From positions 434,001-498,000 of the forward strand of contig JAQGEQ010000244.1 of NCBI GenBank assembly GCA_034620365.1: a stretch of DNA of 64,000 nt, in the 5' to 3' direction. The notes under the pieces are model-generated. The model saw nothing but the letters and a program-made list of their open reading frames with translations, did no database searches and was not told the DNA's origin. Position 1 is the first letter of the stretch, and every line of letters begins with the position of its first letter. Below are positions 1 to 64,000 of the stretch, one piece after another. The position numbers were made by a program, and so were the translations under genes. Origin of the DNA: Pegea sp. RAD2-039. Taxonomy: Eukaryota > Chordata > Thaliacea > Salpida > Salpidae.

Positions 1-1144
1 TATGTAAACTTTGAAAAGTCTGAAAACTGGTTGTTGGCATTCTACATGTTGAACTGCATTTGTTGACAAAATTAAAAAATTAAATTTGTCGAAGAACTAA
101 ATTGACAAAATTAAATTTATCAAAATAATTCTTAATTAAATTATCAACATTTATTATTTAAAAAAGAATCTAACAAATAATTGTTCAATTTAACTCATGA
201 AATTTAATTTACGACAATTACGATCATCTAAGTCTGAAAACATTTCACAAGTAAAATGTTTGTTGTTCGAATAACTTCAATATTTAAAGCTATCTCAAAC
301 TTGGCAGACCAAAAAAATAATTATATTATCGTAAAAATAAACAATTTTATGAAAAATAATATATCGAAACAAATAAGCAAATAAATTTCATTTCATTGAA
401 TGATTAAGTAATATGTAAGAATATTAATATATTAATATTAATATAGAATACGAATATTACGATTATTATACTCGAGGGATATCAAGGAGAATAAATGAAA
501 AAAATTTAATTGTCATATATTAATAATTTGATGAAGATTATCAACATATTGTCGATTTCAAAAAAATTTGTTGCTTAACGTTTCCAACATGGAGAGGAAT
601 TTGAAGTTAATTTTTTCTTTTAGCAATTTCTTTAAATCTATTATTTTTCCGAAGAAAATAATTTTTGATTTAAGAAATTCATTACAACTTTGATTTTTTT
701 AAAACATTGAGACAAGTTTTATTTCTATTCTGTTCCATCTTACATAAAAATTACTCACAACTTCTTAGTGAATAATACAATTTAATTAAAAACTTTTCAA
801 GAATTATTCACATAAAATTATTAGAAAAACCTTGTACATATTTCTAATTATAACAATTTTTTTATAAAATCGATAAAAATATTAAAAAACATTGTACTTG
901 AATCTTAAAGTCACTGAGCAACACTATTTTTCTAGTATGTAACAAGGTACAACAATTATAATCTCTTAAAATATGAAAACAAAATTTTTATAGAGACATC
1001 TTGTGACTGAAAAAATTAAAATATTTTAATATTTTTAACTTCTGTTAGGTTAAAATTTTTCATGAATTGCTGAATATATTGAAATGAAAGAAAAACAAAA
1101 ATTATAAGTATAAAATGAAAAAAAAATATTTTCTCACTCACTAT
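1..1144. other. Non-coding, fragments of the dispersed repeat family
   Basis: No supportable gene lies here; all frames are short and AT-rich. Three pieces match the dispersed repeat described elsewhere in the window. A degenerate hairpin (TATCAAC-N5-GTCGATT) lies near 539-557. A module containing AAAGTCACTGAGCAACACTA is at about 907-930. The paired motif GACATCTTGTGACTGAAAAA is at about 995-1014. The stretch ~1,020-1,135 resembles ~7,080-7,190 and ~20,930-21,050 of the same family. Homology to the macro-unit starts at about 1,145, where it matches unit D from about 43,390. Confidence 0.6.
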
Positions 1145-1379
1145 TGAAAAAACTTTTCTTAAAATAATCAATTTTAAAAAGAAAACAACTTTTTTAGCTC
1201 AGAAAATAATTTTCTGGTATTGTATTATTAAAACATAAATTTTTTTATTCAAGAAAACGCTAGTTGCTAAATTTTGATCAACTTGTTTAAGGACATTAAT
1301 GTTTAGTAATTTAAAAATTGTATTTTTCAGTTTTTATTTACGAATCAAAAAAAAAAAAATCTTCATGCTCGAAATATAA

Positions 1380-1389
1380 TATATAAAAG
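1380..1389 (+). promoter_or_regulatory. TATA-like box upstream of zinc-finger copy A
   Basis: TATATAAAAG lies about 400 bp upstream of the zinc-finger ATG. The homologous site in unit D (43,621) is TATATAAAGG. A polypyrimidine-AG ending in TTTTTTGCAG at about 1,561-1,570 lies between this box and the ATG, so a leader intron is possible. In a sequence this AT-rich a TATA-like string is weak evidence. Conservation of its position between A and D is the main support. Confidence 0.3.
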
Positions 1390-1783
1390 CAAAGAACTCA
1401 AAGGAAGGACAGAAAGGTCAACAGTTCAAGTGATTAATTTCGAAAAATGTTTAACAGAAAACTTTAGAAATAAAAGTTAATGTTAAACACTTTTTGTGAA
1501 ATGTTGTTTGTGAGAAAGTTCTTGAAGAAGCTTCAGTAAATTTTTTCTTTTTATTGAATGTTTTTTGCAGGATTTGAACAAAGAAACAAAATATATTTTT
1601 TTTAATTTTCTAAATTATTATTTTTGTTAAAAGAGTTTTAAGAAACTGTTTTAGTAAAAAAGCCTTAGTTTTGTTTTTCATTAAATTAAAATCATACATT
1701 TAGCCAATATATATTAATATTAGCAACTGGTTGCTTTTTATAAAATACTTTTTTAGTTTGTCATCTTTTTAAGTGAAGATTAC

Positions 1784-2364
1784 ATGTACCTAATTAGATT
1801 GAAACTAAATTTGATGGAAAACAAACAAATTTATCGGAAGCGAAAGTTGTTATCAACTAAAAGTAACATCGACCATAAGACTTCAAAAAAGCAACATTCA
1901 AATAAATTATTTAGTGGAGAGGATGGTTGGCACGAATGTATCGTTGATGAAATTACTTGTAACAATGAAAGAGAAAATATAACAAAGAAGAGTAATTCGT
2001 CAACCAAAAGAAATCAATCAGCAGAAGTAATTGAAGAAAAAAAAAATGTTTGGTTAAAAAAGTTTCAAATTGGAAATACAAATATGAATGTTTGATTTGT
2101 TGCAGACAATTTAATTTCAAATTTCAACTTGTCAATCATGAAAGAACTCATACTGGTGAGAAACCATATGATTGTATTGTTTGTGGAAGAAGGTTTAATC
2201 AAAAATCAAATCTCACAAAACATGAAAGAACTCATACTGGCGATAAACCATATGAATGCATGGCTTGTGGAAAACAATTTCGTCATAAAGCACATCTTTC
2301 GTACCATCAAAGAGCTCATAATAATCAGAAAGAAAATTATTTTTTCAAACCATACTGTAAATAA
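1784..2364 (+). pseudogene. C2H2 zinc-finger protein, copy A, frameshifted
   Basis: This is the unit A copy of the three-finger gene that is whole at 44,023-44,604. The first frame (1,784-2,095) encodes the basic N-terminal part with a YRKRK cluster. It then runs out of frame in a poly-A tract at about 2,037-2,046, which has ten A here against eight in unit D. Three C2H2 fingers continue in another frame to the stop at 2,362-2,364. All zinc ligands and the TGEKP and TGDKP linkers are intact, so the damage is recent or is an assembly error in a homopolymer. A one-codon deletion near 2,029 keeps frame. AATAAA overlaps the stop, as in D. Confidence 0.85.
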
Positions 2365-4170
2365 AACAACTGATTTTCGGTATTTTATTATTTTATTATA
2401 TTATAGAATATTAGTTTCATGGTACAAATATTTCAAGTAAATTTCTGCATCAAACTTTTTTAAAGCAATTTTAAACTTGAAAACATTCAGAGATTCATAA
2501 CAACCTAATGTTGATTCAGGAAAGTAAAAAAAGATTTTTACAAAGTTTACAAATCGAAAAAAGAAATTAATATTTTTAAATTTATGAACTAAAAAATATG
2601 AAAACTGCAGAAAATTAGCTGATTAAAATAATCAAAATGTTAAAATGTTAGAATGAGTTTCAACTTTCCAGTTTGGTGATTCTGGATATTTTAGATGCAT
2701 AGTAGAATATCTACAAATAGGAACTCCTACAGCTTTATTAATAACATTTTAAAAATACAATTTAATAATCTTTTTTTTAACTCATCAAATATTTATCCAC
2801 CAGCACGACAAAGTAATTTCAAAATAGTGCTTTTAAAAAAAGTGCTTTAAAAACATTAAAAGAAAAGATGAAAATTTAAAGAAATTCAAATGTCTTTACA
2901 AATGACACCACTTGGTGTTAGACAATATTTCTATTATCTGCAGTTGTAACTAAAAATTATTTAAATAATTCATCAAAAACCTCCAAGAATATAATTTTAG
3001 CAACTAGATACTGAAAAGTTAATTTTGGAATAATATTTTGTAGATCAATTTATTTAGAAAAATATCATTATTTTAAAAATAATTTTGATTTTTATAATAT
3101 TATTTTACAATGATAAATTCTTTTTTTTTGTTTTTTATATCTCAGTTAAATTTATTCTTTATTTTTAAACTCATAAACTTTTAGCACAAGCGTAAAGTTA
3201 TTTTTTATTACAATTAGTAGTTAAAGTTTTTGTTTAAAATTAAGATCACTCGGAATCAAAAAAGTTAATTTCCATGAAGTTAATTTCCAACTGCTGGTTA
3301 GTTTACTTCATGATTTTTAATAAAGTTTTCGATTAAAGTATAAACAAATATTTTATTAAGATCTATAGTTTAGTATAAATATAATAAACCAATTTACTCT
3401 TAGATTCTCTTACTGTAAATTAGGTTTAAATATATAAATTATTCTAAAGAAGTTTTGATAACAGTTGTATTTTGCTTGAATTAATTTTTACTGTTATAAT
3501 ACCTAAATTTCAAAAAACATTATAGTATACCAAGATAGATTGGAAAAAAGATAAATAGGATGGTTACAGAAAAAGGTAGATTAACTTTTATATTCAAATA
3601 ATATTTTTTTCTTAAAAATTTCAACATTTTTTCATATTTTATTGAAAAAATTACTATAAAATAAAAAAAAAACTTTCATTTCAGTTTTTATCGTTAATGA
3701 TAATCAATTTTAATTAAAATTATGTTTTAATTTAAATACAATTTTTGATTCGTTTATAGCAGATGAATTTCAATATCTAAAAAAGATATTTTTTTCGTTT
3801 TATTCAAAAATTTTTACTTTAAAATAAAAAGCTTGAATGTCTATTAGTTAGCTGTATGGTATCTTTTGTGATCAGCATCATTATTGCCACTATTAAAACG
3901 TCTTTGCTTTATTTTCTTCATCATTTTATTCTTGCTTTATAACGTCACTTAGTTCCCATGTTTCGTTGAAGTCATTATTAAATAATTATTATTTTTTGGT
4001 TTCGAAAAATATTTGATAGAAAAAAAGTTTAAATAACAAAAAATGGATAAAAGAAAATAAGATAATTCAAATAAAATTATCACTAGTAACCATTATTACT
4101 AACTAACAAAATAAAATGATACTTTCTTCAATGGCATTAATAAAAAAATAAATAAAGTTAATTTTTTAAG
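2365..4170. other. Non-coding part of macro-unit A
   Basis: There is no gene here; stops are frequent in every frame. The stretch is collinear with ~15,809-17,424, ~29,278-30,893 and ~44,605-46,428, so it belongs to the repeated unit. B and C are nearly identical to each other here and visibly diverged from A and D. Unit D has a 16 bp insertion near 46,142 that A lacks. Confidence 0.7.
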
Positions 4171-4488
4171 ATGGTTCATCAATATATATCTACAGATTGT
4201 TTATTTCAAAATCTTCTGCGTTTTGAAGAAGTAATACGTCTAATGTTTCATAATATTTCTTTTACTATCATCTCTTTCGATCTAATAATTGTCAAAACAA
4301 AAGTCAATTTTATTAATTACATTCTCCTTTATAAGGTTGGTTTACTTAGAACTGTTAGAAAATGTTTTCCTTTGACAACAATTTTTAAATATTTTTTTTT
4401 ACATTTGGATGGTTATTACTTTTTAGATTATAATTTTCAAAGGACAAGATCAAAAGTTGCTGTGAATATATTTTTCAATTCTGAATAA
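4171..4488 (+). other. Conserved 105-codon open frame, copy A (coding doubtful)
   Basis: An ATG-started frame present in all four units. Copies in A, B and C are 105 codons; D is 103 after an in-frame 6-base loss. The protein would be rich in Phe, Ile and Leu, with no domain I recognise. Against coding: the central part resembles a diverged copy of the dispersed repeat motif CTAGTATTTGTC, and the flanks are as similar between units as the frame itself. The absence of frame-breaking changes in four copies is its only support. Confidence 0.2.
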
Positions 4489-4699
4489 TTTTAATCAAAA
4501 CGTAGTGAAGTATTGTAAAAACAATTTATTGAAATTAGTTGAATTCGTTTTTAAAAATTAGCTTTTAATTTAATGCAAAATAAACATTAATTTATTTTTT
4601 ACAAACAGTTTATTGAAGATTAGAAATTACAAAACTTTTATAAAACAACTAATTGAAATAATAAATTTATTACAAAATTACAAATGGTAAAATTTCATT

Positions 4700-4850
4700 G
4701 TAATAGCTCGGCCGAAAACGGTGATATAGGATGTGCTATGAGTGATGATATTAAAAAAAAGTAAAAGAAAATGAGACGAAAGAAACTAATCGAGCAACAC
4801 AAAGTGAAATGCAAAATAAAAAGCTGTTAAAGTTTCTCTCTTTTTTTGAA
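4700..4850 (+). other. Conserved island, possible ncRNA or regulatory element, copy A
   Basis: About 140 bases starting GCTCGGCCGAAAACGG and including GAGTGATGATATT are identical by eye in A and B, with a few changes in C and D. The flanks differ more. The GCCGAAAACGGT part can form a small hairpin. GTGATGA fits a snoRNA box C consensus, but I see no convincing partner box D. A C/T-rich run ending in CAG follows at about 4,839-4,870. The strand is arbitrary. Confidence 0.3.
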
Positions 4851-5028
4851 AGTAGTTTTTCTTCTCTTCAGTTTATTTCAGAAAAGAAACCACCGTTTAA
4901 GACAAGAAAATACGATATATCTAATCTATTAAATACGTTGTGCTGATTAATATATCTTCAAATGTTAGTATTAATGACAAGAGTTGAAAATAATATATTT
5001 GCAGAATGTCAATTATTTGATAAAATTA

Positions 5029-5165
5029 ATCGACATATTGCCGATTTCAAAATTAACAAATGTTACTGCGGAGGTTCACTAACAGAAGAAAGTAGTGACT
5101 AATTCGATAAATTATTTCTCTCTTTTATCATGTTATTTCGATCTAGTATTTGTCAGGAGGAAAGT
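5029..5165 (+). repeat. Dispersed repeat core: hairpin plus CTAGTATTTGTC module
   Basis: The hairpin ATCGAC-ATATT-GCCGAT is at 5,029-5,045, and CTAGTATTTGTCAGGAGGAAA begins about 115 bases later at ~5,143. This is the two-part core of the dispersed family, forward orientation. One arm has a GCC for GTC change that weakens the pairing. The region is equivalent to 18,290-18,415, 31,751-31,866 and 47,281-47,415. Confidence 0.65.
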
Positions 5166-5676
5166 TATTTTCTATCTTTTATTTTTATCCAAACGTTTCA
5201 TTTATTAAAAACTGTTATACAATATTTATTTCTTTGACATCATTCTTATACAAGATTATATCTTACCTGTAGTTGCAAAATACTTTTTAGATTTAATTTT
5301 TCATGTAATTCTTGAAAACTAAATCTATTTAAAGTACTTTTTATCTGAAGCTAGTTTTATGAAGTTGAATATAACTTATATAAATACAAAAAATAATGTT
5401 TTGTAAGTTCAACGTATTTGAGCCAGACTATTCATCTAACAGATCTAAATAAAATTATCCATTAAATTGCTAACTTTACTAGCCATCTTAGACTAACAAT
5501 AAGACTTTATAAATTCTGATCAAAGTCAACGTTGTTAGATTAAATCATTAAAAATCAAGTTTAATGAAAGTTGCCTTAATTGAAAATTATACTTAAATTT
5601 TGTCATCTATACAGATCTTGTCGGAATACTTTCTTTCTGAATTTAATAAATTTAATGAATTAGAAAAAATTTGCAA

Positions 5677-5740
5677 AAACATAGCCTAAAGCAATAGAAG
5701 GTTTTTAAAATAATTTATCGGCAGCGACGTCTAGCGTCAA
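5677..5740 (+). repeat. ACATAGCC/GACGTCTAGCGTC conserved core, copy 1
   Basis: A roughly 65-base core begins AACATAGCC and ends with GACG-TCTAG-CGTC (5,726-5,738), which can form a 4-bp stem with a 5-nt loop. It recurs at 18,931, 21,902, 32,379 and 47,929, and inverted at 53,998 and 55,500. The core is richer in G+C and more conserved than the several hundred flanking bases, which also align weakly. It may be a small RNA or the conserved end of a mobile element. Confidence 0.5.
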
Positions 5741-6776
5741 AATTTTCGACTAAAAAATGAAAACCTAAAACAGTTTTTTTCTAATTTTATATAATAACGC
5801 TTTTAGTTAAACCAACAATTTTATTATTAGGTAAAGCCCTTTTCCGTAGATCAAGTTTTTATATTAATATTTTAGATCAATACAATTTATAAAGTAAAGT
5901 TTAATATTTTCTCACAAAAACTTAAGCTAAGAAGAAAACAAGAATGTTTTCGAAAAGACGAATTTATGTTTATAATAATTGTGACAGTAATAAGAAAAAC
6001 ATTTTATTGTCAACTAAGATTAGTAATCTGTGGAAAGTTGTTTAAACTCATATTCTTTGCAACTAGAAAAAGATTAAATTAAACTGTTAAGAAATCTTAT
6101 TTGGGTTGCAATTATAAAAATGCTAGTAAAAAAAGCCAAAAAAATTTCAGCAGATCATTTATAGACACGTCTTTTCACTTGAATAATTTGGGTTTTTTTT
6201 TAAACCATATAGTAAGTTAATTTTATAATCTTATTCCAAATTTTAAAAAAATATTTCTACAAAATGTTATTTCTTACAAGCAGATAGAAAGATATTAATT
6301 TCAACTTTCACAAAACGCTTTTGATTTTAAACATTTACACCACAAAATATTAACAATTAATTTTCAATAATTTGACTTTCCGATATAATTATGACTTTTA
6401 ATAAAACTTTGTTTAACAAATGTTGATCATCAAAAAAACTTTACTTAATTCTTGAACAAGTGTCACCGTAGAGTTCTTTTTAAAAAGTTTCGAAGCTGTA
6501 CATTGAGATTCAACTTTCTCAGGCATACCCTCTACAGTTTGGTTTTTGTGAAAAGTTTTTTAAGGATTTTATTCAATAATCTACCTAAATTTAAATACAA
6601 AAAACCAGATTATGAATTAGCAAACCTTTTCCAAATGCATACCAAAGGCATAAATTGATACTTTACTAGTTTGGTAATCATTCAAATAATTTCTTAAGAA
6701 CCTATTTAACATTGAAAGTCACATAAAAATAATTAACCTTTATTATGAAAGAATTTAAAAGAAACTTAATTTTTAA

Positions 6777-6795
6777 TATCGACCATTTGTCGATA
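6777..6795 (-). repeat. Dispersed hairpin TATCGAC-N5-GTCGATA (unit A, inverted copy)
   Basis: Perfect 7-bp arms (6,777-6,783 and 6,789-6,795) flank the loop CATTT. The following ATAATCCGA and the sequence ~110 bases downstream (a CAAATATTTG palindrome near 6,901) show that this copy is inverted relative to the one at 7,462. It is equivalent to 33,854 and 49,437. Confidence 0.7.
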
Positions 6796-7079
6796 GAATA
6801 ATCCGATAAATACAACTAGCAAAAACAGCAAACTTAAAAATTATAACTATTTGAATGTTTCAATTGAAATAATTAATTGACGTGATGATCAATTTGACAT
6901 CAAATATTTGTCGATATTATAGTTTTTGAATTATGAAAAAATTGTGGTTGTTCGATTACGTCACTATAAATTGAAGTGTTATTGATTAATGAAATAAGTT
7001 TTAACTAAATTCAAATTTCAAAATTATGCTTAAAATTCAATTCAGTTTGTCAGATTTTAACAAATATTTTCAAATTCAT

Positions 7080-8020
7080 TTTTCATGAATTGCTGGATAA
7101 TTTGAAATGATAGAAAAATCGAAAAAGTAATATAAACTAGAAATAAAGTTTTATTAAACTCACTACTTACAGTTCATTTGTTTATTGACTTTTTTACTAC
7201 CCACTAATTCTATTGATCTTCTCTAAAAAACAAATAGAAAAAATATTTTTAGGTAGTAATTCTTGTAACTTTTATTAATTCAAATCACCATCCTGTTGAA
7301 TACAATGACAAATAACAATTTCTTTAAAATTCAAAAACTATAAGATCGACAAATCTTTGATGACAAATTATAATTCACGAAATCTAATTTTTTGATTAAA
7401 ACATTCAAGCAGTTTTAAGTTTGAAAGTTTGTTCGAATTAATTCTTATATTTAGATTTATCTATCGACATATAGTCGATGTCAAAAATTTACAACAAATT
7501 TTTATGGCTTCTGAAATTAAGGAATATTTTTCATTATAAAAACGTTCCTTCATCTAGTATTTGTCCGGAGAAAAATAAATTTTTCGAAAATTATTATTCA
7601 TTTCATAAATTTGAACTATTTATAATAAGAAGAAAAATTTTGTGTGTCGAAAAAAAAGATAAGAACAAATTGTTGTTGCTAATTTTGATTAACTTATTTG
7701 AGATTTTTCTAATTTTCATTAAAACTATTTTTCGATATTTTTTAAGGTATGATTTGTAAGTTTGAAATCACTAAGTTGAGTCAATTTTTTGTAACCGACT
7801 ATTAATTTTTAATTACAAATCTCAATACAAGTGTTATTGAAAAAAGTAATAGAATGTTTTGTAAGGTCAAAGTCATTGAATAACACTATATGTCTAACAG
7901 ATCTAAGAATACAACATTTATAATTTTATCAAAAATGAGAATCAAACAGCACTAGCGACATCTTTTGACTGAAAAACTAGATAGAAAAATGCAATTATAT
8001 TTTACAAAATTTTTAATTTA
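7080..8020 (+). repeat. Near-complete forward copy of the dispersed repeat
   Basis: This copy shows the module order best. First comes a stretch containing CATGAATTGCTGGATAA (~7,085), then CCTGTTGAATACAATGAC (~7,292). The hairpin TATCGAC-ATATA-GTCGATG is at 7,462-7,480, and CTAGTATTTGTCCGGAGAAA is at ~7,553. AAAGTCATTGAATAACACTA is at ~7,870, and GACATCTTTTGACTGAAAAA at ~7,950. The 93-codon frame within it is open also in unit C but is made of repeat modules, so I do not call it a gene. The same order, inverted, is readable at about 55,770-56,310. Confidence 0.65.
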
Positions 8021-8336
8021 AAGTCTAATAAAAGAAATTGTATTAAAATTGGGTCAAACTGCAAGTAATTGGTTGATGTCAACTTTAGTCTGACTATTAA
8101 TTAATTGACAAGGTAGAAATTGTTTTAAAAGATGAAAGATTTGATATGATCCTAATTTTCATTCCTTATTTTAAAATTCTACAGATGAATTTTTATGCAA
8201 GTACTTGAAAAGGGGTTTCTAGTATAAAATGTTCGTGATAAAGTTGAAACAACCTATGCTTATCTGATATATGCTATTATTGATAATGGTATTTATCAGA
8301 TTAGTCTATCATCATTCTATTAGAAGACAAAAACCA

Positions 8337-8549
8337 ATGAGGATATTATACTTAATAACTTTTCTAATAATAACAACTGTCATAATAGGCTTGAGTGACG
8401 CCATTTGTATCGAGGCCATGAAAACTCCTCTTAAATATTGTGATGAAGTCATTATTTTTGAAAATATTAAAGCAGTGATAAATTTCATCATAACTAATCA
8501 TAATAACCTCAAAATAATTTCATTGATAACTCTAATATTGATAAAATAG
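8337..8549 (+). CDS. Short ORF with signal-peptide-like N-terminus, copy A
   Basis: A 70-codon frame starting MRILYLITFL, followed by a hydrophobic run and GLSDA, looks like a cleavable signal peptide of about 22 residues. The short remainder has two cysteines (at about residues 24 and 35) and a hydrophobic C-terminus. The frame is open upstream to 8,271, but the ATG at 8,337 best fits a signal peptide. The unit C copy (35,455) has the same length with about eight residue changes. The hydrophobic tail may be intron read-through, so this could be only a first exon of a secreted protein. I recognise no family. Confidence 0.35.
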   Translation: MRILYLITFLIITTVIIGLSDAICIEAMKTPLKYCDEVIIFENIKAVINFIITNHNNLKIISLITLILIK

Positions 8550-8631
8550 ATTATTGGCTTAGCAAGAATTATAAAGTTACATAACTTGGAAATGAAATAG
8601 TTTTCAAAAAATCCTAAAACAATATTTAAAT

Positions 8632-8700
8632 TGACGCCGAAAATGTGACTTTTGATTTTGTCGCCGACTCAAGTTTCTCGTTCCGAAGCCACATAATTTT
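8632..8700 (+). other. GC-richer conserved island with GACGCCG and GTCGCCGACTC
   Basis: About 70 bases containing GACGCCGAAAA, then TTTGTCGCCGACTC, then CCGAAGCCAC. They stand out by composition and recur in B (22,421-22,491) and C (35,749-35,815) just ahead of the tRNA-like element. In B the island is kept although the tRNA-like element next to it is gone. A structured RNA or element end is possible; there is no direct evidence of transcription. Confidence 0.35.
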
Positions 8701-8761
8701 AAGTAAAGTAGTTTTATAAAAAGTTCTAGTTTTATAATCAGTTAGTATAAATTTTGCTTTC

Positions 8762-8833
8762 AGCAGAGTGGCGCAGCGGAAGCGTGCTGGGCTCATAACC
8801 CAGAAGTCGATGGATCGAAACCATAGTATGCTA
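8762..8833 (+). pseudogene. Initiator tRNA-Met (CAT) gene copy with a damaged 3' side
   Basis: Seventy-two bases match the eukaryotic initiator tRNA-Met. They include acceptor 5' strand AGCAGAG, box A TGGCGCAGCGG, anticodon stem CTGGG/CCCAG around loop CTCATAA (anticodon CAT), and T loop ATCGAAA (box B). The 3' acceptor strand is GTATGCT, so pairs 5 and 7 of the acceptor stem fail, and the last T-stem pair also fails. No run of T follows directly. The promoter boxes look intact, but the product would fold poorly. The sequence runs straight into the tRNA-His-like segment, so it is probably half of a tRNA-derived chimera rather than a working gene. Confidence 0.7.
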
Positions 8834-8916
8834 TGTACATTGTAATCATTTAATGACAGTTACCTAGTGTTGTGATCATGCTAACCTACGTTCGCGTCCT
8901 GGTTACAGTATGACTT
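8834..8916 (+). repeat. tRNA-His-like segment fused to tRNA-Met copy A
   Basis: The 3' half resembles tRNA-His. An anticodon loop TTGTGAT (GTG) is flanked by partly paired GTG/CAT, then a T-arm-like GTTCGCGTCC and an acceptor-like GGTTACAGTATGAC. The 5' part (D arm) is weak. Unit C keeps the better box B, GTTCGAATCC. A relic on the minus strand near 63,203-63,252 shares the anticodon and T-arm parts. Together these look like a tRNA-derived short interspersed element. Confidence 0.5.
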
Positions 8917-9315
8917 TTTCAATGATTGATTTATTGGTTTTCTTACAATTCATTCATATATTCTACTCTAATCTGTTGATATCAAAAAAGCTTGAGCTTA
9001 TCATGCAATATTTTTGTATTTACTTCTGAATGGTTGTCTAAACAAAGTTTTTTAGTTTATTTATCAATATTTTTTTATTAGATATGTTGAGTTTTGTATG
9101 TAAAATACAATTGTTATCTGAAAATTCATTAAATATAAAATAAAAACTAAATAACTTTAATTGAATTAAAACAGATACTAAATCAACTTGAGATTAAGTA
9201 GCTGTTGAAAAACAATTTCAATGAAATTTAAGGTTTGAACATTATTGTGACGTACAGAATACTAAAAAAACTACAAAAAACTTGTTTGCTTGTAAACACT
9301 TAACTTGTTTCAAAA

Positions 9316-9453
9316 TTAGGTTTGAAATTTCAATTTAAAAAAATCTTTCTTAATTGCATCATCTACTGGTTGGCTGATTTCAGATTTCTTTAAATGATTT
9401 AATTCTGATTTATAAAACCTTGTCATTTGAAGCCCTAAATATTCACTTGGTTC
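9316..9453 (-). pseudogene. Minus-strand exon-like frame EPSEYL…DDAIKK, copy A
   Basis: A 45-residue frame beginning EPSEYLGLQM and containing LNHLKKSE and QPVDDAIKK is open in all three complete units and differs mostly by residue substitutions. After DDAIKK the copies diverge by small indels, so the ends differ. No start codon is obvious. It reads like a decayed or partial exon. A related frame (ELSECLWFQMT…) lies about 860 bases away on the same strand. I recognise no family. Confidence 0.3.
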
Positions 9454-10228
9454 CAAAATACAAAATAATAGTTATGTTCTTTTACTAGATCATAAGAAAC
9501 TATATTGATATTTGTAGCTATTTATACATTTTTTATAGTTTTCCTGATTGAAGAACTCCTTATCTCAACTTTTCAATAATATCATTCTACTAAAAGGTTT
9601 GAGAATTCAAAATGACTTTTTTCATCGATAATAAAATTTATAATTTTTCACCATTATCTTCATTGGTACTTTAAGTTTTTTGTGTTTTGATATTGGTTGT
9701 TAATAAGCCTAATTTTAAATAAAACAATATTCATTTGCTTAACGAAGAAAAACAAACTAAAATCATGTACTTCCACAAATATTAAGATGAAATTGTTTAA
9801 GATGGATGTAATATCAAATTTAAAGTTTTCTACTAACATCTTTTAACTAACATTTTTACTTACTTATTAAGCTAATTAATTAAAAATTAATTCATTAAAA
9901 AGAATTAAAGTCTTAGTAATTCAAACAAAGCTTACTTGTTTAAAATACTTACGTTGAAAGTTTTATACTTTTAAAAGTTATATAATTAAAGATAAATTGT
10001 CAAGTCTAACGGCAAACACAAGGTTGGACTTAGCACAGGAAGACAAAACTTGTAATCTCTAACTTAATATTAGGAATGACTTCAAGTAATTTTAAAACAA
10101 CAATAATGAATGAAAATCAACCATTATTATGAATAGCTCTGTAACAAAAAAGTCAAAATTTTGTTGAAAACTCTAAATTCAAAGTTGAAATAATTATTTT
10201 ACAAAATAAATCTAGAAAAAGTTCTATT

Positions 10229-10315
10229 TTAATAAATATGAGATTGTTTATAAATTACATAGAAATTTAGATGTTGAAGATTTGTCATTTGAAACCATAA
10301 ACACTCACTTAGTTC
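10229..10315 (-). other. Paralogous relic of the EPSEYL exon-like frame
   Basis: The frame ELSECLWFQMTNLQHL aligns with EPSEYLGLQMTRFYKS at DNA and protein level, then diverges to a stop. It is repeated in units B (~23,780) and C (~37,490). It suggests a local duplication of an exon or repeat. The rest of 9,460-10,990 shows no gene; it is collinear in A, B and C. Confidence 0.25.
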
Positions 10316-10999
10316 TTCTATACAGATTTACAATTATGTATTTTCTTCGAAATTCTATTGAACAATTCTCATTCTAGCATTATGTGTAGCTTATTCTTTT
10401 TTATATCATTTCCGATCAAAAGTTTGTTCTTATTATTTTTTTATTTTCTGATCAAACATTTCACAAGCACACCAGCTACTGTTTGATTTATTTTATACTT
10501 ATTCAAAAGACTTAAAAATTAAAAATCATATTTTTGGGAAAAACTTACAAATAGAATTATAAATTCTTAATTGATTCCTCAATACGCAATCAGCTATCAA
10601 TATATCTAATATCTCCAAACTAACAGCTGTCATCGTCATTCTAAACATTTACTATTAGAAATTTTATTTATTTAGTTAATTATTATTTAAAACAATCCTA
10701 AGACTATTATGACGACCTCTGGAAATGTTAAGTAACTGACGATGAATAAAAACATCATTTAACTTTTACTATGTTTTCTTTTACTATATATTATCTTATT
10801 TTCATTGATAGTTTATATTTTAACTATGCCTCTATAATGTTCCAAACATTTATACATTGATTTTAAAATGTTGTACTCAACACATTTCTATTATCGTTTT
10901 GATCTTCATTAAAACATAATTTTAACCTTTTACCTGATAATTTCAACAAAGTTTTATAACTACTTAAAGTAAGCAATATTATTTTCTTTTATTTTTCAG

Positions 11000-11132
11000 T
11001 ACATTTTGTTTTATTAAGTAGCAAATGGAGGGTCACTTAGAGAAAACTAAAACTGAAACTGAAACACAAAACAATCAAACGTTGGAAAAGAAGTATGACA
11101 TTCATACATGTTATACTTATGTTACGCTATAA
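11000..11132 (+). pseudogene. Plus-strand terminal-exon-like frame, copy A (TAG present)
   Basis: A strong splice-acceptor-like TTTTATTTTTCAG ends at 10,999. The frame behind it contains MEGHLEKTKTE from 11,025 and stops at 11,130-11,132. In B and C the frame is open from the acceptor through FCYIKWQ; in A the Trp codon is TAG. A carries an extra in-frame Thr-Glu pair (6 bases). AATAAA at 11,221-11,226 would serve as poly(A) signal, lying within the end of the opposing gene. The upstream exons of this putative gene were not found. Confidence 0.35.
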
Positions 11133-11213
11133 GCATATACTACTAAAACACTTTATAAAAAACAGACAACAAATTTTATTTTTGATAAACATTAAAAGAG
11201 ACACAAGTCTATT

Positions 11214-13550
11214 TTAGACAAATAAAAATGGCATTGTAGGTAGTTCGTTGAGTTTACTTAAAATATTTTTAAAGGTAATTTTTTTCCTATTTATTTTAGA
11301 GATATTTTCTAAGATTGATAAGTATTCATTCAACAAATTGGTCTTAAAATTGAGAAAACAGCTTTCATTAAAATTTCTGCATACTTTTGCAACAGTTACT
11401 TGAATGCAGGTAATTAGTTTAAAAAAACATTTTTCATTAGATGGAGTAATTCTATCATCCAACAAGGTAGGCAAAATCTTCAAAAAAATGAAGAAGTTTT
11501 GTAATATTTCTACTATTAATTTAGCAGAATTTGAATTATTTATCATCAAACTTCTTATGATTATCAGCCATCCTTCAAAATTTATCATACTTAAATTATT
11601 CCATCCAATATAATAATGGAAACACGTTCCGGTAAGAAAAAATTTTAACTTTTGTATTACATCTCTCTTATGTTCTTTTGTATAATCGATAAACTTAGGA
11701 GCTAGCAAAGTAAACAACCAAACTTTTCGTTTTAGTAAAAATATTGATTTAAAAATTGGCTCAACTTCTTCCTTCTGAATTCGTGAATGTTGGTGAAATT
11801 TCAGGATTATATCCTTTTTCAAATTATTTATCTTTTTTGATTCTGTAGTAATAAAATCTACAGGCAATCTTAAGAAATCATCCTGTAAGATAGAACTGAT
11901 AAGACCAATTACACGATGTTTTTCTTTATCAAAGTATAAAATAAAGTCTAAATAGTTTTGTGATGATTCTGGTTTTTCAATTTGGAAATTTGTGTATTCA
12001 AACGGAAATTCTGCAAAAGCAAATAACTCTAGTGTATTTTTAGATGGTGATAAAAGCAATTGATGCAATAAACAATCAAAAAACGTTTTAAGCATCACGT
12101 CTTTTACAAACAAGTTGTCATATTTCTTTGTTTTATCAATAATTGTATAAAACATTTTATCTAAAAGTTGACATTTTTCACCACTTGAGTACTCCTTTGT
12201 ATGTTTTCTATTTAAAAAGCAATCTTGCGACTTTTTGCTAGCATTATTATTCAACAATTTTACTAAACAAATATTCAGTTGTTTCTTTAGAGCAAAAGCT
12301 AGAGTAACTAACAACAATATAATCCTCAGACATGTAGAAATAGACCGGTTTATGTTTTGATCTCTAAAGCATTTTAAAATCGTTGAGTTTAATACTGAAA
12401 ACAAAAAAACATCACTCGTAAGAGAAATTATAAATTCATTGCTAAGATAAACTTGTTTTTCTTTTTCTTTAAGACTTTCTCCCAGTTCGAACTCATAATG
12501 ATTGAACTGTAATCTCTTATAGATAGTTTTGTTTACATATAAACCGTTTGCAATCTTCTTCAATTCATTAGATTTAAAGCCTGGAAATTTGTAAGAACAA
12601 ACCAACTGTATTAACCAATCAAAACAAACTAAAGCTGACGAAAGCGTAGTAATCAAAGATTTCTCAGTCTCAATTACATGCTTGGTAAACTCAGTTTTGC
12701 ATAATATGCGAATCTCTTTTGAGCAAAAAGTTTGTCTAAAAACATATATTTGATTTGCATTTGATAAATGGACAAATAAAAGCAAGTCACAATACATTAC
12801 AAGTTCTCTAATAAATGTGGCTGTTTTCACATAAGCTGAAGAGTAATAAAGTTGGCACTGATGAAAACATATAGTTTTGTGAGCATACCCATCTAAAAAT
12901 GACAGATATGTTTGCAATTTATTTAACCCAGATTGAGAATGTGACGTATTTGTCGGGGATGAAGAGAAAGAAAAGTATTTCATCAACTCAGCAAATCTCT
13001 TATTAGTTTGTTTAAAGTTTGTTTTTGAAGTTGTTATAAACACGTTTAGAATTTGCGACAAGAAACATGAAAAAGCAATTGTCTTAAAGTTCAGCAAAGT
13101 TTTAGATGAATCCAAACCTTCAGCAATTATCAAACAATGTTTCAAAAGTTCCAATCAAACAAAATGTTCTTTCACTGATTTATCTTTATTTAAGGAATAT
13201 GCCACTCCAAAGTGAAAAAATAGTTTTACTAAAACCATTTCATATGAAAAGTTACTAACATTGAAATCTTTTAACTTAAATACCCTAACAAAATTATCAT
13301 CTTGAGATATCCAATAAACGCATCCAGGTAAAGCAATTTTGTTTCTCAGAAAAAGATGAGACTTGCAATCAAGTTTATCGGTATCAAAGTTATCACGATT
13401 GTATTTATGTTGAAGTTCTAAATTATTTTTGAAAACTTCATTTGTAAAAATAAATTGAAACATTCTACCTTGCAAAATGTAGAACTTGTTTTCTTTTATC
13501 TTGTACTGTTTTACAAACTCGAAAAACTTATCAGCTTTTAAACTAGACAT
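11214..13550 (-). pseudogene. Long gene of unknown function, copy A, one internal TGA
   Basis: Copy A of the 779-residue gene that is whole at 38,392-40,731. The reading frame holds throughout, but a Cys codon TGT has become TGA, splitting it into 131 residues (13,155-13,550) and 646 residues (11,214-13,154). One codon is also missing near the SYK…PGFK segment. By my count about 49 residues differ from the unit C protein, many in small clusters. AATAAA on the minus strand at 11,175-11,180 follows the stop by some 35 bases. Read-through or selenocysteine at the former Cys is possible in principle, but loss of function is more likely, since copy B is broken elsewhere. I recognise no domain. Confidence 0.75.
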
Positions 13551-15548
13551 TTTTATGGATTAACAGTCTGTAAAAATGATTTGTACATCTTTAACATATG
13601 CAGAAGTATATAAAGAAACTATAAGGAAAATGTAAAAATCAGTATCTTATACTGATTTGTTTAGCTTTACCCAAAGCATGAATAATTCAAATTAGTTAAA
13701 TCTTAAATAATAGAGAATGTGAGAACTTTTCAAAATACATCTATGCACTTCTCTTTTATTACTTCATAGACTTAAAATTAACAATAACTACAAAAAGGAC
13801 ATCAAAGTTGTGGATATGTAAATAGATAATAGTAAATAAAACATTAAAACTTCTACAAACACTTGAAAATAATTTTAAGTTATTGCTAAAAGGTATTTAT
13901 TTATAAAAACTTGTAAAAAATTTTCAAAGTTTAGTTTTAAACTAATATCTAAACTTATTATAATATTGTTTTTTAGTTTACCACAAATTGTTGAAAAAAT
14001 ATGCAAGACATGAGAAAAAACAGTTGCTAAATAGAAATTAAGAAAAACGAATATCCAACCATAAAATCCAACATAAAAGTTTTTGTAAATATCTCCAAAA
14101 ATTTGATACTACTTTTATGTAAAACAGTTGATTAGTTTCATGTACAGTAAAAATAAACTATCAAAGGTTGTAAAAATTGATAGATTTATTAAAATTATTC
14201 CTTCTTATCGGTTTCTACAATGATTTTTCAGTTTTTTCTAAATGATATGTTGACTCAAAAGTGTATTTTTAATTTAAGAATACATTTTAAAACTTACTGT
14301 TTCTAAACTGGGTTTTAAAATAACATTTTTCTCTATTTACATTAAAGTAGTATATATTTAAGGCTTTTCCGTAGTGAACTTTTACTTATTTCTTCAATTT
14401 TTATAGCAGTTGAGCAATTAATAAACACCTTAGATGCAAAAGTTTATTTATTTAATAAAAACTTTACTATTAGCTCAAAATAAGAGAAAGCTGCTGATAA
14501 GATAACAACAAACACTAAAATTCAGCAAAATTATTTTATTAAAAAACAAAATCTGTGTCAAACAGGTTTTGTTTGTCAAAATCTAAACTAATTTTATTGT
14601 TCTCTCATCATATACATGAGCTCGTAGATTAAATTACAATTAATAATTTGTTGATTTGTATTTGTTAAGGATAATGAAGTATTGAATTATTTATGTAATT
14701 TGGTGTCAGATAAAAATAACAAATTTTTTAATAATTAAATTATAAAAAAGAATATATCTTTGGTTACTATTTTAATAAAGTTTTAGAAATTTGGTATCTA
14801 CAAATTATATCTTAATTAATGAAAACATGCATTATTGAAAAAATTGGTCTTAGTCTTGAACTTGGTATTGGTATTTTAATTTAAAAATAGTTTTACTCAG
14901 AAGACTAAGGCTTTGTTTTCAATACTCATGTTAACAACAACTGGAATTTTAAAAATAAAGACATTAACAACTTATTCAATTACCACAAAAATTACGATTT
15001 TGTTCGATTAAACTTATTTTTATCAGGAATTAAAATATAATAACTATAAGTTGTCTTAAGACTTTTTGTAACTAATCAAATTTCAATTTAAGAATTTAAT
15101 TTTGTTTTTTTAAGCTCTTTGAAATCTTCATTTGTTTGTAATAGCAAAAGCTAACTTAACATTTGTAATTAATAAAATGTGTTTTAAATGAATTCAGTTT
15201 TAAACTTTTTAAAAATAGTTTATTTCAAAAAATTATAGAGCTAGTCAGCGAAAACAGAAAAAAAACCTAAATTAATTGTTAATTAAACTGTAAAATAGAA
15301 ATGTCGTACCAAACAACAATTACAAAATTGAAACATTGACACTCAACGTATGCTAGTATAAGGTTAGTTGAATTTACTTAACCAGGTTATTCAAATATAT
15401 TTTTTAATATTCTTGGCAACAAAATAATTTATTTAAATTTTGAAAAAACTTTTACTTCCTTCATATCATAAAATGATTAACTTTTTTTTGCTTAATATAA
15501 ATTATCAGAACTGATTTATTTCATAAATTTTGTATTTTGTAAAGTTTG
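13551..15548. other. Non-coding region between the long gene and the next zinc-finger remnant
   Basis: Holds the presumed promoter of the minus-strand gene: ATATA-rich sequence near 13,605-13,615 and, in minus sense, a TTTTTACAG that could be a leader splice acceptor near 13,568-13,576. The rest shows no gene. It is nearly identical to 27,020-29,017 and clearly diverged from 40,732-43,390, which carries a ~540 bp extra segment. Confidence 0.6.
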
Positions 15549-15808
15549 ATGGACAACAAAAAAATTTATCGGAAGCGAAAGTTGTTATCAACTGAAAGTA
15601 ACATCGACAATGTAACATGAAAAAAGAAACATTCAAATAAATTATTTAATGCAGAGGATGGTTGGAACGAAATTATCGTTGATGAAATTACTTGTAACAA
15701 TGAAATAGAAAATATAACAAAGAAGAGTAATTCGTCAACCAAAAGTAATCAATCAGCAGAAGTAGTAAACGAAGAAAAAAAAATGTTTGCTTAAAAAGTT
15801 TCAAATTG
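15549..15808 (+). pseudogene. Zinc-finger gene remnant, copy B, fingers deleted
   Basis: Only the basic N-terminal part remains (MDNKKIYRKRK…). A TGA interrupts it after about 23 codons. At about 15,808 the sequence jumps from the codons just before finger 1 to the 3' flank, removing about 480 bases with all three fingers. A second deletion of about 1.2 kb removes the upstream region including the TATA-like box. Both breakpoints are identical in unit C, so the loss preceded the B/C duplication. Confidence 0.85.
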
Positions 15809-17424
15809 CAAAAAAGAAATTAATATTTGTAAATCTATGAACTAAAAAATATAAAAACTGCAGAAAATTAGCTGATTAAAATAATCAAAATGTTAAAATG
15901 TTGGAATGAGTTTCAACTTTCCAGTTTGGTGATTCTGGATATTTTAGATGCATAGTAGAATATCTACAAATAGGAATTCCTACAGCTTTATTAATAACAT
16001 TTTAAAAATACAAATTAATGATCTTTTTTTTAACTCATCAAATATTTATCCACCAGTACGACAAAGTAATTTCAAAATAGTGCTTTCAAAAAAAGTGATT
16101 TAAAAACGTTTAAAAGAAAAGATGAAAATTTAAAGAAATTCAAATGTCTTTACAAATGACACCACTTGGTGTTAGACAATATTTCTATTATTTGCTGTTG
16201 TAACTAGAAATTATTTAAATAATTCATCAAAAACCTCCAAAAAATATAATTTTTGCAACAAGATACTGAAAAGTTAATATTGGAATAATATTTTGTAGAT
16301 CAACTTATTTAGAAAAATATCATTATTTTAAAAATAATTTTGATTTTTATAATATTATTTAACAATGAAAAATTCTTTTTTGTTTTTGTTTTTCATATCT
16401 CAGTTAAATTTATTCATTATTTCTAAACTCATCAACTTTTAGCACAAACGTAAAGTTATTTTTTATTACAATAAGTAGTTAAAGTTTGTGTTTCAAATTA
16501 AGATAACTCGGAATCAAGAAATTCATTTCCATGAAGTTAATTTCCAACTGCTAGTTAGTTTACTTCATGTTTTTTAATAAAATTTTCGATTAAAGTATTA
16601 ACAAATATTTTATTAAAATCTTTAGTTTAGTATAAATATAATAAACCGATTTACTCTTAGATTCTCTTACTGTAAATTAGGTTTAAATATATAAATTATT
16701 CTAAAGAAGTTTTGATAACAGTTGCATTTTGCTTGAATTAATTTTTACTGTTATAATACCTAAATTTAAAAGAACATTATAGTCTATCAAGTTAGGTTGA
16801 ATAAAAGATAAATAAGATGGTTACAGAAAAAGGTAGATTAACTTTTATATTCAAATAATATTTTTTCCTTTAAAATTTCAACATTTTTCCATATTTTATT
16901 GAAAAAATTACTATAAAATAAAAAAACCTTTCACTTCAGTTTTTCTTGTTAATGATAATCAATTCTAATTAAAATCATGTTTTAATTTGAATACAATTGT
17001 TGATTCGTTTATAGCAGATGATCTTCAATATCTAATAAAAATATTTTTTCATTTCAATCAAAAATTTTAACTTTAAAATAAAAAGCTTGAATGGCTATTA
17101 GTTAGTTGTATGTTATCTTTTGTGATCAGCAACATAATTGCCACTATTAAAACATCTTTGCTGTATTTTCTTCATCATTTTATTCTTGCTTTATAACGTC
17201 ACTTAGTTCCCATGTTTCGTTGAAGTCATTATTAAATAATTATTATTTTTTCGTTTCGAAAAATATTTATTAGAAAAAAAGTTTAAATAACAAAGAATGG
17301 ACAAAAGAAAATAAGATAATTCAAATAAAATTATCACTAACAACCATTATTACTAACTAACAAAATAAAATGATACTTTCTTCAATGGCATTAATAAAAA
17401 AATAAATAAAGTTAGTTTTTTAAG
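15809..17424. other. Non-coding part of macro-unit B
   Basis: Collinear with 2,560-4,170 and almost identical to 29,278-30,893. No frame, RNA or other feature is supportable. Confidence 0.65.
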
Positions 17425-17742
17425 ATGGTTCATCAATATATATCTACAAATTGTTTATTTCAAAATCTTCTGCGTTTTGAAGAAGTAATACGTCTAATGT
17501 TTCATAATATTTCTTTTACTATCATCTCTTTCGATCTAATAATTGTTAAAACAAAAGTCTTTTTTATTAATTACATTCTCCTTTATAAGGTTGGTTTACT
17601 TAGAACTGTTAGAAAATGTTTTCCTTTGACAACAATTTTTAAATATTTTTTTTTACATTTGGATGGTTATTACTTTTTAGATTATAATTTTCAAAGGACA
17701 AGATCAAAAGTTGCTGTGAATATATTTTTCAATTCTGAATAA
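17425..17742 (+). other. Conserved 105-codon open frame, copy B (coding doubtful)
   Basis: Same frame as at 4,171, with only two residue changes by eye (D/N and N/F). Same doubts about coding. Confidence 0.2.
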
Positions 17743-17950
17743 TTTTAATCAAAACGTAGTGAAGTATTGTAAAAACAATTTATTGAAATTAGTTGAATTC
17801 GTTTTTAAAAATTAGCTTTTGATTTAATGCAAAACAAACATTAATTTATATTTACAAACAGTTTATTGAAGATTAGAAATAACAAAACTTTTATAAAACA
17901 ACTAATTGAAATAATAAATTTATTACAAAATTACAAATGGTAAAATTTCA

Positions 17951-18101
17951 TTGTAAAAGCTCGGCCGAAAACGGTGATATAGGATGTGCTATGAGTGATG
18001 ATATTAAAAAAAAGTAAAAGAAAATGAGACGAAAGAAACTAATCGAGCAACACAAAGTGAAATGCAAAATAAAAAGCTGTTAAAGTTTCTCTCTTTTTTT
18101 G
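17951..18101 (+). other. Conserved island, copy B
   Basis: Counterpart of 4,700-4,850, with GCTCGGCCGAAAACGG and GAGTGATGATATT unchanged. Confidence 0.3.
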
Positions 18102-18214
18102 AATGTAGTTTTTCTTCTCTTCATTTTATTTCAGAAAAGAAACCACCGTTTAGAACAAGAAAATATGATATATTTCATCTATTAAATACGTTGTGCTAAT
18201 TAATATATCTTCAT

Positions 18215-18490
18215 ATGTTAGTATTAATGACAAGAGTTGAAAATAATATATTTGCAGAATGTCAATTTTTTGATAAAATTATTCGACACATTACCGGTTT
18301 TAAAATTAACAAATGTTACTGCGGAGGTTCACTAACAGAAGAAAGTAGTGACAAATTCGAAAAATTATTTTTCTCTTTTATCATTTTATTTCGATCTAGT
18401 ATTTGTCAGGAGAAAAGTTATTTTCTATCTTTTATTTTTTTCCAAACGTTTCATTTATTAAAAATTGTTAGACAATATTTAAATCTTTGA
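18215..18490 (+). repeat. Dispersed repeat core, copy B, containing a chance 91-codon frame
   Basis: A frame runs through the hairpin (near 18,291, with loop and arm changes) and the CTAGTATTTGTCAGGAGAAA module (~18,397). Its equivalent is interrupted in A and C and shorter in D, so it is not a conserved gene. Confidence 0.55.
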
Positions 18491-18930
18491 CATCAGTCTT
18501 ATAGAAGATTATATCTTACCTGTAGTTGCAAAATACTTTTTAGATTTAATTTTTCATGTAATTATTGAAAACTAAATCTATATAAAGTACTTTTTATCTG
18601 AAGCTAGTTTTATGAAGTTGAATAAACCTTATATAAATACAAAAAATAATGTTTTGTAAGTTCAACGTATTTGAGCTAGACTATTCATCTAACAGATCTA
18701 AATAAAATTATCCATTAATTTGCTAACTTTGCTAGCCATCTTAGACTAACAATAAGACTTTATAAATTCTGATCAAAATCAACGTTGTTAGATTAAATCA
18801 TTATAAAATCAAGTTTAATGAAAGTTGCCTTAACTGAAAATTATACTTAAATTTTGTCATCTTTACAGATCTTGTCGGAATACTTTCTTTCTGAATTTAC
18901 TAAATTTAATGAGTTGGAAAAAATTTGCAA

Positions 18931-18992
18931 AAACATAGCCTAAAGCAATAGAAAGTTTTAAAAATTATTTATCGGCAGCGACGTCTAGCGTC
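18931..18992 (+). repeat. ACATAGCC/GACGTCTAGCGTC core, copy 2
   Basis: Core with the intact GACG-TCTAG-CGTC hairpin at 18,980-18,992. Flanks match 5,600-6,060. Confidence 0.5.
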
Positions 18993-21901
18993 AAATTTTT
19001 CGACTAAAAAAACAAAAACCTAAAACAGTTTTATTCTAATTTTATATAATAACGCTTTTACTTAAACCAACAATTTTATTATTAGGTAAAGCCTTTTTCT
19101 GTAGATCAAGTTTTTATATTAATATGTTAGATCAATACATTTTATAAAGTAAATTTTAATATTTTCTCACAAAAACTTAAGCTAAGAAGAAAACAAGAAT
19201 GTTTTCGAAAAGACGAATTTATATTTATAATAGTTGTGACAGTAATAAAAAAAACATTTTATTGTCAACTGAGATTATTAATCTGTGGAAAGTTGTTTAA
19301 ACTCATATTCTATGCAACTAGAAAAAGATTAAATTAAACTGTTAAGAAATCTTATTTGGGTTGCAATTATAAAAATGCAGGTAAAAAAAGCCAAAAAAAA
19401 TTCAGCAGATCATTTAAAGACGCGTCTTTTCACTTAAATAACTCGGGTTTTCTTTTAAACCATATAGTAAGTTAGTTTTTTTTATCTTATTCCAAATTTT
19501 TCGACAAAATGTTTTTACAAAATGTTAGTTCTTACAAGCAGACAAAAATATATTCATTTCAACTTTCATAAAACGCTTTTCAGTTTAAACATTTTTACCA
19601 CAAAATAATAATAATTAAGTTTCAATTATTTGACTTTTCGATATAGTTATGATTTTTTATAACACTTTGTTTAACAAATGTTAATCATCAAAAAAACTTC
19701 ATTCAATTGTTGAACAAGTATCATCGTAAAATTCTTTTTAACGAATTTCGAAGCTGTACATTGAGATTCAACTTTCTCAGGCATGCCATCTACAGTTTAG
19801 TGTTTGTGAAAAGTTTTTGAACGATTTTATTCAATAATCTACCTAAATTTATAAAATAAAATAAATCTATAAAATCTGTAAAATAAAAAAATCAAACATA
19901 AAAATGAAACAGAGACATTTTGTCACTGGAAAAAGTAGTAGATAAAAGATTTTTTATGTTTCACTGACACACAATAGCATAATGCGAACAAAGATGTTAT
20001 AATTAAAAATCAAATGAAAATTGAAAATCAAGTCAAGTAATATTATCAATGAAACATTCAAAGCAATTTTAAAATTGAAAGTTTGCAGTTATTTTTTTGA
20101 TACAATTATCGGATTACTTTATAGACACATAGTCGATATCAAAAATAGAAATCTGTTTCAGATCTTGCAATGAAAGTTAGGAAACACTTCTTGATATAGT
20201 AATAGATTTTCATCTTGTATTTGTCTAGAAAAGATTTAAAATCTAGACTTATATTTGAAAGTTAGATTTTTAACAACTGTGTGATATTTTTTTTTCTTTT
20301 GATATCAATATTATAAAAAAATTATTTCCTACTTCTTATTACATAATACATTTCAGTTTTAAAATTTAAAATGATTTCAAACTAACACTATTACAAATAC
20401 CTTTTTATGTTGATTTTATTGTATGAGTATCAAAAAACCTTGAATGAATTTTAAAAAAGGAAGTTTTGCTAGATAGATACAAAATTCTAAATAGAAATGA
20501 TAGAATTGTACACAAAATTTACTTGGATTGAATTTACAAAAATTAACGTTTTCATTTAATTTAATGAATTTAAATGAATTAATAACTTATATATATACAA
20601 TAATTTTATACATTATTTATAAACTATTGTCTACTACATAGTGCTTATTCAAAATTAGTTTTCAACTTTCCAAGAATTTTTTAAAAGTAAAATTATTACA
20701 AATAGTTTCTATGTGAAGCTCATTGTTTGACTTTTAATAAAACTGATATAAATATTAAAAAGGAATGTACTGGAATCCTAAAGTCACTGAGCAACACTAT
20801 TTGTCTAGTAGACATAAGAGTACAAGAATTCACAATTTCTTTAGATATAAAGATAAAACTATTATAAAGTATAGATGTTGTGTTTGAAGATTGAAAAATT
20901 AGACAAATAAAAAAATATTTTTAATTTCTATTAATGTTAAGTTTTTTCATGAATCGCTTAATAATTTGAAAAAGTTAAAAGTAAAATTTATAAGCATAAA
21001 AATAAACAAATAAAAATTCTATTAATAATTATTGCTAATTTACTAAATTTATTTATTGACTATTTTGCTACCCACTAAATTTACTCATTTTCTTTAAAAA
21101 AACAAATTAAAAAAATAATTTTAGGAGTAATCTTTGTAAGTTCTTGTAATTCGAGTCACTTTCCTGTTGAATACAACGACAAAAAACAATTTCTTCAAAT
21201 CTCCATTATTATTTTTTCTACAAACAAATATTTGATATCAAATTGTAATTCACGAAATCTAATTTATTATTTGAAATATCCAATCAGTTTTAAATTTGAA
21301 AATTAGTTTGAATTAATTTTCAATTAATTTATCGACAATGGTCGATGTCCAAAATTTATAAATGATTGATTAGCGAATGTTTTGTAACCGAGGAATATTT
21401 TTCATTATAAAAACGTTTTTTTCATCTTGTATTTGTCTGAAAAAAATATTTTTCAAAAATTATTTTTTATTTCATAAATTTGAATAAATTTTAATCATGA
21501 GATTAATTTTGTATGTTGACAATAAAGAAAAAAACAAATTACTTTTACTAATTTTGATTACTTTATTTAAGATTTTTCTAATTTTGATCGAAATTATTCC
21601 TTTATATTTTTAAATAAACTCAAATACAATGAAAATTAAAAACGTTTTTAATCGGCAGCATCTACCAAAATAAAATAGTAGATAGTTTGATAGATTTTTA
21701 TTACATAAAAATTTATGTTAAAAAGTGTTAAGTTACTTTACATTTAAAATAAAAAAAATAATTTCCTAAAAAAATTTTAATTTTGTTTGATACGAAAAAC
21801 TACTTGTTAAGATAGTTTTGTTTTCAATTTAAACATATTTATTCGTAATTTCAACAAAGTTTGAAAATAAGTCTTAAAATTCTAGTTATCAAATATCACT
21901 T

Positions 21902-21970
21902 ACAAAAACATAGCCTGAAGCAATGCAAGGATTTCAAAATTATTTATCTTCAGCGACGTCTAGCGTCAAC
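21902..21970 (+). repeat. ACATAGCC/GACGTCTAGCGTC core, copy 3
   Basis: A more divergent subtype that reads GCCTGAAGCAATGCAAGG and TTATCTTCAGCGACG, like the two inverted copies at 53,998 and 55,500. In this subtype CTGAAG and CTTCAG could also pair. Hairpin GACG-TCTAG-CGTC at 21,955-21,967. Confidence 0.5.
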
Positions 21971-22420
21971 TTTTTCGAATATGGAAACATAAAAGTCAAA
22001 AATCTTTAATTAGTTTTGTTGATTTTTATAAAAACATTTTTATTTACACAAAAGAAACAATCTTTCTTAAAATTAATATATTTTATGAAGTCAAGTTTAA
22101 TATTTTCTTAAAACTACTAAATTTACAAAATAAATAATGAATGTTTTTGAAAAGATGAATTTATAGATTTATTTTTAAAGACTGTATAATATAAATAAAT
22201 TTGTTGTCAAGCGAGAAAAACAATATGGGAAAACTGTTTGAACTGATTTTTTACTTAAAAAATTAGTTAACTTTCAAAGTTATAATTAAATGTTTATGCT
22301 TGTTTGATTGACAACTCAAGTATTGATTAGTTTAATAAACTTGCATGGTAAGATTTTCTAAATTAGATAGTAGGAACGGAAATACTTTTAAAAAAATCTT
22401 AAAACAGTAATTAAAATGAC

Positions 22421-22491
22421 GCCGAAAAATTGAACTTCTCTTTAGTCGCCGACTCAAGTTTCTTGTTCTGAAGCCACAAAATTTTAGTTAT
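22421..22491 (+). other. GC-richer island, copy B
   Basis: Counterpart of 8,632-8,700, with GACGCCGAAAAA and TTAGTCGCCGACTC kept. Here the tRNA-like element that follows it in A and C is absent. Confidence 0.35.
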
Positions 22492-22810
22492 TTGTTTTAG
22501 TTTATTTGATTCAAATCTAAATCAAAGTTTTTTAGTTTATTTATCAATAAATTTTTATTAGATATGTTGAGTTTTGTATGTAAAATACAATTGTTATCTG
22601 AAAACTCATTAAATATAAAATAAAAACTAAAAAAATTTAATTGAATTAAAACAAATAACAAATCAACTTGAGATTAAGTAGCTCTTGAAAAACAATTTCA
22701 ATGAAATTTAAGGTTTGAACATTATTGTGACGTACAGAATACTAAAAAAACTACAATAAAACTTGTTTGCTTGTAAACACGTTACTTGTTTCAAAATTAG
22801 GTTTGAAATT

Positions 22811-22936
22811 TCAATTTAAAAAAGAATTTTTCTTAATTGCATCATCTACTGGTTGGCTGATTTCAGATTTCTTTAAATGATTTAAATGTGATTTATAAAA
22901 GCTTGTCATTTGAAACCCTAAATATTCACTTGGTTC
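22811..22936 (-). pseudogene. EPSEYL exon-like frame, copy B
   Basis: Starts EPSEYLGFQMTSFYKS and runs through QPVDDAIKK, then a TGA after SFLN. It is shorter than copies A and C because of a small indel. No start codon. Confidence 0.3.
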
Positions 22937-24471
22937 CAAAATACAAAATAATAGTTATGTACTTTTACTAGATCATAAGAAACTATATTGATATTTGTTC
23001 ATTTTTTATAGTTTTCCTGATTAAAGAATTTCTTATTTCAACTTTTCAATAATATCATTCTACTAAAAGGTTTGAGAATTCAAAATGACTTTTTTCATCG
23101 ATAATAAAATTTATAATTTTTTCACCATTATCTTCTTTGGTACTTTAAGTTTTTGTGTTATGATATTGGTTGTTAATAAACCTAATTTTGAATAAAACGA
23201 TATTCATTTGCTTAACGAAGAAAAACAAACTAAAATCATGTACTTCCACAAATATTAAGATGAAATTGTTTAAGATGGATGTAATATCAAATTTAAAGTT
23301 TTCTACTAACATTTTTTAACTAACATTTTTACTTACTTATTAAGCTAATTAATTAAAAATTAATTCATTAAAAAGAATTAAAGTCTTAGTAATTCAAACA
23401 AAGCTTACTTGTTTAAAATACTTACGTTGAAAGTTTTATACTTTTAAAAGTTATATAATTAAAGATAAATAGTCAAGTCTAACGGTAAACACAAAGTTGG
23501 GCTTAGCACAGGAAGACAAAACTTGTATTCTCTAACTTAATATTAGGAATGACTTCAAGTAATTTTAAAACAACAATAATGAATGAAAATCAACCATTAT
23601 TATGAATAGCTCTGTAACAAAAAAGTCAAAATTTTGATGAAAACTCTAAATTCAAAGTTGAAATAATTATTTTACAAAACAAATCTAGAAAAAGTTCTAT
23701 TTTAATAAATATGAGATTGTTTACAAATTACATAGAAATTTAGATGTTGAAGATTTGTCATTTGAAACCATAAACACTCACTTAGTTCTTCTATACAGAT
23801 TTGCAATTATGTTTTTTCTTCGAAATTCTATTGAACAATTCTCATTCTAGCATTATGTGTAGCTTATTCTTTTTAATATCATTTCCGATCAAACGTTTGT
23901 TCTTATTATTTTTTATTTTCTGATCAAACATTTCACAAGCACACCAGCTACTGGATGATTTATTTTATACTTATTCAAAAGACTTAAAAATTAAAAATCA
24001 CATTTTCGGAAAAAACTTACAAATAGAATTATAAATTCTTAATTGATTCCTCAATACCCAATCAGCTATCAATATATTTAATATCTCCAAACTAACTGCT
24101 GTCATCGTCATTCTAAACATTTACTATTAGACATTTTATTTATTTATTTAATTATTATTTAAAACAATCCTAAGACTATTATGACGACCACTGGAAATGT
24201 TAAGTAACTGACGATGAATAAAAACATTTTTTAACTTTTACTATGTTTTCTTTTACTTTATATTATCTTATTTTCATTGATGGTTTATAATTTAACTATG
24301 CCTCTATAATGTTCCAAACATTTATACATTGATTTTAAAATGTTGTACTCAACATATTTCTATTATCGTTTTGATTTTCATTAAAACATAATTTTAACCT
24401 TTTACCTGATAATTTCAACAAAGTTTTATAACTACTTAAAGTAAGCAATATTATTTTCTTTTATTTTTCAG
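22937..24471. other. Non-coding part of macro-unit B
   Basis: Collinear with 9,454-10,999 and 36,651-38,183. It contains the second ELSECL-like relic near 23,780. No other feature. Confidence 0.6.
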
Positions 24472-24598
24472 TACATTTTGTTATATTAAGTGGCAAATGG
24501 AGGGTCACTTAGAGAAAACTAAAACTGAAACACAAAACAATCAAAGGTTGGAAAAGAAGTATGACATTCATACATGTTATACTTATGTTACGCTATAA
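24472..24598 (+). CDS. Plus-strand terminal-exon-like frame, copy B, open
   Basis: After TTTTATTTTTCAG (ending 24,471) one frame is open from the first full codon, through FCYIKWQMEGHLEKTKTETQ, to TAA at 24,596-24,598. The open frame through the acceptor in B and C, plus an in-frame length difference with A, supports a real last exon of about 41 codons. It converges on the long minus-strand gene about 80 bases away, and its AATAAA lies inside that gene's last codons. Upstream exons and function are unknown. Confidence 0.35.
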
Positions 24599-24679
24599 GC
24601 ATATACTACTAAAACACTTTATAAAAAACAGACAACAAATTTTACTTTTGATAAACATTAAAAGAGACACAAATCAATT

Positions 24680-27019
24680 TTAGACAAATAAAAATGGCAT
24701 TGTAGGTAGTTCGTTGAGTTTACTTAAAATATTTTTAAAGGTAATTTTTTTTCTATTTATTTTAGAGATATTTTCTAAGATTGATAAGTATTCATTCAAC
24801 AAATTGGTCTTCAAATTGAGAAAACAGCTTTGATTAAAATTTCTGCATACTTTTGCAACAGTTACTTGAATGCAGGTTATTAGTTTAAAAAAACATTCCT
24901 CATTAGATGGAGTAATTCTATCATCCAACAAGGTAGGCAAAATCTTCAAAAAAATGAAGAAGTTTTGTAATATTTCTACTATTAATTTAGCAGAATTTGA
25001 ATTATTTATCATCAAACTTCTTATCATTATCAGCCATCCTTCAAAATTTATCATACTTAAATTATTCCATCCAATACAACAATGGAAACACGTTCCGGTA
25101 AGAAAAAATTTTAACTTTTGTATTACAGCTCTCTTATGTTCTTTTGTATAATCGATAAACTTAGGAGCTAGCAAAGTAAACAACCAAACTTTTCGTTTTA
25201 GTAAAAATATTGATTTAAAAATTGGCTCAACTTCTTCCTTCTGAATTCGTGAATGCTGGTGAAATTTCAGGATTATATCCTTTTTCAAATCATTTATCTT
25301 TTTTGATTCTGTAGTAATAAAATCTACAGGCAATCTTAATAAATCATCCTGTAAGATAGAACTGATAAGACCAATTACACGATGTTTTTCTTTATCAAAG
25401 TATAAAAAAAAGTCTAAATAGTTTTGTGATGATTCTGGTTTTTCAATTTGAAAATTTGTGTATTCAAACGGAAATTCTGCAAAAGCAAATAACTCTAGTG
25501 TATTTTTAGATGGTGATAAAAGCAATTGATGCAATAAACAATCAAAAAACGTTTTAAGCATCACGTCTTTTACAAACAAGTTGTCATATTTCTTTGTTTT
25601 ATCAAGAATCTTATAAAACATTTTATCTAAAAGTTGACATTTTTCACCACTTGAGTACTCCTTTGTATGTTTTCTATTTAAAAAGCAATCTTGCGACTTT
25701 TTGCTAGCATTATTATTCAACAATTTTACTAAATAAATATTCAGTTGTTTCTTTAGAGCAAAAGCTAGAGTAACTAACAACAATATAATCCTCAGACTTT
25801 TAGAAATAGACCGGTATGTTTTTTGATCTCTAAAGCATTTTAAAATCGTTGAGTTTAATACTGAAAAAAGGAAAATGTTATTTATAAGAGAAATTAAACG
25901 TTCATTGCTAAGAAAAACTTGTTTTTCTTTTTCTACAAGACTTTCTCCCAGTTTGAACTCATAATGATTGAACTGTAATCTCTTATAGATAGTTTTGTTT
26001 ACACATAAACCGTTTGCAATCTTCTTCAATTCATTAGATTTACAGCCTGGAATTAATTTTTAAGAACAAACCAACTGTTTTTACCAATCAAAACAAACTA
26101 AAGCTGACGAAAGCGTAGTAATCAATGATTTCTCAGTCTCAATTACATGCTTGGTAAACTCAGTTTTGCATAATTTGTGAATCTCGTTTGAGCAAAAAGT
26201 TTGTCTAGGAACATATATTTGATTTCCATTTGATAAATGGACAAATAAAAGCAAGTCAGAATACATTATAAGTTCTCTAATAAATGTTGCTGCTTTCTCA
26301 TAAGCTGAAGAGTAATAAATTTGGCACTGATGAAAACAGATAGTTTTGTGAGCATACCCATCTAAAAATGACAGATATGTTTGCAATTTATTTAACCCAG
26401 ATTGAGAATGTGACGTATTTGTCGGGGATGAAGAGAAAGAAAAGTATTTTATCAACTCAGCAAATCTCTTATTAGTTTGTTTAAAGTTTGTTTTTGAAGT
26501 TGTTATAACCACGTTTAGAATTTGCGACAAGAAACATGAAAAAGCAATTGTCTTAAAGTTCAGCAAAGTTTTAGATGAATCCAAACCTTCAGCAATTATC
26601 AAACAATGTTTCAAAAGTTCCAAACAAACAAAATGTTCTTTCACTGATTTATCTTTATTTAAGGAATATGCCACTCCAAAGTGAAAAAATAGTTTTACTA
26701 AAACCATTTCATATGAAAAGTTACTAACATTGAAATCTTTTAGCTTAAATACCCTAACAAAATTATCATCTTGAGATATCCAATAAACGCATCCAGGTAA
26801 AGCAATTTTGTTTCTCAGAAAAAGATGAGACATGCAATCAAGTTTATCGGTATCAAAATTATCACGATTGTATTTATGTTGAAGTTCTAAATTATTTTTG
26901 AAAACTTCATTTGTAAAAATAAATTGAAACATTCTACCTTGCAAAATGTAGAACTTGTTTTCTTTTATCTTGTACTGTTTTACAAACTCGAAAAACTTAT
27001 TAGCTTTTAAACTAGACAT
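24680..27019 (-). pseudogene. Long gene of unknown function, copy B, two internal TAA stops
   Basis: The frame is continuous with that of copy C except for two stops about 30 bases apart: TTA to TAA after …LVCFDW, and TAC to TAA after …QLVCS. They split it into 312 residues (26,081-27,019) and a downstream open part ending at 24,680. There is no frameshift over 2,340 bases. It shares derived residues with C (for example KILDK) more than with A. The break differs from that in A, so the two copies died independently. Confidence 0.8.
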
Positions 27020-29017
27020 TTTTATGGATTATCAGTCTGTAAAAATGATTTGTACATCTTTAACATATGCAGAAGTATATAAGGAAACTATAAGGAAAAT
27101 ATAAAAATCAGTATCTTATACTGATTTGTTTAGCTTTACCTAAAGCATGAATAATTCAAATTGGTTAAATGTTAAATAATAGATAATGGGAGAACTTTTC
27201 AAAATACATCTATGCACTTCTCTTTTATTACTTCATAGACTTAAAATTAACAATAACTACAAACAGGACATCAAAGTTGTGGATGTGTAAATAGATAATA
27301 GTAAATAAAACATTAAAACTTCTACAAACACTTGAAAATATTTTTAAGTTATTGCTAAAAGGTATTTATTTATAAAAACTTGTAAAAAATTTTCAAAGTT
27401 TAGTTTTAAACTAATATCTAAACTTATTATAATATTGTTTTTTAGTTTACCACAAATTGTTGAAAAAATATACAAATTATGAGAAAAAACAGTTGCTAAA
27501 TAGAAATTAGAAAAAAATAAAATCCTACTGTAAAATCAAACATAAAAGTGTTTGTAAATATCTCCAAAGTCTTATAGTACTTTTATATAAAACAGTTGAT
27601 TAGTTTCATGTACAGTAAAAATAAACTATCATAGGTTGTAGAAATTGATAGATTTATTAAAATTATTCCCTGTTATTGGTTTCTACAATGATTTTTCAGT
27701 TTTTTCTAAATGATATGTTGACTCAAAAGTGTATTTTTAATTTAAGAATACATTTTAAAACTTACTGTTTCTAAACTGGGTTTTAAAATAACATTTTCCT
27801 CTATTTACATTAAAGTAGTAAATCTTTTAAAGCTTTTTCGTAGTGAACTTTTACTTATTTCTTCAATTTTTATAGCAGTTGAGCAATTAATAAACACCTT
27901 AGATACAAAAGTTTATTCTTTTAATGAAAACTTTACTATTAGCTCAAAATAAGAGAAAGCTGCTGATAAGATAACAACAAACACTAAAATTCAGCAAAAT
28001 TATTTTATTAAAAAACAAAATCTCTGTCAAACAGGTTTTGTTTGTCAAAATCTAAACTTATTTTATTGTTCTTTCTTCATACACATGAGCTTGTAGATTA
28101 AATTACAATGAATAATTTGTTGATTTGTATTTGTTAAGGATAATGAAGTATTGAATTATTTTTGTAAATTGGTGTCAGATAAAAATAACAAATTTTTTAA
28201 TAATTAAATTATAAAAAAGAATATATCTTTGGCTACTATTTTAATAAAGTTTTAGAAATTTGGTATCTACAAATTATATCTTAATTAATGAAAACATGCA
28301 TTATTGAAAAAATTGGTCTTAGTCTTGAACTTGGTATTGGTATTTTAATTTAAAAATAGTTTTACTCAGAAGACTAAGGCTTTGTTTTCAATACTCATGT
28401 TAACAACAACTGGAATTTTAAAAATAAAGACATTAACAACTTATTCAATTACCACAAAAATTACGATTTTGTTCGATTAAACTTATTTTTATCAGGAATT
28501 AAAATATAATAACTATATGTTGTCTTAAGACTTTTTGTAACTAATCAAATTTCAATTTAAGAATTTAATTTTGTTTTTTTAAGCTCTTTGAAATCTTCAT
28601 TTGTTTGTAATAGCAAAAACTAACTTAACATTTGTAATTAATAAAATGTGTTTTAAATGAATTCAGTTTTAAACTTTTTAAAAATAGCTTATTTCAAAAA
28701 ATTATAGAGCTAGTCAGCGAAAACAGAAAGAAAACCTAAATTAATTGTTAATTAAACTGTAAAATAGAAATGTCCTACCAAACAACAATTACAATATTGA
28801 AGCATTGACACTCAACGTATGCTACTATAAGGTTAGTTGAATTTACTTAACCAGGTTATTCAAATATATTTTTTAATATTCTTGGCAACAAAATAATTTA
28901 TTTAAATTTTGAAAAAACTTTTACTTCCTTCATATCATAAAATGATTAACTTTTTTTTGCTTAATAAAAATTATCAGAACTGATTTATTTCATAAATTTT
29001 GTATTTTGTAAAGTTTG
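27020..29017. other. Non-coding region, near-identical duplicate of 13,551-15,548
   Basis: Gene upstream region and intergenic sequence with no supportable feature. The same 13,469 bp offset holds at 13,550/27,019, 15,549/29,018 and 17,425/30,894, so there is no net indel over about 3.9 kb. Confidence 0.65.
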
Positions 29018-29277
29018 ATGGACAACAAAAAAATTTATCGGAAGCGAAAGTTGTTATCAACTGAAAGTAACATCGACAATGTAACATGAAAAAAGAAACA
29101 TTCAAATAAATTATTTAATGCAGAGGATGGTTGGAACGAAATTATCGTTGATGAAATTACTTGTAACAATGAAATAGAAAATATAACAAAGAAGAGTAAT
29201 TCGTCAACCAAAAGTAATCAATCAGCAGAAGTAGTAAACGAAGAAAAAAAAATGTTTGCTTAAAAAGTTTCAAATTG
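29018..29277 (+). pseudogene. Zinc-finger gene remnant, copy C, fingers deleted
   Basis: Same remnant as at 15,549, with identical deletion breakpoints and the same early TGA. Confidence 0.85.
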
Positions 29278-30893
29278 CAAAAAAGAAATTAATATTTGTA
29301 AATCTATGAACTAAAAAATATAAAAACTGCAGAAAATTAGCTGATTAAAATAATCAAAATGTTAAAATGTTGGAATGAGTTTCAACTTTCCAGTTTGGTG
29401 ATTCTGGATATTTTAGATGCATAGTAGAATATCTACAAATAGGAACTCCTACAGCTTTATTAATAACATTTTAAAAATACAAATTAATGATCTTTTTTTT
29501 AACTCATCAAATATTTATCCACCAGTACGACAAAGTAATTTCAAAATAGTGCTTTCAAAAAAAGTGATTTAAAAACGTTTAAAAGAAAAGATGAAAATTT
29601 AAAGAAATTCAAATGTCTTTATAAATGACACCACTTGGTGTTAGACAATATTTCTATTATTTGCTGTTGTAACTAGAAATTATTTAAATAATTAATCAAA
29701 AACCTCCAAAAAATATAATTTTTGCAACAAGATACTGAAAAGTTAATATTGGAATAATATTTTGTAGATCAACTTATTTAGAAAAATATCATTATTTTAA
29801 AAATAATTTTGATTTTTATAATATTATTTAACAATGAAAAATTCTTTTTTGTTTTTGTTTTTCATATCTCAGTTAAATTTATTCATTATTTCTAAACTCA
29901 TCAACTTTTAGCACAAACGTAAAGTTATTTTTTATTACAATAAGTAGTTAAAGTTTGTGTTTCAAATTAAGATAACTCGGAATCAAGAAATTCATTTCCA
30001 TGAAGTTAATTTCCAACTGCTAGTTAGTTTACTTCATGTTTTTTAATAAAATTTTCGATTAAAGTATTAACAAATATTTTATTAAAATCTTTAGTTTAGT
30101 ATAAATATAATAAACCGATTTACTCTTAGATTCTCTTACTGTAAATTAGGTTTAAATATATAAATTATTCTAAAGAAGTTTTGATAACAGTTGCATTTTG
30201 CTTGAATTAATTTTTACTGTTATAATACCTAAATTTAAAAGAACATTATAGTCTATCAAGTTAGGTTGAATAAAAGATAAATAAGATGGTTACAGAAAAA
30301 GGTAGATTAACTTTTATATTCAAATAATATTTTTTCCTTTAAAATTTCAACATTTTTCCATATTTTATTGAAAAAATTACTATAAAATAAAAAAACCTTT
30401 CACTTCAGTTTTTCTTGTTAATGATAATCAATTCTAATTAAAATCATGTTTTAATTTGAATACAATTGTTGATTCGTTTATAGCAGATGATCTTCAATAT
30501 CTAATAAAAATATTTTTTCATTTCAATCAAAAATTTTAACTTTAAAATAAAAAGCTTGAATGGCTATTAGTTAGTTGTATGTTATCTTTTGTGATCAGCA
30601 ACATAATTGCCACTATTAAAACATCTTTGCTGTATTTTCTTCATCATTTTATTCTTGCTTTATAACGTCACTTAGTTCCCATGTTTCGTTGAAGTCATTA
30701 TTAAATAATTATTATTTTTTCGTTTCGAAAAATATTTGATAGAAAAAAAGTTTAAATAACAAAGAATGGACAAAAGAAAATAAGATAATTCAAATAAAAT
30801 TATCACTAATAACCATTATTACAAACTAACAAAATAAAATGATACTTTCTTCAATGGCATTAATAAAAAAATAAATAAAGTTAGTTTTTTAAG
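29278..30893. other. Non-coding part of macro-unit C
   Basis: Almost identical to 15,809-17,424. Nothing further is seen. Confidence 0.65.
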
Positions 30894-31211
30894 ATGGTTC
30901 ATCAATATATATCTACAAATTGTTTATTTCAAAATCTTCTGCGTTTTGAAGAAGTAATACGTCTAATGTTTCATAATATTTCTTTTACTATCATCTCTTT
31001 CGATCTAATAACTGTCAAAACAAAAGTCTTTTTTATTAATTACATTCTCCTTTATAAGGTTGGTTTACTTAGAACTGTTAGAAAATGTTTTCCTTTGACA
31101 ACAATTTTTAAATATTTTTTTTTACATTTGGATGGTTATTACTTTTTAGATTATAATTTTCAAAGGACAAGATCAAAAGTTGCTGTGAATATATTTTTCA
31201 ATTCTGTATAA
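30894..31211 (+). other. Conserved 105-codon open frame, copy C (coding doubtful)
   Basis: Differs from copy B by an I/T change and a different last residue. Coding doubtful for the reasons given at 4,171. Confidence 0.2.
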
Positions 31212-31423
31212 TTTTAATCAAAACGTAGTGAAGTATTGTAAAAACAATTTATTGAAATTAGTTGAATTCGTTTTTAAAAATTAGCTTTTAATTTAATGCA
31301 AAATAAACATTAATTTATTTTTTATAAACAGTTTATTGAAGATTAGAAATTACAAAACTTTTATAAAACAACTAATTGAAATAATAAATTTATTACAAAA
31401 TTACAAATGGTAAAATTTCATTG

Positions 31424-31575
31424 TAAAAGCTCAGACGAAAACGGTGATATAGGATGTGCTATGAGTGATGATATTAAAAAAAAGTAAAAGAAAATGAGAC
31501 GAAAGAAACTAATCGAGCAACACAAAGTGAAATGCAAAATAAAAAGCTGTTAAAGTTTCTCTCTTTTTTTGAAAG
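31424..31575 (+). other. Conserved island, copy C
   Basis: Counterpart of 4,700-4,850, with the GCTCGGCCG start changed to GCTCAGACG, which weakens the small hairpin. The GAGTGATGATATT part is unchanged. Confidence 0.3.
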
Positions 31576-31750
31576 TAGTTTTTCTTCTCTTCAGTTTATT
31601 TCAGAAAATAAACCACCGTTTAGAACAAGAAAATATGATATATTTCATCTATTAAATACGTTGTGCTAATTAATATATCTTCATATGTTAGTATTAATGA
31701 CAAGAGTTGAAAATAATATATTTGCAGAATGTCAATTTTTTGATTAAATT

Positions 31751-31866
31751 AATCGACACATTGTCGATTTCAAAATTAACAAATGTTACTGCGGAGGTTC
31801 ACTAACAGAAGAAATTATTTCTCTGTTTTATCATTTTATTTTGATCTAGTATTTGTCCGGAGAAAA
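31751..31866 (+). repeat. Dispersed repeat core, copy C
   Basis: Hairpin AATCGAC-ACATT-GTCGATT (31,751-31,769), then CTAGTATTTGTCCGGAGAAA from about 31,846. The arms are perfect 7-bp but with outer A-T pairs swapped relative to TATCGAC/GTCGATA, so pairing is kept although the sequence changed. Confidence 0.65.
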
Positions 31867-32378
31867 GTTATTTTCTATCTTTTATTTTTTTCCAAACGTT
31901 TCATTTATTAAAAACTGTTAGACAATATTTATATCTTTGACATCAGTCTTATAGAAGATTATATCTTACCTGTAGTTGCAAAATACTTTTTAGTTTTAAT
32001 TTTTCAAGTAATTCTTAAAAACTAAATCTATTTAAAGTACTTTTTATCTGAAGCTAGTTTTATGAAGCTGAATATAACTTATATAAATACAAAAAAGAAT
32101 GTTTTATAAGTTCAACGTATTTGAGCTAGAGTATTCATCTAACAGATCTAAATAAAATTATCTATTAATTTGCTAACTTTGCTAACCATCTTAGACTAAC
32201 AATAAGACTTTATTATTTCTGATCAAAGTCAACGTTGTTATATTAAGTCATTATAAAATCAAGTTTAATTAAAGTTGCCATAACTGAAAATTATTCTTAA
32301 ATTTTGTCATCTATACAGATCTTGTCGTAATACTTTCTTTCTGAAATTACTAAAATTAATCAGCTGGAAAAAATTTGC

Positions 32379-32443
32379 AAAAACATAGCCTAAAGCAATA
32401 GAAGGTTTTTAAAATAATTTATCGGCAGCGACGTCTAGCGTCA
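32379..32443 (+). repeat. ACATAGCC/GACGTCTAGCGTC core, copy 4
   Basis: Intact hairpin at 32,430-32,442. Flanks collinear with unit A. Confidence 0.5.
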
Positions 32444-33853
32444 AGTTTTTCAAGTAGAAAAAACAAAAACCTAAAACAGTTTTTTTCTAATTTTATATAA
32501 TAACGCTTTTAGTTAAACCAACAATTTTATTATTAGGTAAAGCCCTTTTCTGTAGATCAAGTTTTTATATTAATACTTTAGATCAATACATTTTATAAAG
32601 TAAAGTTTAATATTTTCACACAAAAACTTAAGTTAAGAAGAAAACAAGAATGTTTTCGAAAAGACGAATTTATATTTATAATAACTGTGACAGTAATAAG
32701 AAAAACATTCTATTGTCAACTAAGATTAGTAATCTGTGGAAAGTTGTTTAAACTCATATTCTATGCAACTAGAAAAAGGTTAAATTAAACTGTTAAAAAA
32801 TCTTATTTGGGTTGCAATTAGAAAAATGCAGGTAAAAAAAGCCAAAAAAAAATTCAGCAGATCATTTAAAGACGCGTCTTTTTACTTGAATAATTTCGAT
32901 TTTCTTTTAAATTATATTCGTAACTTAGTTTTTTAATCTTATTACAAATTTTTGAACAAAATGTCTTTACAAAAAGTTATTTCTTACAAGCAGACAGAAA
33001 GATATTCATTTCAACTCTCACAAAACGCTTTTCAGTTTTAACAGATTCACCACAAAATATTAATAATTAATTTTCAATAATTTGACTTTTCGATATAGTT
33101 ATGACTTTTAATAAGACTTTGTTTAACAAATGTTGATCATCAAAAACACTTTATTTAATTGTTGAACAAGTGTCACCGTAGAGTTTGTAAAGAGTTTCGA
33201 AGCTGTACATTGAGATTCAACTTTCTCAGGCATGCCATCTACAGTTTGGTTTTTGTGAAAAGTTTTTGAACGATTTTATTCAATAATCTACCTAAATTTA
33301 AATACAAAAAAACAGATTATGAATTAGCAAACCTTTTCCAAATGCATACCAAAGGCATAAATTGAGACTTTACTAGTTTGGTAATCATTCAAATAATTTC
33401 TTCTCCTGAAAAAACAGCTTCTAATGATATAATACTTTATTTACTATGAAGTTAGTGAATTAAAAGTTTATATTAGTTTTACTATTAGAAAGTTTTCTTA
33501 GCTAGCATAACCAAAGGTTTGTTAGCTTAGAACACACTAAACATTAATTAGAAATGATATTACATTTTAATAAAGGAATTAGCACCAGAAAATAAATGTT
33601 GAATTATATGCTTGAATTATAGATTTATTTGTATATATTTTTAAATCCATTCAAACTATCCTGCAATTTAAAAAAAGAATTTAAAAATATTAGTGAGTTA
33701 AATTACAGGATCGAAGAATTACTTAAAAAAAGCATCAATTAACGACTTGTCAAAGATAACTAAAAATTACTTAAGAACCTATTAAATATTGAAAGTCACA
33801 TAAAAAAAATTAAACTTTATTATGAAAGTATTTAAAAGAAACTTAATTTTTAA

Positions 33854-33872
33854 AATCGACCATTTGTCGATA
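33854..33872 (-). repeat. Dispersed hairpin AATCGAC-CATTT-GTCGATA
   Basis: Inverted copy equivalent to 6,777; the outermost pair is now A-A. The upstream ~33,400-33,770 holds a further repeat with CATTCAAACTATCCTGCAAT (near 33,649), which recurs at ~49,230 and ~53,360. Confidence 0.65.
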
Positions 33873-34159
33873 GAATAATCCGATAAATACAACTAACAAA
33901 AACAGCAAACTTAAAAACTATAACTATTTGAATGTTTCAATTGAAATAATTAATTGACGTGATGATCAATTTGACATCAAATATTTGTCGATATTATAGT
34001 TTTTGAATTATGAAAAAATTGTGGTTGTTCGATTACGTCACTATAAATTGAAGTGTTATTGAGTAATGAAATAAGTTTTAACTAAATTCAAATTTCAAAA
34101 TTATGCTTAAAATTCAATTGAGTTTGTCAGATTTTAACAAATATTTTCAAATTCATTTT

Positions 34160-35100
34160 TCATGAATTGCTGGATAATTTGAAATGATATAAAAATAGAA
34201 AAAGTAATATAAACTAGAAATAAAGTTTTATTAAACTCACTACTTACAGTTACTTTGTTTATTGACTTTTTTACTACCCACTAATTTTATTGATCTTCTC
34301 TAAAAAACAAATATAAAAAATATTTTTAGATAGTAATTCTTGTAACTTTTATTAATTCAAATCACCATCCTGTTGAATACAATGACAAATAACAATTTCT
34401 TTAAAATTCAAAAACTATAAGATCGACAAATCTTTGATGACAAATTATAATTCACGAAACCTAATTTTTTGATTAAAACATTCAAGCAGTTTTAAATTTG
34501 AAAGTTTGTTCGAATTAATTCTTATATTTGGATTTATCTATCGACATATAGTCGATGTCAAAAATTTACAACAAATTTTTATGGTTTCTGAAATTAAGGA
34601 ATATTTTTCATTATAAAAACGTTCCTTCATCTAGTATTTGTCCGGAGAAAAATATATTTTTCGAAAATTATTATTCATTTCATAAATTTGAACTATTTAT
34701 AATAAGAAGAAAAATTTTGTGTGTCGAAAAAAAAGATAAAAACAAATTGTTGTTGCTAATTTTGATTAACTTATTTGAGATTTTTCTAATTTTCATTAAA
34801 ACTATTTTTCGATATTTTTTAAGGTATGATTTGTAAGTTTGAAATCACTAAGTTGAGTAAATTTTTTGTAACCGACTATTAATTTTTAATTACAAATCTC
34901 AATACAAGTGTTATTGAAAAAAGTAATAGAATGTTTTGTAAGGTCAAAGTCATTGAATAACACTATTTGTCTAACAGATCTAAGGATACAGCATTTATAA
35001 TTTTATCAAAAATGAGAATCAAACAGCTCTATCGACATCTTTTGACTGAAAAACTAGATAGAAAAATGCAATTATATTTTACAAAATTTTTAATTTAAAG
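34160..35100 (+). repeat. Near-complete forward copy of the dispersed repeat (unit C)
   Basis: Collinear with 7,080-8,020. The hairpin TATCGAC-ATATA-GTCGATG is at 34,539-34,557, with the CTAGTATTTGTCCGGAGAAA module starting about 90 bases later at ~34,630. The 93-codon frame across it differs from the unit A one by only two residues; I still regard it as repeat sequence. Confidence 0.65.
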
Positions 35101-35385
35101 TTTAATAAAAGAAATTGTATTAAAATTGGGTCAAACTGCAAGTAATTGGTTGATGTCAACTTTAGTCTGACTATTAATTAATTGACAAAGTAGAAATTGT
35201 TTTAAAAGATGAAAGATTTGATATGATCCTAATTTTCATTCCTTATTTTAAAATTCTACCGATGAATTTTTATGCAAGTACTTGAAAAGGGGTTTCTAGT
35301 ATAAAATGTTCGTGATAAAATTGAAACAACTTATGCTTATCTGATATTTGCTATTTTGATAATGCTATTTATCAGATTAGTATAT

Positions 35386-35388
35386 CAC

Positions 35389-35433
<45 letters not shown>
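35386..35433 (+). repeat. CAC(CAT)15 trinucleotide expansion
   Basis: A perfect run of 15 CAT after one CAC. Unit A has just two CAT at the homologous place (8,310-8,315). Read in the frame open upstream of the signal-peptide ORF it would encode 16 histidines. It lies before the ATG I prefer, so it is more likely in the leader or promoter. Confidence 0.95.
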
Positions 35434-35454
35434 TCTATTAGAAGACAAAAACCA

Positions 35455-35667
35455 ATGAGGATATTATACTTAATAACTTTTTTATTAATAACAACTGTAA
35501 TAAAAGGCTTGAGTGACGTCATTTGTATCGAGGCCATTAAAACTCCTCTTAAATATTGTGATGAAGTCATTATTTTTGAAACTATTAAAGCAGTGATAAA
35601 TTTCATCACAGTTAATCATAATAACTTCAAAATAATTTCATTGATAACTCTAATATTGATAAAATAG
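35455..35667 (+). CDS. Short ORF with signal-peptide-like N-terminus, copy C
   Basis: Seventy codons starting MRILYLITFL, the same length as copy A, with the two cysteines kept (CIEA and KYCDE). About eight residues differ, including a Lys in the hydrophobic region (ITTVIKG for ITTVIIG), which weakens the signal peptide. It may be a first exon only. Unit B lacks the gene and unit D ends before it. Confidence 0.35.
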   Translation: MRILYLITFLLITTVIKGLSDVICIEAIKTPLKYCDEVIIFETIKAVINFITVNHNNFKIISLITLILIK

Positions 35668-35748
35668 TTTACTGGCATAGTAAGAATTATAAAGTTGCAT
35701 AACAATGAACTGAAATAGTTTTCAAAAAATCCTAAAACAATAATTAAA

Positions 35749-35815
35749 TTGACGCCGAAAATGTGACTTTTGATTTTGTCGCCGACTCAGGTTTCTCGTT
35801 CCGAAGCTACATAAT
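35749..35815 (+). other. GC-richer island, copy C
   Basis: Counterpart of 8,632-8,700. GACGCCGAAAA and GTCGCCGACTC are unchanged. Confidence 0.35.
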
Positions 35816-35879
35816 TTTAAGTAAAGTAGTTTTATAAATAGTTCTAGTTTTATAATCAGCTAGTATAAATTTTGCTTTC

Positions 35880-35951
35880 AGCAGAGTTGGGCAGCGGAAG
35901 CGTGCTGGGCTTATAACCCAGAAGTCGATGGATCGAAACCATAGTATGCTA
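35880..35951 (+). pseudogene. tRNA-Met copy with anticodon changed to TAT
   Basis: Same 72-base element as at 8,762. The anticodon loop is CTTATAA, so the anticodon reads TAT (Ile) instead of CAT. Box A is damaged (TTGGGCAGCGG for TGGCGCAGCGG). The acceptor mismatches of copy A are also present. Clearly not a functional initiator tRNA. Confidence 0.75.
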
Positions 35952-36034
35952 TGTACATTGTAATCATTTAATGACAGTTACCTAGTGTTGTGATCATGCT
36001 AACCTACGTTCGAATCCTGGTTACAATATGACTT
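35952..36034 (+). repeat. tRNA-His-like segment fused to tRNA-Met copy C
   Basis: Like 8,834-8,916 but with canonical GTTCGAATCC in the T arm. Anticodon loop TTGTGAT kept. Confidence 0.5.
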
Positions 36035-36419
36035 TTTCAATGTTTGATTTATTGGTTTTCTTACAATTCATTCATATATTCTACCCCAATCTGTTGATAT
36101 CAAAAAAGCTTGAGCTTATCATGCAATATTTTTGTATTTACTTCTGAATGGTTGTCTAAACAAAGTTTATTAGTTTATTTAAGCAACTATAAATTATCTT
36201 TACTTATTTCTATTTTAATTGATTCAAATTTAAATCAAAGTGTATTAGTTTATTTATCAATATTTTTTTATTAGCTATGTTGAGTTTGTATGTAAAATAC
36301 AATTGCTATCTGAAAACTCATTAAATATAAAATAAAAAATAAATAACTTTAATTGAATTAAAACAGAAAATAAATCAACTTGAGATTAAGTAGCTCTTGA
36401 AAAACAAAGTCAATGAAAT

Positions 36420-36650
36420 TTAAGGTTTGAACATTATTGTGACGTACAGAATACTAAAAAAACTACAAAAAAACTTGTTTGCTTGTAAACACGTTACTTG
36501 TTTCAAAATAAGGGTTGAAATTTCAATTAAAAAAAAATCTTTCTTAATTGCCTCATCTACTGGTTGGCTGTTTTCAGATTTCTTTAAATGATTTAAATCT
36601 GATTTATACAAGCTTGTCATTTGAAACTCTAAATATTCACTTGGTTCCAA
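36420..36650 (-). pseudogene. EPSEYL exon-like frame, copy C, longest version
   Basis: Contains EPSEYLEFQMTSLYKSDLN, KKSENSQPVDEAIKKDFF and a longer tail with LILKQVTCLQANKFF. No ATG is placed sensibly. The three copies agree over about 37 residues (EPSEYL to AIKK) and then part through indels. Confidence 0.3.
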
Positions 36651-38183
36651 AATACAAAATAATAGTTATGTTCTTTTACTAGATCATAAGAAACTATATT
36701 GATATTTGTTCATTTTTTATAGTTTTCCTGATTGAAGAACTCCTTATCTCAACTTTTCCATAATATCATTCTACTAAAAGGTTTGAGAATTCAAAATGAC
36801 TTTTTTCATCGATAATAAAATTTATAATTTTTTAACCATTATCTTCTTTGGTACTTTAAGTTTTTTGTGTTTTGATATTGGTTGTTAATAAACCTAATTT
36901 TGATTATACGATTTTCATTTGCTTAACGAAGAAAAACAAACTAAAATCATGTACTTCCACAAATATTAAGATGAAATTGTTTAAGATGGATGTAATATCA
37001 AATTTAAAGTTTTCTACTAACATTTTTTAACCAACATTTTTACTTAATTCATAACCTAATTAATTAAAAATTAATTCATTAAAAAAAATTAAAGTCTTAG
37101 TAATTCAAACAAAGCTTACTTGTTTAAAATACTTACGTTGAAAGTTTTATACTTTTAAAAGTTATATGATTAAAGATAAATTGTCAAGTCTAACGGCAAA
37201 CACAAGGTTGGACTTAGCACAGGAAGACAAAACTTGTATTCTCTAACTTAATATTAGGAATGACTTCAAGTAATTTTAAAACAACAATAATGAATGAAAA
37301 TCAAACATTATTATGAATAGCTCTGTAACAAAAAAGTCAAAATTTTGATGAAAACTCTAAATTCAAAGTTGAAATAATTATTTAACAAAACAAATCTAGA
37401 AAAAGTTATATTTTAATAAATATGAGATTGTTTACAAATTACATAGAAATTTAGATGTTGAAGATTTGTCATTTGAAACCATAAACACTCACTTAGTTCT
37501 TCTATACAGATTTACAATTATGTTTTTTCTTCGAAATTCTATTGAACAATTCTCATTCTAGCATTATGTCTAGCTTATTCTTTTTTATATCATTTCCGAT
37601 CAAAAGTTTGTTCTTATTATTTTTTTATTTTCTGATCAAACATTTCACAAGCACACCAGCTACTGGTTGATTTATTTTATACTTATTCAAAAGACTTAAA
37701 AATTAAAAATTACATTTTTCGGAAAAACTTACAAATAGAATTATAAATTCTTAATTGATGCCTCAATACGCAATCAGCTATCAATATATCTAATATCTCC
37801 AAACTAACTGCTGTCATCGTCATTCTAAACATTTACTATTAGAAATTTTATTTATTTAGTTAATTATTATTTAAAACAATCCTAAGACTATTATGACGAC
37901 CACTGGAAATGTTAAGTAACTGAAGATGAATAAAAACATCATTTAACTTTTCCTATGTTTTCTTTTACTATATATTATCTTATTTTCATTGATGGTTTAT
38001 ACTTTAACTATGCCTCTATAATGTTCCAAACATTTATACATTGATTTTAAAATGTTGTATTCAACACATTTCTATTATCGTTTTGATTTTCATTAAAACA
38101 TAATTTTAACCTTTTACCTGATCATTTCAACAAAGTTTTATAACTACTTAAAGTAAGCAATATTGTTTTATTTTATTTTTCAG
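36651..38183. other. Non-coding part of macro-unit C
   Basis: Collinear with 9,454-10,999. The third ELSECL-like relic is near 37,490. Nothing else is supportable. Confidence 0.6.
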
Positions 38184-38310
38184 TACATTTTGTTATATTA
38201 AGTGGCAAAAGGAGGGTCACTTAGAGAAAACTAAAACTGAAACACAAAACAAACAAACGTTGGAAAAGAAGTATGACATTCATACATGTTATACTTATGT
38301 TACGCTATAA
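38184..38310 (+). CDS. Plus-strand terminal-exon-like frame, copy C, open
   Basis: The acceptor TTTTATTTTTCAG ends at 38,183. The open frame FCYIKWQKEGHLEKTKTETQ… ends at TAA 38,308-38,310. The internal ATG of A and B is AAG here, so translation would have to enter from an upstream exon. That fits a last exon rather than an independent small gene. Confidence 0.35.
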
Positions 38311-38391
38311 GCATATACTACTAAAACACTTTATAAAAAACAGACAACAAATTTTACTTTTGATAAACATTAAAAGAGACACAAATCAATT

Positions 38392-40731
38392 TTAGACAAA
38401 TAAAAATGGCATTGTAGGTAGTTCGTTGAGTTTACTTAAAATATTTTTAAAGGTAATTTTTTTTCTATTTATTTTAGAGATATTTTCTAAGATTGATAAG
38501 TATTCATTAAACAAATTGGTCTTCAAATTGAGAGCATAGCTTTGATTAAAATTTCTGCATACTTTTGCAACAGTTACTTGAATGCAAGTTATTAGTTTAA
38601 AAAAACATTCCTCATTAGATGGAGTAATTCTATCATCCAACAAGGTAGGCAAAATCTTCAAAAAAATGAAGAAGTTTTGTAATATTTCTACTATTAATTT
38701 AGCAGAATTTGAATTATTTATCATCAAACTTCTTATCATTATCAGCCATCCTTCAAAATTTATCATACTTAAATTATTCCATCCAATATAATAATGGAAA
38801 CACGTTCCGGTAAGAAAAAATTTTAACTTTTGTATTACAGCTCTCTTATGTTCTTTTGTATAATCGATAAACTTAGGAGCTAGCAAAGTAAACAACCAAA
38901 CTTTTCGTTTTAGTAAAAATATTGATTTAAAAATTGGCTCAACTTCTTCCTTCTGAATTCGTGAATGCTGGTGAAATTTCAGGATTATATCCTTTTTCAA
39001 ATCATTTATCTTTTTTGATTCTGTAGTAATAAAATCTACAGGCAATCTTAAGAAATCATCCTGTAAGATAGAACTGATAAGACCAATTACACGATGTTTT
39101 TCTTTATCAAAGTATATAAAAAAGTCTAAATAGTTTTGTGATGATTCTGGCTTTTCAATTTGAAAATTTGTGTATTCAAACGGAAATTCTACAAAAGCAA
39201 AAAACTCTAGTGAACTTTTAGATGGTGATAAAAGCAATTGATGCAATAAACAATCAAAAAACGTTTTAAGCATCACGTCTTTTACAAACAAGTTGTCATA
39301 TTTCTTTGTTTTATCAAGAATCTTATAAAACATTTTATCTAAAAGTTGACATTTTTCACCACTTGAGTACTCCTTTGTATGTTTTCTATTTAAAAAGCAA
39401 TCTTGCGACTTGTTGCTAGCATTATTATTCAGCAATTTTACTAAACAAATATTCAGTTGTTTCTTTAGAGCAAAAGCTAGAGTAACTAACAAGAATATAA
39501 TCCTCAGACTTTTAGAAATAGACCGGTATGTGTTTTGATCTCTAAAGCATTTTAAAACCGTTGAGTTTAATACTGAAAACAAAAAAACATCACTCGTAAG
39601 AGAAATTATAAATTCATCGCTAAGATAAACTTGTTTTTCTTTTTCTTTAAGACTTTCTCCCAGTTCGAACTCATAATGATTGAACTGTAATCTCTTATAG
39701 ATAGTTTTGTTTACATATAAACCGTTTGCAATCTTCTTCAATTCATTAGATTTAAAGCCTGGAATTAATTTGTAAGAACAAACCAACTGTATTAACCAAT
39801 CAAAACAAACTAAAGCTGACGAAAGCGTAGTAATCAATGATTTCTCAGTCTCAATTACATGCTTGGTAAACTCAGTTTTGCATAATTTGTGAATCTCGTT
39901 TGAGCAAAAAGTTTGTCTAGGAACATATATTTGATTTCCATTTGATAAATGGACAAATAAAAGCAAGTCACAATACATTATAAGTTCTCTAATAAATGTT
40001 GCTGCTTTCTCATAAGCTGAAGAGTAATAAATTTGGCACTGATGAAAACAGATAGTTTTGTGAGCATACCCATCTAAAAATGACAGATATGTTTGCAATT
40101 CATTTAACCCATATTGAAAATATGACGTATTTGTCGGGGATGAAGAGAAGGAAAAGTATTTTATCAACTCAACAAATCGCTTATTAGTTTGTTTAAAGTT
40201 TGTTTTTGAAGTTGTTATAAACACGTTTAGAATTTGCGACAAGAAACATGAAAAAGCAATTGTCTTCAAGTTCAGCAAAGTTTTAGATGAATCCAAACCT
40301 TCAGCAATTATCAAACAATGTTTCAAAAGTTCCAAACAAACAAAATGTTCTTTCACTGATTTATCTTTATTTAAGGAATATGCCACTCCAAAGTGAAAAA
40401 ATAGTGTTACTAAAACCATTTCATATGAAAAGTTACTAACATTGAAATCTTTTAGCTTAAATACCCTAACAAAATTATCATCTTGAGATATCCAATAAAT
40501 GCATCCAGGTAAAGCAATTTTGTTTCTCAGAAAAAGATGAGACATGCAATCAAGTTTATCGGTATCAAAATTATCATGATTGTATTTATGTTGAAGTTCT
40601 AAATTATTTTTGAATACTTCATTTGTAAAAATAAATTGAAACATTCTACCTTGCAAAATGTAGAACTTGTTTTCTTTTATCTTGTACTGTTTTACAAACT
40701 CGAAAAACTTATCAGCTTTAAAACTAGACAT
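38392..40731 (-). CDS. Unknown 779-residue protein, the only uninterrupted copy
   Basis: A single open frame of 779 codons starting MSSFKADKFFEF and ending MPFLFV before TAA. I recognise no family, catalytic motif, signal peptide or clear membrane segment. The composition is rich in Leu, Phe, Lys, Asn and Ile, with many cysteines, and looks like an all-helical cytosolic or nuclear protein; that is inference. The ATG is followed in A, B and C by the same MSS start, which fixes the start. It converges on the plus-strand terminal exon at 38,310; the 3' ends overlap. An AGTAAA variant replaces the AATAAA of copy A after the stop. Differences from A are mostly residue-changing (for example five in the 17-residue stretch starting NFNQSYALN), so constraint looks weak. 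Confidence 0.8.
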   Translation of the reverse strand: MSSFKADKFFEFVKQYKIKENKFYILQGRMFQFIFTNEVFKNNLELQHKYNHDNFDTDKLDCMSHLFLRNKIALPGCIYWISQDDNFVRVFKLKDFNVSNFSYEMVLVTLFFHFGVAYSLNKDKSVKEHFVCLELLKHCLIIAEGLDSSKTLLNLKTIAFSCFLSQILNVFITTSKTNFKQTNKRFVELIKYFSFSSSPTNTSYFQYGLNELQTYLSFLDGYAHKTICFHQCQIYYSSAYEKAATFIRELIMYCDLLLFVHLSNGNQIYVPRQTFCSNEIHKLCKTEFTKHVIETEKSLITTLSSALVCFDWLIQLVCSYKLIPGFKSNELKKIANGLYVNKTIYKRLQFNHYEFELGESLKEKEKQVYLSDEFIISLTSDVFLFSVLNSTVLKCFRDQNTYRSISKSLRIIFLLVTLAFALKKQLNICLVKLLNNNASNKSQDCFLNRKHTKEYSSGEKCQLLDKMFYKILDKTKKYDNLFVKDVMLKTFFDCLLHQLLLSPSKSSLEFFAFVEFPFEYTNFQIEKPESSQNYLDFFIYFDKEKHRVIGLISSILQDDFLRLPVDFITTESKKINDLKKDIILKFHQHSRIQKEEVEPIFKSIFLLKRKVWLFTLLAPKFIDYTKEHKRAVIQKLKFFLTGTCFHYYIGWNNLSMINFEGWLIMIRSLMINNSNSAKLIVEILQNFFIFLKILPTLLDDRITPSNEECFFKLITCIQVTVAKVCRNFNQSYALNLKTNLFNEYLSILENISKINRKKITFKNILSKLNELPTMPFLFV

Positions 40732-41934
40732 TTTTATGGATTATCAGTCTGTAAAAATGATATGTACATCTTTAACATATGCAGAAGTATATAAAGATAA
40801 TATCTTATACTAATTTGCTTAGCCTTACATAAAAGCATGAATAATTCAAATTAGTTAGATCTTAAATAATAGCGAAGATGAGAACTTTTCAACATATATC
40901 TTTGCACTTCTCTTTAATTACTTCATAGACTTAAAATTAACAATTACTACAAAAAGGACATCAACATTGTTGATATGTAAATAAAGAATAGTAAATAAAA
41001 AATTAAAACGTCTAGAAACACTTGAAAATATTTTTAAATTATTACTAAAAGTTATTTATTTATTAGAGCTTGCAAAGTAATTACAAAGCTTAGTTTTAAA
41101 CTAATACCTAAAGATATTACAATATTGATTTTTAGTTTAACACAAATTGTTGAAAAAATATACAAAATATGAGAAAAAACAGTTGCTAACAGAAATTAGA
41201 AAAAAACAAGATCCAACTGTAAAATCCAACATAAAAGTGTTTGTAAATATCTTCAATGTTTTATACTACTTTTATGTAAAACAGTTGATTAGTTTCATGT
41301 ACAGTAAAAATAAACTATAAAAGGTTGTAAAAATTGATGGATTTATTAAAATTATTCCCTGTTATCGGTTTCTACAATGATTTTTCAGTTTTTTCTAAAT
41401 GATATGTTGACTAAAAAGTGTATTTTTAATTTAAGAATACATTTCAAAAATTACTTTTTTTAAACTTTGTTTTAAATAACATTTTTCTCCATTTACATTA
41501 AAGTAGTAAATCTTTTAAAGCTTTTTGTAGTAAACTTTTACTTACTTCTTCAATTTTTATAACAGTTGAGCAATTAATAAACACCTTAGATACAAAAGTT
41601 TATTCGTTTAATGAAAACTTCACTAATAACACAAAATAAGAGAAAGCTGCTGATAAGATAAAAACAAACGGTAAAATTCAGCAAAATTATTTGATTAACA
41701 AACAAAACCTGTGTTACATAGGATCTGTTTGTCAAATTCTAAACTTAGTTTATTGTTCTATCTTCATATACATGAGCTTGTAGACCAATTTACAATTAAT
41801 ATTTTGTTGATTTGTATTTTAAAGGATAATGAAGTATTGAATTAGTTTGTAAATTGGTGTCAGATAATTAAGTATCATGGGCTACTATTTTTAATAAAGT
41901 TTCAAAAGTTTGGTATCTACAAATTATATCTTAA
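40732..41934. other. Non-coding region upstream of the long gene in C
   Basis: Diverged counterpart of 13,551-14,810, with several small indels. It includes the presumed promoter of the minus-strand gene. No feature is supportable. Confidence 0.55.
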
Positions 41935-42478
41935 AATGTTATTTTATTCAATAACAGAGTTTTAGTAATGTTATGATTAAACATGATTAAACCGGTGCCA
42001 AGTTGCTTTATTAGTCAACATTTATATTAACAACCAGTTTGATCATATTAATCTACCAACTAAAAAGATAATCCTAGTTATTGAATCAATAAAAAGGCAA
42101 TTAGCGCCACATAGCAGAAACAGTTAAAACGGCCAAATTAATTTTTAAAATAGCATTTTTCTAGTTGTTACAATTTTTTAATAAATTTTTTTTATTAGTT
42201 ACCAAACTTATAAACAAAAGTGGAGAAATTTAATCCATTTGAATTGTGAATTGTAAATTTTTTTTTCAATAATTGATACATTACATATGTAGCTAATATT
42301 TCACTTTAATTTGATATTTCAATTATTTATTAATATAGTTAACTTGATATAATTAATAAAAAGAATAATGTTGCATCATTAAAAGAACTTCAATTAAATC
42401 CGTCATAAGTGTGATTATAGAGTCCCAATCTTGTCAAGATGAATATTAAAGTATATTTAACACTTAAATATATTCATT
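41935..42478. repeat. ~540 bp segment present only in unit C
   Basis: The flanking sequences (…AAATTATATCTTAA and …ATATGCATTATT) are contiguous in A (~14,812) and B (~28,281). The extra segment begins and ends with AAAATG and its complement. Near its right end it has a perfect hairpin, TATATTTAA-CAC-TTAAATATA (42,452-42,472). It may be a small insertion element, or A and B may share a deletion. I see no clear target-site duplication. Confidence 0.55.
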
Positions 42479-43389
42479 TTGAAAATATGCATTATTAAAA
42501 CACTTGGTCTTAGTTTCGAAGTTGGTATTGATATTTTAATTTAGAAATATTTTTACTCAGAAGACTAAGGCCGTGTTTTCAATATTCATGTTAACAACAA
42601 CTGGAATTTTAAAAGTAAAGAGATTAACAACTTAATCAATTACCACATAAATTAAGATTTCGCTCAACATGACAGTAAACACGTGCAACTTAAATTTACT
42701 AAACCTGGTTATCAAAATATATTTTTTAATATTCCCTGCAACAAAATAATTTACTTAATTTTTGCAAAAACTTTTACTTCCTTCAAATAATAAAATGATC
42801 AACTTTTTTTTTCTTAATATAATTTATCAGAACTGATTTATTTCATTAATTTTGTAATTTCATTAAATTTGATAAATAAATATTAACAAATAGTGTAATA
42901 AAATTAATTGAAAAATAGTTTTGAGTAAATTTTAAACATTAAACTTAAAAAAAAAAACCTATTTTCAGAAATTTTAGCTGTTAATCAATTTTGATCAGTT
43001 AGTAATGGATGTGAAAAGTGTAAAAGTTCAAAACTTTAGAATCACTAACTGCTATACAATTTCTGTTGAAAAAATATGAATGAAGTATCTGAAGTGTATG
43101 AAAGTGATTGAATAATTTCTTTAGCAAGAAAAATATAATTGCGATATTTTATTCATTTTCCCTATTGATTTTGAACTATAAAATAATAACTAAGATTTGC
43201 TTATGATTTCGCAAACTTTCTATTTTCTTAATTTTTCTTTAATAATATTTGTTCTATAGAGCTATTTGCGTAATTTTGCAATCAGTATTATAAGAATAAA
43301 TGTTTTTTTTGGAAAATATAGTTGACTAAGTTGGTTTCTACAATTAAATAGACCGAAAAATATCTATTATTTTTCAAAGTTTTTGTTTT
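42479..43389. other. Boundary zone between units C and D
   Basis: The first ~400 bases match 14,830-15,540 with gaps. From ~42,880 to ~43,390 the sequence has no counterpart in B or C, because the upstream deletion begins there. A 24-codon frame (MDVKSVKVQN…, near 43,004) is too short to call. Confidence 0.5.
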
Positions 43390-43620
43390 AAAAAACTTTT
43401 CTTAAAAGAATCAATTTTAAATAGAAAACAACGTTTTTAGCTCAGAAAATAATTTTCTGTTATTGTATTATTAAAACATAATTTTTTTTGTTCAAGAAAG
43501 CGCTTGTTGCTAAATTTTGATCAACTTGTTTAAGAACATTGTTTAGTAATTTAAAAATTGTATTTTTTTGGTATTTATTTACGAATCTAAAAAAAATATG
43601 TCATCATGCTCGAATTGTAA

Positions 43621-43630
43621 TATATAAAGG
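43621..43630 (+). promoter_or_regulatory. TATA-like box of the intact zinc-finger gene
   Basis: TATATAAAGG, a good TATA consensus, lies 400 bases upstream of the ATG at the same place as in unit A. A splice-acceptor-like TGTATTTTGCAG ends near 43,809, so transcription could start around 43,650 and a leader intron be removed. A 31-codon open stretch here (KELKRRTERS…) is also open in A but may be chance. Confidence 0.35.
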
Positions 43631-44022
43631 CAAAGAACTTAAAAGAAGGACAGAAAGGTCAGCAGTTCAAGTGATTAATTTCGAAAAATATTCAACAGAA
43701 AACTTTAGAAATAAAAGTTAATGTTAAACACTTTTTGTGAAATGTTGTTTGGTAGAAAGTTCTTGAAGAAGCTTCAGTAAATTTTTTTTTTATTTAATGT
43801 ATTTTGCAGGATTTGAACAAAGAAACAAAATATATTTTTTAAAATTTTCTAAATTATTTTTTTTGTTAAAAGAATTTTAAGAAACTGTTTTAGTAAAAAA
43901 ACCTATTTTTTGTTTTTCATCAAATTAAAATCATATATTTAGCCAATATATATTAATATTAGCAACTGTTTGCTTTTTATAAAATACTTTTTTTGTTTGT
44001 CATCTTTTTAAGTGAAGTATGC

Positions 44023-44604
44023 ATGTATCTAATTAGATTGAAACTAAATTTGATGGACAACAAACAAATTTATCGGAAGCGAAAGTTGTTATCAACTAAA
44101 AGTAACATCGACCATAAGACTTCAAAAAAGCAACATTCAAATAAATTATTTAGTGGAGAGGATGGTTGGCACGAATGTATCGTTGATGAAATTACTTGTA
44201 ACAATGAAAGAGAAAATATAACAAAGATGAGTAATTCGTCAACCAAAAGTAATAAATCAGCAGAAGTAGTAATTGAAGAAAAAAAATGTTTGGTTAAAAA
44301 AGTTTCAAATTGGAAATACAAATATGAATGTTTGATTTGTTGCAGACAATTTAATTTCAAATTTCAACTTGTCAATCATGAAAGAACTCATACTGGTGAG
44401 AAACCATATGATTGTATTGTTTGTGGAAGAAGGTTTAATCAAAAATCAAATCTCACAAAACATGAAAGAACTCATACTGGCGATAAACCATATGAATGCA
44501 TGGCTTGTGGAAAACAATTTCGTCATAAAGCACATCTTTCGTACCATCAAAGGGCTCATAATAATCAGAAAGAAAATTATTTTTTCAAACCATACTGTAA
44601 ATAA
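44023..44604 (+). CDS. Three-finger C2H2 zinc-finger protein, intact copy
   Basis: 193 residues from the ATG at 44,023; a second ATG at 44,053 gives MDNKQIYRKRK and is the one kept in the B/C remnants, so either may be used. The N-terminal ~95 residues are polar and basic, with a nuclear-localisation-like YRKRK at 17-21. Three C-x2-C-x12-H-x3-H fingers follow at about 101-123, 129-151 and 157-179, joined by TGEKP and TGDKP, so they are expected to bind DNA side by side. Finger 2 carries the helix QKSNLTK, common in DNA-binding fingers. A short basic tail ends KPYCK. It is presumably a nuclear transcription regulator; targets cannot be read from sequence. AATAAA overlaps the stop codon (44,600-44,605). 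Confidence 0.85.
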   Translation: MYLIRLKLNLMDNKQIYRKRKLLSTKSNIDHKTSKKQHSNKLFSGEDGWHECIVDEITCNNERENITKMSNSSTKSNKSAEVVIEEKKCLVKKVSNWKYKYECLICCRQFNFKFQLVNHERTHTGEKPYDCIVCGRRFNQKSNLTKHERTHTGDKPYECMACGKQFRHKAHLSYHQRAHNNQKENYFFKPYCK

Positions 44605-46428
44605 AACAACTGATTTTCGCTATTTTATTATTTTATTATATTATAGAATATTAGTTTCATGGTACAAGTATTTTAAGTAAATTTCTGCATCAAACTTTTT
44701 TAAAGCAATTTTAAACTTGAAAACATTCCGAGATTCATAACAACCTAATGTTGATTCAGCTAGGTAAAAAAAGATTTTTAAAAAGTTTACAAATCGAAAA
44801 AAGGAATTAAAGTTTGTAAATCTATGAACTAAAAAATATAAAAGCTGCAGAAAATTAGCTGATTAAAATAAACAAAATGTTAAAATGTTAGAATGAGTTG
44901 CAACTTTCCAGTTTGGTGATTCAGAATATTTTAGATGCATAGTAGAATATCTACAAATAGGAATTACTACAGCTTTATTAATAAAAGTTTGAAAATACAA
45001 TTTAATAATCTTTTTTTTAAATCATCAAATATTTATCCACCAGCACGACAAAGTAATTTCAAAATAGTGCTTTTAAAAAAAGTGCTTTAAAAACGTTTAA
45101 AAGAAAAGATGAAAATTTAAAGAAATTCAAATGTCTTTACAAATGACACCACTTGGTGTTAGACAATATTTCTATTATTTGCAGTTGTAACTAAAAATTA
45201 TTAAAATAATTCATCAAAAAACTCCAAAAAATATAATTTTTGCAACTAGATACTGAAAAGTTTTTATTGGAATAATATTTTGTAGATCAATTTATTTGGA
45301 AAAATATCATTATTTTAAAAATAATTTTGGTTTTTATAATATTATTTTATAATGATAAATTCTTTTTTGTTTTGTTTTTCATATCTCAGATAAATTTTTT
45401 CATTATTTCTAAACTCATCAACTTTTAGCACAAGCGTAAAGTTATTTTTTATTACAATAAGTAGTTAAAGTTTGTGTTTCAAATTAAGATCACTCGGAAT
45501 CAAAAAAGTCCATTTCTATGAAGTTAATTTCCAACTGCTGGTTAGTTTACTTCATGTATTTTAATAAAGTTTTCGATTAAAGTATAAACAAATATTTTAT
45601 TAAAATCTATAGTTTAGTATAAATATAATAAACCGATTTACTCATAGAATCTCTTACTGTAAATTAGGTTTAAATATATAAATTATTCTAAGGAAGTTTT
45701 GATAACAGCTGTATTTTGCTTGAATTAACTTTTACTGTTATAATACCTAAAATTAAAAGATCATTATAGTATACCAAGTTAGGTTGGATAAAAGATAAAT
45801 ATGATGGTTACAGAAAAAGGTAGATTAACTTTTATATTCAAATAATATTTTTTCCTAAAAAATTTCAACATTTTTTCATATTTTGTTGAAAAAATTACTA
45901 TAAAATATAAAAACCTTTCACTTCAGTTTTTCCAGTTAATGATAATCAATTCTAATTACTATTATATTTTAAATTGAATACAATTGTTGATTCGTTTATA
46001 GCAGATGATTTTCAATATCTAAAAAAAATATTTTTTTCATCTTAATCAAAAATTTTAACTTTAAAATAAAAAGCTTGATTGGCTATTAGTTAGCTGCATG
46101 GTATCTTTTGTGATCAGCATCATTATTGCCACTATTAAAACATGTGATTATTCCCACATCTTTGCTTTATTTTCTTCATCATTTTATTCTTGCTTCATAA
46201 CGTCACTTAGTTCCCATGTTCCGTTGAAGTCATTATTAAATAATTAATATTTTTTGGTTTCGAAAAATATTTGATAGAAAAAAAGTTTAGATAACAAAAA
46301 ATGGACAAAAGAAAATAAGATAATTCAAATAAAATTATCACTAATAACCATTATTACAAACTAACAAAATAGAATGATACTTTCTTCAATGGCATTAATA
46401 AAAAAATAGATAAAGTTAAATTTTCAAG
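44605..46428. other. Non-coding part of macro-unit D
   Basis: Collinear with 2,365-4,170. It carries a small insertion (GTGATTATTCCCACAT, near 46,143) absent from the other units. No gene. Confidence 0.65.
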
Positions 46429-46740
46429 ATGGTTAATCAATATATATCTGCAAATTGTTTATTTCCAAATCTTCTGCGTTTCAAAGAAGTAATAATGTTT
46501 CATAATATTTCTTTTACTATCATCTCTTTCGATCTAATAATTGTCAAAAGAAAAGTCAATTTTATCAATTACATTCTCCTTTATAAGGTTGGTTTACTTA
46601 GAACTGTTAGAAAATGTTTTCCTTTGACAACAATTTTTAAATATTTTTTTTTACATTTGGATGGTTATTACTTTTTAGATTATAATTTTCAAAGGACAAG
46701 ATCAAAAGTTGCTGTGAATATATTTTTCAATTCTGAATAA
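46429..46740 (+). other. Conserved open frame, copy D, 103 codons (coding doubtful)
   Basis: Has lost 6 bases in frame and carries several residue changes near the start (N for H, P for Q, K for E). The C-terminal half is unchanged. Coding remains unproven. Confidence 0.2.
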
Positions 46741-46958
46741 TTTTAATCAAAACGTAGTGAAGTATTGTAAAAACAACTCATTGAATCTAGTTTCTATTCG
46801 TTTTTAAAAAATAGCTTTTGATTTACTGCAAAATAAACATTAATTTATTTTTTATAAACAGTTTATTGAAGTTTAGAAATAACAAAACTTTTATAAAACA
46901 ACTAATTGAAATAATAAATTTATTACAAAATTACAAATGGTAAACTTTTATTTTAAAA

Positions 46959-47110
46959 GCTCGGCCGAAAACGGTGATATAGGATGTGCTATGAGTGATG
47001 ATATTAAAAAAATGTAAGAGAAAATGAGACGAAAGAAACTAATCGAGCAACACAAAGTGAAATGCAAAATAAAAAGCTGTTAAAGTTTTTCTCTTTTTTT
47101 GAAAATAGTT
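46959..47110 (+). other. Conserved island, copy D
   Basis: GCTCGGCCGAAAACGG and GAGTGATGATATT are unchanged; a few substitutions appear downstream. The bases just upstream are more diverged, which supports selective or recent conservation of the island. Confidence 0.3.
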
Positions 47111-47280
47111 TTTCTTCTCTTCAGTTTATTTCCGAGAAGAAACCACCGTTTAGAACAAGAAAATATGATATATTTCATCTATTAAATACGTTGTGCTAAT
47201 TATTATATCTTCAAATGTTAGCATTAATGACAAGAGTTGAAAATAATTTATTTGCAGAATGTCAATTTGTTGATAAAATT

Positions 47281-47415
47281 AATCGACACATTGCCGATTT
47301 CAAAATTAACAAATGCTATTGCGGAGGTTCACTAACAGAAGAAAGTAGTGACCATTCGAAATATTATATCTCTCTTTTATCATTTTATTTCGATCTAGTA
47401 TTTGTCAGGAGAAAA
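47281..47415 (+). repeat. Dispersed repeat core, copy D
   Basis: Hairpin AATCGAC-ACATT-GCCGATT (47,281-47,299) and CTAGTATTTGTCAGGAGAAA from ~47,395. It lies inside an 81-codon frame that I do not consider a gene. Confidence 0.6.
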
Positions 47416-47928
47416 GTTATTTTCTATCTTTTATTTTTTTCCAAACGTTTCATTTATTAAAAACTGTTAGACAATATTTATATCTTTGACATCAGTCTTA
47501 TAGAAGATTTTATCTTACCTGTAGTTGCAAAATACTTTTTAGATTTAATTTTTCATATAATTCTTGAAAACTAAATCTATTTAAAGTACTTTTTATCTGA
47601 AGCTACTTTTATGAAGTTGAATATAACTTACAAAAATACACAAAATAATGTTTTGTAAGTTCAACGTATTTGGGCTAGACTATTCATCTAACAGATCTAA
47701 ATAAAATTATCCATTAATTTGCTAACTTTGCTAACCATCCTAGACCAACAATAAGACTTTATAAATTCTGATCAAAATCAACGTTGTTAGATTAAATAAT
47801 TATAAAATCAAGTTTAATGAAAGTTGCCGTAACTGAAAATTATACTTAAATTTTGTCATCTATACAGATCTTGTCGTATTACTTTCTTTCTGAATTTAAT
47901 AAATTTAATGAGTTGGAAAATATTTGCA

Positions 47929-47998
47929 AAAACATAGCCTAAAACAATAGAAGGTTTTATTATTATAATTATCTATCGTCAGCAACGTCTAGCGTCAA
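47929..47998 (+). repeat. ACATAGCC core, copy 5, hairpin weakened
   Basis: Reads AACG-TCTAG-CGTC, losing the outer pair, with extra bases (TATTATAATTATCTATCGTC) in the middle. The most decayed of the forward copies. Confidence 0.45.
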
Positions 47999-48510
47999 AA
48001 TTTTCGACTTAAAAAAGAAAAACCTAAAACATTTTTTTTTCTAATTTTATAAAAAACTGCTTTTAGTTAAACAAACAATTTTATTATTAGGTAAAGCCCT
48101 TTTCTGTACATCAAGTTTTTATATTAATACTTTAGATCAATACATTTTATAAAATAAAGTTTAATATTTTATCACAAAAAATTAAGCTATGAAGAAAACA
48201 AGAAACATTTTCGAAAAGACGAATTTATGTTTATAATAATTGTGACAGTAATAAGAAAAACATTTTATTTTCAATTGAGATTAGTAATCTGTGGAAAGTT
48301 GTTTAAACTCATATTCTATGCAACTGGTAAAAGATTAAATTAAACTGTTAAAAAATCTTATTTGGGTTGCAATTAGAACAATGCAGGTAAAAAAAGCAAA
48401 AAAAAAATTGAGCAAATCATTTAAAGACGCGTCTTTTCACTTAAATAATTTGGGTTTTCTTTTAAAACATATAGTAAGTTAGTTTTTCAATCTTATTCCA
48501 AATTTGTTAC

Positions 48511-48554
48511 CAAAATGTTTTTACAAAATGTTTTTACAAAATGTTTTTACAAAA
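48511..48554 (+). repeat. 13-bp tandem repeat, three copies plus part
   Basis: CAAAATGTTTTTA repeated at 48,511, 48,524 and 48,537, then a partial copy. The other units have a single copy here (for example near 19,506), so this is a unit D expansion by slippage. Confidence 0.9.
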
Positions 48555-49436
48555 AGTTAGTTCTTACAAGCAGACCGAAAGATATTCATTTCAACTCTCA
48601 CAAAACGCTTTTCAGTTTTAACATTTTTATCACAAAATATTAATAATAAATTTTCCATAATTTCACTATTCGATATAATTATGACTTTTAATAAAACTTT
48701 GTTTAACGAATGTTGATCATCAGAAAAACTTTATTCAATTCTTGAACAAGTGCCACCGTAAAATTCTTTTTAAAGAATTTCGAAGCTGTACATTGAGATT
48801 CAACTTTCTCAGGCATGCCATCTACATTTTGGTTTTTGTGAAAAGTTTTTGAACGATTTTATTCAATAATCTACCTAAATTTAAATACAAAAAAAACAGA
48901 TTATGAATTAGCAAACCTTTTCCAAATGCATACCAAAGGCATAAATTAAGACTTTACTAGTTTGGTAATCATTCAAATGATTTCTTCTCCTGAAAAAACA
49001 GCTTCTAATGATATAATACTTTTTTACTATGAAGTTAGTGAATTCAAAGTTTAAATTAGTTTTACTTTTAGAAAGTCTTCTTATCTAGCATAAACAAAGG
49101 CTTGTTAGCTTAAAGCACACTAAACATTCATTAGAAATGATATTACATTTTAATAAAGAAATTAGCACCAGAAAACAAATGTTTAATTATATGCTTGAAT
49201 TATATAGTTATTTGTTTATATTTTTATATCCATTCAAACTATCCTGCAATTTAAAAAAAAGAATTTAAAAATATTAATGAGTCAAATTACAAGATCGAAG
49301 AATTACTAAAAATAATCATCAATCAACGACTTGTCAAAGATAACTAAAAATTAATTAAGAACCTATTAAACATTGAAAGTCACATAAAAAAATTAGTCTT
49401 TATTATGAAAGAATTTAAGACAGATCTAATTGTTAA

Positions 49437-50290
49437 TATCGACCATTTGTCGATAGAATAATCCGACAAATACAACTAACAAAGAACAGCAAACTTAAAA
49501 TTTAAAACTACTTGAATGTTTTAATTATAATAATTAATTGACGTGATGATCAATTTGACATCAAATATTTGTCAATATTATAGTTTTTGAATTTTGAAAA
49601 AATTGTGGTTTGTCGTTGCATTCAATTGGATAGTGACTTGATTTAATAAACTTACGATGATTACTAACTAAATGATTTATTTAGAATATCAATTAATTTA
49701 TTGGGTAGCAAAGTAAAACGATAAAATTTTCATAAAATAGCGATATTAAATGAAATTCCTTTTTTCAATTTTAGAATTATAATTGTACCAATAACTTGTC
49801 GGTGATGTAATTAGAAAGTTGTAGTTTGTTTATCGTAGTTAACCAGTTTAAAATCAAACTTTCTCCTATTTTTGATTAGTGCCATTAAAGAAGGTAATAT
49901 TTTAATTTGTTTAGTCTTACTATTAGTTATTAATGGTTTATTTGAGTAGAGTTAATTCGTTTTTTTTTCATTCTTTGTTGTTTTAACTTCTTTCAATGAA
50001 ATAAATCAAAGATACTTTATCTTAGAAAATTTACACAACAAACGAAGAAGAAACTATCTTTACATAATTATTGCAAACTTAAACTGCAAATTTAAAAATA
50101 TTCTAACGTTATTCTTGCGAATGTCAAACAAATTTAAAAGCTTTTTATTTTGTTAAATTACTGTTTTCAACTGAAAAATTATAATTTGAGTTGCTTTATT
50201 TGCTAATGTGAAATTTTGTGAAAAGAAAAACATTACGGATGAAAATTTAAAAAGTTTAAATAGAAAGTTGAAGACAGTTTCATTCAAATC
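49437..50290 (-). repeat. Inverted copy of the dispersed repeat, paired with ~60,967-62,060
   Basis: Begins with the perfect hairpin TATCGAC-CATTT-GTCGATA (49,437-49,455). From ~49,580 it aligns with ~61,110-62,060 over stretches such as GTGGTTTGTCGTTG, ATCAATTAATTTATTGGGTA and CCAGTTTAAAATC. Near 49,786 ACCAATAACTTGTCGGT is a decayed version of the hairpin that is intact at 61,325. This is the point where the macro-unit array ends. Confidence 0.65.
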
Positions 50291-52880
50291 ATAACAACAA
50301 CATATCGACGCTATACTTAAAATAAAAACAAGTCTCTAAAGCAAATTCAGTGAACTGGAACTTTTCGTCTGGTATGAAGTTTAATTTGATTTGATAAATA
50401 AAATATGAGATGAAAATAAAACATTTGGCTTAAAAACTACTGTATCAAGAAGTTTATGAACTATCTAAAATTGTAATCACATCAAAACTAAGATATCAAA
50501 CTTTTATTAAAATAGCAGAATTAACAACTTTAGTTTTCACCTCTGTATGTAATAGAAATTAATTTTAGAAATATTTAAGAGGATGCAATTGTAATAAAGT
50601 TGAAGAATAAAACAATTTTAAAGACATTCTAGTGTTTCAACTTAAAGTAAAAAGAACAATAAGAACAATTATTTAGAAATCTTCTAGATTTTTAAATTTG
50701 AAAAAACGAATAATAATAAAAATCAAATTAAGATTAATTTAATTTTCTCTTTAAAACTTTTAATATTTTAATCAAACATTATTATTTACTATTTTATTTT
50801 CATGCAAATTATGTATCAGTAATGTTGTTTTTTAAAAATTTTTATAAATGTTAAATATACTATTATATGTCAGTGAAATAAATAAAAACCTTTTATTCAC
50901 TACTTTTTTTCAGTCACAAGATGTCTCTGTTTCATCATCACAATCGATTTTTTTATCTTATAGAATTAGTGTTTTGTGTTGAGATCTGTAGACATTTAGT
51001 TTTTCTTACTAACTTTGAGCTTACAAGAAACTATATTTAAATTTTAAGAAACAGTTTTATCTAAAATCATCTTATTTTTTTCACAACGAAAATACTTTTA
51101 ACTCATTTTAGTGATAAGAAATCTCTTAAAACTTAGTTTTGAAACTAATTTTAGAGAAATTAAGAATTACCAAATAGTAAAAAGATAATTGACATTTTTT
51201 TAGAATACAAAACATGTTTTCGTTGTCCCAAAAAAAAAAGAAGCTTATACAGAAAATTGAATTTTGAAAAGTCAGTTTTGTCCGGACAAATACTAGATTG
51301 AACTTAATTAATATATATATAAAGAAATATCAATTAGCGACTTGTTGGTCTAGTCACTAGTCCAAAATCACCCATTTGAAGTCGACAAACGTGTCGATGT
51401 CCTTAAAACAAATTAGTTGTAATTGGTTAGTAACCTTGTCTCTGAAAACTTCATGAAATTCAGAATAATTGTATAACCGCTGAAAACATGTATTTTGTCG
51501 ATAGGATAGCTTAGGATTTTTTAATAAGTTCAAACAATATTTCAACAAACAATGAAAACTTTGATTATAGATAAAAGGAATTAAACAATTTGAATAGCTA
51601 GTTTTTGTAACTTTTATTTATTGGTAATTTTGTTAGCTAATAAATTTAAAAGTATTTTAGAAAGTGTTTAAAATATAATTATTGTATTTAGTTAGTTACT
51701 TTGGGTGAAAATTAATAAATAATATGTGTGGATATTATAAAATATCTTAAACTAAGTATCATTATAATATTTTTGTTATTGACATTTGCCAAAGATCTAA
51801 CCGTTAAGATGTAATTTTAAAGCTGCAAGCTATATCATGAGTTAATTAGTAACTTTTTATAGTTAAACTTTCTGATAATCAACATATAGCTAATTTCAAA
51901 TTAAAGTTTGTACAAAATTGTGTTTGGCTTTAAGAATTTTTCTTTGTTCTAATTGAACCAAAAACTGCAAGTCTTAGAAAGGCTAATTTATAAGGTTGTT
52001 TTTTCCTACGTTGGCCTGGATAAGAAATTTGTATCTCTTGCGTCATTTTTAAATCTGATAATCTCATTTGAATTATAAGCATAATTTTGAAATATGAATT
52101 TAGCTAAAGACTATTTCATTACTCAACAATGTCTTAATTTATAGTGACGTAATCGAACAAGTTGATTTTGATCAAAAAATTAAAAGGTTTTACTGTTATT
52201 GTTAGATGACTTACACAGTTATAAAATTAAAACTAAAATAATTTTTTGTGTTGCTAATATAAGCAAAAACATCTAACTACAACTTTCTCGTTCGCAAATT
52301 TTTAAACTCAAATTGTTTTTTTAAATTTGATGTAACAAATTGTAGGATTTTAAACAAAAGATTTCATTTTGCTGAAGTTATCAATTATTTCGATATTTAT
52401 TATCAGGTATATTTTGAAGGTTTATTTTATATGTTTTCTATTGATATGAAGTATTCTAAAATTAAACTTTAAACTATATAAACTAAAAGAAATATTTGTA
52501 ATTTGTTTTAATTTTTATTGAAATTAGTTTATTTAACCTTTGAATTTAAAACAATTAAGAAAATGGTTTTGTTTTAATATTAAATTTATAATCATAAGAT
52601 TTCTCTACTATAAATTCATTTTTAAATTATTTATAAAATTTTTTTAAATGTTGCGTCTTACTGTCGGTTATCAAATTTTAAGTTAAATCAGTGACTTCGA
52701 ATTTCCAAAATACGTTTTTAAAAATATGCAAAAATACTTTCAGTCTAAATTAGAAAATATCAAATAAGGTATTCAAAATTAGCAAAAGCAATTTGTTTGT
52801 AATTATTTTTGTCAACATACAAAACTATTCTTTTTATTATGAATAAGTCAAATTTGTGAGAAAGAGAATAATTTTCGAAA
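50291..52880 (-). repeat. Decayed dispersed-repeat sequence, no gene
   Basis: Modules recognisable in inverted orientation are CAGTCACAAGATGTC near 50,913, and a 14-bp palindrome TTTGTCCGGACAAA at 51,277-51,290 continuing into TACTAGATTG. Also present is a hairpin-like TCGACAAACGTGTCGA at 51,382-51,397. The 63-codon minus frame at 51,357-51,548 overlaps this hairpin and is not a gene. Stretches between these modules show nothing. Confidence 0.5.
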
Positions 52881-52888
52881 AATAACTT

Positions 52889-53520
52889 TTCTCCGGACAA
52901 AAACTAGATTAAAAGGAGTTTTTATTATGAAGAAAGTTCTTCTGTATAAGATTGGACTTTCTATTAAGATGCTTATTTTTGGTATCGACCATTTGTCGAT
53001 AAATTAATGCGAAGATTTATACGGAGAAACACAAACAAATATTCAAAGTTACAACATCTTGATTGTTTCAATTAATAAAATTAAACTCCGTGAATTGCAA
53101 TTTGGCATCAAATGTTTGTCGATTTTATACTTTCGAAACTTTAAAGAAATTGTTATTTGTTGTTGTATTCAACGGGATAATAATTTGAATAATTAAAAGT
53201 TACGAGAATAACTACCTGAAAATATTTTTTTTATTTGTTTTTTATAGAAGATCAATAGAGTTAGTTGGTAGCAAAGTAGTCAATAAACAAAGTAACTGTA
53301 AATAGTGAATTAAACAAAACTTAATTTCTACTTTAAAATTACTTTTAATATTTTTATATCCATTCAAACTATCCTGCAATCCATGAAAAACAAATTTAAA
53401 ATTATTAGTTAAATAAATTGCAAGATCGAAGAATCACTAAAACTTACTATCAATCAACAACTTGTCAAAGATAACTGAGTCTCACCACTACTCTTCTGCA
53501 TTTTTTTATGTAAACTATTA
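52889..53520 (-). repeat. Inverted dispersed repeat with intact hairpin
   Basis: CTCCGGACAAA…CTAGATT near 52,892, then TATCGAC-CATTT-GTCGATA at 52,983-53,001, then TTGTTGTATTCAACGGGATA near 53,158. At 53,350-53,480 the CATTCAAACTATCCTGCAAT and CTTGTCAAAGATAACT segments match ~33,649-33,760 and ~49,230-49,345. Confidence 0.65.
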
Positions 53521-53997
53521 GAAAAAATACCAGGCGGGTAAAAGCGTTACAGAAAAATTAGTACTGAACTTACTGTATAAAAACCACTTAAGGACTTACT
53601 AAACATTTTTACTCACCATATTTAATAAAAACGATAAAAATGCTTTTAATGTAGAAATTTTTACAACTAAATTGCGAATAAGTTGAAGTTTTTGTAGAAA
53701 AATTTCAAACTTTAAATCTTGACTTACACTGATTACAGAGAAAAATCATTTGAGATTTTTTCTTTCTGGTTTTTTTGCTTTTCTTTTACTGTAATGATTA
53801 TTATATCTATAAATTCGTCTTTTGGATAACATTTATTGTTTACTTTTTAACCTAAGTAGTTTTCAGAAAATTTTAAAGTTTACTTCATAAAACTTAATTA
53901 AACAGAATTGATTGTTTTGTGTAAGCAAATTGTTTTAATAAAAATAATAAAAATTTAATTAAAGATTTTTGAGTTTTATTTTTCTATAATAGAAAAA
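53521..53997. other. No supported feature beyond diverged repeat
   Basis: The part from ~53,710 aligns weakly, inverted, with the sequence downstream of the ACATAGCC core (the AAATTCGTCTTTTGG stretch matches AAAGACGAATTT of the forward copies). No frame of note. Confidence 0.45.
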
Positions 53998-54060
53998 GTT
54001 GACGCTAGACGTCGCTGAAGATAAATAATTTTGAAACCCTTGCATTGCTTCAGGCTATGT
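53998..54060 (-). repeat. ACATAGCC/GACGTCTAGCGTC core, copy 6, inverted
   Basis: Perfect GACG-CTAGA-CGTC at 54,001-54,013 and GCTTCAGGCTATGTT at the other end. Belongs to the same subtype as 21,902 (CTGAAG/CTTCAG). Confidence 0.5.
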
Positions 54061-55499
54061 TTTCGTAAGTGACATTTAATAACATGAATTTTAAGGCTTA
54101 CTTTTAAACTTTGTGGAAATTATGAATAATTATATTTAAATTGAAAACAAAACTATTTTAACAAGTAGAATTTCGTTTCAAAGCAAAATAAAATTTTAAA
54201 AACAAACTATTATTTTAACTTTTAAATTTAAAGTAAATTGACACTTTTTAATCCACATTTTTGTGTAATAAAAAATTATCAAACTAAATATTATTCATTT
54301 TTATCACATGCTGCTAATTAAAAACGTTTTTAACCAACTTTTTTTTTATTTCAAACATTTTAAGCTTTCTATTTTTGTAGAGACGAAAATGTTAATATAT
54401 CAACAAATCACTTTTGTCATATAAACAAATATAAAAAAATCATTTACTGAAATATATCAAAACTCTTTATTCTTACTTGAATAACAGATATTTCCCTCAC
54501 TTTTTTGTAAAAGTTTTTGTGTTTCTTTAATTCATAAATAATAGTAATTTGCTTGTAGGCGTAAATCATTGACTGATAGACTTTTGAAAAAAACAAGAAT
54601 TTTCGTTGATGTTTCTTTTCCTATTTACTAGAAGTTTTTACGTAATTTTTAACGACGTAATTATAATAAGTTTGTTGAAACTATGGTGATCATAAAATTT
54701 CATAGCTATTTCTCGTTTGTATCTTAAGATATTATATTATTTAAACTTACTATTAATTAAAGACTTTTCAAAGATAACTGGGTCTCGCCACTACTCTTTT
54801 GCACTTTATTATGTCACGAGGCATTTATATAAAGTTCCATTCGACATTAAAAGTCAATCACAGGTTTGAAATTGAACTAAAAGTTATAAATTTTAGTAAA
54901 AATTTAACTAAATTTAAAATATTGAAATATTAATATTCGCTCTTAGATATCGTACAAAGGAAATAATAAATCTTTGTTGTTTTTAACTATTTGTAAAATA
55001 AAAAAGATTGTTTAACTTGTAAAAAACTTCAATTAATGATCAAATATATTATATCTTTAAAATATAGCGTAAATAACTGAATATTTTTATCTTAAGATCT
55101 TACTTGCTTTGATTTTTCTATAGAGTTTTATTCATGAAATATTATGGTTCTGTTAAATTGCAAATTATTTTGATATCACTAAATATTTATGGAATCATAC
55201 ATACAATTTATTTCTTCTAAAAGCTTTCGACGTTTTTACTTATATTTAAAAATAATTAAATGGCCATAATTGTTGAGTTTGACAATTAGAATAAAATCTT
55301 CAGCTAATCAGATGTAGTTAAAAAGAGTTAAAATTATAACCTAAACATCTTGTGTAATTAGAAATGATTAGATAAAATTATTGAGAACAACATAAAATAT
55401 ATTAAATTAAAGCAAAATTGATAGTTTTGTGTGAGTAAAAATGTTTTTCAAAAAATCTAATTAAAGATTTTAGCGTTTTAGGTTTCTATAATAGAAAAA
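54061..55499. other. Repeat-derived, no gene
   Basis: At ~54,345-54,440 a single arm related to the fold-back element at 56,350 is visible (AAGCTTTCTATTTTTGTAG…GTTAATATAT). At ~54,490-54,720 a segment recurs at ~60,310-60,520 and, more diverged, at ~63,530-63,760; its core is TTTTCGTTGATGTTT and GACGTAATTATAATAAGTTT. No frame is supportable in the rest. Confidence 0.5.
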
Positions 55500-55562
55500 G
55501 TTGACGCTAGACTTCGCTGAAGATAAATAATTTTGAAATCCTTGCATTGCTTCAGGCTATGT
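55500..55562 (-). repeat. ACATAGCC core, copy 7, inverted
   Basis: About 1.5 kb from copy 6 in the same orientation. The hairpin is reduced to GACG-CTAGA-CTTC. Confidence 0.5.
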
Positions 55563-55769
55563 TTTGTAAGTGATATTTGAAAACTTGAATTTTTAGGCTT
55601 ACTTTTAAACTTTGTTAAAATTTTTAATATTTAAGTTTAAATTCAAAACAAAATTATTTTAACTAGTAACTTTTCGTATCAAACAAAATTAAAACTTTAA
55701 AAACAAATTATTTATTTAGCTTTGAATTTAAAAGTAAATTTAAACTTTTTAACATACTTTCTTCCTCTT

Positions 55770-56310
55770 ATCTGTCAGACAAATAATTTTTCTCAATGAC
55801 TCAGACCTTACAAAACATTCAAACACTTTTCTCAATAATCCTTGTATTGAAATCTGTCAATAAAAACTGATGGACGGTTACAAAAATTTGACTCAACTTA
55901 GCGACTATGAATTTCCAAAGCATAAATTTTAAAAAATATCCTGAAAAAATTTTGACCGAAATTAGAAAAATCTCAAATAAGTTAAATAAAATTCGTAAAA
56001 GCAATTTATTTTGTTTTTATTGTCAACATATATAAAACTATTCTTATGATTCTAAATAATTTAAATTTTTTTAATGACTAATAATTTTCAAAAATAATTT
56101 TTCTCCGGACAAATACTAGATGAAACAACGCTTTTATAATTAAAAATGTTTAGTTATCATTGCTTAACAGTGATGAAACATTAATTTTTGATATCGACTA
56201 CTCGTCGATAGATTAATCCGAAAATAAAAGCTAACAAAATTAAGTTTACTTTCAAATTTAAATCTGCTTGGATGTTTCAATTAATAGAATTACATGGCGT
56301 GAATATCATT
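55770..56310 (-). repeat. Near-complete inverted copy of the dispersed repeat
   Basis: In minus sense the order is as at 7,462-7,870: hairpin TATCGAC-TACTC-GTCGATA (56,192-56,210), CTCCGGACAAATACTAGAT (~56,104), then the GACTCAACTTAGCGACT stretch (~55,890) and AATGACTCAGACCTTAC (~55,795). The loop sequence differs from all other copies while the arms are perfect. The 61-codon frame at 55,819-56,004 is part of this repeat. Confidence 0.65.
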
Positions 56311-56349
56311 TAAACATCAAATATTTGTCAATTTTGTTTTTTCATTTTG

Positions 56350-56865
56350 TTTATTATTTGATTTATTTATATAATATTTAAGCTTTATCTTTTTATAATG
56401 ACAACCATGTTAATATATAAACGAATCACTTTTTTCAATTAAGAATTATTAATAAAAACTAAATCTTTATTCATTACTTTTAAAGGTCAAAGAACATTTC
56501 ACATATGAACAAATCTTTTCATTTTCATCCAATGAAATTTTATAAAAGTTTCAGTTTAAAGTTTAATATACTAAACTTTAATAAAAGTGAGACAAAATGC
56601 AAATAGTTTGTTCAAGTCAGGTTTACTCAGAATCTTACTGAATTGACAAGAAAAATTAAATAAAAAGTTTAAAAGGATAATTATAGAAAAGTTATCAATC
56701 AGATACAAACTTATATACTTGCGTGAAACATTTTCCACATAATGAAATTTCAAATTTGTTAATAATTCTTAAGTGAAAAAGTGATTTATTTATATATTAA
56801 CATGGTTGTCAGTATAAAATTATAAATCTTAAATAATAAATAAATCAAATAATATAACCCTATTA
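56350..56865. repeat. Fold-back element with ~105 bp inverted arms
   Basis: The left arm (~56,350-56,457, with GACAACCATGTTAATATAT) is the reverse complement of the right arm (~56,759-56,865, with ATATATTAACATGGTTGTC), with few mismatches, around a centre of ~300 bases. The centre holds a perfect 8-bp hairpin AAAGTTTA-N6-TAAACTTT (near 56,557-56,578) and an inverted copy of the sequence starting the 1 kb tandem repeat. A non-autonomous DNA transposon of the fold-back type is a fair reading. No transposase is present. Confidence 0.6.
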
Positions 56866-57436
56866 AGACTATATTTTATATGTTGAATTATTTATCTAAA
56901 TAAAATTACTTTTAGCAATTAAGTAAGTTTCAATAAAATTGTTCATTATACTGAGTATTTAGTTTTAACCCACCATTAGTGCCTATTTAACTGATTAAAT
57001 AAGTAGATCTTGGCGTTTTCAGGCTTTAGCGTTGTAAAGCGTCTTTTGCTTGGTTTTATAATTTCTAAGATGAATTTTAATAACAGCATGTCTTTTATGA
57101 TTTTATTTTTAAAATATTTACATTCAGGTTTTACCACCAGTTTTGAAAAATTTCTAGTGTATATAAAAAACATTTATGCTCAGTAAAAAAAAACAATACA
57201 AAATACGATTTAAAGTTCTAATAAATTATCATTTCTTAACTTTTATTGAAGCAATGCGCTGTTATCTACTTAATAACATTTTTAACGTTGTAGAAGGATG
57301 TTTATGTTGCGTTAAATTAAAACCAAATCTTTTTCAGTCTTACAAACTAATTTTAAAATATACTAAGTAAAATATACTAAAATATACTAAGAAGAAATTT
57401 CAATCAAATTCTACCTTGTCAATTCATTAAGATTCA
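56850..57436 (+). repeat. Diverged partial copy of the 1 kb tandem repeat
   Basis: Aligns with ~57,820-58,436 over most of its length (for example ACTGAGTATTTAGTTTT and AACAGCATGTCTTTTA), with substitutions and small indels. It shows that the 1 kb unit existed before the perfect duplication that follows. Frames at 56,976-57,173 and 57,176-57,370 lie inside it and are not genes. Confidence 0.7.
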
Positions 57437-58436
57437 GAGTAAACCTGACTTGAACAAAATATTTGCGATTTGTCTCACCTTTATTAAAGTTTAGTAGATA
57501 AAACTTTAAATTGAAATTTTTGTAAAATTTATTTGTATTTTACTATTTATTTTTCAGTCACAAGATGTCACTATATTAGTCGTATGTTTATATTTTATAA
57601 TTTTTATAAACGTTGCATTCTCCTATCTTTCAGACTAATAGTGTTACTCAGTGACTTTGAGCTTACCAAGCACTGTGTAGTAAAATTTATACAAGTTTTA
57701 TTTATATCCTACAAAAAGCTTTTCATAAACCGTATTTGTAAAAGTCTTAGTTTTACAAAATCATTAAACACTTTAAAACAGCAGTCAGTAACAACCATTA
57801 GAAAGATTAAATACACAAAATAATGAAAACCGTAATAAGACTATATTTTATTTGTTAAATTATTAAAAAAAAATTACTTTTAGCAATTAAGCAAGTTTCA
57901 ATAAAATTGTTGATTATACTGAGTATTTAGTTTTTAGCCACCATTAGTACCTATTTAATGGATCAAATGAGGGGATTTTGGCGTTTTCAGGTTTTCTCTT
58001 TGTAAAGCGTCGTTTGCTTTGTTTTATGATTTCTAAGATGAATTGTAATAACAGCATGTCTTTTAGGATTTTATTTTTAAAATATTTACATTCTGGTTTT
58101 ACCACAATTTTAGAAAAATTTCTAGTGTATATAATAAAATTTATGCTCTGTAAAAAAACAATAAAAAATACGATCTAAAGTTCTAATAGATTATCATTTT
58201 TTTTTTTATTGAAGCAATGCGCTGTTATCTACTTAATAACATTTTTAATGTAGTGGAATGATTGTTAAAAGTTGTTAAATGTTGTGTTAAATTAAAACCA
58301 AATATTTTTCAGTCTTACAAACTAATTTTAATCAACTGTTTGTATGTTACATAAATAGGTTAAAAAAAAACATTACTTAAAATATACTAAGAAAAAATTT
58401 TAATCAAATTCTACCTTTTCAATTCATTCAGATTCT
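57437..58436 (+). repeat. 1,000 bp tandem repeat, copy 1
   Basis: Identical at every base I compared to 58,437-59,436, offset exactly 1,000; identity runs on to 59,458. It contains, inverted, the family modules CAGTCACAAGATGTC (~57,556) and AGTGTTACTCAGTGACTTTG (~57,640). The frames of 96 and 66 codons inside are duplicated with it and have no coding support. Confidence 0.95.
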
Positions 58437-59436
58437 GAGTAAACCTGACTTGAACAAAATATTTGCGATTTGTCTCACCTTTATTAAAGTTTAGTAGATA
58501 AAACTTTAAATTGAAATTTTTGTAAAATTTATTTGTATTTTACTATTTATTTTTCAGTCACAAGATGTCACTATATTAGTCGTATGTTTATATTTTATAA
58601 TTTTTATAAACGTTGCATTCTCCTATCTTTCAGACTAATAGTGTTACTCAGTGACTTTGAGCTTACCAAGCACTGTGTAGTAAAATTTATACAAGTTTTA
58701 TTTATATCCTACAAAAAGCTTTTCATAAACCGTATTTGTAAAAGTCTTAGTTTTACAAAATCATTAAACACTTTAAAACAGCAGTCAGTAACAACCATTA
58801 GAAAGATTAAATACACAAAATAATGAAAACCGTAATAAGACTATATTTTATTTGTTAAATTATTAAAAAAAAATTACTTTTAGCAATTAAGCAAGTTTCA
58901 ATAAAATTGTTGATTATACTGAGTATTTAGTTTTTAGCCACCATTAGTACCTATTTAATGGATCAAATGAGGGGATTTTGGCGTTTTCAGGTTTTCTCTT
59001 TGTAAAGCGTCGTTTGCTTTGTTTTATGATTTCTAAGATGAATTGTAATAACAGCATGTCTTTTAGGATTTTATTTTTAAAATATTTACATTCTGGTTTT
59101 ACCACAATTTTAGAAAAATTTCTAGTGTATATAATAAAATTTATGCTCTGTAAAAAAACAATAAAAAATACGATCTAAAGTTCTAATAGATTATCATTTT
59201 TTTTTTTATTGAAGCAATGCGCTGTTATCTACTTAATAACATTTTTAATGTAGTGGAATGATTGTTAAAAGTTGTTAAATGTTGTGTTAAATTAAAACCA
59301 AATATTTTTCAGTCTTACAAACTAATTTTAATCAACTGTTTGTATGTTACATAAATAGGTTAAAAAAAAACATTACTTAAAATATACTAAGAAAAAATTT
59401 TAATCAAATTCTACCTTTTCAATTCATTCAGATTCT
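58437..59436 (+). repeat. 1,000 bp tandem repeat, copy 2
   Basis: Exact copy of the preceding unit. The first differences from copy 1 are at 57,436/58,436 on the left and 58,459/59,459 on the right, which bounds the duplicated tract. Confidence 0.95.
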
Positions 59437-59700
59437 GAGTAAACCTGACTTGAACAAATTATTTGCGATTTGTCTCACTTTTTTTAAAGTTTAGTACATT
59501 AAACTTTAAATTAAAACTTTTGTAAAATTTATTTATATTTTACTATTTATTTTTCAGCCACGAGATGTCACTATATTTGTCGTTTGTTTATATTTTTTTA
59601 TTTTATAAACGTTGTATTCTCCTACCTTTCAGAAAAATAGTGTTACTCAATGACTTTGAGCTTACCAAAGATTGTTTATTTAAATTTATACAATTTTATG
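59437..59700 (+). repeat. Truncated, diverged third copy of the 1 kb repeat
   Basis: Begins like the perfect copies, then accumulates substitutions (TCAGCCACGAGATGTC for TCAGTCACAAGATGTC) and stops matching after about 260 bases. Confidence 0.75.
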
Positions 59701-59759
59701 TATAATCATACAATTAGCTTACATTTTTCTCGAAACATAATATTGGAATTGAAAAATGT

Positions 59760-60110
59760 TCAATATTACACTCAACTCAGTGACTTCGAACTTCCAAAAC
59801 ATATTTTGAAAAATATCCAGTAAAAGTTTCGGCAAAAATTAGAAAAATATCAAATAAGCTAATCAAAATTAGCAAAAGCAATTTGTTTTTATCTTTTTTG
59901 GGAACATACAAATTAATACTTACGATTATGAATAAGCAAACTTACGAAATGAGGAAAAATTATTTACGAAAGATATCTTCTCTCCGGACAAACACTAGAT
60001 ATAAAGTAGTTTTTATTATGAATAATATTCCTCAGTACGCATATACATAGACTTTATAACTGTAACAATTTTTGATATCGACCATTTGTCGATAGATTAA
60101 TCCGAATAAA
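59760..60110 (-). repeat. Inverted dispersed repeat with intact hairpin
   Basis: ACTCAACTCAGTGACTTCG near 59,770, CTCCGGACAAACACTAGAT near 59,983, and hairpin TATCGAC-CATTT-GTCGATA at 60,076-60,094. Part of it (CGAACTTC…CATTTTCATAAATATTCAG) is repeated again at ~60,126-60,300. Confidence 0.65.
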
Positions 60111-60309
60111 TCTTAATTTAAATTTCGAACTTCAAAAAACACATTTTCATAAATATTCAGAAATAGTTTCGACCAAAATTAGAAAAATCTCGAATAAGAT
60201 AATTAAAATTACTAAAAACATTCCTTATTTCGTTTAATTTTTGTATTTTAGGGTCGTTTACAAAATTGTAACTTAAATTAGTGATTTGAAACTTCCAAAA
60301 CATTTTGTA

Positions 60310-60860
60310 TTTTTTAATTGAAAAATAATAGTAATTTGCTTCTAGTCGTAAATCATTGACTGATAGATGTTTGAAAAAAAAGAAGAATTTTCGTTGATGT
60401 TTGTTTTCCTATTTACTGGAAGCTTTTACGTAATTTTTAACGCCGTAATTATAATATGTTTGTTGAAATTATAGTGATCATAAAATTTCATAAATATTGC
60501 TTGGTTGTATCTTAAGATAGCAAATTATTTAGAAATAACAATTGATATACTGTTTCCTTTTTGAAAATCTTTTTTCGATTTGTCTTATACTTAGTACTAT
60601 GAATTTTCATAATTGCTTCTTCTTTGACACTTTAATTTCCTAATATAGAAAGTCATGCCTAGGATAAATTTAGAAAAATATTTAATGTTCGTATAAAATT
60701 TATATGTTTTGTTAAAGTTATGGGAAGTTTAGAACTAAAATGTATTTCTCACCTAAAAGTAGGAAATAATTTTTCTATAAGATTGATATCTAAAGTAGAT
60801 AAAAAGCGTCGCACAGTTTTAAATAAATCAAACTTTTAAAGATAAATGAATATTTATAAT
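60310..60860. other. Repeat segment shared with 54,490 and 63,530; no gene
   Basis: Contains GTAATTTGCTTCTAGTCGTAAATCATTGACTG-type sequence and TTTTCGTTGATGTTTG, matching ~54,545-54,720. After ~60,550 I see nothing but AT-rich sequence. Confidence 0.5.
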
Positions 60861-60867
60861 TTGGTTT

Positions 60868-62060
60868 TCCTCCTGACAAATACTAGATGGAAAGATATTT
60901 TTATATCAAGTTTTTGGGTTTTGGTCTACGAGATTAAAGTGTCCTTGTATTTTTGGTTATTTTTGATATCGACTATGTGTCGATAGATTGTCCTGGTAAT
61001 TGCAACTAAGAAATAACAGAAAACTTTCAAATTTAAAAGTTTTTGATTTTTTTACATAATAAAATTACTTGACGTCATGTTCAGTTTGACACCAAATATT
61101 TGTCGATATTATAATTTTTGAATTTTCAAGAAACTGTGGTTTGTCGTTGTATTCATTGGGATAGTGATTTGATTTACAAAATCTACGGTGATTACTAACT
61201 AAAGGAATTTGTTTCTTAGAATATCAATTAATTTATTGGGTATCAAAATGATTAAAAGTAAAATTACTATAAACTAACGATAGTAAGCTAAAACTTTTTT
61301 CTTCTACTTTAGAATAACAATTGTACCGATAACTTGTCGGTGATGTAGTTGGAAAGATGTAACTTAGATTTAGTAATTAACCAGTTTAAAATCTAACTCT
61401 CTCCTATTTTTGAATAGAGCCATTTAAGAAGGTATCATTTTAATTTGTTATTCTTATCATTTGTTATTAGTTATAATTTTATTTGAATAGAGTTATTTGG
61501 TTATGTCCATTCTCTGTTTTTTTAACTTTATTTAATAAAATAAATCAAAAATATTTTATATTAAAAAATTTAAACAACAAACGAGGATGAAACAATATTT
61601 ACAAAAAAATATTGCAAACTTTTACTGTAAATCTAAAACTACTTGAAACAGAAGTTGATAACTAACCTTAGAAGTATTTTGAAAAAAGTTTATTTTGTCA
61701 ATTTAATTATTCGCTTCGGCAAAAAAAAATATTTTTTTTATTTTGTCAGCAAATGCAGTTCAACATTTAAAATGTCAACAACTGGCTTTCAGATTTTTCA
61801 TTATTTATAGTGTTTAAATAATCATTCAAATCTTAACTCCTGGTAATAACTATTTGAATCATTCTTATATTTGTTAATGATTAAAAAGTTCTTTTGAAGT
61901 TTATTTAACCTCATGTTTTGGTTTCAACTTTCATTAGTTGGAAATACTAAATTCTAACGTAAAATTGTGACTGTAAAGCAAATTAAAACGCTTATTTTTC
62001 TTTTATTATTGTTTAAAAAAAACAGTTTGAGTTGCTTCATTTGCTAATGTTAAATTGAGG
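60868..62060 (-). repeat. Inverted dispersed repeat carrying a second type of hairpin
   Basis: CTCCTGACAAATACTAGAT near 60,870, then TATCGAC-TATGT-GTCGATA at 60,967-60,985. Near 61,325-61,341 ACCGAT-AACTT-GTCGGT forms a second hairpin, again with a 5-nt loop and one G-T pair. The long flank aligns with 49,580-50,220. Confidence 0.65.
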
Positions 62061-63200
62061 AAGAAAATTTATAGGGTTCAAATAGAAAGTTTTATTAAAA
62101 TTAGTGATAGTAATAAGTACTTAGTTTTAAGATACAATTGGTACCTATGTAACTAATTAATTGAATCCATTCTACCAAGAGATGATAATTAGTTAGTTAA
62201 AATTAGTTAAACTAAGAAATAAGATTTATAGAAGAAAAATTTAAAGTTCTACAATATTTTTGTTAGATTATTTTGCTATTTAAATTTCAATCGAGAGTCA
62301 CTACAGAATTTTTACTTTAATATTTTAGAAAAGTACTCACAATCTAACAAAAGCTTGGAGTAATTAGTCAGAGAAATATTTGATATAATGTTTATAAATG
62401 TGATACTTCAAAACTATTAAATATGGATTTAGTAAACTTGAATTTATTATTGATATAAAAATAACATTTTTGAAAAGAAACTAAACAAAAATAAAGGAAA
62501 TTTATTTCCAATTTGTTTTTTTATTCCAAGGATTTTTGGAAATAAAGAAAGCAATTCTAATTTTTGTATATTCAAAAGAAGTTGAATTCTAAATACAATT
62601 TTACAATTTCCATTTGACTTTTCGATCTATAAAGTTTTTTTTTTTTGCAGCACGATATTGCATGTCATTAATCATTTTTCAAATAACAGTCTTATAACTT
62701 GGGTATTCGCTAAATGTTTTGGGGACTTTCTAGTAAAACTGATGTGTTTATTGAAAATGGAAAACTTTTGTTAGTTAAAATATATGAGAATATTTTTAAA
62801 GTTAGGTAAAATACTTGTTGTTGCATTTATCAAACCAACTTCTAATAAAAAGCTAAATATTAATTAGAGTTTATAACTCAAAGTATCGAATATTTCTTAC
62901 ATTTATAGACCAACAAATATTAGCTGCTCAAATTTGTAGTCAAATAAATTTTAATTTAATTTGAATTATATAATATTGAAGTTAATAAACATAATTTTAA
63001 AAGTTAACTAAATCATTAAGAACTTATTTGTAAGTTGTTCTATCCAAATAAGCATAAGGTCAAATTTATATTACGCTGAGAGCACCATTTACAAGTAAAT
63101 ACAAAAATATTGGTATATAAGCTTAAAGTTTGATAGATATAAACAAATTGGATTAAATATATGAAAAAAGGTGAGAAAAAGAATAACTCAAACATTAAAA
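62061..63200. other. No feature seen
   Basis: AT-rich, with stops in all frames. I find no repeat module, RNA gene or coding exon I can support. Confidence 0.5.
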
Positions 63201-63202
63201 AA

Positions 63203-63252
63203 TCATGCTGTAGCCAAGATTCGAACCTAAGTTGCCGTGATCACAACACTTT
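63203..63252 (-). repeat. tRNA-His-like relic with pol III-type terminator
   Basis: In minus sense: GTG-TTGTGAT-CAC (anticodon loop with GTG), GCAACTTAG, T arm GGTTCGAATCT, GGCTACAGCATGA, then a run of T. It shares anticodon and T-arm parts with the tRNA-like element at 8,834 and 35,952. The 5' half (D arm) is missing. It fits a tRNA-derived SINE tail better than a gene. Confidence 0.5.
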
Positions 63253-64000
63253 TATAACAAATAAATCACTTTTTTTATCTATGAAATTCATTTGAAACTT
63301 TATTGTAAGTAGAATATTTTGCGCAAGTATACTGTTTCTTATTTTATGATAATTTTTATCTAATTATCCATTTTAACCTTTTCATTTAATCTCTAGTTAA
63401 CAATATTTAAGCTCAACGACATTACTGAAATCACCAAGCTATTGAAGACTAGAAGCTTTTTCTTGGAATTCAGTTCTGATGTAAATATCTATCATGAACT
63501 TTGTTACAACTCATTGCAAATCTTTCCCACTTTTATGTAATTTTTTTTGTATTTTTTAATTCTTAAACATTGGTGGTTTGCTTCTTGGCATAAACTTTGA
63601 TTAATAAAATTTTTATAAAAGGAACAATTTCTGTTGGTGTTTGTTTACCTCTTTCGACAAAAGCTTTTGAGCATTTTACAACGCCGAAAGTCATTATAAT
63701 AAATTTGTTGAAATTATAATGATCATGAAATTTCTGAGCTATTGATAGATTTCAACATACAGTTTCAAGTTATTTAATTACAACATTTGTTTTACTGTTT
63801 TATTTTTATAAAGCTTTTGTTGCTTTGTTTTATGATTTTCACTTTGAATTTTAATAACTGCTTCTCTTTTAATATTTTAAGTTTCAAATATTTATAGTCG
63901 CATTTTACTACAAAATTTCTAAAAAATAATCAGTATATAAACATAATTTTTTTGTTTACTAGAAAAAAAGTTTAAAAATATGAGTAGTCTTATAAACTTT
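63253..64000. other. Repeat-derived window end
   Basis: ~63,530-63,760 is a diverged third copy of the segment at 54,490 and 60,310 (with ACAACGCCGAAAGTCATTA). ~63,800-63,960 is a diverged copy of part of the 1 kb repeat (TTTGCTTTGTTTTATGATTT-like; compare 58,006-58,140). No gene. Confidence 0.5.

Follow-up and report, generated by a model that had tools for sequence, protein, structure and literature searches.

Short hairpins in a Pegea genome as the likely 3' ends of a large family of Sm-class snRNA-like genes with variable 5' ends

The analysed window, a 64,000-nt stretch of the Pegea sp. RAD2-039 genome (contig JAQGEQ010000244.1, positions 434,001 to 498,000), contains a family of short hairpins of the form TATCGAC-N5-GTCGATA, many of which close a compact predicted gene composed of an upstream promoter element (PSE), a variable stretch (head), an Sm-type site and the hairpin itself. 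In the first ~49 kb of the window a 13.4-kb unit is repeated in tandem, 3-4 times. The surroundings of the hairpins are rich in repeats. The following features were distinguished:

56109..56121, + strand: PSE of a complete copy, ACAAATACTAGAT, matching at 14/14 positions including the preceding G; its ACAAAYACTA is common to the U2/U6 PSEs
56164..56210, + strand: predicted RNA of the same copy (variable head, Sm site, hairpin 56192-56210), its start placed at PSE start +55 nt, as in U2
539..648, - strand: predicted snRNA-like gene; PSE 636-648, Sm site, hairpin 539-557 with a G-U pair
4187..4292, - strand: decayed copy; PSE-like sequence 4280-4292 (position converted by hand), broken hairpin 4187-4205
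17441-17546 and 30910-31015, with a PSE-like remnant at 46532-46544: relatives of the decayed 4187 copy (PSE positions converted by hand)
5028..5153, - strand: predicted snRNA-like gene of a subfamily with an 8-bp/3-nt hairpin, with a G-U pair; PSE 5141-5153
6777..6795, + strand: hairpin copy without a recognisable promoter, probable pseudogene; best PSE match 8/14
33854-33872: tandem copy of the 6777 hairpin; best PSE match 8/14
49437-49455: tandem copy of the 6777 hairpin; no PSE within 137 nt upstream
7462..7564, - strand: predicted snRNA-like gene; PSE 7552-7564
18281..18406, - strand: tandem duplicate of the 5028 gene, its hairpin decayed (18281-18299) but its PSE intact (18394-18406)
20120..20224, - strand: predicted snRNA-like gene, stem with one unpaired position; PSE 20212-20224
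21330..21436, - strand: predicted snRNA-like gene, 4-nt loop; PSE 21424-21436
31751..31856, - strand: predicted snRNA-like gene, 8-bp/3-nt hairpin AATCGACA-ATG-TGTCGATT; PSE 31844-31856
34539..34641, - strand: predicted snRNA-like gene; PSE 34629-34641
47281..47405, - strand: predicted snRNA-like gene, G-U pair in the stem; PSE 47393-47405
51286..51399, + strand: predicted snRNA-like gene, the 'irregular' copy with a G-U pair in the stem; hairpin 51380-51399
52897..53001, + strand: predicted snRNA-like gene; PSE 52897-52909, hairpin 52983-53001
59988..60094, + strand: predicted snRNA-like gene; PSE 59988-60000, hairpin 60076-60094
60876..60985, + strand: predicted snRNA-like gene; PSE 60876-60888, hairpin 60967-60985

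The 15 hairpins reported in the initial annotation (at 5028, 6777, 7462, 20120, 21330, 31751, 33854, 34539, 47281, 49437, 51380, 52983, 56192, 60076 and 60967) are all real and exceed chance expectation. The pattern TATCGACN5GTCGATA with up to three mismatches had 16 matches in the window, versus a mean of 0.80 and a maximum of 4 in 100 dinucleotide shuffles. These comprise 13 of the reported hairpins, the additional copy at 539 and two matches (6898 and 33975) that are flank sequence and not TATCGAC/GTCGATA hairpins, while the reported hairpins at 21330 and 51380, with loops of 4 and 6 nt, were recovered outside the N5 pattern. As annotated, both outer bases of the 31751 copy are changed (A-T for T-A) with pairing kept. 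Because of the 13.4-kb tandem unit the 15 hairpins are not independent events: 5028/31751/47281, 6777/33854/49437 and 7462/34539 each go back to a single locus, three in all. In the whole 105.7-Mb eukaryotic genome the exact dyad occurs 226 times and its reversed control 0 times. The 50 dyad matches listed, apparently in contig order, start at C91, therefore C1-C90 would hold none; on contigs C60, C89 and C93, 12 of the 13 loci read share the gene plan, with a related hairpin.

The hairpin is preceded directly, in one orientation only, by a canonical Sm-type site, AATTTTTGA, with the variants TAATTTTGA, AATATTTTGA and TTTTTTTGA; its general form is A-U4-6-G, in a few cases with U3, followed by the 3' stem-loop. 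Upstream of it, at a near-constant distance, lie the element CCKGACAAATACTAGAT and a TATA box. The PSE (GACAAATACTAGAT) was found at 11/14 or better in 67 of 72 unique sites, the other five scoring 8-9, and its distance to the Sm site in the 67 sites is 74-98 nt, being exactly 77 in 29 of them. Genes for U2 (6/6 read) and U6 (8/8 read) in the same genome contain ACAAACACTA, and ACAAAYACTA is common to the PSE of the hairpin family, a SNAPc-type element placed as in snRNA genes, and that of U2/U6. Counted from the first PSE nucleotide, the TATA box begins at 24-26 nt in U2 and at 29-31 nt in U6; in the family it is present in 56 of 66 elements, at 23-26 nt in 48, at 29-30 nt in five and elsewhere in three. 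Exact promoter elements number 298 genome-wide (reversed control 0).

The predicted transcript is ~50 nt long (at most ~70 nt in side branches), with 20-30 variable nucleotides, the Sm site and the 3' hairpin. Measured from PSE+50, the head has a median length of 27 nt. Under a strict hairpin pattern, 29 of 67 profile hits are without an intact hairpin. The promoter match and its spacing, the Sm-type site, the conserved hairpin, the hypervariable head and the copy number are read directly from the sequence, and from them we infer transcription and Sm binding of the loci, with Pol II as the putative polymerase since the PSE-TATA spacing is mostly U2-like and not U6-like.

In the window, Rfam at the gathering score recognised only a tRNA, with no snRNA family and no histone mRNA 3' stem-loop, and at E values up to 10 two loci gave only chance-level matches, e.g. 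to SL2 (E 6) and U4 (E 1.6). Searched genome-wide, the U7 model RF00066 reached 23.1 bits at best versus a cut-off of 34, and among the 16 matches listed none lies in a hairpin-family contig. A protein-coding gene at the hairpin was rejected, as the longest ORF in the locus inspected (L022) has at most 67 aa. A 779-aa ORF compared with the PDB gave matches only at E 0.3 or more, and a search of the assembly for COX1 found nothing.

Comparison of 21 disjoint pairs of related copies revealed that the segments of these loci change at very different rates. In the heads 77 of 611 positions were changed (12.6%), with a further 100 gap columns, against 4.1-5.4% in the flanks (near: 249/5176 and 105/2500; far: 458/8524 and 343/8348), so heads change at 2-3 times the flank rate, whereas the arms showed 2 changes in 294 positions. 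Arm conservation is inflated here because the dyad itself served to retrieve most loci; in a set of 18 pairs that lessens this bias without eliminating it, the contrast persists (head 68/521, U+D flanks 508/7928, arms 5/251, i.e. arms 2.0% versus flanks 6.4%; Fisher p 1.2e-7 and 0.002). In close pairs the Sm site changes at the flank rate (9/189 in the 21 pairs; 7/168, p 0.33, in the 18), as does the TATA stretch, and the 11 nt 3' of the hairpin change faster (8-11%). A 20-nt profile gave 9.5% and 7.6% in the head windows versus up to 7.9% elsewhere, so that only the segment test and the gaps show the head excess clearly. In 1978 of 2211 pairs the flanks have diverged by 12-30%, yet the promoter, the TATA spacing and the Sm-type site are still in place. 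Predicted structure within the heads is at shuffle level (mean z 0.00, n 60), and a conserved 5' hairpin inside the head was rejected on this basis.

The initial annotation had proposed selection for the dyad itself, as a protein-binding palindrome, a recombination or replication signal, or an RNA hairpin. The arm-to-flank comparison above supports the selection, and the lean towards G-U pairs favours the RNA hairpin: in 37 hand-picked distinct hairpins, one-sided stem changes gave 14 wobble cells versus 2 A-C cells (manual count) in the inner six pairs. Covariation lends only modest support, its score being matched by 38 of 500 shuffles and the number of double-change pairs by 476 of 500. The DNA-level options fared worse. 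Sharp boundaries at -9 and ~+30 with differing flanks on each side, seen in some pairs, and five inverted dyad pairs with spacings of 701-714 bp within the 47 C91 places listed would suit a protein-binding or site-specific recombination site. However, one-sided wobble changes ruin a DNA dyad and preserve an RNA stem, the promoter lies at a near-constant distance on one side only, and the boundaries coincide with the Sm site and a point just beyond the RNA end, as a gene predicts. Neither a recombination/replication signal nor a bare palindrome explains the one-orientation Sm-type site, the snRNA-type promoter at near-constant distance and the hypervariable stretch. The recombination-site idea was dropped when the Sm-type site and PSE were found, and a DNA-level role of either kind seems extremely improbable. 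It is unlikely, too, that the loci are inactive snRNA-derived repeats, pseudogene- or satellite-like, spread by segment duplication. Many copies are decayed, three in the window lack the promoter, the Sm site of close pairs changes as fast as their flanks and the window is repeat-rich; dead copies, however, would change evenly, instead of slower in the arms and faster in the heads than in the flanks, and promoter, TATA spacing and Sm-type site are retained at the flank divergence given above.

Two further explanations accept short transcripts and differ in what the head would be. The loci could encode very short spliced-leader RNAs with many different leader exons. The Ciona SL RNA, as described in PMC7986045, is 46 nt long, carries an Sm-type site and has a copy number of at least 670, comparable to the hairpin family in predicted size and tail, and the Hydra SL RNAs mentioned there have AAUUUUGA; the likeness extends to the nematode ones, likewise short Sm-class RNAs in multicopy families. 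GT is present in many heads, some with a fair donor score, but its frequency is at the level of shuffles (0.814 vs 0.803; 30 clusters, 74 heads), shuffled and reversed heads have a higher mean best donor score, and GT is entirely absent from 9 of 59 heads. A splice donor must come after the leader and none is signalled, so this reading is mostly refuted and, the head not being common across the family either, we regard it as very unlikely. Alternatively, each locus might be a piRNA-like minigene, its short Pol II RNA driven by the PSE, with the hairpin region acting solely as a signal for 3' processing, and trimmed to the head as product. Nematode 21U-RNA genes, according to PMC6436959, have a SNAPc-related motif at each locus, ~28-nt primary transcripts with a short variable product, and clustered loci; the hairpin family matches in its snRNA-related promoter motif, head length, clustering and variability. 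Under this model, however, a canonical Sm-type site and a constrained hairpin, features of the Pegea family only in this comparison, are superfluous, and hundreds of loci contrast with the more than 15,000 in nematodes (PMC7917550). The predicted start lacks the first-base (U) bias (A 18, T 15, G 10, C 7; n=50). Two heads searched genome-wide matched 12 and 17 places; as the 23 of 29 checked were all family genes, no long target was seen among them. This model therefore appears rather improbable.

We consider it likely that several hundred snRNA-like genes of the Sm class have these hairpins as their 3' ends, while their hypervariable 5' portion possibly serves to recognise targets. That the loci function, or did so until recently, as genes for Sm-class RNAs under PSE control is highly probable, and a guide function of the heads is put forward tentatively. 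SNAPc would bind the upstream element and recruit Pol II, as at the U2 genes of the same genome, and the transcript would consist of a single-stranded head of 20-30 nt, the Sm site AAUUUUUGA and the hairpin UAUCGAC-N5-GUCGAUA. An Sm ring would load onto the Sm site and hairpin, giving a stable RNP whose head may contact a partner that itself changes; base-pairing, as in U7, would be the simplest form of such contact. The genes may have multiplied by segment duplication on a limited set of contigs.

Among spliceosomal snRNAs the nearest parallel is U2, which shares its promoter class with U6: the PSE with mostly U2 spacing of TATA, the Sm-type site and the 3' hairpin are alike, whereas the family RNAs are ~50 nt (predicted) versus 100-200, have no Rfam match and have a fast-changing 5' part. 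U7, whose Sm site is non-canonical and which is further marked by Lsm10/Lsm11 and by complementarity to the histone downstream element, illustrates that the same Sm-class chassis can aim an RNP via a short 5' sequence. According to passages of PMC7026596, it comprises ~60 nt, with a target-pairing 5' end that sets specificity, an Sm-type site and a 3' stem-loop, the order predicted for the family genes. These differ in their canonical, spliceosomal Sm site, in heads that vary by locus, in numbering hundreds and in lacking a match to RF00066 above the cut-off. The recently described Drosophila LU snRNA is Sm-class with a PSEA/PSEB promoter, and, according to PMC4053861, is a single 116-nt gene with alignable orthologues, unlike a hypervariable family.

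The literature searched yielded no such family of hypervariable-headed Sm-class genes. As far as is known, RNAs of the Sm class form a small, conserved set with mainly spliceosomal roles. It is conceivable, if doubtful, that several hundred genome-encoded Sm-ring RNPs carry rapidly diversifying guides on an snRNA/U7 chassis and are locked in an arms race against a changing target, for instance a selfish chromosome, a transposon or a virus. If true, such a family, with one promoter type and Sm tail but many quickly changing heads, would represent an snRNA-based analogue of the piRNA or CRISPR repertoires. When 59 heads were compared, on both strands, with 0.32 Mb of sequence, the longest exact matches averaged 13.4 nt versus 12.5 nt for shuffles, the best of them apparently further copies of these same genes. 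Runs of head complementarity (G-U allowed) to U2, U6, an rRNA locus and two window ORFs had means within ~0.5 nt of shuffles; the longest stretch complementary to the rRNA locus was 17 nt, versus a shuffled maximum of 14.

The 15 short inverted repeats, of the form TATCGAC-N5-GTCGATA, that the initial annotation had noticed in the window proved to be real. With up to three mismatches allowed, the pattern TATCGACN5GTCGATA matched 16 places against 0.80 expected, namely 13 of the 15, one further copy (539) and two matches in flank sequence; the remaining two, outside these 16, were also located. Several are copies of one another: over the first ~49 kb, a 13.4-kb unit stands in three to four tandem copies. 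The surrounding features are as follows:

1-49000: tandem repeat of a 13.4-kb unit, three to four copies, spacing 13.25-15.5 kb, 69-100% alike
1757-2364 and 43963-44604: C2H2 zinc-finger ORF, within the tandem-repeat region
38392-40731 (-): ~780-aa ORF, the only one of three copies seen that is open throughout, the other two being broken
57437-59458: tandem duplication with an offset of exactly 1000 bp and no difference in 1022 bp

The last of these is either very recent or an assembly artefact. The intact ORF (779 aa) had no Pfam match, a weak NCBIfam match to the pyrrolysyl-tRNA ligase C-terminal domain (E 1.2e-4, 21.5 bits versus a cut-off of 178) and, in PDB, matches at E 0.3 or more only.

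The host is eukaryotic and, going by its rRNA, most likely an animal; a COX1 search of the assembly gave no match. The exact dyad occurs 226 times in the 105.7-Mb assembly (reversed control 0); when it was extended to 33 nt and up to three mismatches were allowed, there were 250 matches (123 + 127; control 0). Every place with at most one mismatch lies on contigs C91, C95, C103, C254 or C266; for places with two or three, the contigs are known among the matches listed. The promoter element alone, CCNGACAAATACTAGAT, was found 298 times (control 0), on C60, C89, C91, C93 and C95 among the 100 matches listed, and C255 joins the family contigs through a genome search with a head, i.e. the variable stretch preceding the Sm site. 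Facing gene pairs, 700-720 bp apart, recur on C91 and other contigs (e.g. 1510+ and 2224- of locus L022), one member having the loop CATTT or CGTTT and the other TACTC.

In one reading direction, AATTTTTGA precedes the dyad and a loosely common stretch follows it; BLAST of copies placed the homology boundaries at -9 and about +30. When 35 representative copies were aligned, another conserved block, CCKGACAAATACTAGAT, appeared some 85-100 nt before the dyad; a TATA-like stretch, a very variable 20-30 nt and AATTTTTGA follow it in that order. Such a site together with a hairpin is the standard signal for Sm-ring loading. The copies are probably genes of predicted Sm-class RNAs, whose transcription and Sm binding we infer. 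SLIDR searches spliced leader (SL) RNA genes for sites like ATTTTTG framed by inverted repeats (PMC7986045). On C60, C89 and C93 the heads of the copies are longer and the hairpin is a related one of 7-8 bp, (A)ATCGACA-ATC-TGTCGAT(T); in one of the 13 examined, Sm site and hairpin were lost to a repeat (L072). ATCAAATATTTGT occurs in the flank downstream of hairpins, at about +100 to +140 (as at 6898 and 33975 of the window). On the opposite strand it resembles the promoter element; it sits in a slow-changing stretch (+100 to +119, 1.8%) and is possibly an opposed promoter.

For comparison, the same genome gave 19 matches to U2 (six loci examined) and 15 to U6 (13 above the cut-off, eight examined). 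All 14 examined genes carry ACAAACACTA, as CCCACAAACACTA in six U2 and five U6 genes and as CTAACAAACACTA in three U6 genes. From its start, the RNA begins after 55 nt in U2 and 60-61 nt in U6, and TATA follows after 24-26 and 29-31 nt, respectively. Of the hairpin family's 72 unique sites with sufficient flanking sequence, 67 match this element at 11/14 or better. TATA was found in 56 of 66 elements scoring at least 12/14, and since it lies at 23-26 nt in 48 of these 56 (29-30 nt in five, elsewhere in three), the spacing in most family genes is, as judged from sequence, U2-like (Pol II). The U2 rule predicts RNAs of 47-58 nt, bar two of 70-71 nt, with a mode of 50 nt (29/66). U2 and U6 genes neighbour each other on C32, C39, C49, C81 and C114, none of which is among the listed hairpin-family contigs.

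The dyad itself has the marks of an RNA hairpin. In a hand-picked set of 37 distinct hairpins, the share of paired cells was 91.1%, versus 88.5% in shuffles (0/500 as high). One-sided wobble changes account for 14 cells and both-sided changes for five. The outer pair holds all five of the latter and 13 of the 23 unpaired cells; within the six inner pairs, our row-by-row count of A-C mismatches came to two. Among 99 unfiltered profile-derived sites, non-Watson-Crick cells comprised 36 G-U, 12 A-C and 73 others. As a DNA dyad would not favour G-U over A-C, this argues for RNA rather than DNA symmetry. The test by covariation that had been proposed for the arms gave modest support, 38 of 500 shuffles attaining the score of the 37 hairpins and double changes occurring at a single pair. 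Selection on the arms is supported: 23 disjoint nearest pairs of copies differed at 2/322 arm positions versus 352/8453 in flanks, and at 69/677 in the head.

This order of rates was unchanged when pairs were chosen by one flank and measured on the other. In 21 pairs with far flanks included (non-aligning ones, six upstream and seven downstream, left out), the head differed at 12.6% and all flanks at 4.1-5.4%, with 0.16 and 0.01-0.04 gap columns per aligned base; the promoter element (proximal sequence element, PSE) stood at 2.9%. Rates like those of the flanks were seen in the loop (3.8%), the Sm site (4.8%) and the TATA stretch (5.7%), and the 11 nt that follow the hairpin reached 8.2%. A less biased run took promoter-profile hits from the window and ten 10-kb loci, dyad present or not (67 hits, of which a strict pattern found 38 to have the hairpin intact; 18 disjoint pairs). 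It gave 13.1% for the head (p = 1.2e-7), 2.0% for the arms (0.002), 3.0% for the PSE (0.03), 4.2% for the Sm site (0.33) and 6.4% for flanks; as the ten loci were selected for site density and each pair's reference hairpin is intact, these figures keep some bias. A 20-nt profile of 25 pairs gave 9.5% and 7.6% in head windows, 1.6% in the dyad and 1.8-7.9% elsewhere. By these comparisons the head is hypervariable; 74 heads fell into about 30 clusters.

On the simplest account, the copies probably make up a large gene family for Sm-class RNAs that are U7-sized and vary at the 5' end. That the copies are instead inactive snRNA-derived repeats spread by segment duplication seems unlikely; this explanation gains a little from the Sm site, which in close pairs is no slower than flanks, and the same fact slightly lowers our confidence in the main reading. 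Excerpts of the open-licence literature, which include work on U7, SL, SmY, LU and nematode piRNAs, yielded no hypervariable Sm-class family.

A role of the head in recognition or as a guide is proposed tentatively. Heads had no more structure than shuffles and no splice-donor enrichment, and the runs in which they complement U2, U6, an rRNA locus or two window ORFs averaged the shuffle level. Two heads searched genome-wide (up to three mismatches) matched 12 and 17 places. Of the 12, all but C266:586017 were placed just upstream of a dyad in the extended-form list. Six of the 17 coincide with promoter elements of the CCNGACAAATACTAGAT search and six more, when fetched, were family genes; no long near-perfect target was seen among these 11 and 12 places. 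Heads may pair with targets over short stretches; the pairing of endogenous U7 spans 10-16 nt in one figure legend (PMC7026596). The longest complementary run of one head (G-U allowed) was 17 nt, to rRNA locus L040, where the maximum of 295 shuffles was 14. Matches to 5.8S were also found at L039, L041 and L042, on C125, C1 and C278, whose surroundings look by eye like broken, dispersed rRNA gene fragments.

Follow-up and report, generated by a model that had tools for sequence, protein, structure and literature searches.

To our knowledge, the Sm-class snRNAs are few and conserved, each with a fixed partner. The Sm site motif of the U7 type differs from the spliceosomal type. U7 snRNA (RF00066) has been described as an RNA of about 60 bases with a target-pairing 5' end, an Sm-type site and a 3' terminal stem-loop (PMC7026596). 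In engineered U7 SmOPT RNAs, as outlined in PMC11232981, a chosen antisense 5' end of 20-45 bases is followed by AAUUUUUGGAG and the stem-loop, under a U1 promoter. The 21U piRNA genes of nematodes were reported to be clustered and to have SNAPc-motif promoters, with one promoter per variable RNA (PMC6436959).

In a 64,000-nucleotide stretch of Pegea sp. DNA (the window, analysed as a whole) the initial annotation had noted a family of about 15 short hairpins with the arms TATCGAC and GTCGATA. The motif, intact or degenerate, was found at all 15 positions, and an additional decayed copy, absent from that list, lies at 539. The hairpins are genuine and much more frequent than chance would give. 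Six of the window's copies are perfect (6777, 49437, 52983, 56192, 60076 and 60967), 16 matches were found with up to three mismatches against 0.80 expected (shuffle maximum 4, n=100), and exact stems number 226 genome-wide, with 0 for the pattern read backward. Arms of 7 bp and loops of 5 nucleotides hold in general; the outermost pair is broken at 7462, 33854 and 34539, the motif at 20120 has a broken inner pair, and that at 21330 has a 4-base loop. The irregular copy at 51382 belongs to a sister subfamily. At 31751 the outer bases are indeed changed on both sides, and its duplicates at 5028 and 47281 show the same outer pair, as do some members of an array on contig C60.

Most of the hairpins are neither free-standing palindromes nor transposon ends. 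They are probably the predicted 3' terminal stem-loops of short Sm-class snRNA genes with hypervariable 5' ends that likely act as guides, a reading made from the sequence by way of promoter register, Sm-type consensus, stem conservation, the fade of conservation at the start, 5' divergence and clustering on contigs. The predicted genes are laid out in the order promoter element, predicted start, 20-33 variable bases, Sm-type site (AUUUUUGA/G) and 7-bp stem, giving predicted RNAs mostly 48-61 bases long (Table 1). Like U7 as it is described in the cited source, the predicted RNAs are of similar size and have a 5' end, an Sm-type site and a terminal stem-loop in that order, and we predict U7-like Sm-class RNAs whose hypervariable 5' ends are most likely guides. 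The promoter element, the Sm-type site and the hypervariable segment were absent from the initial annotation, yet carry the meaning.

Table 1. Predicted genes and other copies of the family in the window (PSE, PSE-like promoter element)
Feature	Position	Strand	Remarks
Old copy	539..594	-	promoter element and stem both decayed
Predicted RNA	5028..5099	-	longer 5' part; one stem pair changed
PSE of 5028 gene	5141..5159	-	
Stem	6777..6795	+	no promoter element; Sm-type site changed; probable pseudogene
Predicted RNA	7462..7510	-	stem-loop 7462-7480; outermost pair broken
PSE of 7462 gene	7552..7570	-	
PSE	18394..18412	-	stem of its gene (about 18282-18300) decayed
Predicted RNA	20120..20170	-	single broken stem pair
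PSE of 20120 gene	20212..20230	-	core with 1 mismatch
Predicted RNA	21330..21382	-	loop of 4 bases
PSE of 21330 gene	21424..21442	-	core with 1 mismatch
Predicted RNA	31751..31802	-	AATCGAC...GTCGATT; outer pair altered on both sides
PSE of 31751 gene	31844..31862	-	
Stem	33854..33872	+	no promoter element; probable pseudogene
Predicted RNA	34539..34587	-	duplicate of 7462 gene
PSE of 34539 gene	34629..34647	-	
Predicted RNA	47281..47351	-	longer 5' part; one stem pair changed
PSE of 47281 gene	47393..47411	-	
Stem	49437..49455	+	no promoter element; Sm-type site AATTGTTAA; probable pseudogene
PSE of sister-subfamily gene	51280..51298	+	
Predicted sister-subfamily RNA	51340..51398	+	stem GTCGACA-AACG-TGTCGAT; Sm-type site weak
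PSE of 52951 gene	52891..52909	+	core with 1 mismatch
Predicted RNA	52951..53001	+	23-base variable 5' end; Sm-type UAUUUUUGG; stem-loop 52983-53001; start by U1/U2 register
PSE of 56163 gene	56103..56121	+	
Predicted RNA	56163..56210	+	stem-loop 56192-56210
PSE of 60042 gene	59982..60000	+	
Predicted RNA	60042..60094	+	stem-loop 60076-60094
PSE of 60930 gene	60870..60888	+	
Predicted RNA	60930..60985	+	stem-loop 60967-60985

Upstream of most hairpins lies a 19-base element, CTCCGGACAAATACTAGAT, with the core and register of the PSE in the U1 and U2 genes of this genome. Exact elements number 322 genome-wide, and a reversed control gave 0. In 65 of 86 sampled sites the element scores at least 14 of 17 and begins 87-100 bases before the stem; the remaining 21 score at most 12, and such copies without a promoter element are probable pseudogenes. 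The 10-mer ACAAAYAC(T/A)A, common to the U1 and U2 genes, was counted 49 times in the left flanks of the 86 sites (0.4 in shuffles), and its distance from the stem is 82-93 bases in every case. U1 and U2 themselves are built likewise in this genome, having the cores ACAAAYACTA and GCAAAYACAA at -53/-54, followed by an A/T-rich box between about -32 and -25. Since the core C of these genes lies 53-54 bases before the start, RNA starts were predicted 53 bases beyond the C of the element, which puts a PSE-type element at about -60 to -42 of the predicted genes, as is characteristic of Sm-class snRNA genes. Information content falls from 0.9-3.2 bits within the element to about 0.4 over the 12 bases that precede the predicted start and about 0.08 over the 20 that follow it, so that conservation drops to background at that start. 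With a strict weight matrix built from the U1/U2 elements, the family could not be told apart from control flanks: the matrix's top match was in register in 39 of the 86 sites, and the single top match above the controls' 99th percentile was out of register. The element is therefore related to the U1/U2 PSE in core and register, not identical to it. The RNA sequences of U1 and U2 are otherwise unrelated to the family, and the flanking promoter bases differ.

The association was also seen from the promoter side. On contig C91, which has 61 elements and 47 exact stems, 33 of the elements are spaced in register with one of those stems (0.3 at random). Among 40 promoter-anchored loci, mostly picked for the absence of an exact stem, 31 combine an Sm-type run with a stem in which 6 or more of the 7 pairs are intact, where shuffles give 3.1; nine failed this rule, and GTCGA is contained in 35 (1.2 expected from shuffles). 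Five matches to the element were found on viral contigs, none of them followed by a stem as judged by eye.

Directly ahead of the stem, TTTTG(A/G) is present in 54 of the 65 promoter-bearing sites, as expected of an Sm site, versus an Sm-type site kept in 9 of the 21 promoter-less copies. The Sm context of the genome's own U2, GAGUUUUUGGAA, resembles it, and the genome's U1 has AAUUUCUUAC in its place. Unlike that of U7, the site is of the spliceosomal type. In close pairs of copies it changes no more slowly than the flanks (15/216, or 6.9%, versus 7.3%). Over 27 disjoint pairs, drawn only from sites with at most two arm mismatches, the arms show 10 differences in 378 positions, where the flanks show 7.3%, which upholds the proposal that the dyad itself is under selection. 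Compensatory change in the arms, the check that the initial annotation had called for, is thin (one of seven pairs), most departures being one-sided and simply unpaired. Together with the kept arms and varying centre, such unpaired changes would also be expected if the palindrome were an untranscribed DNA site for a dimeric protein such as a regulator, insulator or replication factor. This is unlikely, as a protein site gives no role to a promoter element at fixed distance, to a T-run with the Sm consensus, to the fade at a start predicted from U1 and U2, or to a hypervariable segment on one side only. In the snRNA reading the stem belongs to the RNA, and the lowest-energy fold contains at least 5 of the 7 stem pairs in 55 of 60 predicted RNAs (36 of 60 by a stricter rule). 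Fold z-scores are only -0.96 to -1.68 (five window RNAs), and in the predicted RNA 52951-53001 the stem is not formed at the energy minimum. The initial annotation, which had offered a protein-binding palindrome, a mobile-element signal or an RNA hairpin, is partly supported in that the RNA hairpin fits best and the other two less well.

A mobile-element origin was the model pursued first, on account of convergent hairpin pairs and flank exchange. Some hairpins form convergent pairs, spaced by about 700 bp and sharing some 175 bp of inverted similarity, and the flank types of the two sides swap at the core, as if the hairpins were the ends of a TIR transposon or MITE and the variable segment its target flank. 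In ten pairs inspected by eye no convincing target-site duplication was seen, and none of the three window reading frames scanned is a transposase. The model was dropped because the left block resumes past the variable segment at a near-constant distance in the 65 promoter-bearing sites, unlike target flanks, so that similarity in these copies does not end at the terminal repeat. Several window copies are, moreover, carried by long duplications, and we regard transposon ends as very unlikely. Self-matches of more than 2 kb join eight window copies in three groups (5028/31751/47281, 6777/33854/49437 and 7462/34539), and for this reason the window copies are not all independent.

The first 20-33 bases of the predicted snRNAs differ widely between copies, a difference that would likely direct each RNA to a target of its own. 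In 18 close pairs divergence is 0.18 in the variable segment against 0.037 in the flank, about five times faster; the segment is more diverged than every flank window in nine pairs, identical in four, and sometimes replaced wholesale. The single 5' sequence of U7, directed to histone pre-mRNA, has its counterpart here in many different ones, and no one conserved end complementary to the histone downstream element is shared by the copies. RF00066 gave no match at gathering score in the window and none at E <=5 in eight further loci; genome-wide the best score was 23.1 bits against a cut-off of 34 (65 of 61209 candidates scored, none of these on C60, C89, C91, C95, C103, C254 or C266). Across Rfam, only a tRNA reached gathering score in the window, and the eight further loci gave one chance match only (E 2.8).

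T-runs can stop polymerase III. It is conceivable, if rather unlikely, that the genes are SNAPc-driven piRNA-like units whose product is the variable 20-33 bases only, with the T-run as a possible polymerase III terminator and the stem as a pause or termination signal in the DNA. The AUUUUUGR consensus and the stem are more than a terminator requires, and a search of the genome for nematode cuticle collagen (PF01484) gave nothing, a weak point since no control genome matched either. According to PMC6436959, the promoters of nematode piRNA genes derive from those of snRNA genes, the genes lie in Mb-scale clusters, and their products are short and variable; the family resembles 21U genes in promoter logic, in one variable RNA per promoter and in clustering. 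The listed copies are indeed clustered on a few contigs. The Sm-type site and stem-loop set the layout of the predicted genes apart from that of nematode 21U genes. Spliced-leader RNA genes with variable leaders would share the Sm-class layout, high copy number and clustering; they are highly improbable, for there is no consistent splice donor, as GT is missing in 14 of 65 variable segments and GT(A/G)NG in 63 of 65.

If the snRNA reading is right, transcription would be by RNA polymerase II, brought in by SNAPc, and AUUUUUG(A/G) would be the loading site of an Sm ring. The stem would serve to mark or protect the 3' end, and pairing with a target RNA would fall to the 5' end, in the manner of U7 and engineered U7 SmOPT RNAs. 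The fast renewal of 5' sequences would then be due to diversifying selection, or to guides being replaced through recombination, for example in an arms race against repeats or competing transcripts. Complementarity of 39 variable segments to 0.16 Mb of DNA was not above chance (longest match 14, up to 17 in shuffles, with three own or paralogous sites set aside). Tentatively, the family may form a natural antisense snRNP library of an animal, in which hundreds of nuclear U7-like RNAs, encoded in a few large clusters and with rapidly replaced guides, block or redirect their targets. Such a library would be an RNA-guided system apart from the RNAi, piRNA and snoRNA pathways, and a kept scaffold with a rapidly renewed recognition end would be a new way of making guide RNAs. 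The family would also provide a counterpart in nature to the U7 SmOPT constructs applied in splice switching, which, as far as the cited source describes them, share its layout and are man-made, in contrast to the natural multigene family predicted here. Aimed searches of open-licence PubMed Central papers listed no such hypervariable snRNA family.

With regard to the surrounding genome, a 779-aa neighbour protein had no Pfam match and an unusable structure model (pLDDT 33); of 7992 candidates scored, two were homologues, both unnamed. Among markers of particular phyla, insect receptors (PF02949), arthropod cuticle (PF00379), nematode cuticle (PF01484) and COX1 all came up empty, and for the three Pfam families these are weak absences, as none of the control genomes matched. 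The ciliate code (table 6) was tried and rejected, as its 38 frames of at least 200 aa mostly read through many stops; a 781-aa frame under this table has one stop, its own. Exons matching BBS5 and a chondroitin transferase are present in the genome and suggest an animal.

The hairpins that the initial annotation had placed in the window, with the stem TATCGAC-N5-GTCGATA, were found at the positions it gave, and with up to three mismatches 16 matches were counted there against 0.80 expected. Across the genome (105.7 Mb, 387 contigs) the exact stem occurs 226 times and the reversed pattern 0 times. Stems whose loop starts with TA (65) are confined to contigs C91, C95, C103, C254 and C266, and on C254 (626 kb) they end at 177 kb. 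From their sequence context we regard the hairpins as real and reinterpret them as part of a predicted hypervariable snRNA gene family. Our sample of 86 distinct sites (at most two arm mismatches) was drawn from the window, 30 similarity loci (one 821-base copy as query; 40 of 276 candidates scored) and 24 C91 loci with an exact stem, and is non-random and rich in segmental duplicates.

An alignment of 13 copies shows a left block, then about 30 poorly alignable bases; the core that comes next reads ATTTTTGA-stem-loop-GATTAAT and leads into a right block. Identity at positions -11 to -30 is 74-76% where the flanks show 85-93%, and 83% where they exceed 93%. At 6898 and 33975 a degenerate second stem, CATCAAA-N5-GTCGATA, lies about 120 bases past the first, and 34 of the 86 sites have a related CATCAAA motif in their right flank.

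Within the left block, the element TTTTCTCCGGACAAATACTAGAT is strongly conserved, and an A/T-rich box comes after it. U1 gave 19 matches in the same genome (18 above the cut-off) and U2 gave 19; upstream DNA was compared for 11 of 12 fetched U1 loci (L069 left out) and all 12 fetched U2 loci. In these genes the C of a CAAAYA-type element lies 53-54 bases ahead of the start, and a box rich in A and T is seen near -32 to -25; the hairpin family combines ACAAAYACTAGAT with a comparable box, so that its element looks like an snRNA-type promoter. The element is present at 65 of the 86 sites, and a 10-mer common to the family and U1/U2 was found 49 times in left flanks, each 82-93 bases from the stem (shuffles, 0.4). 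A strict U1/U2 matrix had its top match in register at 39 of 86 sites; only one of the 86 top matches passed the control 99th percentile, and that one out of register, which counts against the snRNA-type promoter reading. The shared 10-mer also occurs seven times in right flanks, always at +11, where the promoter-like ACAAATACAA lies shortly past the stem; this might serve as a signal for 3' processing or be left over from tandem duplication.

With the start placed 53 bases past the element's C, the 65 promoter-bearing sites have predicted RNAs of 48-61 bases, some relatives, such as the genes at 5028 and 47281, being predicted longer. Among 61 distinct promoters anchored on the element, information content is 0.9-3.2 bits in the element, about 0.4 across the final 12 bases ahead of the predicted start and about 0.08 over the first 20 bases past it. 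There, 20-33 variable bases precede an Sm-type site and the stem. The site, TTTTG(A/G), is found in 54 of the 65 (at the Sm site, the genome's own U2 has GAGUUUUUGGAA and its U1 AAUUUCUUAC). At least five of seven stem pairs form in the lowest-energy fold of 55 of 60 distinct RNAs (36 under a stricter rule); fold z-scores were modest for five window RNAs, one of which did not fold into the stem.

The exact promoter element has 322 genome copies (reversed control, 0). Among the 100 matches listed, 61 lie on C91, 25 on C95, 11 on C60, two on C3 and one on C89, and on C91 the exact stem is in register for 33 of these 61 elements (0.3 expected). Forty promoter loci were fetched: 14 lie on C60, C3 or C89, and the other 26 belong to the 28 C91 copies without an in-register exact stem. 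In 31 of them, a stem with six or seven of its seven pairs comes after an Sm-type T-run (shuffles, 3.1), and 35 contain GTCGA (shuffles, 1.2). The nine failing this rule comprise five on C91, two on C60, with a broken T-run and stems visible by eye, and two on C3. The C3 loci (L093, 493 kb; L094, 500 kb) have the exact element followed by different sequence without Sm-type run and stem, and perhaps represent another snRNA-type gene. A sister array (L082-L092, C60:326-562 kb; L095, C89) has promoter-element genes with the stem AATCGAC-AATCT-GTCGAT(T/A) and mostly longer, more alike 5' ends.

In 27 disjoint pairs (mean flank divergence 7.3%), differences amounted to 10/378 (2.6%) in the stem, a rate biased low because sampled sites were limited to two arm mismatches, 25/513 (4.9%) in the promoter element, 15/216 (6.9%) in the Sm-type site, 11/135 (8.1%) in the loop, and 84/603 aligned positions plus 135 gap positions in the variable segment. 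The variable segment differed by 0.18 in 18 closer pairs, versus 0.037 in flank windows, gaps included in both (Wilcoxon p 0.0004, the pairs sharing ancestry); it exceeded all flank windows in nine pairs and was identical in four. Some pairs show its wholesale replacement at 4-6% flank divergence. Of the selection on the dyad earlier proposed, slower change in the arms was borne out within that sampling bias, and compensatory change was weak: stem cells of 66 distinct rows were paired in 96.1% of cases versus 94.5% when shuffled, with both-sided change at one pair (UA to AU, four rows). The Sm-type site is kept in 9 of 21 promoter-less copies versus 54 of 65 with a promoter (Fisher p 0.001), the 21 representing few independent events because they fall mostly into two duplication groups.

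We infer that the family RNAs would enter nuclear Sm-class RNPs, with their 5' ends as guides. This reading likens them to U7, whose substrate specificity is determined by its 5' end (PMC7026596), and to engineered U7 constructs, which combine a 20-45 base antisense end with SmOpt AAUUUUUGGAG (PMC11232981). Nematode piRNAs offer a precedent for SNAPc-driven arrays of variable RNAs (PMC6436959). A guide function is a testable proposal.

Other features of the window
Feature	Positions	Remark
Large tandem duplications	9037-19864; 22516-33312	~92-97% alike
Further pieces of these duplications	1144-6695; 36191-41934; 43387-48986	
779-aa orphan gene in duplications	38392-40731	open
779-aa orphan gene in duplications	11214-13550; 24680-27019	interrupted
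C2H2 zinc-finger gene in duplications	43993-44604	
1-kb unit, three tandem copies	56831-59720	~76-98% alike
tRNA-Met gene	8762-8833	

The tRNA-Met gene has a duplicate near 35.9 kb in which one anticodon base is changed; this duplicate was not called.
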